From Clavelina lepadiformis (taxonomy: Eukaryota; Chordata; Ascidiacea; Aplousobranchia; Clavelinidae): a stretch of DNA of 64,000 bases. Positions 1-64,000 of the stretch are shown piece after piece; the stretch's first letter is position 1; each line of letters starts with the position of its first letter. The notes below the pieces were generated by a model, which saw only the letters and a list, made by a program, of their open reading frames with translations, was not told the origin of the DNA and ran no database searches. Position numbers and translations under genes: made by a program. Location: contig NC_135241.1 of NCBI RefSeq assembly GCF_947623445.1, positions 25,670,501 to 25,734,500 on the forward strand, given 5' to 3'.

Positions 1-467
1 TTTATTAATAAACCAAAAATATTACATCTCTGGATTTTTTATATGTTGTAGGTAACATCTTGGGGTATAATTTGCACTTAATTTAATTTCAAGGTCACGT
101 GATCCACAAGGTCAAATTCAAGGTCAAACAATAGGTCAAAAGGTCACACACATTTAACTTGCTCCTATCAAGAAAAGAATAACATATTTGGATTCCTTGT
201 GAAATTACCTTTCCAATGACACCAGTTTCATCAAAATTGGTCCACCGGTTACCAAAATATCAGGGCCTAAAATTTGGCGACCGCGTCCGTTTTTGCAAAA
301 ATTCGAAAATTCGAAGGCCTATATCTCTAAAACCACTGGTCCGATTGAGCTAATATTTTGGATTTGTGCTAATTATGCCAAGACCTCCCTACATACCAAA
401 TTTCAGCAAAATCGAAGACGTAGGGGTTAAACCCATTGGGTGATTTGACATGGAATGACCCAGTTGT
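1..467. other. Non-coding stretch with AGGTCA-rich repeat
   Basis: No coding signal is visible. Positions about 88-155 hold five AGGTCA hexamers in under 70 bases, and the rest (about 230-465) reads like part of a dispersed repeat. I cannot name the family. A further repeat at 12,447 and 20,252 has a similar AGGTGACC/AGGTCAAA character, so this may be the same broad class of interspersed repeat rather than a regulatory site. Confidence 0.3.
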
Positions 468-3029
468 AACATACTATTATTATTATTCTAGCTATTTTAG
501 ATACAAAGTTTAAGCCAATCACTTTTTAATAAGGTAGTTATTTTCCCCTTTTAAATTAAACTCTTATCAGGGCTTTTCAATCGTAACTTATTCTACTTAA
601 TTCAAATTGCATTATGCAGCCCTAAAACCAAATGGCTGCCACTGATGGTCAGCCACATCGAAACTAACACACTTTGACTTTATTTTACTTTCATTTTAAA
701 CACTGAGTTGACAAAGGTTGTTGATCAAACAAGTTTTAGTGACATAGCTCCTCTATGCAAACAACAATAAAACTGGTAATCTGTGTCATGCAGCCGCGCT
801 TGATATTTTAATGATAAACATCTCATACTTCTATATTTCACAAACAAATCGTAAGAAAACGGTTACATTTAAGCTAAAGCAAATTTGTATATTATAATGA
901 AAGGTCCTAGTTAAAATAACAGATTAAACTGAAATTTGTCCAAGAAAAAGATCAATGCTGTATGGATAGCAATTATACTACCCAAGCAACAATGCCAGCT
1001 TCAAAATACAAAAGAAGCAGTAATTGTATCAAAACATACAACTGCTGCTCCTTCCTGCTAATGCTACTTCCTTGTGTCTATATTTGTACGGTTATTAATC
1101 AGATGCCTCTTGTTAATAAACCACTGTTATATTCATCTTGTAAATTGCTTATTATTACTGCACTAAAATTAAATGTTAAAACGGTCACTACTTCTATTTG
1201 CAACATACGGAAGTGATATAACATATAGATGCAAACTAACTCAACATTTGTTTGTATGTACTAAATTTGTTTGGAAATATTAAACTATTATTAACAATCC
1301 ACTATTTTCCAGATGTTAAATACACATTCGCAACACTGAGAGTCTGAGACTAACATTTTTTGGCTTTCCAAGAATGTCAAGTAACGTCAAACAGTTATTT
1401 TTAGTTCCTTTTGAACTATGAACTATCATAACTCAAGTATAACTTAATAAATTAAACTTATTTTATGATTTGTGGGACTAATATCAGCTTCAGTGTATAA
1501 CAAATGTCCAATTGTTTCTCATTGCTAATTATTTTACTTGGAAATGAGCAATGCACTCATTCAAAGACTATACACAATATACATGCTGATGAAATATGTA
1601 ATACGATGCATCAAAAGTTAAGCATCACAGCAGTTATATTTTAGCGGAAAATAATTGCATTTATCTTATAATTGATCTTTACAACACGAAGTTAAGAAGA
1701 ATATTATTTCTGTGTATAAGATAAATTTATAAGAAGTACTTACCTGAAACATGACACCCCACATATTTTTGGTGCAAAAATTCTGGTGCACCAATTCTTT
1801 TCCTGATAATTACAAGGTTAAAGGTAAAGGTGGATTCAATACTTGATTCCAAACGTCCATTGATAAAGAATTACGGTTTCTCATTATGTTAAGCAAACTG
1901 CAATAATGGAAGCAGAGTGCTCTCATTACCACTTTACTCAGTGATAATTAATTCAACTCAACGATCTGTGATGCTGTTTTGGTGCAAGAATAGAAAAATC
2001 AATTTTGAAGTTTAAAATAAACTGACTGAAACTTAATCAATTAAATATTTATAATTATATTATTCAGTGATAACGTAATTATCCCAAGTCCAATTTAAAA
2101 TAGCTTCTTACTTGAATAAAACACTGCCAAGGAGCAGAAATTCCCTAGTGCTCAAGTGTTTAAGTTTGAGTGTTAGATAAATCTATAGTTACAAGTGGTA
2201 ACCTAGGTATACACTAGAGAATGATTAAAATTTGTATGATGTCAATCATTCAATCGTCAATCGTATACACATTTGGCTAGCTGTGGCACATCTGAGTAGT
2301 CTGAACAGGTCTTTATCATCAGATTAAGGAAAGTCTTTGTACAATTTAAAACCCGGCAATGGCAATGGCAAACCCGGCAACTTTAACAAGAGGTTGCGTG
2401 ACCCATATAGGGTGGAATAGTAACTTGGTATTTTAATTGCACTCTCTCTGTAACTGCAGTTTTGTAAAAAGCTGGGAGTGCCATTGTTCAAGGATTAAAA
2501 TCAAGAAACGGTGAAAACTGATCTTGCCTTCCGTAAAAATTCCCGATTTTGAGAATGAATTTTATAAGCCACAGGAAGATGTGGCACCTTAGAGCAAAAC
2601 ATTCAAATACAAATGATATGGTTTAGTTTTAGTGACACAATCTTTTTATCCTTGGTCTGAGAAAAATCTTCGACACAACTTAAACTCGGTATATGACGGG
2701 AAAGAATATATGATGTGATAGATAGACGGTGCTAACTTTTTATGCCGTCATTGAAATTTCTCTGGTTTTGAAAATGAATTTTGAAAGCTGTAAGAAGATG
2801 TAGCAACAACGAGCAAAAAATAAATCACTTTGTCATACCTCAGCAATGATTCTCATCGCTTGAGCCCCGGTTACCAAGTTCGTCCTGCTTGTTTTTCTTC
2901 GCTACCGAGCTGGTCAATGACAAGGTTTTAAACAACACTAATGGTACAGCATGTTTTGAAATATTTCCGCGTGTTTGTAAGAAAAATGTGGGTTGAAAAG
3001 TTCGTCATAGGATATTTTTTATTGTACCG
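468..3029. repeat. Segmental duplication, copy A
   Basis: This segment aligns along its whole length with 12,887-15,760 in the same orientation, for example 962-1,060 against 13,382-13,480 and 2,640-2,760 against 15,400-15,500. Differences are scattered substitutions plus indels; copy B has about 300 extra bases near 14,790-15,150. Short open frames that appear in both copies (such as at 962) have no recognisable domain and diverge downstream, so I treat the segment as non-coding. The right end of this copy was pushed out to 12,391-12,440 by the MITE, the Mutator-like element and the gypsy element. Confidence 0.85.
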
Positions 3030-3032
3030 ATA

Positions 3033-3511
3033 CCGTATTTACTTGATTGTAAGCAGTGCTTGATTGCAAGCCGCCCTTGATTGTAAGCCGCATGTGATAG
3101 TGTTAAAAATTTAATGTAAGCCGCCCTTGATTGTAAGCCACATGTGATAGTGTTAAAAATTTAATGTAAGCCGCTCTTGAATCTAAGCCGCATATACCAA
3201 CTGTTTACATGCAAAGCTGAAACTGTTTAAAGGTTTATTTTAACTTTCACGCTCATTATTGTCATTGTCATCATCATCGATAATGTCACCGAGATTACCG
3301 ACAATTTAAAATGCACGTCAAAACTTCACAATTGTCGGTATCAGACAACACAGTACGGCAAAACATCTATTCTATGGCAAAGTCGACAAGGAAAAAGGCA
3401 AAAAGAAAAATTGTAAGCCTCCTTTGATTGTAAGCCGCCCTTGAATTTAAGCCGCAAACATGATGAAAAAAAAAACTTTGTAAGCTGCGGCTTACAATCA
3501 AGTAAATACGG
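3033..3511. mobile_element. MITE with 22-bp terminal inverted repeats
   Basis: The ends are perfect inverted repeats of at least 22 bases, beginning CCGTATTTACTTGATTGTAA, flanked by TA on both sides (3,031-3,032 and 3,512-3,513). A TA target duplication with such termini fits the Tc1/mariner/pogo group, though the family is not proven. Inside, a unit of about 58 bases containing TTGATTGTAAGCCGC and GTGATAGTGTTAAAAATTTA is repeated in tandem (about 3,066-3,190). There is no transposase, so the element is non-autonomous. Copy B of the segmental duplication lacks it near 15,752, which confirms insertion after the duplication. Confidence 0.8.
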
Positions 3512-3539
3512 TATTGTAGTATTAGTCAGTTCCGTGACG

Positions 3540-3765
3540 CGACACCTTATCGAAAGACACTTTATCGAACGACACTTAATCGAACGACACTTTATCGAAA
3601 GACACTTAATCGAAAGACACCTGATCGAAACGACACCTGATCGAAACGACAGTTGATCGAACGACACTTTATCGAACCGAAAGTTGATCAAACGACACTT
3701 TACCGAACCGACAGTTAATCAAAACGACAGTTGATCGAACGACACTTTATCGAACTGACAGTTCA
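3540..3765. repeat. Left TIR tandem array of the Mutator-like element
   Basis: About fifteen imperfect copies of a 15-16-base unit, CGACACTTTATCGAA and variants ending TTGATCGAA or CTGATCGAAA, run head to tail. The right-hand array (5,860-6,034) is the inverted counterpart. Because the unit length is often 15, the array is open in several frames and yields a meaningless repetitive peptide. Confidence 0.85.
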
Positions 3766-4368
3766 AGCAAGATTTTTGCGTGTTTCTCAAACATTGAAAC
3801 AATGGGTCATTGTGATGTTCAGCTATCTGTCCATGTTTGTTTGATAAAGTTGGATTTTGTAATTTTTGATATATTGTGATATTTATATAATTTTGCTCTC
3901 TCTCCGCATTGAAACGTATTACTCATTTACGCACCAATAACTTGACTAACTATTCTTTTTCGTTCTCTTTTCACAGCGGGGGCGCGGCGTAACAAGAAGA
4001 ATTTATAGAAATGTGTCACTTTTAGAAATACCTAATTTACACTAAATTCACTTTCTTTAGTTTTACAATTATGATGTATACAGGAAGCCAGATGATGTTT
4101 CTACTAACCTGTAATAATCTCATCAGTCTACGACGCATAGGTTTCTAGTAATTAACGATTGCAAATGTGTCTGCGGGGTTGGCCACACCTAGTTTTTTTT
4201 AGTAAACTCGCGAGCCTGGTTAGGACAGGGTTAAAAGATCCACAATTTATTGAAACAACTGACGATATGCACTGTTAAAAGAACGACAATTTATTAAAAG
4301 AACTGACAACATGCAATGTTAAAAGCACGACAACTGACGAAGTGCACATTTCAATCGCATTCATTTAA

Positions 4369-4637
4369 TTACAAGTTGTGTGCAATTGCTCGAAGATAAC
4401 TTTTTATGTCCATATTTGTTGAGTCATAATTTTCAACTATGCTCTTCAGCCGTTGGTTGACAGCGTCGTAGCGCTTCTTCCGAGGTGGGCCATCGATTCC
4501 AGCACTCAATTGCTCAATTAACATTTCGTTGGAACCTGGTTCCCGCTTAATTTTTTTGACGAGTCTTCGAAGCGTCGGATGGGATATTGAGACACGCTTG
4601 CTGAACGCATTGTGCCATCCTTCTGCGGAGGTCGCAG
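4369..4637 (-). pseudogene. Mutator-like transposase, C-terminal remnant
   Basis: Read on the minus strand, this gives about 85 residues containing EGWHNAFSKRV, SHPTLRRLVKKIKRE, PPRKKRYDAVNQRLKSIV and a final YLRAIAHNL before a TAA stop. This is the typical C-terminal tail of animal MULE transposases (the VEGWHNAF and YLRGIAHN blocks). An in-frame stop sits just upstream of the EGWHNAF block, and no DDE core or FLYWCH/zinc domain could be found in the rest of the element. The element is therefore a defective derivative mobilised, if at all, in trans. Confidence 0.72.
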
Positions 4638-4639
4638 CT

Positions 4640-5210
4640 TATCAGTTCTTAACTTATATTATTCGGTCTTAGTTTACCTGCCGAATTAATGATCTGACTC
4701 CGTGGTTGCGTGCGGTTAGAAATCTCTAACCTTAACGTGTTACTACTGTTCTAGCCGAAAGCTATTACGATTAACTGATACAGTTTATCAGAAACAATCC
4801 TTTATTGTAGGAACTGTACAGGTTCCGATTATTATGACACAAACACAAACTTAGCATTCACCAATTAAACAAGTCTAACGAATTACATTTTAACACGACT
4901 GACGTAATACGTTCGTACGATTCGATATCTCTGTCTGCGCTACTCGCATATTAGCACGAGTTTATAAAGCGGAGCGATGTGAGCGGAAGTATTTAACAAA
5001 ATATACACAAATAGGTCAGAAATCGCAACGATAAACTAAGCGTTGGCAATGGGAATTATACACAGTTTAAACTCGGATGCTATGAAATCAACTGGTAACA
5101 TACTAAACGGCGCTTTCACATAAAGTTATTTAGTGCAAGTTTCCAAATGTTGCATAATGATTGCAGTTTGTAAAGTTGCGACTGCAGCCGAATTGCATCT
5201 GCATGTCGCA
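4640..5210. other. Interior of the Mutator-like element, no gene
   Basis: No coding frame or recognised repeat lies between the transposase remnant and the interior 15-base array. The stretch has somewhat higher GC than its surroundings. It may be unrelated DNA captured between the inverted repeats, but I see no exon-like structure. Confidence 0.3.
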
Positions 5211-5360
5211 TGATTAAATGTCCTAGTGATTATGTGTCGCGTGATTAAGTGTCGCGTGATTAAATGTCCTAGTGATTATGTGTCGGTGATTAAACGTCGC
5301 GTGATCAAGTGTCGCGTGATTAAGTGTCGCGTGATTAAGTGTCGCGTGATTAAGTGTCAC
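5211..5360. repeat. Interior 15-bp tandem array
   Basis: Repeats of GTGTCGCGTGATTAA, with variants such as ATGTCCTAGTGATT, run head to tail. The unit has the same length and the same GTGTCG start as the inverted-repeat array unit (GTGTCGTTCGATAAA on this strand), which suggests the two arrays share an origin. Confidence 0.7.
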
Positions 5361-5859
5361 CAAACCCCTCATTGACAACTTGCAGTTTCAAATGCAATGA
5401 CGTCCAAACGTCCAAACACAGACTACGGTGACACTTTTTCCTTTCTAGCGGTTAGTCACTTTATTTACTTACCTGATGCCTCATTAATACAATAATTCGC
5501 ACTCACTCAGCTACTTTGTGTAAAAGTCAGGCAGCGGCATGCCCCTTGCTATAAAATTTTGCCTTCAATTCCTTACTCTTTGTATCTATAATGACTAGTC
5601 TAGTCTACTGTACAGACAATCTCGTACTTAGTAATTCTCGTGCGTATTCTTGTGATATCTTATTAATATGTGGGCGGGCCGGCCGCCATGCGAAATCGAA
5701 CACTTTATGATACAAATATAAAATATAGATATAAAATATAAATCGTCAACTTTATGATATATACATCACAATTCATTAATGCACACCATTACAAAGACCG
5801 CACATCACAATGGCTCATTTTTTCAATGTTTGAGAAACACGCAAAAATCTTGCTTGAAC

Positions 5860-6034
5860 TGTCGGTTCGATAAAGTGTCGTTCGATCAACTGTCGTTTTG
5901 ATTAACTGTCGGTTCGATAAAGTGTCGTTCGATCAACTGTCGGCTCGATTAACTGTCGTTCGATCAGCTGTCGTTTCGATCAGGTGTCGTTCGATAAAGT
6001 GTCTTTCGATAAAGTGTCTTTCGATAAGGTGTCG
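5860..6034. repeat. Right TIR tandem array of the Mutator-like element
   Basis: Tandem units of GTGTCGTTCGATAAA and CTGTCGTTCGATCAA form the inverted counterpart of the array at 3,540-3,765. The gypsy element inserted directly after this array, leaving the last 4 bases of the host element at 12,391-12,394. Confidence 0.85.
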
Positions 6035-6037
6035 TAG

Positions 6038-6637
6038 TGTAACCAAACTTTGTTTACCAGGTAAGCTCCCCGCTTAACGGCTAGTCAATTAGCCAGACTG
6101 TCTTATTTCTACGAGTCTTCCTTAGATAAAAACAAACGTCTTCCTTTATTAAAACCAAACGTAGACTAACTCAACTCAACCAAAACACAGAATTAATCTT
6201 GGCCACATAGCAAGAAAATAAGCGTGGGGCGTTAATTACCAAATAGGTCTGCAGGGGTAGTGCGGTGACGCGGAACGAGAAACAAGCTAAAAAAACCCTG
6301 CACGTGTAAATAGTAAAGAAGTGCGACAGTGGGAGAGAAGTTATGAAAACGGACAAGCACACGCAAGTACGCATAAATGAAGTAATGAACAGCATCTATA
6401 AAAACGGCTGACACACACACATTGGATTAAATTACTGTATAATATAATGCAGCAGAAAAACAGTGCACGCACACACTAAGGTAAAAACTCCCTAACAGTT
6501 TACGGGGTAGTAAATATAAAACAAACACTAAGTAGTTATAAACAGCTTACACCGTAAACTAGTGCTTTACAAACCGGGTGTTACAACGTTAAAATGCAGT
6601 GCTTATAAAACAGGCGTGAAAAGATATTCTCGTGACA
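6038..6637 (-). repeat. Gypsy 3' LTR
   Basis: This 600-bp repeat matches 11,787-12,386 at every position I compared. The ends are TG and CA in both orientations. Short frames within it are identical in both LTRs and are not genes. Confidence 0.95.
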
Positions 6638-6674
6638 TCCCCCCCAGACCAGTTCTTTTCCGGCCCCGGAAAAA

Positions 6675-9600
6675 TTATTCATTATCCGGGTAAAAACGTG
6701 TTTGTCTTCGAGCTCGCCGTGGCGGTAGGTTTCTTTCCGTCATGGCCGAAGTGGTCTCGCTGGGAATGGGGCCGTTCTCTACGAGGGCAGGTTGGCTTGT
6801 CTCTATTGTCTCGTTATTGCCCTCCTCTGTGATCCTGAGTTGCCCAACTGCCGAGTCTTCCCGTCCTTGACTACTGGATAATTGCTCAGTCGCGCTCGTA
6901 TTGATTGATGTAGCCTCGGATTCTCCGGTGACGGTATCCGTTGAATTTTGTGGTATGAACACCAAACCTTCAAAAGGAGAACAGTGGTTAATGCCATTAT
7001 CTGGAACATGATCGTACGGGAGTTGATTGTCACGCTTGTCATCACTATGAACCCTTAATTTCATTCTGTTAAAATGAACCGTTTGCTCTTTGCCGGCTTT
7101 GTCTTTAATAGTATAAGTGGGATGTCGCGCGTTCACTACCGTGAAGGGGCCCTTGTAAGGAAGATGAAATTTGCGATATTCTCCCTGTGGGACCACTTGG
7201 TCTTTCAGCCATACTTCTTTCCCCACTTCAATTGGTAGCCCCCTTTGTCGTTGGTCGTAGAGGTCGGCCATCTTCGTTCGTTGTTTCCGTAGCGTTTCCC
7301 GCACCGTCTTTTCTGCAATCTTTAACCGCGTTTGTAAATCCTGAATAACCGACGTTTTTAGCACTCCACCGGTCGGTGTGCCCAATAAATCCGCAGGTAA
7401 ACGAAGCGTACGACCAGTTAATAAGAAATGCGGCGATACACCTGTGCTGTCGTGGACGCTCGCGTTATAGGCCGCCACGACGGCTGACAAAGCTTGATCC
7501 CAACTACGTTGATCCTCCTGTACGTAATTTCGTAACATGGTGATGATAGTCTTGTTGTTTCTTTCAACTCCCCCGTTCCCTTGTGGATGATAACTTGTGG
7601 TCCTTGTTTTCGAACAACCCATCAATCGTAATAGTTCTTTGAAGACCTCGCTCTCAAAATTCCCACCCCGGTCGCTGTGGATAACATCTGGTACACCATG
7701 AACTGTGAACCATCGGTGGAACAAGACGTCCGCTGTGGTTTTTGCTGTTTGATTGCGCATGGGCCAGGCCCTTACATACTTGGTAAATAAATCGCACGCC
7801 ACCAAGATGTATTGAAAACCTGATGATGTCATAGGTAGAGGTCCCACGACGTCTATTTCTACTCTCTGCATCGCCCTATCTTCCGTGGACGGAACCAACC
7901 TCGCCCTTGGCTCGGCCGGCGGTTTCTTGTTCCTTTGACATACATCGCAGTTTCGGCAATATTTTTCGGTGTCCTGTCTCCAACCAGGCCAATAAAATTT
8001 TTCTTCTACTTTGTGGCAAGTTTTCGTCAACCCTAAATGAGCCCCGCCAAGAACGCAATCGTGTAGTGACTGCAACACAGACAAACGCATAGGTTCCGGA
8101 GTTATAAGTCGATAACAGTGTGTTCCCGGTAAACTGCGATTACTATTCGCCCAATAAACAGGGCCGTCAAAAGTGTGTAAACTTCCAAATTGGGCCCATA
8201 GATGCTTAGTCATTCTTGACAAGTTTTTAACATGTTTGTACGGAGGTCTTTTCCCCAACTGTAGCCATCTCAAAGCGGGGGCAATCTCTGCGTCCTCTTC
8301 CTGTAGATTCAGTACTTCATTCGGAAGAAACCCGATGTTGCCTCTAAGATCTATGTTGTTGACTGTTTGCTTGGAATCTTCGAGGCTTGTTGCAACTTGT
8401 TGGTCATGCCATTTGTAGGGGAGGTTCACCTGTGTACCTTCGTTAGGGCGTCGACTCAACGCGTCAGCGTTTTTGTGTTTTTGTCCTGGTCGATGGAGTA
8501 GCTCAAAATTGTACTCGGCAAGGTGTTCTACCCATCGAGCGCATTGTCCATACAACTCCTTTGACTGCCATAACCAACGCAACGATGCATGGTCCGTCCT
8601 CAGCAAAAACTTTTGACCTAGGAGGTGACACCTATTCAATTTTGTTGCCCAGACGACCGCCAGAAGCTCTTTTCGAGTCGTGGAGTAGTTCTTTTCTGCT
8701 TTCCCTAGAGATCGGCTACAATACGAGATCACACGCTCTCTGTCATCTATGACTTGTGACAGAACAGCGCCAATTGCGTTATCGGATGCATCGGTGTCGA
8801 GAATAAACGGCTTGTCGTAGTTTGGGTATGCCAGCACTGGTGCGGTACACAGCAAACGCTTCAAAGTAGCAAAGGCGTTCTGATGCTCTTCGGTCCACTG
8901 AAACTTCTTGTTCTTCTCGGTGAGTTTGTGCAACGGTGAGGCAATTTTGGCATAATTTGGAATAAACTTCCTATAATATGATGTCAGACCTACAAACTGT
9001 CGAACGTGTTTCACGGTGCGAGGTATCGGCCAATTCGCGACTGCCTCTAATTTCTCGGCGTCACACATCACGCCTTCCTTAGAAATTTTATGCCCCAAAA
9101 ATTTCACCGATTCTTGAAAAAGGGAGCATTTGGACGGTTTCAGTGTTAAACCGGCTTCTTCCAGTCGATTTAGAACGTCGCTTAAACGAGACATGTGTTC
9201 CCCGAATGTGCGACCATACACGATCACATCGTCTAAATATGCTAAAGCGCCGCGCCACTCCAATCCATTTAGAACGATGTGCATCAATCGTTGAAATGTA
9301 GCCGCCGAATTGCTAAGACCCATCGGCATAACGTTCCATTCATATAACCCCATGTGGGTGGTAAAAGCCGTAACCTCGCGGGACCTGTGATTCATGGGTA
9401 TTTGCCAATACCCTGAACGCAGATCCAGAGTAGAAAAATAAATGTTACTCGACAATTCGTCCAGGCTCTCGTCGACACGTGGGATTGGGAAACTGTTCTT
9501 TTTCATCAGGTCATTTACGCGCCTGTAATCAACACAAAACCTCACCTCGCCCGATTTTTTTCGTACAAGAACAATGGCGCTGGACCAAGGGGATGTGGAT

Positions 9601-11720
9601 GTGCGAACCAAGCCTTGCTTCTCCATTTCCGTGAGGATTTCTTCTACCTTTCGCTTGTCTCGAGGGGGTATTCGGCGATGCGGTTGTCTCACGGGGGCGC
9701 TAGTCCCAATATCGACATGGTGTTCTATCAAGTCGGTTTTGCCTAGATCGAATTGACTGGTCGAAAAACACTTCCAATGCTTCGATAATAAATTGAGTAC
9801 TTCGCGACGTTCACTCTTAGACAGCTTCGTCCCTAAATCTACGCCTTCTTCGATAGCTTGCAAGTGATCACGCTGGGGTTTAAAACGATGTTCTTCTACC
9901 GACGCTACGGAACATCTTTGGTCGGAGTTCACAATGCATCGGTTATTATTACAGTCACACGTGGAGTTTAATCTCGAAACTAAAGCGCACGTGCCGGGCT
10001 GGTAAACATCACCTCCGCCGAATACAGAGACTGGATGTAGGGTGGCGACCCTGGTTCCGTTGACTAATCTGACTTCGTCATCACTGAAATTAGCCAATCG
10101 AATGGGGACCTTTCCGTTCTGAACTTGCGTGAGGTAGTTACCCGCTAGTATCCCATATTTATCATTCAATCGGAGATTACCTTCAACTAGTGCCGGGAAC
10201 TCAACGTCGGGTATCTTAATCATCGGATCCATACAAAATATGCCAGAAGTACACACCTCAGTGGAAGCGGGGACGATCAGGTCTTCGACGATATAAACCT
10301 CGTTTCGTTGTAAGGTCACTCTTCCATCGAGCAGGGGTGTTGACGACGATCCGGCTTCTAGAGTTTTGTCCTTGTAGCAGATCCGGCATTGGTGATGCTG
10401 GACGAAATCTAACCCAATGATGAAATCTTCCGTGAGTTGATTAACTACGTAGATTTCGCACTCTGTGATCAAACCGGCCACTTGCACTGATAACGTGACA
10501 AGGCCTAACACCTGTAGGGCCGTCCCGCTAGCCGTAGTTAACTGTGTATCTAACGTGGGGCCTAGTGTAGTACTCGGATTTTCTGATGAAACTTTATCGA
10601 ACAAAGTTTTAGACATGAGTGATACGCTGGCTCCCGTGTCTACCAGAGCACAAATGGGCACAGAACACAACATCATATTAACATACTTGCATAACCTTTT
10701 CCGGTAATGTTGTCGAGCGGGTGTTGCGGTGGCTGGAGCAGGCGGACAGGATCGATTCCAACTTAACTTTGATCTGTTTACATCACATGCGTTAGTCCGA
10801 GGGTTGTGATTCGTAGCTAGGCTTTGACGGTTTAGGCAATCTCGCCTAAATGAATCATATTTAGACGGATTTGCATTTGAACGTGGGTTGTTTAGGACCC
10901 CACGTGTTTTATCGGAAGGGGACTTACGGTTTCGGTATCGTTGATTTCTTCCTTCAGACGGACCCGGTGCGCGTGGTTTCCAATGGAGGCGATCCACGTC
11001 TCGTTGTAAAGTGTTCACTTGCGTTTTCACTGAAGACACAGTTTCGTCAATACTTGAAATCCGGCCTTGAATATTGTCATTAAACAATTTTATCTCGCCA
11101 CTTATCTTAGCAAGTTCATTCTTCATCAAAACAGTCGCTTCGTCCTGGCGGCTTTCGTCTCCATGTGAAAGTCGAGCGACAGTGAACACGTCTGAACACG
11201 GAGTCTTTTCCGAGACGTCCAGGGCAATGGCTCGGGCGCTGGTAATGAAGAAGTCTCTGCCGATCTCTAGGTCTGCGACTAAGGTTTCCGATATTTTGCG
11301 GTTTCTCAAACCCCGGATCAATGCCAAGTAGAGTACCTCATTTTTTACAGGTGCTTGATCTGCACTGGCGTATGCCATGTCACCCTGTTTCCGCAAAGCA
11401 TAGACGAATGATCGTGTAGATTCGTCCGGTTTCTGTACCCTATCCAAAAGGCTGTTTTTTAATCTGCTGATTTCCGCCTTTGATCGCCCTGCTTCTGAAG
11501 CCCTTTCCACCAACTCGTCGAACTCTAAGTCGTAGACGGAGGCATCTTTCCCTTGAATTTCCCAGACAAAGTCCTTATCGAAACTTTCAATGAGGAGGTG
11601 TTTCTTAAAATCTTGATTTGCCCTAACGCTGGCGCAGTAAGAGTTAAAAACTTTGAGAAAGTCTTGAAAGTCTTCATTGGACTTATATCTTAGTAGAGGC
11701 AACGTCACATTAAAAGCCAT
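6675..11720 (-). CDS. Gag-Pol polyprotein of Ty3/gypsy element
   Basis: This is one uninterrupted frame of 1,681 codons counted from the first ATG (11,718-11,720); the frame extends upstream into the LTR only through a non-ATG codon. With residues counted from that ATG, the order is: Gag (about 1-345, capsid-like helical region then a basic region); aspartic protease around LVDTGAS (about 359-366); reverse transcriptase with FCVDYRRVND, TLDLRSGYWQ and the YLDD active site (about 828-831); RNase H with DTDASDNAIGA (about 975); integrase zinc domain (H-x7-H, C-x2-C, about 1,220-1,258); the integrase DDE triad (about D1290, D1350, E1386); and a GPF/chromodomain-side module near YKGPFTVV. No CCHC knuckle is seen in Gag. 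The tail ends shortly before the polypurine tract. The order PR-RT-RH-IN is diagnostic of Ty3/gypsy. Confidence 0.95.
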   Translation of the reverse strand: MAFNVTLPLLRYKSNEDFQDFLKVFNSYCASVRANQDFKKHLLIESFDKDFVWEIQGKDASVYDLEFDELVERASEAGRSKAEISRLKNSLLDRVQKPDESTRSFVYALRKQGDMAYASADQAPVKNEVLYLALIRGLRNRKISETLVADLEIGRDFFITSARAIALDVSEKTPCSDVFTVARLSHGDESRQDEATVLMKNELAKISGEIKLFNDNIQGRISSIDETVSSVKTQVNTLQRDVDRLHWKPRAPGPSEGRNQRYRNRKSPSDKTRGVLNNPRSNANPSKYDSFRRDCLNRQSLATNHNPRTNACDVNRSKLSWNRSCPPAPATATPARQHYRKRLCKYVNMMLCSVPICALVDTGASVSLMSKTLFDKVSSENPSTTLGPTLDTQLTTASGTALQVLGLVTLSVQVAGLITECEIYVVNQLTEDFIIGLDFVQHHQCRICYKDKTLEAGSSSTPLLDGRVTLQRNEVYIVEDLIVPASTEVCTSGIFCMDPMIKIPDVEFPALVEGNLRLNDKYGILAGNYLTQVQNGKVPIRLANFSDDEVRLVNGTRVATLHPVSVFGGGDVYQPGTCALVSRLNSTCDCNNNRCIVNSDQRCSVASVEEHRFKPQRDHLQAIEEGVDLGTKLSKSERREVLNLLSKHWKCFSTSQFDLGKTDLIEHHVDIGTSAPVRQPHRRIPPRDKRKVEEILTEMEKQGLVRTSTSPWSSAIVLVRKKSGEVRFCVDYRRVNDLMKKNSFPIPRVDESLDELSSNIYFSTLDLRSGYWQIPMNHRSREVTAFTTHMGLYEWNVMPMGLSNSAATFQRLMHIVLNGLEWRGALAYLDDVIVYGRTFGEHMSRLSDVLNRLEEAGLTLKPSKCSLFQESVKFLGHKISKEGVMCDAEKLEAVANWPIPRTVKHVRQFVGLTSYYRKFIPNYAKIASPLHKLTEKNKKFQWTEEHQNAFATLKRLLCTAPVLAYPNYDKPFILDTDASDNAIGAVLSQVIDDRERVISYCSRSLGKAEKNYSTTRKELLAVVWATKLNRCHLLGQKFLLRTDHASLRWLWQSKELYGQCARWVEHLAEYNFELLHRPGQKHKNADALSRRPNEGTQVNLPYKWHDQQVATSLEDSKQTVNNIDLRGNIGFLPNEVLNLQEEDAEIAPALRWLQLGKRPPYKHVKNLSRMTKHLWAQFGSLHTFDGPVYWANSNRSLPGTHCYRLITPEPMRLSVLQSLHDCVLGGAHLGLTKTCHKVEEKFYWPGWRQDTEKYCRNCDVCQRNKKPPAEPRARLVPSTEDRAMQRVEIDVVGPLPMTSSGFQYILVACDLFTKYVRAWPMRNQTAKTTADVLFHRWFTVHGVPDVIHSDRGGNFESEVFKELLRLMGCSKTRTTSYHPQGNGGVERNNKTIITMLRNYVQEDQRSWDQALSAVVAAYNASVHDSTGVSPHFLLTGRTLRLPADLLGTPTGGVLKTSVIQDLQTRLKIAEKTVRETLRKQRTKMADLYDQRQRGLPIEVGKEVWLKDQVVPQGEYRKFHLPYKGPFTVVNARHPTYTIKDKAGKEQTVHFNRMKLRVHSDDKRDNQLPYDHVPDNGINHCSPFEGLVFIPQNSTDTVTGESEATSINTSATEQLSSSQGREDSAVGQLRITEEGNNETIETSQPALVENGPIPSETTSAMTERNLPPRRARRQTRFYPDNE

Positions 11721-11767
11721 ACTGGTAAACAATACCTTGATACCTTGATACCTTTTTGACTGCGGGA

Positions 11768-11784
11768 TCCTGGCGCGCTCGCCA
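11768..11784 (-). promoter_or_regulatory. tRNA primer-binding site of the gypsy element
   Basis: The coding-strand sequence TGGCGAGCGCGCCAGGA begins with TGG, complementary to a tRNA CCA end, and starts two bases after the 5' LTR. The implied tRNA would have acceptor 3' strand CGCGCTC with discriminator G. I could not assign the amino acid. Confidence 0.75.
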
Positions 11785-11786
11785 AT

Positions 11787-12386
11787 TGTAACCAAACTTT
11801 GTTTACCAGGTAAGCTCCCCGCTTAACGGCTAGTCAATTAGCCAGACTGTCTTATTTCTACGAGTCTTCCTTAGATAAAAACAAACGTCTTCCTTTATTA
11901 AAACCAAACGTAGACTAACTCAACTCAACCAAAACACAGAATTAATCTTGGCCACATAGCAAGAAAATAAGCGTGGGGCGTTAATTACCAAATAGGTCTG
12001 CAGGGGTAGTGCGGTGACGCGGAACGAGAAACAAGCTAAAAAAACCCTGCACGTGTAAATAGTAAAGAAGTGCGACAGTGGGAGAGAAGTTATGAAAACG
12101 GACAAGCACACGCAAGTACGCATAAATGAAGTAATGAACAGCATCTATAAAAACGGCTGACACACACACATTGGATTAAATTACTGTATAATATAATGCA
12201 GCAGAAAAACAGTGCACGCACACACTAAGGTAAAAACTCCCTAACAGTTTACGGGGTAGTAAATATAAAACAAACACTAAGTAGTTATAAACAGCTTACA
12301 CCGTAAACTAGTGCTTTACAAACCGGGTGTTACAACGTTAAAATGCAGTGCTTATAAAACAGGCGTGAAAAGATATTCTCGTGACA
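11787..12386 (-). repeat. Gypsy 5' LTR (promoter LTR)
   Basis: This 600-bp repeat matches the 3' LTR at 6,038-6,637 and is the transcriptional start side of the element. It is followed on the right by the GTAG duplication and then the last 4 bases of the host Mutator-like element. Confidence 0.95.
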
Positions 12387-12390
12387 GTAG

Positions 12391-12886
12391 TACCAGTCAG
12401 TTCATGGCTATGTGTCCTTTCTGCAGCTATTGGTTACAACCTGCAACAACCTTTGTAAACTGGCGGCAACCATTGTAAGCTCAAAAGCCTAAAAGGGAGT
12501 TGAGATATTTCAAGGTGACCAGGTCAAACATTTATGATGTCAGAATTAGTTTGTGCCGTTATTTGGTCCCATATTGGTGTTCCTTTGACCTGACAAAGTT
12601 TCATTGGTAGGAATATCAATGCAGTAAAAACAAACGTTTTTCAATCAGCTTGAAAACCGGTTTTCTTTTAATTTTACAATGGTCTATTCACACTTAATAG
12701 TAGCTTGGTTATTCAAGTATCAATAAGGATTTACTTTTTGTATCATATCACCAATATGTTTATCATATCACCAATATAAGGCCACACATATTCCATATTG
12801 TCTATGTTGTTCATATCAAACTGAGATGAGTTAAGTAGTAAATTACAAGTACTTAAGTTCTTACTTACTACTTCTTAATTTACTTG
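12391..12886. repeat. Right end of copy A plus a dispersed repeat
   Basis: Positions 12,395-12,440 are the displaced right end of segmental copy A and match 15,764-15,810 (CAGTTCAT, then CTTTCTGCAGCT). Positions 12,447-12,636 match 20,252-20,421, a dispersed repeat containing CTAAAAGGGAGTTGAGATAT and TTTGGTCCCATATTGGTG. This copy has an internal 20-base partial duplication. No gene is seen in the remainder to 12,886. Confidence 0.7.
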
Positions 12887-15810
12887 TAACATACTATTAT
12901 TATTACTATTCTAGCTATTTTAGATACAAAGTTTAAGCCAATCACTTTTTAAGAAGGTAGTTACTTTCCCCTTTTAAATTAAACTCTTATCAGGGCTTTT
13001 CAATCGTAACTTATTCTACTTAATTCAAATTGCATTATGCAGCCCTAAAACCAAATGGCTGCCACTAATGGTCAGGCACATCGAAACTAACAGTTGACTT
13101 TATTTTACTTTCATTTTAAACACTGAGTTCACAAAGCTTGTTGATCAAACAAGTATTAGTGACATAACTTCTCTATGCAAACAACATTCAAACAGCTAAT
13201 CTGTGTCATGCAGCCTTGCTTGACATTTTAATAATAAACATCTCATACTTTTATATTTCACAAACAAATCGTAAGAAAACTGTTACATTTAAACTAAAAC
13301 AAATTTGTATATTATAATGAAAGGTCCTAGTTAAAATAACATATTAAACTGAAATTTATCCAAGAAAAAGATCAATGCTGTATGGATAGCAATTATACTA
13401 CCCAGGTAACAATGCCAGCTTCAAAATACAAAAGAAGCAGTAATAGTATCAAAACATACAACTGCTGCTTCTTCCTGCTAATGCTACTTCCTTGTGTCTA
13501 TATTTGTATGACTACTATCAGATGCCTCTGGTGGATAAACCACTGTTATATGATGCATTTAACATGGTTAAATATTATTACAATGACATTTTGGCAATAC
13601 ATATCTGTATTCATCTTGTAAATTGCTCATTACTGCACTAAAGTTAAATGTTAAAATGGTCACTATTTCTATTTGCAACATGCAGTAGTGATATACCATA
13701 TATATGCAAACTAACTCAACATTAGGTTGTATGCACTAAATGTGTTTGGAACTATTGGACTATTAACAACCCACTATTTTCCGGATGTTAAATACACAAT
13801 CGCAACAATGGGACTAACACTTTTTAGCTTTCCAAAAATTCCAAGTAATGTCAAATAGTCCTTTTTAGTTTTTTATTGAAATATGACATCATAGCTTTTA
13901 ATTAAGCAAGCTCAAGTATATCGCAATAAATTTAACTTTACAATTTATGATTGGTGGGACTAATATCAGCTTCAGTGTATAACAAATGTCCAATTGCTTC
14001 TCATTGCTAATTATTTTACTTGGAAATGAGCAATGCACTGATTTAAAAAGTTTATATCATACAATATATATGCTGATGAAATATGTCATAGGCTGCATCA
14101 AAAGTTAAGCATCACAGCAGTTATATTTTAGCACAAAATAATTGCATTTATCTTATAATTGATCTTTACAACACGAAGTTAAGAAGAATATTCTTTCTGC
14201 CAGTAACATAAATTTATAATAAGTACTTACCTGAAATGTGACACCCCACATATTTTTGGTGCAAAAATAACGACCAAATCTTTTCCTCATAATTACAAGG
14301 TTAAAGGTAAAGGTGGATCCAATGCTTGATTCCAAATGTCTATTGATAAGGAATTACGGTTTCTCATTGTGTTAAGTCAACAGCAATAATGGAAGCAGAG
14401 TGCTCTCATTATCACTTTACTCAGTGATAATTCAACTCAACGGTCTGTGAGACTGTGATGCTATTTTGGTTCAAGAATAGAAAAATCAATTTTAAAGTTT
14501 AAAATAAATTCAATGAAACTGAATCAATTATTTATATTATTCAGTGACAAAGAAATTATCCAAAGTCCAAATTCAAAATAGCTTCTTACTTGAATAAAAC
14601 ACTGCCAAGGAGCAGAAATTCCCTAGTGCTCAAGTGTTTAAGTTTCAGTGTTAGATAAATCTATAGTTACAAGTGGTAACCTAGGTATACACTAGAGAAT
14701 GATTAAAATTTGTAGTCAATCGTATAGACATTTGGCTAGCCGTGGCACATCTGAGTAGTCTGAACAAAAGCATGCGTTGTTCATGGTTTGGTAATCTCTA
14801 TCTTCAGACTAAGGAAATTCTTTGCTCAGTCTTTGATTCTTCATCGCTTGAGGCCCTGTTTTCTAAGCTAACCTTTGCGTGTTACTCAAAGAACATTATA
14901 AAGATAGCACAAGTTACTTGCAATCATGAGCTTATTCTTATGGCTGCCTCTACTTCACCGGAAAAAATCGTGCGTTTGAAGCTATTTTTCACAGTTCCTT
15001 GTTAATCTAACTTTAATTTTATAACATAGTAGCGTAAAATAAACCTACATTTACTTTCTAATATAAACTTAACTCAAACAAAACCTGAAATAGCTAAAAT
15101 CAACTTTATGCAATTTACCCATTCTCCTAACCTAACCGCCTATATTTAACAACAGGCTGCATGACCCATATAGGGTGGAATAGTAACTTGGTATTTTAAT
15201 TGCGTTCGCTCTGTAACTGCAGTTTCGTAAAATGCTGTGAGTGCCATTGTGCAGGGATTAAAACCAAGAACCGGTGCAAACTGATCTTGCCCGTACGTAA
15301 AAATTCCCGATTTTGAGAATGAATTTTAAAAGCCACAAGAAAATGTGGCGCCTCAGAGCAAAACATTCAAATACAAACGATATGGTTTAGTGACACAATC
15401 TTTTTATCCTTGGTCTGAGAAAAATCTTCGACACAACTTAAACTCGGTATATGACGGGAAAGAATATATGATGTGATAGACAGACGGTGCTAACTTTTTA
15501 TGCCGTCATAAAAATTTCCCTGGTTTTGAAAAATAAAAAAATAAAACACTTTGATATAACTCAGCAATGATTCGTCATCGCTTGAGCCCCGGTTACCAAG
15601 TTCGTCCTGCTTGTTTTTCTTCGCTACCGAGCGGGTCAATGACAAGGTTTTGAGTAACACTAATGGTACAGCATGTTTTGAAATATTTCCACATGTTTTG
15701 CAAGAAAATTGTGGGTTGAAAAGTTCGTCACAGGATATTTTTTTCAATGAATATTGTAGTAATAGACAGTTCATAGTTATGTGACCCTTTCTGCAGCTGG
15801 CTGGTTACAG
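12887..15810. repeat. Segmental duplication, copy B (uninterrupted)
   Basis: This is colinear with copy A (468-3,029 plus 12,391-12,440) but lacks the MITE, Mutator-like and gypsy insertions, so it preserves the pre-insertion sites near 15,752 and 15,764-15,772. It has about 300 additional bases near 14,790-15,150. No open frame shows a recognisable domain. Confidence 0.85.
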
Positions 15811-17101
15811 CAAAAAGATGTGGTCGACTCATGCTTCCGAGGTTGTGAAAAGCGGGACATTTACTGATAATTCAACTGTTGATCAGCGAGCAAGAGCAAA
15901 TGAAATAAACCAAACGCAATAATTAGAAAAAACTCTCAAAGATTTCATTACAAAGGACTTAAACTATTCAAAGAACTCGACGAACCCACGACGAATCAAA
16001 CTAATTTCAATTAGAAAGTGATTTAATTATAGCATTAATTTATAAAAATTAATCTCTTTATACAATGATTGCACGTTATAGTTATAAAACACGTAAGACT
16101 TGAATAATAAAATGAAATTATGTTGATGATAACTGTATCGGCCATTATTTCGATATTAATCGTAGAGAGCATAAACAAAAGCACAATGCTAAACGGTGTT
16201 ACATCACAATAGAAAACTCAAACTATTAATTTCTAATTAATAGACGAAAGAATGGAAAAAGTTGTTCAATACAATGACGCTATAGCAATGAACGCGACCA
16301 CTACATACACAGAGAAGATAAAATGAAATAACCTGCCGCAAATGTGGCACAAGATTTCACAACACCAGTAAAAACACGTCCAAAAACAATGTAAGTGCTA
16401 TCTCCTTATTATAAACGATATACGCAGTCATATAACATTGAACACCTACAGCTGCATGCAAAAGGTTGAGATGCTAAACAATGAAGGATTTTCACTTTGG
16501 CTGGCTATGGCAATCATTGTATGCACGTTGGAATGTTAAGTTTAAAAACGTATTTCTGCATTCCTTATCTATTACATCACAATACATTGATGGCACCAGG
16601 CCAAGTAAGATAGCGGTTTATGACCTGGTGTTTATGGGTGGTTTCGGAAAGATGCCAATAATAGAAAGAATCGCTGTTAAAAAATATCTAGGATTTGTTT
16701 CAACAAAATAAAACTCCCAAGTTTTAACAACATTTGATTAAAAATGCATGAGGTGAAATGCATGAAGTATTCTACGTAACGCGAGTACAAACTATGTGGA
16801 ACACAAAAGTATTCGCTGATTGAAAACATTTGAGATAAAACAGAAGCAGTTCACAGGATGAACTTCATAGTCCGCAACTGCACTGTTGCAATTTAAAAAA
16901 CAAACAATGATAGATAATGGGGTACAAGACAAAACAATCAATGCAGCATTTATCGAAAAATATTTCTAAGAATTTATGCAACGAAAACTACCTTTTTTAA
17001 AATGAAAAATCTCAACGTGGTTTATATTATATAAGCTATCTATGACACAACAAACAAGATGAAGAAATATTGGAAGTATGCAAGTTCTTGTAAATCAATT
17101 T
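15811..17101. other. Intergenic, downstream of receptor R1
   Basis: No gene was recognised. The only structured item is a 50-base block (16,388-16,437) identical to 43,659-43,708. The stretch contains the presumed 3' UTR and terminator region of the minus-strand gene R1, but no canonical polyadenylation hexamer could be assigned with confidence. Confidence 0.4.
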
Positions 17102-20100
17102 CTATGAGTTGTTGATTTCATCATAAGGCCCTTCAACATTTTCATATCTTCTTGAGCCGTTCTGTTGACCATGATTGTGAAGCAAAGTTTAATAGAAGTA
17201 TAATTTTGAAATCTTATTTTTACTTCAGGTTTGATTTTTATGAATTAGTTCAACGACTTCAGTTTAATTTTTCTCACCTCAGTATGAGCACTTGGAGTAG
17301 TGATGACTTCATCATAAGCACCTTCAATGTTCTCATATCTTTTGGAACTACTTGATGCATTTCCTTGATTGTTCGACTCAGCATTGGATTCCTCCCCATT
17401 GAAGACAACGTAACCTGCATTGTCTGCGTAATAAAGTGTTCAGTTGGTCAAATTTTACTTTAGTATGATGTTATTTCTATGAGACAGTATTTGTTACCTC
17501 CACTATAAACATCATGCTGTGGTATTAAGCTGTTATTTGTAAAAGCAAAAAAGTATAAAAGAAAAACATAAAAAAACTTTCAGGTCATAGACATGAAAAG
17601 AAAATTTGAGCAAATATTGATAAACCCTACATTATCAATATTATCGTCTTATATATTTTTCGCCATAAACCTTGTGGAAAAAAACTATGACGCCATTCTA
17701 GATACAGCACAATAAAAACATGCTCACATACAATTAAGGAAGTGGAAAAAGAGCTTACTAAACACAAAGTATACAATTGTCGCTGCTTTGCAAAGGTGAA
17801 GATGTTAGTATGTTATTTGGTATGCCCACATTAAATCTTATACTTCATATTGCTGTGGTATTAAGCTGTAATTTGTATAAGTCATAAAAAATTGTAACTA
17901 AGATAATTTACCAGTTTCTGGCTGGGAATTAGAAGCTCTGTTTCTCTGCAAAATTGAAACAAATTAAGATTCAAGCAGCAGAAATCAATGCTGCTGCGTT
18001 ACATTTAAAATAAAACAGGAATTACCAAGTGACCAGTTGTGCTTCCGTTAACTGCAAGATATCCATTTTGATCTGCAGTTTTACAAACACAAAAGCATGA
18101 TTTATATTTCTTGTAAACACAGTCATGAAGATTATGAAACTCATTAACCTATATTATTAGTAATATTAGTATATATTATATTAAGTTACTATTCAATTCA
18201 AAATGAAATACTTTCTCCAGCTTTGGAATAAATGACGCAAATATGAGCATGGTTGCAAAAACAATCATGAAGGTTTTGAAACTCATAAATCTATGCAACC
18301 TATTACTATTTACTCTTCTGGCTTGAATAGATGATAATAGCTTATTTGAAAATTAACATCAATCGAAACAATTTTTCGCTACTCAATAATTCTAGGGAAC
18401 ATTCAGTCAGAGCAAATATTATGAAGTCATACCTTCAGCTGGACCAACTACTTCATAATTCCTTTGGTTATGTGAGTTTATCTGCGATCATTTATAACTT
18501 TAATTTAATTTCAGAACAAATGCAAGCCTTTTACTACATAATAAATTGTTACAATATGCATTTCCATTATTATATACAAAAATTTTGGTTACTTGGGTTG
18601 AATCATTTGCAGTAACATCAATGTAACCGGGTTGATCTGGAAAAATAAACAATGTCTATATGCAACATGAGCATATGCATATATACGAGCAAATAAAAAT
18701 ATAACTGCCTATGTTAACTTTACTAGACTTAAATACAAATAAAAACACGAACAAATCAGAAAATTGTGATTAAATAGCTTTGAAAAACAATGAACATTTT
18801 TAAAACGAGTTCATAAAAACACATTTAAAGTTATTTGAAGCATCAGTTTTGGCCTAAAGAATAATGGCACCTGTCAATGTGTGGTTGCCACTGCCAGTAG
18901 GATACCGTTCATTAGATTGACTTTCATCTGTGTACATACCAAGAATACAGTGAAAAGAATTTGTAAACTTACGTGAAAAAGTTTTTCCAAACATTTACCA
19001 AACAACATCGTAAAATTAAGATAGTCACAAACTACAAATGGAGATAAAATAAAAACAATTTTGGAATATAAATATAAAAACCTAAGTTCCAAGTAAGTCA
19101 GTTTCAACAAAAATAATGAAACAAATGCAAGAAAATAAACCAACTTTTCTTCTGAGATCCACTTCTCCATCTATAAACACCATAACCAGCTGCACATAAA
19201 ATGACCACCACAACACCAGCAATAATACCAGCAATTGCACCAGTGGAGAGACCAGGAGTGCCAGGTGGTTCCCCATTGCCATCTGTATTGTCCACAACTT
19301 CAATGTCAAAGTATAAAACACTATTCGAGAATAAACTGCTGGTTGAAGATTTCACAATGAGCTCGTACCTTCCATTGTCTGAATTTGTTACCTGCAAAAT
19401 ATTTAGAGGTCAGACTACTTAGGTAAATTAATTATTTTTTATTTAATGAAAATTGTTATTATGCAAGGCAATTAAATATTACCCACATAATAATGATGGC
19501 AATTTTTATTATAATACAAAACACATTCACCAGAACTAAAATAAACATTCTCTATAAAACATATCGTTGAACATAATAATAAAGTAAATATTAATAACGT
19601 ACTTAAACATAAAAATGCGACAAAGGTTTGATGCCTTTGTGAAAGATTTAAATAAGGTATAATTTGAAAAACTTGGAACATTTTTTTGTATCTTACATGA
19701 TAAACACGGCAAAAACAGTATGTTTAAATTTCTATATACACCTTTAATGCAAACTCTGAGCCTAGCTATTGGTTGCTAAAGATCAAAGAAATGGTCTCAA
19801 AATAGAAGGCCGCATAACGATCGAGTTTTTCTCAAATTTCAATAATCCAGTCGTAAAATATCTTGGTGTAAAATTTAAGGCAATCAACACAAATCACAGA
19901 ATTTCTTATCTGTGTGTGATCCTTACTTTACAGAAATATTATGCCAATTACTTACTTGTGTTCGGGTGAATGTGAAAGTCTGTTGGCCTTGATCACCAGT
20001 TGATTCTATAGTCATTGAACCGTCACTTGCTACCGATGATCCTGGTGAATAAATCGGTCAACATGTTTAATAAAAAGATCTAGTAATTACTATGCGAGTG

Positions 20101-23100
20101 TAAACTAAAATTAAACCAATTATAGAACGACTGTGGCAAAGTTTTAACCTAAACCTTGCCTAAACGTAAACCTAAACGTTTTCACCTAAACCTAAAAAAA
20201 TTGATTTAGCTTTGGACAATATTGCTCCTTTAAAGTTTAAATCAGGAATAGGCAACCTTTGTAAACTCAAAAGCCTAAAAGGGGGTTGAGATATTTCTAG
20301 GTGACCAGGTCAAACATTTATGTTGTCAGATTTAGTTTGTGCCGTTATTTGGTCCCATATTGGTGTTCCTTTGACCTGACAAAGTTTCATTGGTAGGAAT
20401 ATCAATGCAGTAAAACAAACTTTTGCTGCACAATATCCTTTGGCAGGCAGAAATTGGCCAATCTCATTTCGCTAAGATTCAGCTTACACAGAAAAGTTAT
20501 CAAGTTTGTGCAAGGCTGCGCAAATTAAGCTATAAGACTGCTGATAGCTGAACTATCATGTTTTCAACTGGCATCTTAAAAACTCTTTAAAAATTTCAGC
20601 TTTATAATACGAAGAAATTAAATGACCATAGAAATCAAGTCAAAACTTACCATTTTTGCTCAATGATACAAATTGGGAGTTTGGATTTGAGAAAATCACA
20701 ACAGAGCAGATTCCAGTTTCATTCAAATTCCAGTTACAAGTTGGAAGTTTATCATCCTGTGTTGCAGCGTCTGGAAATACAAACATTAGTTTTATTGGGC
20801 AAGATCATCAAAGTTTAGAAACTTATGAGAGGCTTTATGTTAAAAAGCCTGTTTTTCGAAACATTCACATTATTTTATGCAAAAAAATTGAATTGAAAGA
20901 ATCATTTTTATTGCAGATTTTACACAATGACATAACTAATGTAAACGTGCATCTGTTTCTAATTTGATTTTCTAAACATCACTAACTCAAACCAATTACA
21001 AAGCAACTTATGGATAGAAAAAAGTTCTTTTATTAAAAGCAGTTGTCAGCAATAATTATCAAGAAGTTTTAATGATCAAAATATAGAGCATGTAAACATG
21101 TTTTGAAAGAATTCAAATTAATTTGTTCGATTCAAATAAAGTCTTTAATTAAAAGATAAAATTTAAAACTCTTTAATTAAAGGTTGAATTGTTGGTGCTA
21201 CTGTGCATGCTAATTTCAATTTTGTATATTTATTATTTTCATTACCAGTCACTACGAGTGAATAAAGTCAGTAAACATAATAAAACAATTGAAATAATTT
21301 TCACAGCAACGTCATTTCACAAAAATTCCAACACTTCATCAGAACTCACATATAACATTCAGGTAAATAGTTGAAACTTTAAATTGGTCGAATATGTTGC
21401 CGACATAACCACCAGGGTTACGAGTGAAAACAATTTCCAAGAAAGAATTGCAAATGTTTTTAGATAATTATGACAAATTACTCCAAGCAAAGTATGGTCT
21501 GCATGCAACTGATTGTTCATACTCATACAGAACATCAAGGTATATTGATGAGCTATAAGTTCCAAAGCTATCCATCGTTGTGCAGGAATAATTCCCAGTA
21601 TCAGAAGGTTTTGCAGACAAGGTAACACTTGGGCCAGTATTGATGACGTCATTTGATTGATACAATAAATATGTCGTATTAAGCTCATCGCTATAACTAA
21701 TAGTGCAGGAAAAATTCACATCTTCTCCAAGATAAGACATCATATATCCTCCAGTGCTTGTGATGTTGCTTACAGTCACATTGAATTCAGGAATGCCTAA
21801 AATAGTTGTGCAAGTTAATGCACCAAAGTACGGATTTTGCCCAATTACATTTGACTGTAATGTCTAAAAACGACAAATTACTCACGTTGCGCTGGAACCA
21901 CAGTGATGGTTTCATTATTGCTTGACCTTGAACCAACTTCATTTCTAGCAGTGCAAGAGACCAGACTTGATTGGTCAAGATCATAACTTATGCTGCAACC
22001 ACTGACTGAGCTGACTGTGTTTGACTGAGTCATATGAAATGTGAAGTTACAGTTTGCAGGTGGATTTGCTTCACTATATATGCACTGCATGGTAAGATTT
22101 TCATCTGATCTTAAAAGATATCCTTCTTCTGCAACTATTGTATATTGAGAAAGCTCAACTTTGCTGGTAACTGTGTCTGGTGCATCTGTCAATTTGAAAA
22201 ATGATCAAATTATTTTAATGTAACACTTTCATTAATTAATTCAAAACAAACATAAAAAAACAATAAAATCAATGTCTTTCTGAGAAGTTTTTAATTGTCT
22301 TTAATTTTTCATGGTATTTTTTCCTAATTTGGAGAACCTGCAATGTAGAAAGAGAAAAAATTTATGTTAAACTTTACACAGTTGCAATCAAGGCAATGAG
22401 TAATCATATTCATCGTACTCTAAACATTTGCCCTTTTTATGAAAAAAAGCAAGCAAAGCAGCTAAACAATGGTAGAACCAAGTTGCAAAATCTTTCATGA
22501 AATCTTAATTTTCTGTCACAAACTTATAAACTTATCAACAAGTCCACATGAAGTTTATTGTCAACAGTGATAAATACTATAATGTCATCGAATTATACTG
22601 TATTGTCGCTTCTGTGTATCTGATATAGTCACCAGTCATACTAAGCCTTTAGCTGGACATGATCAGCACATTAAGTAAAATGGCTCTGACTTGTAGTGCG
22701 TGACAACTTTATAGTTTATGTTTGAGCTGGGTACGCAGCGACTATTTTGTACTCAATAATTATAGACTCTGTTTGTAATCATCCGAATTTATTAATCTTA
22801 TTAATTTGTTAAAAGCACAGCCCTATGAAAATAAAACCTGATTTACTTTCTACCGTATTTATGTTGGTCTAAGCAAGCCATAACAGTGTCGTATTTTGAC
22901 TGAATTGTTAAGTCTGAAGACCTCGATATCTTACCTCCTGATCCTGAAACCTCTGGTACACTCAAATATTGGCTGTCACTGCCTTTGCAAAAAATGTTTT
23001 AACTCAACATATTTGTGACAATTCAGAAGCAACACTGAGAAAAAATGACTTTGTCATAAATCTCTACTTGCCCATTACCTATTCTTATACAGAAAAGTGT

Positions 23101-26100
23101 TCTACCTATAACAAGGTCTTGAACGCTTTACAAAGTATCAATAAAACTGAAATTTTGCAAAAAAAACAAAAAGTATGTTGTTGCCTACCATCTTCTTTAA
23201 CGTATTCGCAAATGACCGGGGAAAAAATTGCATGTATCCAAGGGATGCAAAAACGAAACTAAAACAACAAAGTACCAAAGTGATGGTTTCATCATTGCTT
23301 GACTTGCAACCAATTACATTTCCTGCAGTGCAAGAGAGGAAGAGACCAGACTTGATTGATCAAGATCATAAATTTTATTGCAACCACTAACTCAGCTGAC
23401 TGTTTTTGAATGAGTCATGTCAAAATTTTGCAGAGCACAAAAACAGAACACAAATAGAGGTTTTTTCCTATGCAAGGGCAGCTTTACACAAAAAGTTCCA
23501 GTCCTCTTAAAACATAGCACCATAGTGAAACTATGTTATCTTTTTAAATGAATCTTTGTTTAAATTTAATGAACACTTTACGGAAGTTGGTGCACATGTT
23601 GTTGGTGCACATGTTGGTGGTTAGGCCAGGTGCGTCTAGTTCTATATTTACATTTAGTTGCAAAGACGAAGCTTGCTCAGGCAAGATTTCACAATTTTGC
23701 AGAGCACAAAATAAAACACAAACTGGAACAGCTTTTCACAAAAAGTTCCAGTCATCTTAAAACATAGCACCAAAGTGAAACTAAGGTATCTTTTTTAAAC
23801 GAGTTCTTTTATCTTTTTTTAAATGCATCTTACTCCAAAGTTGCATAGAATTTAACGAACACTTTAAAGAAGTTGGTGATTCATGGGTGCAATAAATCCC
23901 CTCATAACCATCTAACATGACCGATATTTCTTGTAATAAATTGAAAAACGTGATGGAGCAATCACCATCTATGATGTTACGAACTGTCCTTTTTTTCTTA
24001 AGGCAAAAGCAGGCTGCTCCCATGTTTCCAGTACAGCTGTCAATGTGATACTAATTACAGTTGTTGTAAAATTCCAACCCATTTATCCTCAGCAAAATGC
24101 AGGAAAGACTGTGTCGAGGATTAGTAACAAGAAGATTAAGATATTGAAGATAGGCAACTACAGTAATCCAACAACTGAGGTCAAGGCTAATCAACAAGAA
24201 CTACGGGAAGAAGTAGAAGGGGAGGGCAAGGGCAACTATGCAAGGGCAACTTTTCACTAAAAGTTCCGTTCATCTTAAAACATAGCACCATAGGAACTAA
24301 GTTATCTTTTTTAAATGAGTTTTTCATCTTTGTTTAAATGCATCTTACTCTAAAGTTGCATAGATTTTAACAAAGACTTTTCGGAAGTTGGTGCACATGT
24401 TGGTGATTCACGGGTGCAAAAATTCTCCTCATAAACATCTAACATGACCGCTGTTTCTTGTAATAATTTGAAATATGTGTTGGAATAATCAATCAAATGA
24501 GGTCAAGAACTACTGGAAGAAGTTGATTTGTAGACTTATCTTGGTACAGCACTGGCAATATTGAAGACATCTGATATAGGTTTGCACTTAAAGAAAATTC
24601 ATTAAAAATGCCTAGTACTAACCTGCCTTGTCGTTTTGTGTAATAGGTATTCATATGAACTTAATTAAGTACTTAATGGCAGGCAGGTAAAATTCTCCTG
24701 GCATGATTAGATCAAGAACAAATAGATTTTAAGAAATAAGTATAGCGAAGTCATAAAACTTGAAGAGATTATCACGAAGTGCCGATTACGCCAAAATGGT
24801 CACATATTTTGCTTACATGAGTAGCACCCTATAACTATAGCAATAACTTGGATGCTATTTGGTGAAAAGTGAAAGATCAGTCTACCAAAGATTGACTGGC
24901 CATGGTAACTAAACAAACAGATGGATGGACAACAACATCAGCGGGACTAATTGCAAAAGAACTGCAAAATGTTGTAGGTGATAGAGGAAACTTGTCAAAT
25001 TATTGTTCAACTGGTAAAGGAGGCCCTAAGCCCAAGTACACTTGGAAAGATTACCAAGAAAGAACAGTTAATGTTAGACAAAGTTAGACGGAGTTAGAAA
25101 GTTAGACAAAGTTAGCTAGATAAATAAAAAAGTTAATGTTTCACATTTAATTAGCCAGTTAAACATTTAATGTAGATTATTACCTAAACCAATAATTTCT
25201 GTTTGGCTTGTTAAACCAATTTTAGAATTTTCAACAAGTTATGAATTTTGTGCATATATTTGTCTACAGTTGGCAAAATTATTACTGTCATGCTATCAAT
25301 TTTGTTCTGCTCATTTCTTGTCCGTTTACAGCATTGTATTTATAGTTGGTAAAATCTAATGTAAAATTAAATAATATCATTTTTATCCTGAAACATCTTT
25401 TACTCACATAATACGTCCAGTGTATATTCTGATGATCTTCCGCTTGCTAGATAGACATCAATATAAGGAGTGACAGCCTGACATGAGACTACTTTGTTGT
25501 TGTCAGTTCTTTGCAATGAAGATAATATGAATGGTTCTCCCTTTGTAAAATTGGTGTCATGTTACAAAAATAGACATGTAAATTCAAGGTCAAAAAATTG
25601 ATTCACCTGTGTCCTATTGTAGCTTTTTCCTCCAATATAGAATCGAGAAGTATTTCCAGCAGGAATGACATCATTGTAATTACAAGTCAGATTCAAATCA
25701 TCTCCTTTAACCACAGTCAGTTTATTGCCATCAATTAAACTGCTTGCAAGGGATACATTGGGTGCTGGATAAAAAACAATGCCACGTTGAGCAATGACTG
25801 TAAACAGCTTTCATTACTTATGGCTAGCTTATTATTTGAACGTTTTTGACAACAAAAATAATTAGAAACCTGTCCAACATTGCAGATTATCCTGACCACT
25901 CCATTCTGCTGAAGCCAGACAAGTGGTGTCACTAGATGTCAGCATTGTACCATTTGAGTAAAACAAGTCTCCTCCGTTAGAACAAGCAAATGTTCCTGAT
26001 GAGTTGAATATCCTGGAAGTTGCATCCACAATAACATCATATGGAAGTGAGGAGTTGCAATCTGCGGCAAATTGCACATCTATTAGTATTAACTGTATAA

Positions 26101-27979
26101 AGTAGCGTAATTAATTAAGCCTACTTTATATTACAATGTTAGTGCAATTTTTTTGGCCATGCATGCATGATATATTCATCATGGCTACTGTTTGACCTTG
26201 TACTATGCCAGTTTCTAGAAAACTCTGAGTTGCGTTTAAAATTCAGTCATTTACATAAATTTTAAACACATACCTTGCACAGTTCTATTGATAGGACCAG
26301 GTGTGGTTGCAATAATGCATCTCACTTCGATATTTATATCCCCAGCAACAAGTGGTTGAGTGATTGTCAGTGTTGTTATTGTGTAATTTGTTCCATCAAT
26401 TGTTTGTTCAGTGCAAGTGATGCTGTCATATGTGCCTGGTGATGGAGCAACACATCCACCAAATAATGCTGAGTAAAACTGAGCACCACTTCCACTATCC
26501 AGCTCTCCTCCATAATACCAAGAACATGAATCAGTAGTATCAATTGGTGTTGGAAACTGAGCAGTTACAATGAGATTGTTGAAACCAGCTGCCAATGGAT
26601 TGTACGGAGGATCAGTGCTGATTGTTGTGATTGCTGCCGCTTTCAAAACACCTGGTTAAAATTATTTCGCAAAATTAGGATTTCTCGCTTCTTGATTTCT
26701 TTACATGGTTTTAACCGTACTTCATTTAAAATTCATTTTAGCTGCTGGTTTACTTAGGCATTTTACTTTACGAAGCAGGGACTTAGTGGAGGGTGCGATT
26801 AACACTCGTCTCAAACAGTCAGGAGTAGCTCAGTTCAAAAGATAAAGGTGATTACTGGCCCTGAATGGATCTGGGGCAAGGATGGGTTTAAAGGGAGGGG
26901 CAAGTCCAAAAACAAATTGGCTTTAAATCAAAGAACGGTTTCCAGTAAATATACTGGTGAAAAAGTTTTTAATAATGTGTAGTGCTTGGACAATTATTGT
27001 GAAAATTGTGTTGCAAATTTGGTTTTCTATTATGGTGATTATGAACTATGATTGTCATTATAACAGACAACTGGTTGACCCTGAATTTTGTTTCAGGATG
27101 AAGACCAGGCCTGAACAACAGGCGAATGGAAGATGATGAAGAGGTGATTATGAAATTACAATGTAAAAACAATATGCTTGATGACTGCCGATTGTATTAG
27201 GTATGATAGGCTAGCTAACTCGTTTGAGATAGAATACGTTTCCATAGATAGGTGATTAGTAGCAAGTAGTGTTTATTTTCATTGTAAGAATGTCACCGGC
27301 GACGGTACATAAATTTGTAAAGCATTTTGTTTTACTACAGTTACCAGTACCAGACTATGATAAAGCCAGCAGCACAGAAATGTAGAATAGCTTTTACATT
27401 AACCAGTACAAATAAATCAACAGTAAGCTACATTAGGCTTATTCAATGCAAAATATTCCTGTTGTACACTTAAGTATGCTATAGTTACACCTATTTCCAT
27501 TTACTTGTCGGCCACAGGAAAAATTCTATCCATACTTGATCCAAACACCCAAATCATACCTATTGTTTCTTTAACTGTGGCTTAACAAAAACCGCCATCT
27601 TCATCATAATTAAGTGGTGAATTCGTGTTTTTTGCCATTTATTTATGATAATAACTACTTAACCACTACATATTATTAACAATCCATTATCCAATATATT
27701 TCCCGATAATTACTCTTTGAATTTATGCCAACTTATTTATGGACTTTAAAGGTTTAACTTGGAACTATAACTCGATTACTCCCCTTGTATAGTTGTATCA
27801 AAACATAACTATCCTTAAAATTTACCATGATTACAGCATATAACAAGCTCTTTTACGATGTTGCAAACTAGTAGATTCTCATAAAATAGAAAGGCAAGGA
27901 AACAATTTTAATAAACATGCAAACAAATATACAAACCATATATTATCAGCAGACAATGAAGATCCAAGCCCAACCTCAT
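17102..27979 (-). CDS. Receptor R1: Ig/CCP type I membrane protein with tyrosine-rich tail
   Basis: Sixteen exons join with matching phases into 783 aa: 27937-27979, 26274-26651, 25870-26061, 25607-25764, 25408-25540, 21886-22185, 21482-21796, 20651-20770, 19956-20041, 19145-19391, 18593-18636, 18433-18481, 18026-18072, 17912-17945, 17278-17423, 17102-17161. In order they give a signal peptide (MRLGLDLHCLLIIYG), Ig-like A, CCP (four Cys, Trp before the last), Ig B on two exons, Ig C (extra Cys pair), Ig D (DTGNYSC), membrane-proximal Ig E on three exons, a membrane span (GAIAGIIAGVVVVILCAAGY) and the tail. Tail tyrosines lie in GYIDV, NYEVV, GYLAV, GYVVF, RYENI, AYDEV, RYENV and PYDEI. Such tails usually recruit SH2 proteins after phosphorylation; the ligand is unknown. 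Weak points are the exon 7 donor (the consensus site at its homologous place is lost, so a later one is used) and the GTTGGT donor of exon 10. The 3.2-kb intron 22,186-25,407 holds relic repeats. Confidence 0.82.
19145..19391 (-). other. R1 exon with membrane span
   Basis: This exon ends Ig E (SDNGRYELIV, F-strand without the usual Cys), then has a Pro/Gly-rich stalk (GEPPGTPGLS), a 20-residue hydrophobic span and a basic stop-transfer segment (YRWRSGSQKK). The layout fixes the protein as type I with a cytoplasmic C-terminus. R2 (34,350-34,578) and R3 (49,897-50,113) have homologous exons with the same 0-to-1 phases. Confidence 0.85.
20252..20421. repeat. Dispersed repeat inside an R1 intron
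   Basis: This aligns closely with 12,447-12,636, sharing CTAAAAGGGGGTTGAGATAT (one base different there) and the TTTGGTCCCATATTGGTG core. It lies between the two exons that encode the middle of Ig E. Upstream, 20,140-20,205 has several CCTAAAC words in an irregular array. No coding content. Confidence 0.75.
22186..25407. repeat. R1 long intron with relic Ig exon and a threefold repeat
   Basis: Positions 23,278-23,418 are a decayed copy of the Ig C exon (compare 21,903-22,030), matching over the region that encodes the GCSISYDLDQ and CTARNEVG segments but with indels and no open frame. Around and after it, a block of about 200 bases is present three times (about 23,410-23,610, 23,690-23,890 and 24,230-24,410), sharing AAAGTTCC...CATCTTAAAACATAGCACCA. 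No further exon with correct phase was found here. Confidence 0.7.
27064..27141 (+). mobile_element. LINE 3'-end fragment in R1 intron 1
   Basis: About 78 bases match the 3' end of the LINE at 44,963-45,032, including GATGAAGACCAGGCCTGAAC and the GAAGATGATG tail, with small differences. This is a 5'-truncated insertion antisense to R1. Confidence 0.8.
27937..27979 (-). other. R1 signal-peptide exon
   Basis: This 43-base exon encodes MRLGLDLHCLLIIY plus one base of the next codon and ends at a GTTTGT donor. The start ATG has a GCC just before it. The same exon appears at 38,089-38,131 and 56,718-56,760 with at most one changed residue, and it joins in phase 1 to each gene's first domain exon. 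The leader is short, so another leader exon upstream cannot be excluded. Confidence 0.75.
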
Positions 27980-28522
27980 GGCTTCTCCTGTAGATGGACA
28001 ACTTCGTTATAAGCAGATATTAAGTTGTTGATTTTCAGTGGTTCTTAAAACTTAAAATACACAGAATTTATTCAATAATGAACTGCTACAATAACAATAT
28101 ATATAAAATTTAATCTAAAAAATGCATTATGGAAACTACTGAAAATAATGTGGTACACTAAACAAAAATGATAAACTGAAAACATCTTGCTTGGAAACAA
28201 AATATTATTTTCTGAAATAGTATCATCTGCAAAACTCTTGAATGGCAACCATTTACTAAATTTCAATACATCTTGTTAATTATGAGGAAAATTGTGAAGT
28301 ACAATTGCAATAAAAATTTTCAATACATAATTGTATATATATATATATATAATATATTTGTTTCTCAAATGACCATAAAATTAAGATCAATGACGTCAAT
28401 GATAATAAAGCCGTAATGATGAATTGTTATATAATTTTAACATTAAGCCTTAGAGCAGGTCATGCTGACTCATGCTTAGCACTTCCAGGAAACATTCTTG
28501 CTATTAATTATTTTGTCAATTT
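27980..28522 (-). promoter_or_regulatory. Shared 5' flank of R1
   Basis: This flank is strongly similar to 38,132-38,790 and 56,761-57,412. A TATA-like CTTATAAC lies about 27-34 bases before the ATG in R1 and is kept in the other two. Conservation of non-coding DNA next to the start in three genes suggests shared transcriptional control, but recent duplication alone could explain it. A (TA)n run at 28,334-28,357 is specific to this copy. Confidence 0.45.
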
Positions 28523-31500
28523 GTTTCATAGAGAAGATAATTTGTACTTTTCTCAACTCTTTCATTTATTTAAGGTCCTAGAATGAGCTAACTAATAAAG
28601 AGTGGTGGGCAGTAGGTACCTTAAAAGTACCGTCAATAATGATACTGGTACTTGGAAAAGAAATGTGATAAAAAATGAAAAATAGTGTAAATAAAATTTA
28701 AAAAACATGTTTCCCAAAACCCCTAAAGTAATCTTAAAGTAATCTAAAATTAAAAACTTAAAGTAATCAATAAGAGAGTAACAAGTACCGGGACTGAATT
28801 TTATTCCTTGAGATAAGAAATTTAATGTTTTTATTCTAAAAGTACAAACAGTACCGATATTGGTACCGAAAAAGTATTGCAGTACAGTAATGTGGTATTA
28901 TAGTACAGCTGTATGGCCCACCTTGGCTAATAAAGCAACTGGAAGACTAATGTACGCTTATATGGCAAAATGCAAGTTTACTAACGAGTCCTATCGGGGT
29001 GATACATTAGCTATGAGGTCAGTCTTTAGAAAAAACAATCTTCAACCTCATTCCACATCCTGCTCTGTAACAAAAATGACAACAGCCAACAAGTTGGCAT
29101 CTGAAAAATTGGGTGTTTGTTGTAATATCCGTTGAAAGTGTTAGCCTTGCCCCATAGTGGAAACTGTAGTACCTACACGCATGAGATTCATCAAAGTGTG
29201 CGCCAAACTTTTTCATTTTTACGCCGATTTATTACAAACAAACAAAGAAAAACTGTTTGTTTGAACGTGAAACTATAATTAAACAAAAACTAAGAATTGA
29301 AGTTTCAGTGCACGCCATAATGTCTTTGCACGAACGAGTTCTTATTCAAAATTTCCGTACTTTCTATTCGGGGCCTAACCTACCCCACCTCAAATTTTAA
29401 CATTATGACGCCGTTCTCATGAGCATTGAGCCCAAAGTTTTTCCCTGGATAAAAACATTTAACTTGGGGATTCTCTTAAAGCGGAAAGAATTGAAAACCC
29501 AACAACCTAACCAAGTATGGCCGCACACTACATGCTATAAAGTGTTCAACTATTTCTGAAGAAAAGATAAACAACTTTTCAAAAAAATACAACTGGAAAA
29601 TTCTTTAAAAAATGTTTTCTCATGTCTTACTGGTAAGAAAATCAAACAAAACACATTTCAATTGTTTCAAAGGCTAGTTAACTGAGGTTTTGGCTTGGGT
29701 AAAATCCCCTAATACAGTGCTTTTTTGTTAAGTGGAGTTTTTAGCTTTCGAACGGGGTAAGGACGTAAAATGTTCAAAAACAAATTTTTGCAAAAATTAG
29801 TTTTGGGTAATACAGAATGTGTTTGGTTTGTGTAAAATATAGTTTTTAAACAGAAGCAATGAGCATATTTATGCAAATTTAGATAAGTTAAAGCTTTTCT
29901 ACGCACCAATCACCATTCAGAATATTAAAATGAAAATTGTTATGCTCGATTGATTTTGATCCTATAGGCCACCAAGCCAGATGAGCTTTTTTCCACAATT
30001 TGGAAGAAGAGACTCTCTCCTTCATAATCTGGATGGTGAGTGAAAGATCTACCATTTTAGACAAGTCAAACATAGACACATGCTAATTTATATTTAACGC
30101 AATTGTAATAATTAAACTTGATTAATTGAGGTTTGTGATTAAAATATGGCGAAGTAAGTTGTCTGACTCCTGAATCCATAAGGTTACTGCTACAATAATA
30201 CGTTATCCGCTAATATCCGATACTAACTTACTTATATTTAATACATTTGTAACAATTAAAATTGATTGATTGAGGTTTGTGCTTGAAAGTTCAACTATTC
30301 CGTTTGACCTTTATTTGTCCAAAGTGACCGACGAACTGTGTCGAGCTCGTTACGAAGCTAGGCTAATAAGTTGTTCTAGCCACGAAGTTGATGTTCTTCT
30401 TACAGAAAGGACAAATGACAAAATGGCAAATGTTTTACTTTTCGTCATTGATTGTTTACATACTGAAAGTTTCTCTTTCTTTATGTAACTCTCTCTCTCT
30501 CTCTCTCTCTTTTACTCTTTCATATTCTGAATGATGAATTAAAGATCTACCATTTTGGATAAGTTCAACATAGACACATGCTAATTTATATTTAGCACAT
30601 TTGTAATAATTAAACTTGATTAATTGAGGTTTGTGCTTAAAATATGACAAGGTAAGTTGTTGGGTTGCTCTGGTAAATAAATCTGACTCCTGACTCCTGA
30701 CTCCAAAAGGTTGCTGCTACAGTAATACGTCATCCTCACTCAGATATTAAATAAGTTATAACCTTCTGAGCTCAACACTTTAATGACATCAAAGTCAAAT
30801 CGCAGAAACAGTAGAAAAGAGAACGGCAAACGAACATGCTGTGAGAACAAATTTATCGGTTTTTCACGGGAAGTAGCTTGAGGGCGCCAACCAGCGACAA
30901 AGTTAGAAGTAGTTAATGGCCGTTACAGAAAGTTCAGCTTTTCCGTTTGACCTTTTGAACTGCGTTGAGCTTAGTCAGTTACGAAGCTAGGCTAATAAGT
31001 TGTTCTAGCTACAAAATTGACGTTGGTCTTGCAAAACAAAATGATAAAACAATTTTTTTATTTTTCTTCATTGGCTTTTTACATACTGAAAGTTTTTTCT
31101 GAACTGAAACTGAAAGTTTAGCTAATTATTAACATTGCCTGATAGATTAACTGTTCACCAGAATCACTGAACAGGAGCAAGTATCGCTAGGGCTTGCCAA
31201 GTACCAGCATTACAATTACAACGGCCACTAAGCATCGAACAGGAACCGTATTGACCCAAGCTAAATTTTCTAAACACTCAGGTAAACTACTACAGAATCG
31301 AACACCTCTGTTTCAATTCTTTATTTTAAGTCGCTCAACCTCATGTAACCTCAACAGTCGTCACATACATAAAAGCAAACGACTTACTGCAAACCACTTT
31401 CATTTTAAATGCCGTTTAAGTATGTTGACCAAATTTGTAGACCTATGTTTTGAGTAGGTTCTACCTTCTTGTGCAAACAAAGCCTCAGCATTCAGGTGTC

Positions 31501-32810
31501 GAGCCAATATCAGTCATATACAATACATCACAACTCGATGAAAACTACTATTCGATGTTTCACAACGAAATGTGCTGAAATATTGGAAAACTAAAAGATT
31601 AATGATTATTTGATTGATTAAAATACTAACTGAAATCCGTTTTACATTTCTACGGCATTTAAGTATTTGCTACAAGCAGTTGAGAACTATTTGAAAATCT
31701 TTCATTTATCAACAATCACCAACAAAGACTGCCAACAAATCTTAATAAAGTCATTCACCAAGCTACCTTCATCGTATCGCTTTTCTGAATAATTTGTAAC
31801 ATGACTAGTTGAGCCAGATAGCTATCACGCGTTTCAGCTCTGAGACAATCTTCGCTTATATTTGATCACTTCTTTGTATGATATCTCTGTTTGTTTCCGC
31901 CTACACCACCTACGGTTAAATTATACGTCTGCACTCTGCACTTACATTGGCGTCTTTAACAGTAATAGTTTAACGAGGTAAAATATATGTAAAAGCAAAT
32001 ATATAAAAAGCACTTCCAAACGAAAATTTTTGATGAGTTGCTAGGTTTGATTTTAAAAATATCATAAACTATTTATTTTCCACGCTGAATATGTCATTTT
32101 ATAACTATAGTGCGGCCGTTATCGTTTGAGGAAAATATTTTTGGCAACTTGCATAAAACGTCTTGGCAGTAATCTTGCAATTAGTTTGTCATGTGCGGTA
32201 TGAAACGTGCAGGCAGTGGACTTGGCATGGTACATGTTGCACTCAGTGACTCAGACATGACATGGTTCGCGGTTTGGTCGCAGATTTTGCAACTCCCCAC
32301 TTATGTCGAGTTGGACGATCTGAGGTTGGCAGGTTATTGCATATTTTGTTATCGATTAGCTTGAACAAAGAGTTATTTGGTTTTAGTCTGAACGGCCTCT
32401 GGGAGACTCCGATTTGTTATCTACAGTGCTTATTACAAATCGTTAGAGAACCGCTTCGACTCCGATTTGTTATCTACAGAGCCTATTAATTATAAATCGT
32501 CGGGCCGCTGCTTTCAATATCCAAATATGTTTATTGGTCCAATTCAATAAATAGATAAATTAGATTTATACTAGAACAATATTGTTTTAAATCAAAGTAT
32601 AAGAACTTCTCAAAATGCTTTCAATCACGGTGTCAAAATAAAATTACTACTCATAACTGGATTCAAAATTGCTTTGAATTATTCTTACTACGTCAGCTTC
32701 CAAGCCCACGGAGTGGCAAAAGATAAGGCTAACTACAGTAAGATGAGGTAACCAGAGCAAATTGGCAAGATTCATAGAAATGCAAGTGGAACTGATTCTA
32801 CGTTGAAACG
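28523..32810. repeat. Upstream duplicated block U1
   Basis: This is non-coding and colinear with block U2 (about 38,790-42,365), ending beside the 3' end of R2. U1 keeps two stretches missing elsewhere: 29,401-31,157 (absent from U2) and about 28,523-30,602 (absent from U3). Within U1, about 30,015-30,500 and 30,530-31,100 are tandem copies of one another. A (CT)n run lies at 30,489-30,510. Open frames found here recur only as diverged repeat copies and show no domain. Confidence 0.75.
28600..28926. mobile_element. hAT-like MITE in block U1
   Basis: This 327-bp insertion is flanked by the 8-base duplication CTAATAAA (28,592-28,599 and 28,927-28,934). Its termini are imperfect inverted repeats around GGTGGGC, and it is rich in GGTAC and AAAGTAC words. 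There is no transposase. The same element sits at the homologous place in U2 (38,864-39,139). Confidence 0.65.
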
Positions 32811-32964
32811 TTGACCGCTACACACTTTTATAATCATATTAATAGTCTGGTCATGTCGTTCATGCCCAAAGGTCCTATATTTCAGTCCGGGCCATGAAAG
32901 TGCATTTTTAACAATATATACAACATAAAGAGATGGTTGTTTTAAATAGTTTGCCATTAACGTT

Positions 32965-35900
32965 TTATATTTCTCCATCATAAAGTCCTTCGATGATTTC
33001 ATAATTTTGTTCTCCTCTGGTGTTTTCATAATTTGCTGCCTAAACAAGAAATTGAATCATTATTAATCAGATGACTGATGATACTGCTGACGTCATTACT
33101 ACTTGTCTTATAACCTAACCTTTGATTGGCGTGTAATATTGTAACCTCAATAACGTGGTAGAATGATGCTATGAGTATATAGTATATACCAACACAGTGT
33201 AATGGTGATGTTAGTTTGCGAATGATGATATTATATTCAACAACACAATAATGTTGTATAAATAATTTAAAAATGTCGTAATTTTGTATTTGTAAAATTA
33301 TATAAAATAAATTCAGACTTTACTTGAATATTTTATAAATTGCAACGTAGACAAAATGTAAACAGAAAAAAAATTAACAATTTTAGAAACAAACCGTAGT
33401 TTGTCGATCACCAACGTTCACTTCCAAGTAGCCATTTTTGTCTGTTAACATAAACCTGATTGTTAGGAGAATGGCAGAGTAAGTATCTTTATGAAATATT
33501 CTACAATTAAATTTTTATGATCGAAACTAGAAATTGTCGTTTTACGTCTTCATTAATAGACATCATATTTTATTACAACAGCGTGAACTAATTTTGCAAT
33601 GAACTTATAACTTATATTTTCTAGTTGTTTGAAAACCTTCATGTTTATCTTAACACAATGCTCTGAGATACCTTCCTCAAGCTTCTCCAGGTTTTCATAA
33701 GCTGCGTTTGTTTCTTGTGTCTGCAAGTCATGAATTTATTTAAATATATGTACACACGCTTTATTTCTTTTATATTAACCACAAATAAAAAATACGACTA
33801 ATTGAACAGTGAGAGAGAATTTAAGAAAATATAATTCGCTTATTCATGCTTCTGAATTTTCTTCTCTCTACGAATCTTTTAGTTTATTTTATATTGCAAC
33901 GTTCCCAATTTCAAATCGAATCTTTAGCAATACATGCAAAATAATGTCAATATTAAAGTCACCTTTGCATTGCTTTTTACGTGTTCGTCGAATTCAACAT
34001 ATTCCTCATGCACTGAAAAGCAAATTTAAAATTTATTACAATTATTAAGCAAATATGTGCAGCTGACGTAAATAATCGCAATAAATTGAACGTTTTTTGT
34101 TTTTTGATTAATTTTTTACTGTCAATAAATACATCGCCGTTTAAGTTTAACTCACCAGTATGTGTTTTTGTGTTGTGTGAAGTGTTTAATTTATCTAAAA
34201 GAAATGTAAAAAGTTTGACTTACACTTCATGTTTTTTTTAGAAAATATTTATGTATTTTCAAGTGGAGTTTTATATAACTTTATTATGTCCTTAATTTCA
34301 TGCATTGGGCTAAAATAGAAATTACTGTGCATTCAGTGTATTTTCTAACCTTTAGCTTTTGGCGTTTGTGGCCTCCTTGTAACATACAGTGCGAGCACAA
34401 CTGTAATGCAGATGAGAGCAACAGCGGCAACAGTTCCTCCAACAATTGCTCCTGTGTTGTCTGGTGTTGGAAGTTGATCGATGTTGACAACAGTGATGTC
34501 AAACTCTATTGAGTAGTTGTATGGCGGAAGGAGATGGCTCAAAGTAAGCTTGTAAGTTCCCTCATCACTTGATGTCACCTGTGAATTTAGTTTATCTTCA
34601 ATAAAATTCCGTGCATAGTTTTAATATTTGGGTCATTTCAAAAATTTCAACCCGGATGATAAATAGTTTGATATACATTGCGCATATAGTATAGTATTGC
34701 ATAGTGTGCAGTATATTGTCAAATGTAATGCCCTAACTTTAATGTATTACCCTTACCTGACTCCTTGTATACAAATAGTGTTGTTCATAGCCGTTGCTGA
34801 AGACAATATCTTTTCCATCATTAGAGACCGCATTATCTGCATAATTGAAATGTCATTTGTGACAGATGCTTCAAATTTAACAACAACACTTAATGAACAA
34901 ATAACACATAAACACCATAAAATATCAAATACACAATAATGTTGTCAAGGGTTCTTTGAATTTAACGATAATATTTACAGTTGTTTCGAATAGTAACATG
35001 AATAAAATTAACAGCCAAAACCAACCATTTAAAGACAAAAAAACAAATTTCATTTCGGGATTTGAAAAAAATGAAATATCACAAACTCCAGTTTTATCAA
35101 TTGTCCAGCTACAAGAAATGTTTTCCATTCCATAAGGAGCATCTAAAGAAAACATTTGTTTTAACACTGTCTCGAATGTTAACAACAACGATACATTTGG
35201 GTTAAAATTATTTCTTACATTGTACGTTAACATGTTCTACCCTGGATCGTCCGGTGTCATTGAAAATCTGCGTATATGACGTCACCACTTGACATGATAT
35301 GGGTTTCATGTTGTCTTCCTTTTCCAGTTTCAGGTGAAACATTTCATCCTTCGTAATTACATCAAAATGCAGACGTTACATAAACTATGTTAACATTAAC
35401 TTGTTGTACTAAACGCAAAATTCTTTGTTGTGGTAAAACCAAGGGTTTTGATATATTACAAAAAAGAATAATTTTATTCTTAGTTTAGTCGAAAGAATAA
35501 AAAGTGTGGCGATTAAAATCGAAATTAGAATTAGAAAGTGTGTTAATTTCGCAAAAGTTTTACCTTTGATATTACATATCCAAGCTCATCAAAGTAAAAT
35601 ATCAAGGATGTTACTTCAGGAAAAACGGTATCATCATAATTGCAATTCAGGCTTGTGGTATCTCCTTCAGAAACGATCAGGTTTCCAGTGATTAACGGGT
35701 CGGAAGCTAAAAAGTAGATCTAGTAAATTGTTTAATACAATATCTCGTTTAACAAGTGTGTGGCGAGTGAAAATTTAGTTTATCAAGAGAAAATACCTCC
35801 TTACCCCTCCAAACTACTAACTTACCTGACCAACATTGTAAAGTATCCTGCCCACTCCATTCTGCATGGGCTAGACATACTGTGTCACCAGATGGCAGTG

Positions 35901-38131
35901 CGGTTCCATTCGAGTAAAACAAATCTCCTGTTGGGCAACTGAACATTCCACTGGCTTGGTATGTTTGAGATGATGACGTAATTACAACATAATAAGGAAG
36001 TGATGACGGGCAATCTGTATTGATTAGGTTAATATTTACAAATATTTAAACCAGTATTTTATTTAATGAATTCAAATGAAAAATAGTTTTTCTTGTATTA
36101 TGAAAACTTTCAAACAATATTTAATTTATCAAAATCATATTCACTTTCAGAAACTTTACGCAGCACGCTTTGTAGTTATCGTTCAAAATGCTCACCTTGC
36201 ACCAGCCTAGTTACAGAGCCTGGTATGATTACTGCTATAGCGCATCTCACTTCAATACTTATATCCCCAGCAACAAGTGGTTGAGTGATTGTCAATGTTG
36301 TTATTATGTGATTTGTTCCATCAATTGTTTGTTCAGTGCAAGTGATGCTGTCATATGTGCCCGGTGATGGAGCAACACATCCACCGAAAAGTCCTGAGTA
36401 AAACGAAGCACCACTTCCACTGTCCAGCTCTCCTCCATAGAACCAAAAACATCTATCAGTATTTGATGTTGGTGTTGGAAACTGAGCATTTACAATGAGA
36501 TTGTTGAAACCAGTTGCCAATGGATTGTTTGGGGGATCAGTGCTGATTTTAGTTCCAGGCGATGCACCTAAATCAAAATTAATTCTAATTTTTGTAATTC
36601 AAAGCATAAAAAATCTCAGAATATTCTAAACAAGATAAGCAGATGTTTCGTTTCGTTTCTATTTAGAAAAAGTCTCAATGCTGATGATGCTGATGATGCT
36701 GATGATGCTGATTCCTGTGATAATGTTTTAAAATCTCCGTGCTGTTTTATTCATTCTTCCAATTATAAGTTGCTTCAAACATTATGCACTGAAATCTTTG
36801 TAATGTTTTATTTAAAAGTTCTTAATTGAATACGTTTAAGTTTAAGTATGTAGCAAATTATTGGGCAGTATTTCATGCAACAACAACCCAATTTACTTTG
36901 TATGCTTTGCTGATGAGTGAACATTTTGTAATAAGCTTGACAAACCTGTACACTGTAGATTATCTTGAGCCAACCATTGTGCATTTGCTAAGCAAATCGT
37001 ATTGCTAGACGAAGGTGCTGTACCATTCGAGTAAAATAAATCTCCTGTCGGGCAACTGAACATTCCACTGGCTTGGTATGTTCGAGATGATGACGTAATC
37101 ACAACACCATAGGAAAGAGATGATGGGCAATCTGTAGAATGCATAACGTATATTGAAGCTTTGATGCTCACGTTTAAATAAGGTTGTTTTAAAATGTAGT
37201 ACTTGAACAATGAGCAGAGAAGCGTTGTTGTAAATGCAAACATTGTTAATACAGCAGCCTGTATATTGCGAATACAGCAAAAACGTAAGTAGTTTTTGAA
37301 TGAAAAATTGTACTTTGTTTCTTGGAAAACTTTGGTTAAAACTAACAATTTGATTTGGATCCTATACTTGTGCGATTTCCTCACTTTGTGCAAAACACCT
37401 TTATTGAACTTACGCGTAGCAAAACGTAAGCACATTGCGTAGCATAAGCGCTTTAAAAGCTTTTTAATTCAACTTTACTTATCATAACAATAATAACTTA
37501 AATTGTATCTTCAAATTGCCAGTAAAACATTATTCGTTTTACCAAGTTTATATAACTCAAGTCTAAGTGGGAAATTACATGAAGCATGAAATTAGGTAAA
37601 GCTTATTTGATTTGCCCAGACGATTCAAATTTCAAAAAGTCAACGCAATAAACTCCCACAGTCAAGTTTGAACATTTTAGGCCGAACCCATGAATTTTTC
37701 AATCTTATTCTTTGAAATACTGGGCTCATACCAAGTAAATTGACTTCCCAATGATTGTTTTGTATATTTTTTTTATGCACATTACTTTAGTTTATAACAG
37801 CATTACTAGATTTGGTGGAATCCCTCACCTTAACTAAGCATGTCTGGTGATTCAAGAAGATTTTGTAACTGGTTGTGCACTTGGCATACTGGTACTGTGC
37901 ATTGGTCATACTTGGTTGGTACTAGTTAATGAACCATTTCACGAGTGTTAAAAACAACAACAGCAATTTATTAACAATTGTGAATGATAAACACAGCATT
38001 TTTATGATGTTCAATTAGTATTCTCATAAAAAAGAAACCTCTTAAACAAGGCAACAATTTCAACCAACAGGCAAACAAATGTACAAACCATATATTATCA
38101 ACAGACAATGAAGATCCAAGTCCAACCTCAT
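32965..38131 (-). CDS. Receptor R2: CCP/Ig type I membrane protein with ITAM-like tail
   Basis: Fourteen exons with consistent phases give 582 aa: 38089-38131, 36946-37131, 36196-36567, 35826-36014, 35564-35706, 35219-35348, 35026-35142, 34757-34836, 34350-34578, 34156-34194, 33963-34012, 33672-33720, 33395-33441, 32965-33039. In order they give a signal peptide (MRLDLDLHCLLIIYG), CCP1, Ig-like A, CCP2, Ig B, Ig E, a membrane span (TGAIVGGTVAAVALICITVV) and the tail. CCP1 and CCP2 are close duplicates (both with SSSxTYQASGMFSC). R2 lacks the Ig C and Ig D exons of R1 and R3. Tail tyrosines lie in EYVEF, AYENL, GYLEV, NYENT, NYEII and LYDGEI. AYENL and GYLEV form YxxL-x9-YxxV, close to an ITAM. 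For the last exon I chose the acceptor that keeps homology to R1 and R3; a nearby CAG would shift the frame. Predicted role: cell-surface recognition with tyrosine signalling; ligand unknown. Confidence 0.83.
36678..36711. repeat. 9-bp tandem repeat in an R2 intron
   Basis: Nearly four copies of ATGCTGATG lie in the intron between CCP1 and Ig A. No function is suggested. Confidence 0.7.
38089..38131 (-). other. R2 signal-peptide exon
   Basis: Encodes MRLDLDLHCLLIIY plus one base, differing from the R1 and R3 leaders by one residue (D for G at position 4). The exon and its flanks (about 37,820-38,790) are nearly identical to 56,445-57,412. Confidence 0.75.
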
Positions 38132-38790
38132 GGCTTCTACTTTAGATGGACAACTTTGTTATAAGCAGATATTAAGTTCTTGATTTTCAGTGGTTAATAA
38201 AACTTAAAATACGCAAAAGTTATTCAATAATGAACTGCTATTGCCTGTATATAAAATTTAGTCTAAAAAATGCATTATGGAAACTACTGAAAATGATGTG
38301 GTACACTATAGAAAAATGCTGAAGTGAAAACGTCTCGCTTGGAAACAAAACATAATTCTCTTAAATAGTAGGCCTAATCCAGTCTACAAAATTCCTGAAT
38401 GGCAGCTACTTCCAAAACTTCCATACACCTTGTTGATTATGAGGTAAAATGTGAAATACATTTGCAATAAAAATTTTCAATATACAATAAAGTTGTTCAT
38501 TATGTGGAAGATTTTGATTGCTGAAATAATTTTCATTTGAACAAATATCAGTGCATGTTTAATTTGGGCTATTGTAAAGTGACAATTACATCACAATGAT
38601 TGCATTATTTATGTGATGGATGTGCTTGTGTTAATTTGATAATTAGTTGGTGCTCAAATGACCATAAACTTAAGACGTGATGATCAATTGTTATATTATT
38701 TTAACATTGAGCCTTAGAGCAGGTCATGCTGACTCATGCTTAGCACTTCCTGGAAACATTCTTGCTATTAATTATTTTGTCAATTTGTTT
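38132..38790 (-). promoter_or_regulatory. Shared 5' flank of R2
   Basis: Almost base-for-base the same as the R3 flank (56,761-57,412) and clearly related to the R1 flank. The CTTATAAC box before the ATG is conserved. Confidence 0.45.
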
Positions 38791-38863
38791 CATAAAGAAA
38801 ATAATTTGTACCTGTCTAGACTCTTTCATTTTTTCAAAGTCCTAGAATGAGCTAAGTAATAAA

Positions 38864-39139
38864 CAAAGGTGGGCAGTCGGTACTTTAAAAGTACAGTCGG
38901 TAACAATATTGGTGTTGGAAAAAAATGTAAAATATTGCAAATAAAATTTAAAAAACATACTTCACAAAACCTTGAAGTGATCATTTTAAAAGTAACGAGC
39001 ATTGGGACTGACTTATATTTCTTGAAAAAAGTAATTCGGTGCTTTTTTCTAAAAGTACCAACAGTACCGATATTGGTACTGAAAAATTATTGCAGTACAG
39101 TAATTCGGTACTATAGTACAGCTGTATGACACAAATCTG
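38864..39139. mobile_element. hAT-like MITE in block U2
   Basis: This is the orthologous copy of the element at 28,600-28,926. The left end is CAAAGGTGGGCAGT and the right end is eroded. The flanks GTAATAAA and CTAATAAA are the diverged target duplication. Shared position means it inserted before U1 and U2 split. Confidence 0.6.
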
Positions 39140-40981
39140 CTAATAAAGCAACTGGAAGACTAACGTATGCTTGTACGACAAAAACGACAAAATGCACTAA
39201 CGTATGCTTGTACGACAAAATGCAAGTTTAATAACCAGCCCTAAAGGGGTGATACATTAGCTATGACGTCAGTCTTTAGAAAAAAGCAATCTTTAACCTC
39301 ATTGAAGATTCGGCTCTGTAACAAGAATGACGACAGCCAACAAGTTAGCATCTGAAAAATTGTGTGTTTGTTGTAATATCCGTCGAAAGTGTTAGCCTTG
39401 CCCCATAGTGGAAACTGTGGTACCTGCACGCATGAGATTTATCAAAGTGTACGCCAAACTTTTTCATATTTACGTCAATTTATTACAAATAAGCAAAGAA
39501 AAAGTGTTTGTTTGAAGGTTAAATTATAATTAAATAAAACTAAGAATTGAAGTTTCAGTGCACGCCATCTTGTCTTTGCACGAACGAGTTCTCGTTCAAA
39601 ATTTCCGTTATTTCTAGTCGGGGCCTAACCTACCCCACCTCAAATTTTAACCAGAACCGCTGAACAGGAGCAAGTATCGCTAGGGCTTGCCAAGTACCAG
39701 CATTACAATTACAACGGCCACTAAGCATCGAACATGAACCGTATTGACCCAAGCTAAATTTTCTAAACACTCAGGTAAACTACTACAGAAGCGAACACCT
39801 CTGTTTCAATTCTTTATTTTAAGTCGCTATGTAACCTCAACAGTCGTCACATACATAAAAGCAAATGACTTACGGCAAACCACTTTCATTTTAAATGCCG
39901 TTTAAGTATGTTGATCAAATTTGTAGACTTATGTTTTGAATAGGTTCTACCTTCTTGTGCAAACAAGGCCTCAGCATTCAGGTGTCGAGCCAATATCAGT
40001 CATATACAATACATAACAACTCGATGAAAACTATAATACGATGTTTCACAACAAAATGTGCTGAAATATTGGAAAACTAAAAGATTAAGGATTAATTATT
40101 TGATTGATTAAAATACTAACTGAAGTCCGTTTTACATTTCTTCAGCATCTAAGTATTTGCTACAAGCAGTTGAGAACTATTTGAAAATCTTTCATTTATC
40201 AACAATCACCAACAAAGATTGCCAACAAATCTTAATAAAGTCATTCACCAAGCTACCTTCGTCGCTTTGCTTTTCTGAATAATTTGTAACATGATCACTG
40301 ATCAGTTGAGACAGATAGCTATTACGCGTTTCAGCTCTGAGACAATCGTTGCTTATATTTGATCACTTCCTTGTATGATATCTTTGTTTGTTTCCTCCTA
40401 CACCACCTACGGTTAAATTATACGTCTGCACTTACATTGGCGTCTTTAACAATAATAGTTTAACGATGTAAAATATATGTAAAAGCAAATATATAAAAAG
40501 CACTACCAAACGAAAATTTTTGATGAGTTGCTAGGTTTCATTTTAAAAATATCATAAACTATTTATTTTCCACGCTGAATATGTCATTTTATAACTATAG
40601 TGCGGCCGTTATTGTTTGAGCAAAATGTTTTTAGCAATTTGTATTAAACGTCTTGGCAGTAATCTTGCAATTAGTTTGTTATGTGCGGTATGAAACGTGC
40701 AGGCAATGGACTTGTCACGGTACATGTTGCACTCAGTGACTTAGCCATGACATGGTTCGCGGTTTGGTCGCAGAGTTTGCCACTCCCCACTTATGTCGAG
40801 TTGGACGATCTGAGGTTGGCGGTTATTGTATATTGTGTTATCGATTAGCTTGAACAAAGAGCTATTTTTTAGCCCGAGCGACTTTCAAGAGACGCCGATA
40901 TATTGTCTACAGCGCCTATTATAAATCGTCAGACCGCCGCTTTGAATATCCAAATATGTTTATTGGTCCAATATACTAGAT

Positions 40982-42099
40982 CAGTGTTTCTCAACCTTTT
41001 TAGCCCACGGACTATTTTCCATTAGCATAAGTATTTGCGGACTCAGGTAATAGGAATAAAAAATAAGTTAGTTCAACACTTAAACAGTAACACAACACAC
41101 ACAAAAAGCAGAAGCAGTTTTTTTATTGGGCACATTTGCAATGTAGGCTAAATCTCAATGAGAACCTTGAAAATTACGACCTTTGCTCAACCTGTCTCAG
41201 TGAGAACCTTGTCCCTGAACTTGTTTCACAAGTTTGTCGGAATCAGGAATTATGGTCGTCAACGCACATCTGATATCGTCTTCTGGTTAAAGTTCATTCC
41301 GGTACTTGGTTTTAACCATAGCCAATGTTGAAAATCCAGCTTCACGTAAGTACATGCTACGTTGTTTTACGCTTGATTTGCATTCGCATGCAGTCTTGTC
41401 TGCCTTCGCATGGAAGCGCTTGTCGATTTCTCGAGCAATTATCCAAGCAGCAGAGAAAGAAGCGCGCACTGCTTTGTTGTGAGAGTAAACTAATCTTCCC
41501 CAAGCGGTTGGGTGATCAAAGCGACTTCTCTTTACCTGATATTTTTTTTCTTTAAACACATCAAGAGGTTTGTTGACGAATTTTTCATGGTTTCGTTCTA
41601 GGTGTCCACGAAGTTTTGCTTCAGCTATGTGCTAAGACTTTTAAGCACAACACACACAGTGGCCAAACTTCACCATTTACCTCGACCGAAGTAAATCCAA
41701 GCGTCAATTAATCATCATTATATGCAAACACCTGCTTTCGTTTTGCTATGACTAGATCTTACATTAAGTTTTAAAATATTTTAACTTTACGCCACCAACA
41801 ATACCTAATCTGGCTTCCTATGCACAGACATTTGCGAGCATAACCTGGTGTGACGTGTGCAAGTGAAATCGCATTGCGGGAGAAGGAAAGAAAGAAAAAA
41901 GGCGCTGACACTTGCGAACTCTTTTTAAAAACAGAAAAAAGTATCTCTTGCGACCCCTAATTTTTGAGGGGAAAAGCTGTCGCGAAAATTATGACCTATG
42001 CCTAATTTAATTATATACGATAAAATAATGGGCTTGCGGACTCACAAAAATCTTACGCGGACTCAAATGAGTCCGTGGACTCGGGGTTGAGAAACACTG
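40982..42099 (-). mobile_element. hAT transposon relic
   Basis: The terminal inverted repeats are CAGTGTTTCTCAACC at the left and its complement GGTTGAGAAACACTG at the right. A perfect 8-base duplication TACTAGAT flanks it (40,974-40,981 and 42,100-42,107). These ends and duplication length are classic for hAT. At 1,118 bp it is an internally deleted derivative with a broken transposase. Block U1 has the empty site near 32,570. Confidence 0.92.
41205..41559 (-). pseudogene. hAT transposase remnant
   Basis: The frame at 41,287-41,559 (90 codons) joins a piece resembling the AS[F/Y]xxAWxIA segment to the conserved C-terminal dimerisation block (REAGFSTLAMVKTKYRNEL). A TAA stop follows, and the same frame then continues with PEDDIRCALTTIIPD to a second stop near 41,205. 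The catalytic DDE region is missing, so the protein is dead. Confidence 0.75.
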
Positions 42100-42370
42100 T
42101 ACTAGATAGTTAAATTAAATTGATAATAGAACAATATTGTTTCAAATCAGAGCATGTGAGCTTCTGAACATGCTTTCAATCACGGAGTGAAATAAAAATA
42201 TCTGCTCATAATCGGATTCAAAGTTGAGTTGAATTATTCTTACTACGTCAGCTTCCAAGCCCACGCAGTGGCAAAAGATAAGACTAACTAGAGTAAGATG
42301 AGATAACCAGAGCAAATTGGCAAGGTTCATAGCAATGCAAGTGGAACTGATTCTACGATGAAACATGTTC

Positions 42371-43714
42371 TACGTGAAAAATGAAACACAATCTTAATAT
42401 TTAGCTGCTCTGTATTCTCAGCATTTATAATTTAGAATATTTATATCTACGGCTTATTTAGAATCCAGCAACTTCCTCCAAATTACTTTCGGTTTAAAAA
42501 CTAAGCTGTTTGCTGATCAAACATATGTAACCTAGGCTGAACTTTTCTGGGTAAATAATCCTTTAAAATTCTGTTAAGCCGCTAACATCATAAATAAAAT
42601 TACACGAAATGAAAACTACTACATGATATTTCGCCATTAAATGTGGTAAAACACTTGAACAATCAAAGGTTGAACAAAACATTAATGATCCAAAATACCG
42701 TTTAAAAATTTTTAATTAATCGAAAATCTCTTACAAATTTCAAAATATTTAAATCAAATCCTAAACAAAGTTACCATCATTTTCTTTCTCAACCGGTTTG
42801 CAAAATGGCAAGCTGCGCCATTTATCTAGTAAGCGTTTAAGTCATGAGATAATCGATTTGAAAACTTCCGTGTAATATATCCTTTGTCTTCCACCTACGC
42901 GGTTAATATTAGAGATACATTAGTCACCCTCACACATACGTCATCTAAGAGTTGCAATCTCGCCAGTGACATCCATCGGGTCTTAAATCGTAAGATACCG
43001 TCTATGTGGTGCGTGTTTGTACTGCGTCATCAGATAGAGGCTCATACTCAGAAGTGCAATGAATGTGATTCTGAGCTGACGTACGTAAGGTCGCAGACCC
43101 AGCGTCTTAGCTAAATTCGGCTACATAAAAGGTGTCGGCGATAGATCTGTTCAAGGTATTTGAGGAAAGGACCGAAGTCTACATATACGCTCCGTTGATG
43201 GTAACATCAAGCACACAATTTGCTTCCTTGTTGTTGAAGTTAGAAACTTAATCCTAGCCCTAGCCTAGAACATGTTCAAATGATACGCAAAATTCCAGAA
43301 AACCTTTTGCGGTAATTTTCGATCTATTGTTCTTCTTTACTAATTTCGCCAATATATAATATAGTAAATATTTTATGACCTATCCAGGTGTTTCAGTTTT
43401 TTTTAAGACCCTATTTTCTTGTAAAAAAGCCGATTCCGGACAAGCACAGAAGCACTCATTAAGCATTTTCTTCTTAACAATGTTGATTTATTATAAAAAG
43501 AAGAAATGTTCCTGTACACGATTGCATTTAGTGTTGTCCAGATCCGGAGGTTGATTTTAAATAAAACGTATGACAAATTTTCAAGTTAAATAAATATGTT
43601 TTTGTTTACAAATGTTTAATGAAAACTTTGTTAAGTTTTTTAGTTCTAAACCTATCTAAATGTAAGTGCTATCTCCTTATTATAAACGATATACGCAGTC
43701 ATATAACAAAAGCA
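42371..43714. other. Intergenic, no gene seen
   Basis: Block U2 homology stops at about 42,365. The only structured item in the rest is the 50-base block 43,659-43,708, identical to 16,388-16,437. A small open frame at 42,884 has no domain. Confidence 0.35.
43659..43708. repeat. 50-bp exact repeat (pair with 16,388-16,437)
   Basis: Both copies contain GTAAGTGCTATCTCCTTATT followed by ATAAACGATATACGCAGTCA, and I see no difference over 50 bases. This copy abuts the start of the recognisable LINE sequence; the other lies alone. Confidence 0.8.
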
Positions 43715-45040
43715 ATGTGTAACAGAGATATTGTAGGTAACCCTTACATGAGAAGTCAAGATGGACAGTTACAGATGCAGCTGGCAGATAGGTTGAGGTT
43801 GAGGAAGGAATATTGTGAAAAGCTACTGAGGATGCTCTGACACATGATTTGGAAACAACGATGAATGAGTTCTTGTAAGCTGACGAGTTAGTTCTCGTAG
43901 GTCGTAGGAGATAACTGGAAAGAAATGTCAGAATGCGAAATGTCAGAATGGTTTAAGGTAAAAGTGGGGGTCAACCAGGTTTCAGTGCTAAGCCCGATTG
44001 GTGCGATCAGTGCGATTTAGAAACAACAATGAATGAGTTCTTGTAAGCTGATGAGTTAGTTCTCGTAGGAGATAGCTGGAAAGAGGTGGAGGAGAAGTTT
44101 GTTAGATGGAAATGCGCACTGGAAAGCAAAGGTTTGAAGGTGAACATCAATAAAACCAAAGCGATGAGAATTGGTAGAAAATCATCGAAGGGAGTAGTCA
44201 GTACTGTTGATCCATGCGCAATTTGTGGAAAGAGAGTAGAGAGAAATTCAATTCAATGCAGAGAGTGCGAGTATTGGGTGTATAAGATATGAATCAATGG
44301 AAGGCTGACGAGTGGAACGAATTACGAATGTGGCAGATGTAAAGGTTGTATTAGTGATAAAGAAGAGGAGAAATATGTGAAATTGGGAAGTGATGAGATC
44401 GAGCTTGTTAAGGAATTTCGTTATTTGGGGGATATGATTGGGGAAGATGACAGTACTGGCAAGGCAGTGACGGCAAGAATACGCGCTAGCTAGAAAAAGT
44501 TTAAGGAATTGTCTGGTACACCCTGTGGCAGACTACTCTCTACCAACCTGAAAGGAAGGCTGTATAAAGCATATATATGAAGTGTGATGTGTTATGGAGC
44601 TGAATGCTGGGCGATGAAGAAGGCTGATATCAGGCGAATGCAGACGACAGAAATGAGGATGATTCGAATGATGTGTGGTAAGACACTACGAGATGGGATT
44701 GCCAATGATGTGCTGAGAGGGTGGACAGGTGTTGAAGATTTTGAAGAACATCTGAGAGGGCATCGTCTGAGATGGTTGGGGCACATTGAGCGAATGAATG
44801 AGGAGAGCTGGACGAGAAGAGTACAGCATAAGATGATTGAAGGAAATGTGAAAAGGGGAAGACCAAAGAAAACATGGGAAGAGACGGTGAAGGATGATAT
44901 GAGAAGGAGAGGTTTGAAGATCGAGGATGCCATCGACAGGGGAAAGTGGAGGCGTCGCTGCAGACAACTGGATGACCCTGAATTTGTTTCGGGATGAAGA
45001 CCAGGCCTGAACAACAGGCGAATGGAAGATGATGATTCTT
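43715..45040 (+). mobile_element. Degenerate LINE (non-LTR retrotransposon)
   Basis: Pieces in order: a connector resembling VGNPYMRSQDGQL and WKEYCEKLL; the region of the reverse-transcriptase YADD box, present twice (43,866 and 44,031) and mutated to stop-A-D-E; KGLKVNINKTKAMRIGR; a Cys-rich segment (CAICGKRVERNSIQC and CGRCKGC); and the C-terminal domain with YGAECWAMKK, RMIRMMCGKTLRDGI, RLRWLGHIERM and GRPKKTWEETVKDDM (44,584-44,997). In-frame stops interrupt it at several places. The 3' end is GAAGATGATGAT. The endonuclease and most of the reverse transcriptase are missing. Confidence 0.85.
44584..44997 (+). pseudogene. LINE reverse-transcriptase C-terminal domain
   Basis: 137 codons remain open. 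The segment contains ECWAMKKADIRRMQTTEMRM and GRPKKTWEETVKDDM, the standard C-terminal block of many invertebrate endonuclease/reverse-transcriptase proteins. It is a leftover of the element, not an independent gene. Confidence 0.85.
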
Positions 45041-45352
45041 TCAAGAGTATTTTTCAAGCCTTGCAAAATAATGTTTTGGTAAAAATAAGAAAGCATCAAC
45101 CGATTTCATGCAACCAGAGAATTGCTCCAACATAAAGAGCTTGTGCTTTGCAGGATAAGAAGAGTTGATTACAATATAAATTTCAATTTGCGCACAAATT
45201 TATTAGCACCAAATCCAACACAAAAAAGTTTTAACCTAGATGTAATATATCACAATGATGTGATGGATCTAGTTTAGATCTAAAGTTTTAAGAAATTTAA
45301 ACATTTCACTTGTGTCAAAGTCAGTGCTAAAATTGCTGCATGTCCTTGCTAT

Positions 45353-45862
45353 TGTGACGATTACGTCACGACTCACGAGTTGTTTTTGACATGTTTGGAA
45401 TTTAATTTGGGATATTGAAATTCATTTGTTTACCAGATTTGAGTTTTCCTTAATGACGTCAGATAATTTCCTCGCTTGAACTAGTTTGCCACATATATAT
45501 ACTGTTGTAATGTTTACGATCTCCCTTTTCCCTATTTTACCGTCTCACGTGTTACTGAGCGCGATGTAACATTCCGCAAGCTTTGCCCTAAGGTGAAAAC
45601 CTTTGTGTTATAATAAATAAAATGGGAACTTTATAAGTTAGTAATTTGTATAGACAGGATCAAGCAACTAACAGCATAGTCACGCAAATTTGAGAAATGA
45701 GAACTCATCCATCGAAGCAGAAGCAAAACAAGTCACCAACCATCAATCGTCCTCGCTCATATTCAAACAATTACCGCCAGCATACGCAGTCTTTATGACA
45801 GATATGTTCCTTGTGTAATACTTCACACAAGTAGTGCACAAGCGAACTATTTCTTTGTCATA
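45353..45862 (+). repeat. 5' LTR of the non-autonomous element
   Basis: Contains an AATAAATAAA polyadenylation-type run near 45,613. Near-identity to the right repeat indicates recent insertion. Confidence 0.85.
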
Positions 45863-46508
45863 AATTGGTGCCCGAGTAAGTTCGAAATTGCTGAGTTAGT
45901 TGCACATTGAGCGAGAAAGACTGTTACCAGCTATTTATGAAGTTTTGATGACCAAGTTTCAACAGCAAGATCAGCCAACTACGAACGCTAGTCAACGAGG
46001 AAGTTTTCACGACATTCCATCTACAATATAAGCAACCAGACTAATTCGGAAATAACAGAACTAATGACATTGATACCTGGTTGATGTGATGAAGTTTTGA
46101 TCGCCTAACTAACGTGTTATACATCTCCAAGAGCATGAGCGACCTATTGTATATACTTTTACGCATCAAGAAACAAAGTCCACTGGACATCGCCACACGG
46201 CGCATCTCTCTACCGCAAACAAGGCTTGCTACAGCCGCGGAACGACACACGCAGACGTGATCGCTCATTTTTTTTACCTTCGACATGCAAGGGAAAGCGA
46301 CACTTCTGTAAGCTTATGTCTCATGTTTTGTATTTCAAGTGAAACGGTGTATCGATATTTGTTATATTTACCGAGCTCTGTCATTGTACTGTACCAAATT
46401 CTTGTTTTAATAACTGTGATGAATATTATAACCACAGACATAATTTTGTCGAGTAAAGGTTGCCTTCAATTTCATTTCAGGCAAGCTTTACTCTGGGTAG
46501 GAAGGCTA

Positions 46509-47024
46509 TGTGACGATTACGTCACGACTCACGAGTTGTTTTTGACATGTTTGGAATTTAATTTGGGATATTGAAATTCATTTGTTTACCAGATTTGAGT
46601 TTTCCTTAATGACGTCAGATAATTTCCTCGCTTGAACTAGTTTGCCACATATATATACTGTTGTAATGTTTACGATCTCCCCTTTTCCCTATTTTACCGT
46701 CTCACGTGTTACTGAGCGCGATGTAACATTCCGCAAGCTTTGCCCTAAGGTGAAAACCTTTGTGTTATAATAAATAAAATGGGAACTTTATAAGTTAGTA
46801 ATTTGTATAAGTTAGACAGAATCAAGCAACTAACAGCATAGTCACGCAAATTTGAGAAATGAGAACTCATCCATCGAAGCAGAAGCAAAACAAGTCACCA
46901 ACCATCAATCGTCCTCGCTCATATTCAAACAATTACCGCCAGCATACGCAGTCTTTATGACAGATATGTTCCTTGTGTAATACTTCACACAAGTAGTGCA
47001 CAAGCGAACTATTTCTTTGTCATA
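46509..47024 (+). repeat. 3' LTR of the non-autonomous element
   Basis: Matches the left LTR apart from one C insertion in a CCCC run and an AGTTA insert. The open frame crossing into it from the interior is not conserved coding sequence. Confidence 0.85.
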
Positions 47025-47274
47025 CTATCTACGGTAATTAACGATTCATGTTCAAATGTTTTCACATGTTGAAATAAAATAAGGTAGAAATAACTTCGTT
47101 TTTACTGATTTGTAAAGTTTTAAAATTGTTGCTAATAAGTTGAGTTGGCACTGCCACAGCTTCGTCCCATTATGTTGATTATTTTATTAAATTTTTATGG
47201 TTAATGTTATGTGTGGCAGTTTTGTAAATCTAGTTTGTTTAAACATAAATACTAAATCAATCCTCTGTATGAAG

Positions 47275-47460
47275 CATCATCCTCACAAGATCAAGTGGAA
47301 GCCGCTTATGCTGAGGTTGATAAAAGAAAAAAGAAACAAAAACTTTGTGCTCAAGGTGAGAGTCTTCTCTTTGTATTATTCGCAGTATTTTAGTTGTCAT
47401 TCAATTCCAAGTTAAGTTGCATTACTTGCTTTTTACACCACAGATCTGACCCGAAAATGA
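47275..47460 (+). CDS. Possible orphan cytoplasmic-tail exons (partial)
   Basis: Two small plus-strand exons can be drawn: 47,275-47,355 and 47,444-47,460, both entered in phase 1, ending in TGA. Together they read ASSSQDQVEAAYAEVDKRKK, then a short basic end and DLTRK. The AAYAEVDK motif followed by Lys/Arg is typical of cytoplasmic tails of invertebrate adhesion and immune receptors. No upstream exon was found; the LTR element ends only 250 bases upstream, so this may be the stranded 3' end of a broken gene. The acceptor before 47,275 has a weak pyrimidine tract. Confidence 0.33.
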
Positions 47461-48591
47461 AAGATCGCAATGCAGCTTATTGGAGATGTTGGTCCTGCCC
47501 ATATGGAATCAATACGTCCATGATTGTGTAAATGACGTCTGGGATGATCACCATGCAGTGCATGCACCATGATCACCACCAAAGAAGCAAATGTTTGCTT
47601 AAATTGGATGAAATCGGATTGGGAAAAGATTGTCCGGTGTTATACAAATAATGCATTGCTTGAGAAGTGAATTATATTGGCGTGTTTTTTAATTTCAAAA
47701 TGTTTGCCGCGCTTGCCGGATAGTTATGACTCCGTGTTTGTGATATTCTGCAAGGGTCGAAGGGTTGTAATTGAATAATCGTAACTATAATAAAATGTAA
47801 GCGAATTAATGAATAAAATAACAGCCGAGGTGTTCACAAATCTATCAACTGTTATATTTTTGATTCTTGAATGAAGTTGGTAAAATATAAAACAAGGAAC
47901 AATGAATAAATAATACGGAATAAGCCTCAATCGACAGAACATGACACGTGAAATTGTGTTCGTCACCACACACCTGCCCATGAAATCAAACTGCCGTCGA
48001 GAAGATGAAGTGATGATTATATTATTATCATTCGCTTTGGTAAACCGGAAATTGATACAACCAGGACACAAACAATCAAAAATTATTTCACTAAGTTTTG
48101 CAAAATCAAATCTTTCTGACAATGCCACAACTTCTGACTGTGCAATCTTTCTGATTGTGCTGCACACAGAAGTGGCCCAGATTGAAGAAAGTAATCCACA
48201 AAAACTATAGCATCCTAAAGTAATTTTATGGTCAAAGAAGCCATAATATTTATGGTTTGTATATTTCTCATTTGTCTTTAAAATAACAATAAAGAATAAA
48301 AGAATAAATAAGAATAGCAACAATAAGAATAAAATAGCTTTATAGCATTATTCAACATAACAACAAAGATGGTTGTTGTTAACTTTCCGGAAACCGCAAT
48401 GTACAAAACGGATTAAAAAGGCCAAAAGCAACGAGGTAGAATCAGTGTAAATTTATATGTAATTTTAGTTCCCGCTGCAATCCTGATAATGACATTTAAT
48501 TCCAATTTTAAAGATTTTAGCAATTTGTATTTTATATTAATTAGTGCTCTTCTTGAATAAACAATATTATGCGTTTTTTCCTATCTACAAA
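47461..48591. other. Intergenic, 3' flank of R3
   Basis: AT-rich, with a 199-codon minus-strand open frame (47,724-48,323) of low-complexity start and no recognisable domain. It lies just downstream of the R3 stop, so it is more likely R3 3' UTR or spacer than a gene. Confidence 0.35.
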
Positions 48592-51500
48592 CTAGATTGT
48601 ATCGTCATATTGCCCATCTATGGTGTCATAGTTTTGCCTATCTGGGGCGTTTTCATATTGTGAAGTCTAAAACAGAAAAAAATATGTTACATGCGACTAA
48701 AACTAATCGAAATTCACAAAAATTTGATCATTAAAAACAAGACGCTAAAATTTTATTCTAACTCGTAATTATTGTATGTTTAACTTCATATGTTTTATGT
48801 AAGGGAACAGTTACCTGGTCAATATTTACTGCTAAAATAATTTCTTCGTGTACAGGGTGGAGCAGAGAAAGCACATGTATTTAAAAATTAACTTCAGGCC
48901 AGAATTAAGCTCTAACTTATAGCACTGGATTCAAACGCGCTAACCATTGCACTGTCCAGGCTTAAACAATCGCAGCAATAAAGATCAAATTAAACTTTAA
49001 GGTGATTTGTGAATTAGATATTTGCTCTACTGGCCTTCAGTTACAAGTATTTGCAAGAATAAATTTTAAAATGTGGCCGAAATTAATCCAGTTATTGCAA
49101 ACACCGGTATTCATCGTTAAATTAAATGGAGTTATTCAGTTTTCACTTTCATGACTCAACCGATGAGGAATCAGCGCAAGGTTTAAGTCGTGCAAAGACT
49201 TTTCTCAGTCTTGAGGATAAACATTATCACAACATGTCATTTCAAAAACATGCGGTTTTTCTCCTGCAACTTGTATTTTTAACGACATGAGTATTTTTTG
49301 AAGGAATTGCTTACCGGGTTTTGTTTCTGACCAACGTTGACTGCCAGATAACCGTCTCTTCCTAAACAAGTTGATAGAAGTGAGATTGATAATCTAGTTT
49401 AATTCTTGCAAGTAGAAACAAACTTAATTGAAACAAATTTATATTTATTCTTTTGCCAGACAAAACTCCCAAAGCAATCCTTATATTATACCTTCCAAAG
49501 GTCGGTCGATGCTTTCATAAGTTCCATTGGTTCCTTGACACTAAAAATTTGATAAAACTTATTGAAGATTCACAACGTAGCACCAACAAAAATTTACTGA
49601 CAGTCATTCACCTGCAAGTTTTCTCGATTCTGATCTTTGATTTCAATGCATTCCGGAGCAACTGCTAACATTACACTTATTATTTCGCACTGGTTGATAA
49701 AATATTTCAACATACAACTTAACTTTTTTTACCGTTTAAGAAACTAGCAGTAAATTCAATTGAAATTGTTCAATTTACCTATGTTTGCTGGTTTTTCAAT
49801 CGAGTTGAATGAACCTTAAAACAATCATACAAAAATTAAATTACATGATTTAAATTTTAAACTGTGCAATTAATATAATTTATAGGAGATTATTACTTTT
49901 TGGATTTTGTTTTGGTTTTCTCTTCACAATATAAACTGAGACCACAATTGTTATGCAGACGACAATGACAGCTGCCACAGACCCTCCGACAATTGCTGGT
50001 ACATCCAGTTGTTGATTGTTGATGACAGCGATGTTAAACGCGATTGAGTAGTTGTACGGTGGAAGAGGATGACTCAGTACAAGAGCATAAGCTCCTTCGT
50101 CATTGGATGTTACCTGCGTGGTTCAACACATATTTAATTTTGAAATTATAACTTTCAATACTTGTATTTCAATTAAAGCATTACACGATATAATTGATAT
50201 TTAAAGAACATTCCTCCACCTTTGTTTTTTTGTATAAATAATGTTGTTCCTGGCCAATGCTGAAAACGATATTCGGACCATCGTTTCCAACCGATATTTC
50301 TGCAATATTTCAATGTTTTTAGCAAAAAGGTAACGACATTTATCAAATATAACAGCTCTTACTATTCATATCCAATGATGCAAATTCCACTTCTGGGTTA
50401 GAGAAGATTATGACATCACAAACTCCAGTTTCCTCGATGACCCAAGCACATGATGTTGTAGTTACTTGATATGGAGCATCTGATTAAAAAGAAATTTTAA
50501 TTCTTGTTTCCGGGGATCAATAAAAGTTCAAAGCAAATTAAAGAAGTCAAATTAATGTTTTTGTCATTTACAACGCTTACATTGCACGTCCACGTACACT
50601 GATGCATCAAAACTTCCAAACAAGTCACTTGTAACGCAAGTGTAATTTCCTGCATCAGCAGTTGTCAAGGAAACCACTTCAAGCACCGGTTGTTTGACAA
50701 TAGTTCCATTTGGTAGGATTATTTCAAATTCTGTTGCAAGTTCGTCTTCATATGAGATATGACATGACAGTGTCATATTGTTGCCTGTTTGAGAGATCAC
50801 GATGTTATCACTCTTAGGCATGTCATCTACTTTTCCAAATGAAACTGACCCTTTAAAAAAACACTGAAACTGTAATTGCATAGTTTAATGATGAAATCGT
50901 GTGTGATTAATAGATACATCCAAACTTATATGATATGTTCTATCTTACTTGTCAAAGGCACAATGATAACTTTTTGCATCTTGCTTGAAGCAAAACCATA
51001 ATCATTGGTAGCAGTGCAAGAGATTGAGCTGTTTGTGCTAAGATGGTAATCCATGTTGCAATCACTTGTATGTGCTGATGAGATATTCTCACAACTTTTG
51101 CCACAAACTGTCCATACGCACGATGCTGCAGGATTTGCATCACTTGAACAAACTAATGTCAGATTCTGGTCTGATCTAATGAGATATTCATCTTTTCCAA
51201 CTTCCAAGAAGTATTTTGATGCAGAAACTTGGCTTTTTGCGAAACTTGGTCTATCTGTCAAGAACAGTTTATTATTTATTGCACACACATTGATTTTTCC
51301 CATTCATTCACTCCATAAAATATTTAATGGCATCATATAATACTTAATACACATAGCAGAGCCCATGCCAAGTAGTTAAAATGACTGGCAACCATTAGAT
51401 AATGGCTCAAATTTCACATAGTAATGAATTCGAAAACCGCTCTCTCATCACCGACCTGATTGAAATAACTTGGGTTCACATAATGCTGAAATCAAAATCT

Positions 51501-54500
51501 AGTCAAGGAATTGGCTTTCATATCATGATTTTAAAGCTTCACCTGCACATTACTGACTGACTGATTGATTGATTGATTGATTGAAACTGATTGCAACACA
51601 CCTTTAGCTCGCAGTACATAAAAACTTAACTAAGTTCACCGTAAAGAATTTATAGATTGAAAATCATAATCACAGAAATAATTCTTTAAAACATATATAT
51701 TTGGGAGCATCAGATGAAGCTTAAACCTTGCAAATTGCAACTATTAACTCAACAATTAATTCTTGTTTGGTTTGTTAAACCGATTTTACAATTGTCAGCG
51801 AATTTTGAATTGTATACGTAGGTTTATCAACAGTTTGATGAAATATCTAATATCAATACCAACATTTTTAAAATTTTGTTTTGTTCTTTTTTATCCATTT
51901 ACAGCGATATCCATTTTATCCATCCATTTTATCCATTTTTATCAATTTACATTTCTTTTTTGTCCATTTATATATATACTGGCAACGATTGCTTCAAAAA
52001 ATTAAGTGATATAATTTTTGTCCTGGGACATCTTTTACTCACATAATACATCCAGTGTATATTCCAACGACCTTCCTCTTGTAGGAGAGAGATCAGTATA
52101 AGGAGTAACAGCCTGACATGAGACTACTTTGTTGTTGTCACTTCTTTGTATGGGGGACAGTGTGAATGGTTCCCCCTTGGTGAGTGAAATACATTCATTA
52201 AAGTGAAGCAATTACACAGTTCTATTATTCTACGTAACTAAGTTGAAAAAATGAAATTAAAGAACTGACCTTAGTCGTGACGAACTGATTTTGATCAACG
52301 TAAAATCGTGAAGTATCACCAGATGGAATGACGTCATTGTAATCACAGGTCATTGAGAGAGCTCCACCTTCAGGTACACTCAGCTTATTGCCGACAACTG
52401 AGCTGCTTGTGAAGCTTACAGTGGCTGCTAAATACAAATCATCATTTAAACAATATTAAAATATGCCTAAGAAATTAACTTGTAATTAACTATTTGAATT
52501 ATTGAAAATTTCAAAATTAACTAAAATGTTGAGTTGACAAAACAAACCTGTCCAACATTGCAGATTATTCTGACCACTCCATTCTGCTGAAGACAGACAA
52601 GTAGTGTCACTAGATGTCAGTATTGTACCATTTGAATAAAACAAGTTTCCTCCGTTAGAACAAGCAAACTTTCCTGGTGAGTTGAACATCCTGGAAGTTG
52701 CATCCACAACAACATCATATGGAAGTGAGGAGTTACAATCTGCGGCAAATTGCACATCTATTAGTAATAAGTGTATGAAGTAGCATAATTAATTAAACCT
52801 AGTTTACATTACGATGTTAGTGCAATTTTTTTGGCCCAAGCAACTTACAACTGATGTTTTATTTAAAAAGCAAAAGATATTAGAATATATAATAAATATA
52901 AATTGTGTTGAATCAATTTTATGTTATTAAAGAATGGAGAGAAAATCAAATTTTATTATGTAAAGATTATATCATCTTGTTAGTCGTGCGTATAGATTTC
53001 GTACAAAATATTTGAAGTTCAGCTTGTAAACGTCCAAATGATACATTATGCATTGTATGTGTCAGCAGTGCCATTTGTCATCTAGGCTGTTTGTTTGTCT
53101 TTGTTCCACAAGTTTCTTGTCGAATAAAGAAACTATTTTTGTTTTTAGTTTATTTATTTTTACGCAGCTTGCATTTTACTACGTTTACTACATTTACTAC
53201 ATATGCCAATGACCACGGTCAATTTTGATCACACTAGCTTCCGTCACCATGTTATGATGAATAAATGATAATATAATTCACTTTTCGAATTCATGCGCAA
53301 CAACAACAATCACATCCACCATTGCTACAATTATCCTACAATGAAGGAAATTTCCAGCAGGTTTTTAGGAGTATCTTCAATGTTTGGTTTTTGGCCAAAT
53401 CGAACTGAATATGGACATTTTTTATGAGTTCGGCCGAATCAATTTGATCTGCAGAAATTTTGGTTGTTACCTCTAGTAAGTTGTTATTTTTTATGATGTT
53501 AATGGTATTTTAGCTGCTTTCATGTTTAACTATTTAGAATAATTACATTCACGTTAAATTTTGTTTAAGATTCAAAGCTCACGTTTTGATATAACAGAAA
53601 TTTTACCTATTACCTATTAGGTTCTTACAATTTAATAATGTTCCTGATAATGTTTAGATAATAGTCAGGTTTTATATGTACCTCTTATATTAAGTACAAT
53701 GGATTGTGAAACAAAAACAACACTAAGTTCAACCAGATGTCCATCTTCTTCAGTTTTCAGCTGTGCAATGGTAAGTTGTGTGGTGAAGTTTGATGCTGAC
53801 ATAGCAACTGCACTGTTGGAGATAAGTGACATGTTACATCACTGAGGTACCACAGTTCATTTGAAGTTATTTTATAATAAATGATATAATCATTACATCA
53901 ACATCACTTATTCAAGGTTTATTCAACAATTTCTACATGTGCAAGTCTGTGTAAAGAAGTATTAATAACTAACGAATATGCATATTGCAGATAAAATGAA
54001 TGAAGTAACGTAACACTGGAAATGTTTTGAGACGTATATTAAGCTGTCAACAACAAGCAGACTAGTACTCTGCTGTAGAAAAGCATAAATTGATAAAATG
54101 CATTTGTATGAAACATATTTTCATAATAAAAATCAAGTTGAAAAAGTATTTCAAAGAGTTCATCACTCGTTCATCTACATATCAACCCATATAGTCACCT
54201 AACATTTATTTGACTGGAGTAGATGGAAGATCCGGCAGCGCTAACAACATCAGGGTATGGGAAATATCCTGCTTGGGCAACCTGAGTCTGTAAAAGTAAT
54301 TGAAGTTGACATTTTATGTTTATTGATTCACATTTTAGGTTACTGACAGTTGATTATTTGATCCAAAAAATATATTGTTTCAAGTACTCATAATAAGTAC
54401 TACAAATATAACTACTACTAAACAGCCACATTAACCAAGTAAGAACAAAACCATAGTAACTTGTGGTCATCATTTGGTAATAAATAAGTATATACCCCAT

Positions 54501-56760
54501 TAAATATCCAGCTAAGAATCCAGTTTCCTCCTGATAAGATCACTGATGACGGCGGTGAAACTGTAGCAGTGATAACCACAGTGGAGTCGGTTGCTTGTAC
54601 AGGGTGTGGTGTAGTGAGATTTGATATGCTTTGTCCTTGTATTATCACAGCAGTTTGTAGAATAACTGCAAGTGCAAAGTATAAACGATGATATCAGTTT
54701 TATATGCTGTGGTGGAAGCTACTTTGCTTTGTTAATTATTATAAAAGTCAATTTTTTTGAGAGTTAGAACAGAAAACTGCTTAAAATGAGTTGATGAAAA
54801 CTATTTCCTGTTGTTTCATTTTTCAAAGCTGTTTCATATACCTTTTCAATATTGGTGATTGTTGTTATTCAACAACTTAAAATACTACAAACTAGCCAAG
54901 AAATCATAAAGTATCAAGTGTTTTGTCAATGCGTTGTATTTAAAAAACAAAAGTTAAACCAATTAACAATGATAGTTCAAAAATTTTTAAATGTATCTTT
55001 CCCTGATAACCATAATGGTAGATATTTTTGCATATTTCGTTATCTAATGTTGTGCTTTGGATCTCAGTTGAAATAAATAATTGTTTATTTCTATAAAAAA
55101 ATTGACATCAAGTGTAATATAACACACCTTAGTGTTGTGACAAATATACACAGTTGTAAGCATGAGTAATAAAAGTTAGGTACACCATAGGTATTATGGC
55201 ATAAATATGTTTGTACTGCTTCCATTCTCAAATGTTTTATCTTTTAAATAAATGTGTTAGCTGTTATTTTGTGGGAAGTTTGGCAGTGGCAGACAAATAC
55301 TGCATAACAAACTATATTTAATCCAAGCTAGCCGATCTTTAAACAACAGGAAATACACATGATTTAATCTTCAAGCCACATATACTGTACAAACAAACAA
55401 GTTGACTATGACCACAACTATACCTATACTCTGCAAGTAAATATTTTTTATAACTGTATATTTCATAACAACTACACATATCAAAATATATTCTTTTTCA
55501 ATTAGTTTCAAACTGACAATGATTGTAAATTATGCAAAACTTTTATATAGTTCAAGTTTTCGTTGATCACTCTCAAAATTTTAATCATGAACTTCATTTC
55601 TAAAAAGCAATTTATTTCATGCTTTCATTACTGTATTTAGTCATCTTCACTTACCAAAATAACTAACACATAAACTATTTTGTATGTTTAACAAGCTATG
55701 TAATATTTTAAAGCTAAATAACGAGAATTTTGTTGTTTCATTCTTATTTTGTAGCTTTTTGTAAAATGCCAGATTCAATGTGAATCTGCAAGAAAGGTTT
55801 TGATTGAGGAAATAACAGGAAATAACCTGGTCGATATTCATGCGTAATATTTCGGTTTGTGGTTGATTTGATACACCCTTAGTTGAAATGAAATAGCATG
55901 TATTTATTCCACACACCATCATTTGTGTTATATACTAACAACTGATTAATCGCCAAAATATGACAATGTAAGTTGTAAAAAGCTGCTGGCCAAAACTTTG
56001 AAAAGTTTCTAGAAAAGCCCCAAACATGAGCATATTATTTCAACAAGATACCGGTACATTATTTATAAGAACAGTAACCTGCCCTAGATACGAATATTTT
56101 GACTGTTTATCAACTACGCTTTCTTTCATCACACATAACATGCTTGTAGTGCAATTTCATGCAATTCAACAACAAATGCCTCCATACAAATGCCAACATA
56201 TCAACCTATGCTTTAGGTTGATCAACCTATCAGCCTATCCTACCTTAAGCTTCTATGCATTGTCTCACTTTTTTCCAATGGCAAAGTATCACTAAATTTT
56301 ACATTTTATGTTTGTGTTAAAAACATACTTTGAGGTTCGAGCCCATAGGCTATAAATTAAAAACAAAAAAAAGATATTTTTATCATAAAGTTTCCTGAAA
56401 ATTCAACTATTGACATTTAAAATTTACAAGGTACAATTAATTGATGTGATCCCTCGCTTTAACCAAGCATGTCTGGTGATTCAAGAGGATTTTGTAACTG
56501 GTTGTGCACTTGGCATACTGGTACTGTGCATTGGTCATACTTGGTTGGTACTAGTTAATGAACCATTTCACGAGTGTTAAAAACAACAACAGAAATTTAT
56601 TAACAATTGTGAATGATAAACACAGCATTTTTATGATGTTCAATTAGTATTCTCATAAAAAAGAAACCTCCCAAACAAGGCAACAATTTCAACCAATAGG
56701 CAAACAAATGTACAAACCATATATTATCAACAGACAATGAAGATCCAAGCCCAACCTCAT
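48592..56760 (-). CDS. Receptor R3: Ig/CCP type I membrane protein with ITAM-like tail
   Basis: Seventeen exons give 720 aa with every phase matching: 56718-56760, 54496-54665, 54199-54287, 53682-53812, 52548-52739, 52270-52427, 52043-52175, 50949-51254, 50581-50850, 50363-50479, 50220-50299, 49897-50113, 49779-49814, 49612-49661, 49492-49540, 49315-49361, 48592-48666. In order they give a signal peptide, a divergent Ig-like A split over three exons, CCP, Ig B (two exons), Ig C, Ig D (DAGNYTC), Ig E (three exons), a membrane span (VPAIVGGSVAAVIVVCITIV) and the tail. Tail tyrosines lie in TYESI, GYLAV, QYENA, NYDTI and QYDDTI at the C-terminus. TYESI and GYLAV form YxxI-x9-YxxV. CCP and Ig B are very close to R1 (about 87% identity by eye in CCP). 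Intron 1 and the rest hold no recognised genes. Predicted role as for R1; ligand unknown. Confidence 0.83.
51553..51584. repeat. (TGAT)n microsatellite in an R3 intron
   Basis: About seven TGAT or TGAC units lie in the intron between Ig B and Ig C. Confidence 0.8.
56718..56760 (-). other. R3 signal-peptide exon
   Basis: Encodes the same MRLGLDLHCLLIIY leader as R1 and ends at the same GTTTGT donor. It joins in phase 1 to 54,665 and downstream. Confidence 0.75.
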
Positions 56761-57412
56761 GGCTTCTCCTTTAGATGGACAACTTTGTTATAAGCAGATA
56801 TTAAGTTCTTGATTTTCAGTGGTTAATAAAACTTAAAATACGCAAAAGTTATTCAATAATGAACTGCTATTGCCTATATATAAAATTTAGTCTAAAAAAT
56901 GCATTATGGATACTACTGAAAATGATGTGGTACACTATAGAAAAATGCTGAAGTGAAAACGTCTTGCTTGTAAACAAAACATAATTCTCTTAAATGGTAG
57001 GCCTAATCCAGTCTACAAAATTCCTGAATGGCAGCTACTTCCAAAACTTCCATACACCTTGTTGATTATGAGGTAAAATGTGAAATACATTTGCAATAAA
57101 AATTTTCAATATACAATAAAGTTGTTCATTATGTGGAAGATTTTGATTGCTGAAATAATTTTCATTTGAACAAATATCAGTGCATGTTTAATTTGGGCTA
57201 TTGTAAAGTGACAATTACATCACAATGATTGCATTATTTATGTGATGGATGTGCTTGTGTTAATTTGATAATTAGTTGGTGCTCAAATGACCATAAACTT
57301 AAGACGTGATGATCAATTGTTATATTATTTTAACATTGAGCTTTAGAGCAGGTCATGCTGACTCATGCTTAGCACTTCCTGGAAACATTCTTGCTATTAA
57401 TTATTTTGTCAA
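56761..57412 (-). promoter_or_regulatory. Shared 5' flank of R3
   Basis: Near-identical to the R2 flank; the CTTATAAC box before the ATG is conserved. The similarity continues leftward into intron 1 to about 56,445. Confidence 0.45.
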
Positions 57413-58740
57413 TTGTAATAATTAAACTTGATTAATTGAGGTTTGTGCTTAAAATATGGCGAAGTAAGTTGTCAGGTTGCTCTGGAAAGTAGATCTGACT
57501 CCTGACTCCAAAAGGCTGCTGCTACAGTAATACGTCATCCTCACTCATATATTAAATAAGTTATAACCTTCTGAGCTCAACACTTTAATGACATCACAGG
57601 CGAATCGCAGAAACAGTAGAAAAGAGAACGGCAAACGAACATGCAGTGAGAACAAATTTATCGATTTTACATGGGAAGTAGCTTGAGGGCGCCAACCAGC
57701 GACAAACTAAGAAGTACTTAATGGCCGTTACAGAAAGTTCAGCTTTTCCGTTTCACCTTTTTTGCCAAAGCAACAGACGAACTATGTTGAGCTTAGTCAG
57801 TTATAAAGCTAGGCTAATAAGTTGTTCTAGCTACAAAGTTGACGTTGGTTTTGCAAAACAAAATGACAATTAAAATTTTTTATTTTTCGTCATTGACTAT
57901 TTACATACTGAAAGTTTTTTTGAACTGAAACTGAAGATTTAGCTTATTATCAACAATTTTGCCTGAAAGATTAACTGTTCACCAGAACCACTGAACAGAA
58001 TCAAGTATCACTAGGGCTTGCCAAATACCAGCATTTCAACGGTCACTAAAAATCAAATATTAACTGTATTGACCCAAACTAAATTCTCCAAACACTCAGG
58101 TAAACTACAACAGAACCGAACACATCTGTTTTACAACTCTTTATTTTCAGTCGCTATATAGTCTCAACAGTCTCCACATACATAGAAGTGTACGGCTTAC
58201 TGCAAACCACTTTCATTTTAAATGCCGTTTAAGCATGTTGACCAAATTTGTAGACCTATGTTTTGAATACGTTCTACCTTCTTGTGCAAACAAGACCTCA
58301 GTATTCAGGTGTCGAGCCAATATCAGTCATATACAATACATCAAACATCGATGAAAACTACTATTCGATGTTTTCACAACAAAATGTGTTGCAATATTGG
58401 AAAACTAAAATATTAATGATTATTTGATTTGATAAAATACTAACTGAAATCCGTTTTACATTCCAACGGTATCTAAGTATTTGCTACAAGCAGTTGAGAA
58501 CTATTTGAAAATCCTTCATTTATCAACAATCGCCAACAAAGACTGCCAACAAATCTTAATAAAGTCATTCACCAAGCTACCTTCATTTGTTTTCCTTCTT
58601 TGAATATTTTGTAACATAACTAGTTGAGCCAGATAGCTACCACGCGTTTCAGCTCTGAGACAACCGCCGCTTATGTTTGATCACTTCCTTGCATAATATC
58701 TCTGTTTGTTTCCGCCTACACCACCCACCTACACGAACTA
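57413..58740. repeat. Upstream duplicated block U3
   Basis: Colinear with U1 from about 30,602 to 31,910. The U1 stretch 28,523-30,602 is missing here, with the junction at GTCAATT/GTAATAATT. No coding frame is recognised. Confidence 0.7.
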
Positions 58741-59934
58741 GTTGTGTATGCATATTCAAACCAACTGATCAAACCATCTGATTGGACATGAGTGACGTAG
58801 CTGACCATCTTCTACTTCCGCTCACAACCGACCTGTGTAAAGATTCTTACAGCGTGAACAGGCCACCTGAACGGGAAACTATTCCCATGGATGGAGTTCA
58901 TATTAATGGGGATTTTCTTCTTCCATCCAAACACACAGGTCGGTTCCATCTTGACGGTGACACAACGCTTATGTCCTGCCAAACTATCAGCGTAACTTTT
59001 GTTTCTATATATTTAAATATATTTTAAATATATATATTTATATTTATTTATATATATAAATATATTTAAATTACGTGTTTTTGTATTAAATTATGTTTTA
59101 ATAATGTGTTTATAATTTGGGTTTGGTTGCCGTGCTGACGCTAATATCTTTCTTCATTCTCTGATTGGTCCATAATGCACATTTTTGCCCTGGAGGTCTT
59201 GTCACATTTTTCCCGTTTTTCCAATTTGTGGAAATTATTGTCGATAACTACTAAAATGTTTGCGACCACCTCCGTCAGCACAAATTTTTCGTTCCCCACA
59301 TCGACGACGAAAAATAAAATGAATGAATGAATTATATTAGCGTAACACGTTATAAGAACGAAAAAACTAATAGCAGCATAACCGGGTTGGAGAATTCAAC
59401 CAATTGCTTGGACCAACCAAGCAAGATTTGGCAACTTTTGAGTTACGTATTATTTGATATTTTCTTTCTAGGTAATCTCTGTTATAAGTTTGTTTAAGCT
59501 TAGACAAAATTCAATGCTATAATCCACATCAGTGCCCAACACCATTATTTGTAGTGAAAATTGTTTTCAGCCCAAACGATTTTTTTGCAGTAAGATCCAC
59601 TTCATCTTAATATTTGCCATAAATTTTTATTGCCATTGAAGGCATCACTATGATTGGCGTCTCGCTTTTAGTTTAAAATACGCAACCATTCAATTTGCTA
59701 GGAAAAGCTTTAAACTAGTAAGTTACAAAAGTCTAAAACAGTTGCATGATGATGACGTAATAAGTAATTGAGAAAAGGAATATAAAAAAGACAGGTGTGT
59801 TATGTTATACCATCGTGGCGTAAAATGTTTACAATCCTCTGAAACATATTTCAAGTCCTTCATTTTGTATTTAACAGGTGTTCTACGTCTAGGAAACTAA
59901 CTTTGTAAATATATTCATACCTATTACATGTGTT
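58741..59934. other. R3-R4 divergent intergenic region
   Basis: The starts of R3 (minus) and R4 (plus) are 3.2 kb apart. This part holds a retroposed insert (58,997-59,338) and otherwise no gene. An 81-codon frame at 58,782 crosses the insert boundary and has no domain. Confidence 0.45.
58997..59338 (+). mobile_element. Short retroposed insert with target duplication
   Basis: This 342-base insert is bounded by AGCGTAAC on both sides (58,989-58,996 and 59,339-59,346). It ends in AAAATAAAATGAATGAATGA, a tail typical of LINE or SINE 3' ends. Its left part is an AT-only near-palindrome (about 59,007-59,071) of TATATTTAAAT words. The family is not identified. Confidence 0.6.
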
Positions 59935-61999
59935 ATGGAAGTCAATCTTATTTCTTTGTTCTTGCTTGGTACGTATTTTGTTAATATTTATATAACTTTA
60001 GTAAGCTTTCAAGATTGTTATGTAATTCTAATACAAGCACTAGAAGAATATGGCAGTAGAAACTGCTTCATAGGACCATGGCAAATATGTCTAGCCGCTT
60101 TTTTCATTGTTATGAATTCTTTAATATAATCGTGAATGTTTGGCTTCATTTAATTATAATAGAAACAAATTTCAGTTCTGTCATGGAACATTCATTTCTG
60201 CAACGCTCAAACTTTTTCATCACTTGCACCATCTAGTGCAATGCAAGCAATTGGGTCTGATGTTGAAATCTCTACAACCGTGACCACATCATCTCCTTTC
60301 GGAGCAATATGGAGAATTGACGGTGTAAACGATAATTAATGATAAATATCTTTAGTTTGCTATAGCATTTCAAGTTCAATTCAGTTTTGTTTTTAATGTT
60401 TGTTTAAGATTGTTGTTGGAACTGCATCTGTTAACTCTGCTGGAACTGCTACTGCTGGAGCTGTTACGACTGGAACAATTTATGAAAGTAGAGTTGATAT
60501 AAGGTCTGTGTGTATATTGCCTTTGCCCTTTAGCATAGGTCATTGTTTCCCAACCTATTTGAACTCCAGACACACTAATCTACCCAAAGCAATGAAATTA
60601 TGAAATGACACACATTCAAGCCCTAGCTCTAGCTATTCGAAACTTGTTTACCTGACATCCAGTCATTGTCGGTCTCTTTATTAAGTGTGTCGAGGTGGTT
60701 ATAATTTCATATAAACCTAAGTAACAAAACAATGCCAGTGCTTTCAAGACTGAATTGCGCAGGATGTGTAGATCAACATCTAGTACAAAAAATATTTTGT
60801 GACAGTTTTGTTTAGCGATAGTGGAGGTAAGTGGATGCGAGTTTAAGACGCAATTGTAATTTAAAAACAATGCACCTGGGCATCGAGACACATCATTTGA
60901 GAACCTCTTGCGTGGGTCATTTTGTATGGTGGGCAGTCGCATATCTGGAACATTTAAGGGGATGTTCTACCAAATTTTGATAACTTGGGATGCTTCATAT
61001 TTTAAAATTTTTGCTGCTTTACCCATAAGATCGTGTATTGTTGGGTCTTATGAATGTGTTGTATTCTTTATGGCGTCTTAAGGCATTGCACGTAATCCAT
61101 ATCACAAGTTATTACTTTTTTAAGATTTTGTAAATGTGTCACCTAGAATAGAATTGCTGTTGTATTATGCTGCTCCATGTGCTAACAAATTCGGAAAATA
61201 AAAATCAAAAACAACGTTTTTGGAGTTTGTACTAAATGCAAATATCTATATAGTGCCGGATCATATACTTTAACCCAATACACCACTGTTCTTACCATAC
61301 AAGGATTGCTTGCCAGTGAAGATGGTGTAACTGTTGATGTTGGAACTCCTGGTATTTACGACACTTCACTCAACTTAAATGTACAAGGTAAGATTTCATT
61401 TGCAACAATACAGTAAATAGTCTTCACTTAGACACAATACCAATATATGTCACTAATCATTATCTCACTGGGTGCAATCTATTACAATATGTATTGGGAG
61501 ATGCCCTGCACTATACACATCACATTGCAACATAATTTTCATGCAATGTTTTCAGAAATGTTTGCTCCCAATTCGTAGTAACATTATCTGAAAAAGAATT
61601 GCAAATGTAAGAATTTCGACATTAATTGATCTCGAACCTTATCACCAAACCTATTCTTTAGTTGTTTATTTTATCTATGCAGAAAGCAGTTCAATATTGG
61701 GTACCAATATTTCTATCATCAATATTATTTTATTTAATAATATTTGGTATTTATCTTAGATATTTCAACATGCAGTCTCCATTATTGCAGAATGCAGTTT
61801 AAACACAACAGCTTACCCCAGTCTCACCTTCACATGCGATGATTCTCCATGCGAGTTCAACTCTGCTGGAACACTCTCGTGTGCTGAAGGTTACACAACA
61901 AGTGGTGTAAGCACAACCTCAACCACTTGCCAGGCTGATGCAATGTTGACCAATTTAGATGTACTGTCATGTGTAGCAATCAATGTTAGTGCAAATTAA
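59935..61999 (+). CDS. R4: secreted Ig-like/CCP protein
   Basis: Five exons join into 206 aa: 59935-59968, 60176-60324, 60409-60503, 61254-61387, 61791-61999. The first encodes a hydrophobic leader (MEVNLISLFLLG). The next three encode one Ig-like domain with the same phase pattern (1, 0, 2, 1) and length as Ig A of R3. The last encodes a CCP-like domain with six Cys (CSLNTT, CDDSPC, LSCAEGY, TTCQADA, LSCVAI) and lacks the usual Trp. It ends VSAN then TAA with no membrane span or GPI-like tail, so a soluble protein is predicted. An AATAAA lies at 62,074-62,079. It is divergent from R3 and may be a soluble partner or decoy for the membrane receptors, which is inference. Confidence 0.75.
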
Positions 62000-62073
62000 G
62001 TAACTGAATGTAAGTGCCAAGCTGAATATTTATTTGGCTCTAGTGATAATACGGTTTTAAGTGGTGTTGGTGC

Positions 62074-62079
62074 AATAAA
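62074..62079 (+). terminator. Putative polyadenylation signal of R4
   Basis: A canonical AATAAA lies 75 bases after the R4 stop codon. Confidence 0.5.
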
Positions 62080-62490
62080 TTTATTAGTTTTAGTTTTTGT
62101 GTTGCCATAAAGTTATGAATATGATTACACTGGGCGACATTTTTGAACTTTTTTTTTATTTTTTTCAAACAATTAATTGAGTTTACCTAATTTGACTATG
62201 CTGATTCCGAATTTGCAGTCAGAATTCACCCATCACGTCACACTTTTTTGCAAAAATTGAATGAAAATTTTACTCAAAAACGGTTCTATTAAGGGCGCTT
62301 GTGCCCTATTACAGGTCAAGAGCTCCGTACGTGAAACGAAACACAGCCTACAAAGCGCTTAACTTACTCAATTGGATTTGAGATTTTGTTAGCTTAAACC
62401 TTAACCCTCTAAACCTAAACCCTAGACCCCAGTAGCACATAATTATGTTCATTTGCTCAATAAACTTTTGATTCAAACAACTTTTCTTTC
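62080..62490. other. Intergenic, no gene seen
   Basis: Between the R4 polyadenylation signal and the transposon-type pseudogene nothing is recognised. A short run near 62,390-62,440 has CCTAAAC and CCCTAGA words without a true array. Confidence 0.4.
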
Positions 62491-63417
62491 TTATTTCTTA
62501 TAGGTGTTTGGCATGAATTTTCTTCTTTTAACTTTTCTTGCAGCCTCACTATTGTCGCAGTCGCGTTTCAGGCACGAACAGTAGTCCGCCATCATCATTA
62601 CATCCCATCGCCCTTGATACCGCGTATCCATAGCTTTGATGTCCTGGTGAAAACGTTCACCATGCTCCTCACTCATGTCACCCAAGTTTTTAGGAAAATT
62701 GTCCAAATGTGCGCGTAGAAAATGAACCTTTAAGCTCATTAGACAACCAAGTGCTTGATAAGAAACCAACATGTTTTCTACAGTATTTTGGTAATCCGGA
62801 TCTTTAGTATTTCCAAGAAATTTAGATACAACTTCGGTGAAAGAGAGCCATGCTTTTTTTCCACATCTGTCATGGTAATAAGAAATTGGGGGTCTTTGGT
62901 AAGTGTTCTGATTTGAGGTCCAACAAATACACCCTCTTTAACTTTGTCGGCACTTAAGTGAGGAACCTTTTCCCGAATCTATTTAAAACATACACCTTCT
63001 TTGTTGAGAGCTTTTACAAACTGTTTCATAAAACCCAGTTTAATATGTAATGGTGGAAGTATAACATAAGATCTGTCGATAAGAGCAGGCTGTAAAACAT
63101 TTTTATAGCCTGGTGTAAGATACTCCCTCAACGGCCACTCACGTTTAATCCAATGATTTCTCCTGTCTCGGCTGTCCCATTCACACATAAAACAAGGGTA
63201 CTTGGTAAATGCAGATTGTTGACCCAGTAGCATATTTAGGACTTATAAAATCAACGCAAACTTTCCATGTATGAGTGCTATATTGCAACTTCGAAAGAAA
63301 AAGTTTCATATTTTCGTAAGACTCCTTCATGCTAGTTGAATGAGCTACAGGGATAGAAGCAAATTGATCTGTATTGTGCAACAATACAGCTTTTAGGCTT
63401 GACTTTGATACGCACAA
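62491..63417 (-). pseudogene. Broken transposon-associated gene of unknown function
   Basis: Three frames together resemble a protein type common in invertebrate genomes and often multi-copy: an N-terminal part with LKAVLLHN and IPVAHS (63,181-63,417); a central part with KYPCFMCEWDSRDR, EWPLRE and LPPLHIKLGFMKQFVKAL (62,979-63,233); and a C-terminal part with SLKVHFL, EEHGERFHQDI, RYQGRWD and CLKRD (62,491-62,772). A frameshift lies near 63,235, an in-frame TAG follows GVCFK near 62,980, and another frameshift lies near 62,855 in an A-rich run. The ordered blocks and three lesions indicate a decayed mobile or domesticated-type gene. I do not know its biochemical role. Confidence 0.7.
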
Positions 63418-64000
63418 GCTGGCATATGGTACTGTACATGTGCTTGTATGTAAATTGGTTTACTCACAATTAAATTATTATGACGTCATAATAATGTATA
63501 ATGGCTATGACAATAGTAACTATGACCCAACAACGAGGAATACTTCATAGAACAGGCTGTTATTAGTAGTGAAGTGCAAAATTTTAAATCACAAATTATA
63601 AAAAATCTTGACGTGATAGAAAAAAAGCGACTTCATATTCGTAATCAGCGTGAGCAAATTATCTTAGAAGTCACCATTTTTGCCAGAAAATAAAAATCAC
63701 GTCTAAATAATTATTTAGATAAATTTAAAGCGCATGGGTGACGGTTATGAAAATGGTTTTTGTGTGAGTGAAATAGATTTAATGTTTAATTTAATGTTAG
63801 TAACTGGTGGAATTGGTTTTTCAAGAATGTGATCTGTATTAATACAAAGTAAAGTATTTAACAACAACCACTTGGTAAGTTCAATGTAACATAGTAAAGT
63901 TTCTAGTTGTTGTGTTTATGCAGCTGACAGCAAATATTTTAGTATTTTCAATTATAATCTTTTTCTTTTATTTTCTATTCACCTGCTTGAGATCAAATGC
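63418..64000. other. Right edge, no gene seen
   Basis: No coding frame or known repeat was recognised between the pseudogene and the end of the window. The N-terminus of the pseudogene family is not found here, so it is truncated or further degraded. Confidence 0.35.

What the first reader, a model, noticed from the sequence alone, without database searches (positions are those of the whole stretch)
17102..61999. Cluster of chimeric Ig/CCP receptors with multi-tyrosine tails plus a soluble relative
Seen: three head-to-tail genes (R1, R2, R3) and one opposite-strand gene (R4), with all exon phases matching, mixing Ig-like and CCP domains; R1-R3 add a membrane span and 5-8 tail tyrosines. Known: CCP domains occur in complement receptors and ascidian allorecognition proteins, and Ig plus tyrosine tails occur in immune receptors. 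Inference: this is a tandemly expanding self/non-self or pathogen receptor family with a soluble member.
Basis: partly seen in the sequence, partly recalled or inferred. Interest (0 to 1): 0.88.

Follow-up and report, generated by a model that had tools for sequence, protein, structure and literature searches.

The report
Fester-like self-recognition receptor array in Clavelina
This stretch of the light-bulb sea squirt genome is a slice of a 1.5-million-base array of immune-type receptor genes built like the receptors that decide tissue fusion or rejection in a distantly related colonial sea squirt, which makes it testable whether that system is ancient or was invented twice.

Summary
The window (Clavelina lepadiformis chromosome 2, inferred from protein and chromosome-length matches) carries three minus-strand receptor genes and one plus-strand soluble gene. 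My exon chains for R1, R2 and R4 translate to exactly the public predicted proteins LOC143445779, LOC143445786 and LOC143446355. R1's two middle Ig exons are absent from its public model, and the donor of the second reads AT instead of GT. R3 is open, but the donor of its nearest first exon reads GG.

They belong to an array on C2:24.45-26.01 Mb with 45 related transmembrane exons and 48 of 52 matches to R1's first-domain exon. R1 (signal, IgV-like, CCP, two Ig, TM, tail with seven YxxI/L/V motifs, 597 aa) has the published anatomy of Botryllus fester co-receptors. Another gene in the array (LOC143446258) has the anatomy of fester itself: Ig, CCP, two optional cassettes, then membrane spans on three exons. 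R4 is the ectodomain of that type with a secreted end; its first domain is predicted as an antibody-V fold without cysteines.

Sequence homology to Botryllus proteins could not be tested; ligand and function are inferred. The most valuable reading is a fester/FcoR-like system outside the botryllids.

The parts
27937..27979 (-). R1 exon 1, signal peptide start (MRLGLDLHCLLIIY)
   Evidence: In LOC143445779 = P0006; window translation identical
26274..26651 (-). R1 IgV-like exon, phase 1-1
   Evidence: 52 matches in own genome, 48 on C2
25870..26061 (-). R1 CCP (sushi)-like exon, phase 1-1
25607..25764 (-). R1 Ig domain A, first half, phase 1-0
25408..25540 (-). R1 Ig domain A, second half, phase 0-1
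23273..23424 (-). R1 dead IgB-like exon with a stop; same stop in a paralogue
21886..22185 (-). R1 IgB exon, phase 1-1; not in the public model
21527..21796 (-). R1 IgC exon, phase 1-1; donor reads AT, 8 of 8 other copies compared GT; not in the public model
20651..20770 (-). R1 membrane-proximal Ig-like domain, exon D1
19956..20041 (-). R1 exon D2 of the same domain
19145..19391 (-). R1 exon with end of the Ig-like domain and the membrane span
   Evidence: 22 matches, all on C2
17102..18927 (-). R1 tail exons 18927-18871, 18636-18593, 18481-18433, 18072-18026, 17945-17912, 17423-17278, 17161-17102 (stop); 9 Tyr, 7 YxxI/L/V
38089..38131 (-). R2 exon 1, signal peptide start (MRLDLDLHCLLIIY)
   Evidence: In LOC143445786 = P0043; identical
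35826..37131 (-). R2 CCP 37131-36946, IgV-like 36567-36196, CCP 36014-35826
34757..35706 (-). R2 Ig domain A 35706-35564 + 35348-35219; D exons 35142-35026, 34836-34757
34350..34578 (-). R2 exon with membrane span
   Evidence: 23 matches, all on C2
32965..34194 (-). R2 tail exons 34194-34156, 34012-33963, 33720-33672, 33441-33395, 33039-32965 (stop); 6 Tyr, 3 YxxI/L/V
55003..55033 (-). R3 nearest first exon (MQKYLPLWLS); donor GG where a paralogue has GT
56718..56760 (-). Second signal-exon copy upstream of R3, would give GT-AG throughout
53682..54665 (-). R3 IgV-like domain on three exons: 54665-54496, 54287-54199, 53812-53682 (phases 1-0, 0-2, 2-1)
49897..52739 (-). R3 CCP 52739-52548; IgA 52424-52270 + 52175-52043; IgB 51254-50949; IgC 50850-50581; D 50479-50363, 50299-50220; TM 50113-49897
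48592..49814 (-). R3 tail exons 49814-49779, 49661-49612, 49540-49492, 49361-49315, 48666-48592 (stop); 5 Tyr, 3 YxxI/L/V
59935..59968 (+). R4 exon 1, signal peptide start (MEVNLISLFLL)
   Evidence: conserved in two slice copies; P0061 identical
60176..61387 (+). R4 IgV-like domain on exons 2-4: 60176-60324, 60409-60503, 61254-61387
   Evidence: antibody-V fold
61791..61999 (+). R4 exon 5: CCP-like domain and secreted C-terminus ending in a stop

Best explanation
The four genes are part of one large clustered receptor family in the colonial sea squirt Clavelina lepadiformis that works like the fester / fester co-receptor (FF/FcoR) allorecognition effectors of Botryllus. SHOWN: R1-R3 encode an IgV-like domain and a CCP at the outer end, Ig domains as a stalk, one membrane span, and a tail with repeated tyrosine motifs; the array also holds at least one gene of the fester plan; R4 is a secreted IgV+CCP protein. 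INFERRED: the IgV+CCP end binds a cell-surface or tissue ligand. Binding clusters the receptors, Src-family kinases phosphorylate the YxxI/L/V sites, and paired sites recruit SH2 proteins to activate or restrain blood cells or epithelium on contact. R4, sharing the binding end but with no anchor, competes for the ligand or acts as a diffusible partner. Tandem duplication and exon swapping generate the repertoire.
Against: No Botryllus sequence was available: three protein searches returned only Clavelina (60 listed, 6 and 46 hits). R1-R3 have no ITIM (by [SIVLT]xYxx[ILV]), no strict ITAM and no hemITAM match. Two loci match the membrane exons of the fester-type gene against 45 single-TM exons, so fester/FcoR pairing is not general here. 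One HECT locus lies in the array range, far from one per pair. In the public R1 model no Pfam Ig match reaches its cut-off (Ig_3 22.8 bits against 30), and the CCPs of R2 and R4 are below theirs. The T4 tail exon shows dN/dS 1.03 on 9 pairs, so conservation of that exon is not shown. Expression, polymorphism and ligand are unknown.
Confidence: 0.6

Rival explanations
1. The array is an innate pathogen-recognition family: germline-diversified Ig/CCP receptors on blood cells bind microbes or complement products, with R4 as a secreted opsonin-like form, and colony recognition plays no part.
For: CCP-like and Ig domains, large copy number, soluble and GPI-like forms suit pathogen binding; constrained but variable V exons.
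Against: The match of both FcoR-type and fester-type anatomy, including the three membrane exons and the optional cassettes, is more specific than a generic pathogen receptor would predict.
Confidence: 0.25
2. The receptors serve gamete self-incompatibility or another reproductive recognition step.
For: Blocks to self-fertilisation are known in other ascidians (passages).
Against: Nothing in the window points to gamete expression (expression was not tested); the tails look like signalling tails.
Confidence: 0.07
3. The anatomy is convergent: Ig, CCP and tyrosine tails were assembled independently in Clavelina and botryllids.
For: No match outside Clavelina in the hits; coloniality, to which fusion allorecognition is tied, is thought to have evolved at least six times in tunicates (passages); phase 1-1 Ig and CCP exons shuffle easily.
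Against: Two different architectures co-occur in one array, and the fester-type exon-to-domain map matches feature by feature. The searches need shared 5-residue words, and Botryllus FF loci share little sequence even with each other.
Confidence: 0.3
4. Ordinary single-copy adhesion proteins, or mostly pseudogenes.
For: R1 has a lost splice donor and a dead exon; R3's nearest first exon has a lost donor.
Against: Not single copy; R1, R2 and R4 are complete and match public predictions; the R4-type copy P908 is intact with 29 substitutions and no gap in its exons.
Confidence: 0.05

Closest known systems
Botryllus schlosseri fester co-receptors (FcoR)
   Same: Signal, V-type Ig, sushi, two C2-type Ig, one TM, long tail with YxxI/L/V; 520-610 aa against 597 (R1) and 582 (R2); large multigene family.
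   Different: R2 has a second CCP; R3 and several paralogues have IgB/IgC exons; no ITIM or strict ITAM in R1-R3; sequence homology not tested.
Botryllus fester / uncle fester (FF)
   Same: LOC143446258: signal, Ig, sushi, two optional cassettes, three membrane exons. R4 has fester's plan up to sushi on exon 5.
   Different: Two loci match the membrane exons, so they are not paired with every FcoR-type gene; the tail is longer than fester's 'short tail'; R4 lacks the membrane part.
Vertebrate Ig receptors (FCRL5, MAG, CD22)
   Same: Best profile matches of the Ig domains among solved structures by sequence.
   Different: No CCP domain in those (recalled); the matches rest on generic Ig domains, and contactins, axonin and FGF receptors match too.
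Ciona vCRL1 and other CCP-rich ascidian proteins (recalled, no call)
   Same: CCP domains, polymorphic ascidian receptors.
   Different: As recalled, CCP repeats without the IgV plus tyrosine-tail plan.
Hydractinia allorecognition proteins
   Same: ITAM and ITIM motifs reported on candidate allorecognition genes (passages of the review); Ig-type ectodomains (recalled).
   Different: Cnidarian; no CCP (recalled).

Membership tests
Botryllus FcoR | Order: signal, V-type Ig, sushi, two C2 Ig, one TM, long tail | tested here: met
   R1 as in P0006 against the section on FcoR. Signal by eye; R1's V domain model is weak. R2 adds one CCP, R3 adds two Ig.
Botryllus FcoR | Length 520-610 aa | tested here: met
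   2 of 3: R1 597, R2 582; R3 715 does not fit.
Botryllus FcoR | Tail with ITIM, hemITAM or core YxxI/L/V | tested here: met
   Core motif: R1 7, R2 3, R3 3; no ITIM, strict ITAM or hemITAM match in these. ITIM-like match in 9 of 60 family proteins and strict ITAM in none; 7 of the 60 had no detected span and so no tail to scan.
Botryllus FcoR | Encoded next to a fester-family partner | tested here: inconclusive
   Two loci match the fester-type membrane exons against 45 TM exons; but one Botryllus haplotype also holds FcoR alone.
Botryllus FcoR | HECT E3 ligase gene beside each pair | tested here: inconclusive
   One HECT locus, at C2:24.81 Mb, in the array range; 68 HECT exon matches genome-wide, the next on C2 at 26.38 Mb, outside.
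Botryllus FcoR | Sequence homology to Botryllus FcoR | not testable with these tools
   No Botryllus FcoR sequence at hand; some searches returned only Clavelina.
Botryllus fester (FF) | Signal, Ig, sushi, three TM | tested here: met
   LOC143446258: four hydropathy peaks, the last two adjacent on one exon, read as three spans. Not for R4, which has no TM.
Botryllus fester (FF) | Sushi on exon 5, exons 6-7 commonly skipped, exons 8-10 three TM | tested here: met
   R4 exons 1-5 read from DNA; two optional cassettes from isoforms P0073-P0075; three membrane exons and separate sushi and last V exons from DNA. Exons 1-3 and the cassettes of LOC143446258 were not read from DNA. Fester map: passages.
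Botryllus fester (FF) | Lies in the fuhc locus with fuhc-sec, fuhc-tm, BHF, HSP40L | not tested
   No sequences of these at hand.
Immunoglobulin superfamily, V-set | V-type Ig fold of the first domain | tested here: met
Sushi/CCP (PF00084) | Score over the Pfam cut-off | tested here: not met
   R4 E 0.021, 15.6 bits against 20.7; R2 E 0.69; R1 and R3 not listed; 2 of 24 members match at E <= 0.01. Four cysteines are invariant in 18 aligned members, and public relatives P0076, P0078 and P0079 carry a Pfam sushi label. Called CCP-like on this basis.

The most novel reading that the evidence does not exclude
Clavelina carries a true homologue of the Botryllus fester/FcoR effector system: both receptor types sit in one 1.5-Mb array with alternative secreted, GPI-like and tyrosine-tailed forms. 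The system would then predate the split between Stolidobranchia and the Phlebobranchia/Aplousobranchia clade, and colony recognition in different sea squirt orders would rest on one inherited, NK-receptor-like locus rather than on repeated invention.
Probability: 0.5. Interest if true: 0.9.

Novelty: new variant of a known kind. Interest (0 to 1): 0.8.

Why it matters
In the text I read, fester and FcoR are described for Botryllus and botryllids, and the 2020 review says Clavelinidae have not been studied for fusion or allorecognition (passages). Seven full-text searches listed no paper that by title and abstract describes such genes in Clavelina or another aplousobranch; two of these showed only the first 20 of 685 and 15 of 104. 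The FF/FcoR study cited as Rodriguez-Valbuena et al. 2024 was not at hand (no preprints are held) and may say more. If homologous, the array turns 'was allorecognition invented once or several times in tunicates' into a direct test, and gives a second species in which receptors with NK-like wiring can be studied. If convergent, two colonial lineages arrived at the same two-receptor design, which is just as telling.

Tried and rejected
Signal exons for R1 and R2: my first scans listed MRLGLDLHCLLIIY for R1 but I did not single it out, and I chased an unconserved candidate in a paralogue; the public proteins settled it. A reading of R4 as a fester-type gene with downstream spans was rejected: it has a stop and shares about 150 bp of 3' sequence with copy P908, while copy M971 has a donor at that point. 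HECT neighbour as fester-locus evidence: only one locus in range, which by eye (recalled) looks like a conserved HECT gene next to a DYRK-type kinase; dropped. Haplotype comparison of public proteins: uninformative, because the database is clustered at 90% identity. Mitochondrial check of the species: no COX1 match. Ascidia mentula was considered as the species because its assembly also has 95 scaffolds, but it is 197.0 Mb. In the Pfam scan the mycobacterial and adenovirus matches of R1's membrane region are below their cut-offs and were ignored. Fold search of the 597-aa R1 model gave generic Ig proteins with poor whole-length superposition; not used beyond 'Ig'.

The listing stops at 60 proteins (weakest E 2e-72) and was probably cut there, so it does not show absence elsewhere; others (6 hits; 46 hits, E up to 1) list fewer than 60, but both need shared words, and searches scored only the candidates sharing most words.
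Full report
WHERE IT IS. The window is G000:C2:25670501-25734500 of a 209-Mb genome in 95 contigs. Three window gene models give proteins identical to Clavelina lepadiformis entries on a 26,535,022-bp contig. Contig lengths C1 28.784, C2 26.530, C3 25.735, C8 19.510 and C9 15.726 Mb lie within about 0.01 Mb of chromosomes 1, 2, 3, 8 and 9 in the genome note (28.79, 26.54, 25.74, 19.51, 15.73; passages). C. lepadiformis is a colonial aplousobranch ascidian. The handle itself is unnamed, so the species is an inference, but a strong one.

THE GENES. I rebuilt the exon chains from splice sites, phases and conservation among paralogues. R1 (minus strand, 27979-17102) has 15 exons, 597 aa; R2 (38131-32965) has 14 exons, 582 aa; R4 (plus strand, 59935-61999) has 5 exons, 206 aa. 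All three equal public predictions letter for letter: LOC143445779, LOC143445786 isoform X1 and LOC143446355. For R1 and R2 the first exon and one tail exon came from those public proteins; R4 I had complete before seeing its entry. These are predictions; I saw no transcripts. R3 has 17 exons, 715 aa, one open frame, but the nearest first exon's donor reads GG where a paralogue has GT. A second copy of an R1-type signal exon at 56760-56718 would give GT-AG at all junctions. No public protein identical to R3 was among the hits; the closest full-length one was 85%, but the database is clustered at 90%. The public R1 model omits two in-phase Ig exons (IgB, IgC). The IgC donor is AT in R1 and GT in 8 of 8 other copies compared, one in R3 and seven in the slice.

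ANATOMY. R1: signal (by eye), IgV-like exon, CCP-like exon, Ig domain A on two exons split 1-0/0-1, an Ig-like membrane-proximal domain on three exons, the last also holding the membrane span, then seven tail exons. R2 has a CCP before the V exon and a CCP after it, and no IgB/IgC. R3 has a different first domain on three exons, then CCP, IgA, IgB, IgC, the membrane-proximal domain, TM and five tail exons. Pfam finds Ig domains over cut-off in R3 and in R1 with IgB/IgC included, but only below cut-off in R2 and in the public R1 model (Ig_3 22.8 bits against 30). There the two Ig domains rest on the structure model (residues about 205-405, blocks mostly 81-93) and its Ig fold matches. The V exon has no Pfam match and the CCPs fall below the cut-off (R4 15.6 bits against 20.7). 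In an alignment of 18 family proteins four CCP cysteines (C139, C168, C184, C198) are invariant. The tails hold 9 (R1), 6 (R2) and 5 (R3) tyrosines, of which 7, 3 and 3 are YxxI/L/V. Shuffling R1's tail gives a mean of 0.93 such motifs, and 0 of 5000 shuffles reach 7; for R2, 149 of 5000 shuffles reach its 3. One pair, YxxPhi-x8/9-YxxV, sits in the same exons of R1, R2 and R3. It resembles an ITAM, but the second site has V, so a strict ITAM is not met; no ITIM was found in the three. Of 60 public family proteins, 9 have an ITIM-like match and none a strict ITAM; tails were defined by a hydropathy rule of mine, and 7 of the 60 had no detected span and so were not scanned. Seven relatives carry tails of 350-400 residues with 15-18 tyrosines, for example P0020 with repeated AYAEV motifs.

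THE ARRAY. R1's V exon has 52 matches in the genome, 48 of them on C2:24.478-26.011 Mb. R1's TM exon has 22 matches and R2's TM exon 23; the lists do not overlap and all 45 lie on C2:24.454-26.013 Mb. These counts are exons, not proven genes. R4's CCP exon has 16 matches, 15 on C2. A 150-kb slice (C2:25,870,001-26,020,000) shows the same modules in changing order: V-CCP-V-CCP, V3-CCP, V4-CCP-V-CCP, one or two IgB-IgC pairs. The window is therefore a slice of one large array that evolves by duplication and exon shuffling. Pooled dN/dS (pairs with dS 0.02-0.6) is V 0.60 (153 pairs), CCP 0.40 (129), IgA1 0.61 (25), IgA2 0.41 (44), D1 0.25 (12), TM 0.71 (10) and tail exon T4 1.03 (9). The outer domains are under constraint with some freedom; the pairs share ancestry, so the values are descriptive. 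They do not show positive selection, and they do not show that tail exon T4 is conserved.

THE SOLUBLE MEMBER. R4 ends in a stop at 61999 after its CCP. The copy at 25906493-25908559 (P908) shares the stop and about 150 bp beyond. It has all its splice sites and differs by 29 substitutions with no gap in its exons (dN/dS 0.64). A third copy at 25612442 matches R4's last exon to its end at 97%. A fourth (M971) has a GT donor where R4 and P908 diverge, and the exons that follow on its strand are V, CCP, IgA and so on; a public protein, P0040, makes that join. So the secreted form goes with a change at one splice point, present in three copies. Other relatives are V4-CCP proteins with a threonine-rich stalk and a hydrophobic end, which looks GPI-anchored by eye (P0062, P0078).

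THE FESTER-TYPE GENE. The profile search brought in LOC143446258 (P0073-P0075; 458, 476 and 505 aa): R4-type signal, IgV-like domain and CCP, then a region in which the isoforms differ by two cassettes (18 and 29 residues net, from the sequences), then hydrophobic segments that I read as three spans (four 19-residue peaks, the last two adjacent), then a tail with proline-rich stretches. In the genome the spans lie on three exons (25167698-25167573, 25166600-25166472, 25166339-25166217), and CCP and the last V piece have their own exons. It lies on C2 within the array range. A second locus at 24.952-24.9535 Mb matches the first span exon at 58% and by eye the third. For Botryllus fester, the passages of PMC3549757 that I read say: 11 exons, exon 5 a sushi domain, exons 6 and 7 very commonly spliced out, exons 8-10 three predicted membrane domains. 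The review PMC12065747 (abstract, passages, sections 9, 10 and 11) gives fester as signal, Ig, sushi, three TM, short tail. It gives FcoR as signal, V-type Ig, sushi, two C2 Ig, TM and a tail with ITIM, hemITAM or YxxI/L/V, 520-610 aa, and says most genotype-specific splicing in both falls between TM and the Ig/sushi region. R1 fits the FcoR description and LOC143446258 the fester description. R1's unused IgB/IgC also lie in that same stretch.

WHAT I CONCLUDE. Shown: real, complete genes for R1, R2 and R4, a giant array, receptor and secreted forms, and two anatomies that match the two Botryllus receptor types. Inferred: that they bind a surface ligand, signal through phosphotyrosine, and serve self/non-self recognition. 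Open: homology to Botryllus. One search listed 60 proteins (probably cut), 6 and 46, all Clavelina; the searches depend on shared 5-residue words, and the review says FF loci share little sequence even within Botryllus. I therefore do not file the genes as FF/FcoR members; I say they work like them and put homology at about even odds. Against a simple copy of the Botryllus system stand the missing ITIMs in the window, only two loci matching the fester-type membrane exons against 45 TM exons, and one HECT locus in range rather than one per pair.

PRIOR KNOWLEDGE. The allorecognition review of 2020 states that Clavelinidae had not been studied in a fusion or allorecognition context (passages). 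Seven full-text searches listed no paper whose title or abstract describes such genes in Clavelina or other aplousobranchs; I saw 20 of 685 titles and 15 of 104. In the Botrylloides leachii genome paper the words fester and fuhc do not occur (word search). The 2024 FF/FcoR study cited in the review was not at hand. The individual proteins are already public as uncharacterised predictions, so the novelty is in what the array is.

Noticed in passing
6675-11822, minus strand: A 1715-codon open frame with reverse transcriptase and integrase motifs (Ty3/gypsy-type by eye), G+C about 46% against about 33% in most of the window.
   Followed up: no
62491-63242, minus strand: Open frames that look like part of a transposable element, just downstream of R4.
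   Followed up: no
44581-44997, plus strand: Frame resembling the end of a LINE-type reverse transcriptase (by eye).
   Followed up: no
about 27900-32500, 38000-42300 and 56600-58800: Long apparently non-coding blocks repeated upstream of R1, R2 and R3 (many matches), consistent with gene-plus-flank duplication; the signal exon MRLGLDLHCLLIIY also sits upstream of R3.
   Followed up: partly
C2:25598169 and C2:25612442, against the window's R3 and R4: An R3-type TM exon and an R4-type CCP exon (97%) about 14 kb apart repeat the divergent R3/R4 arrangement, suggesting the pair was duplicated together.
   Followed up: no
P0010, P0020, P0026, P0035, P0039, P0052, P0060 (public proteins): Family members with tails of 350-400 residues and 15-18 tyrosines; in P0020 repeated AYAEV and NPLY motifs among lysine runs.
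   Followed up: partly
C8:18.04-18.91 Mb, C1:19.21-19.24 Mb, C3:7.41-7.48 Mb: Other dense clusters of ordinary sushi exons in the same genome (best 150 of 1412 candidates scored).
   Followed up: no
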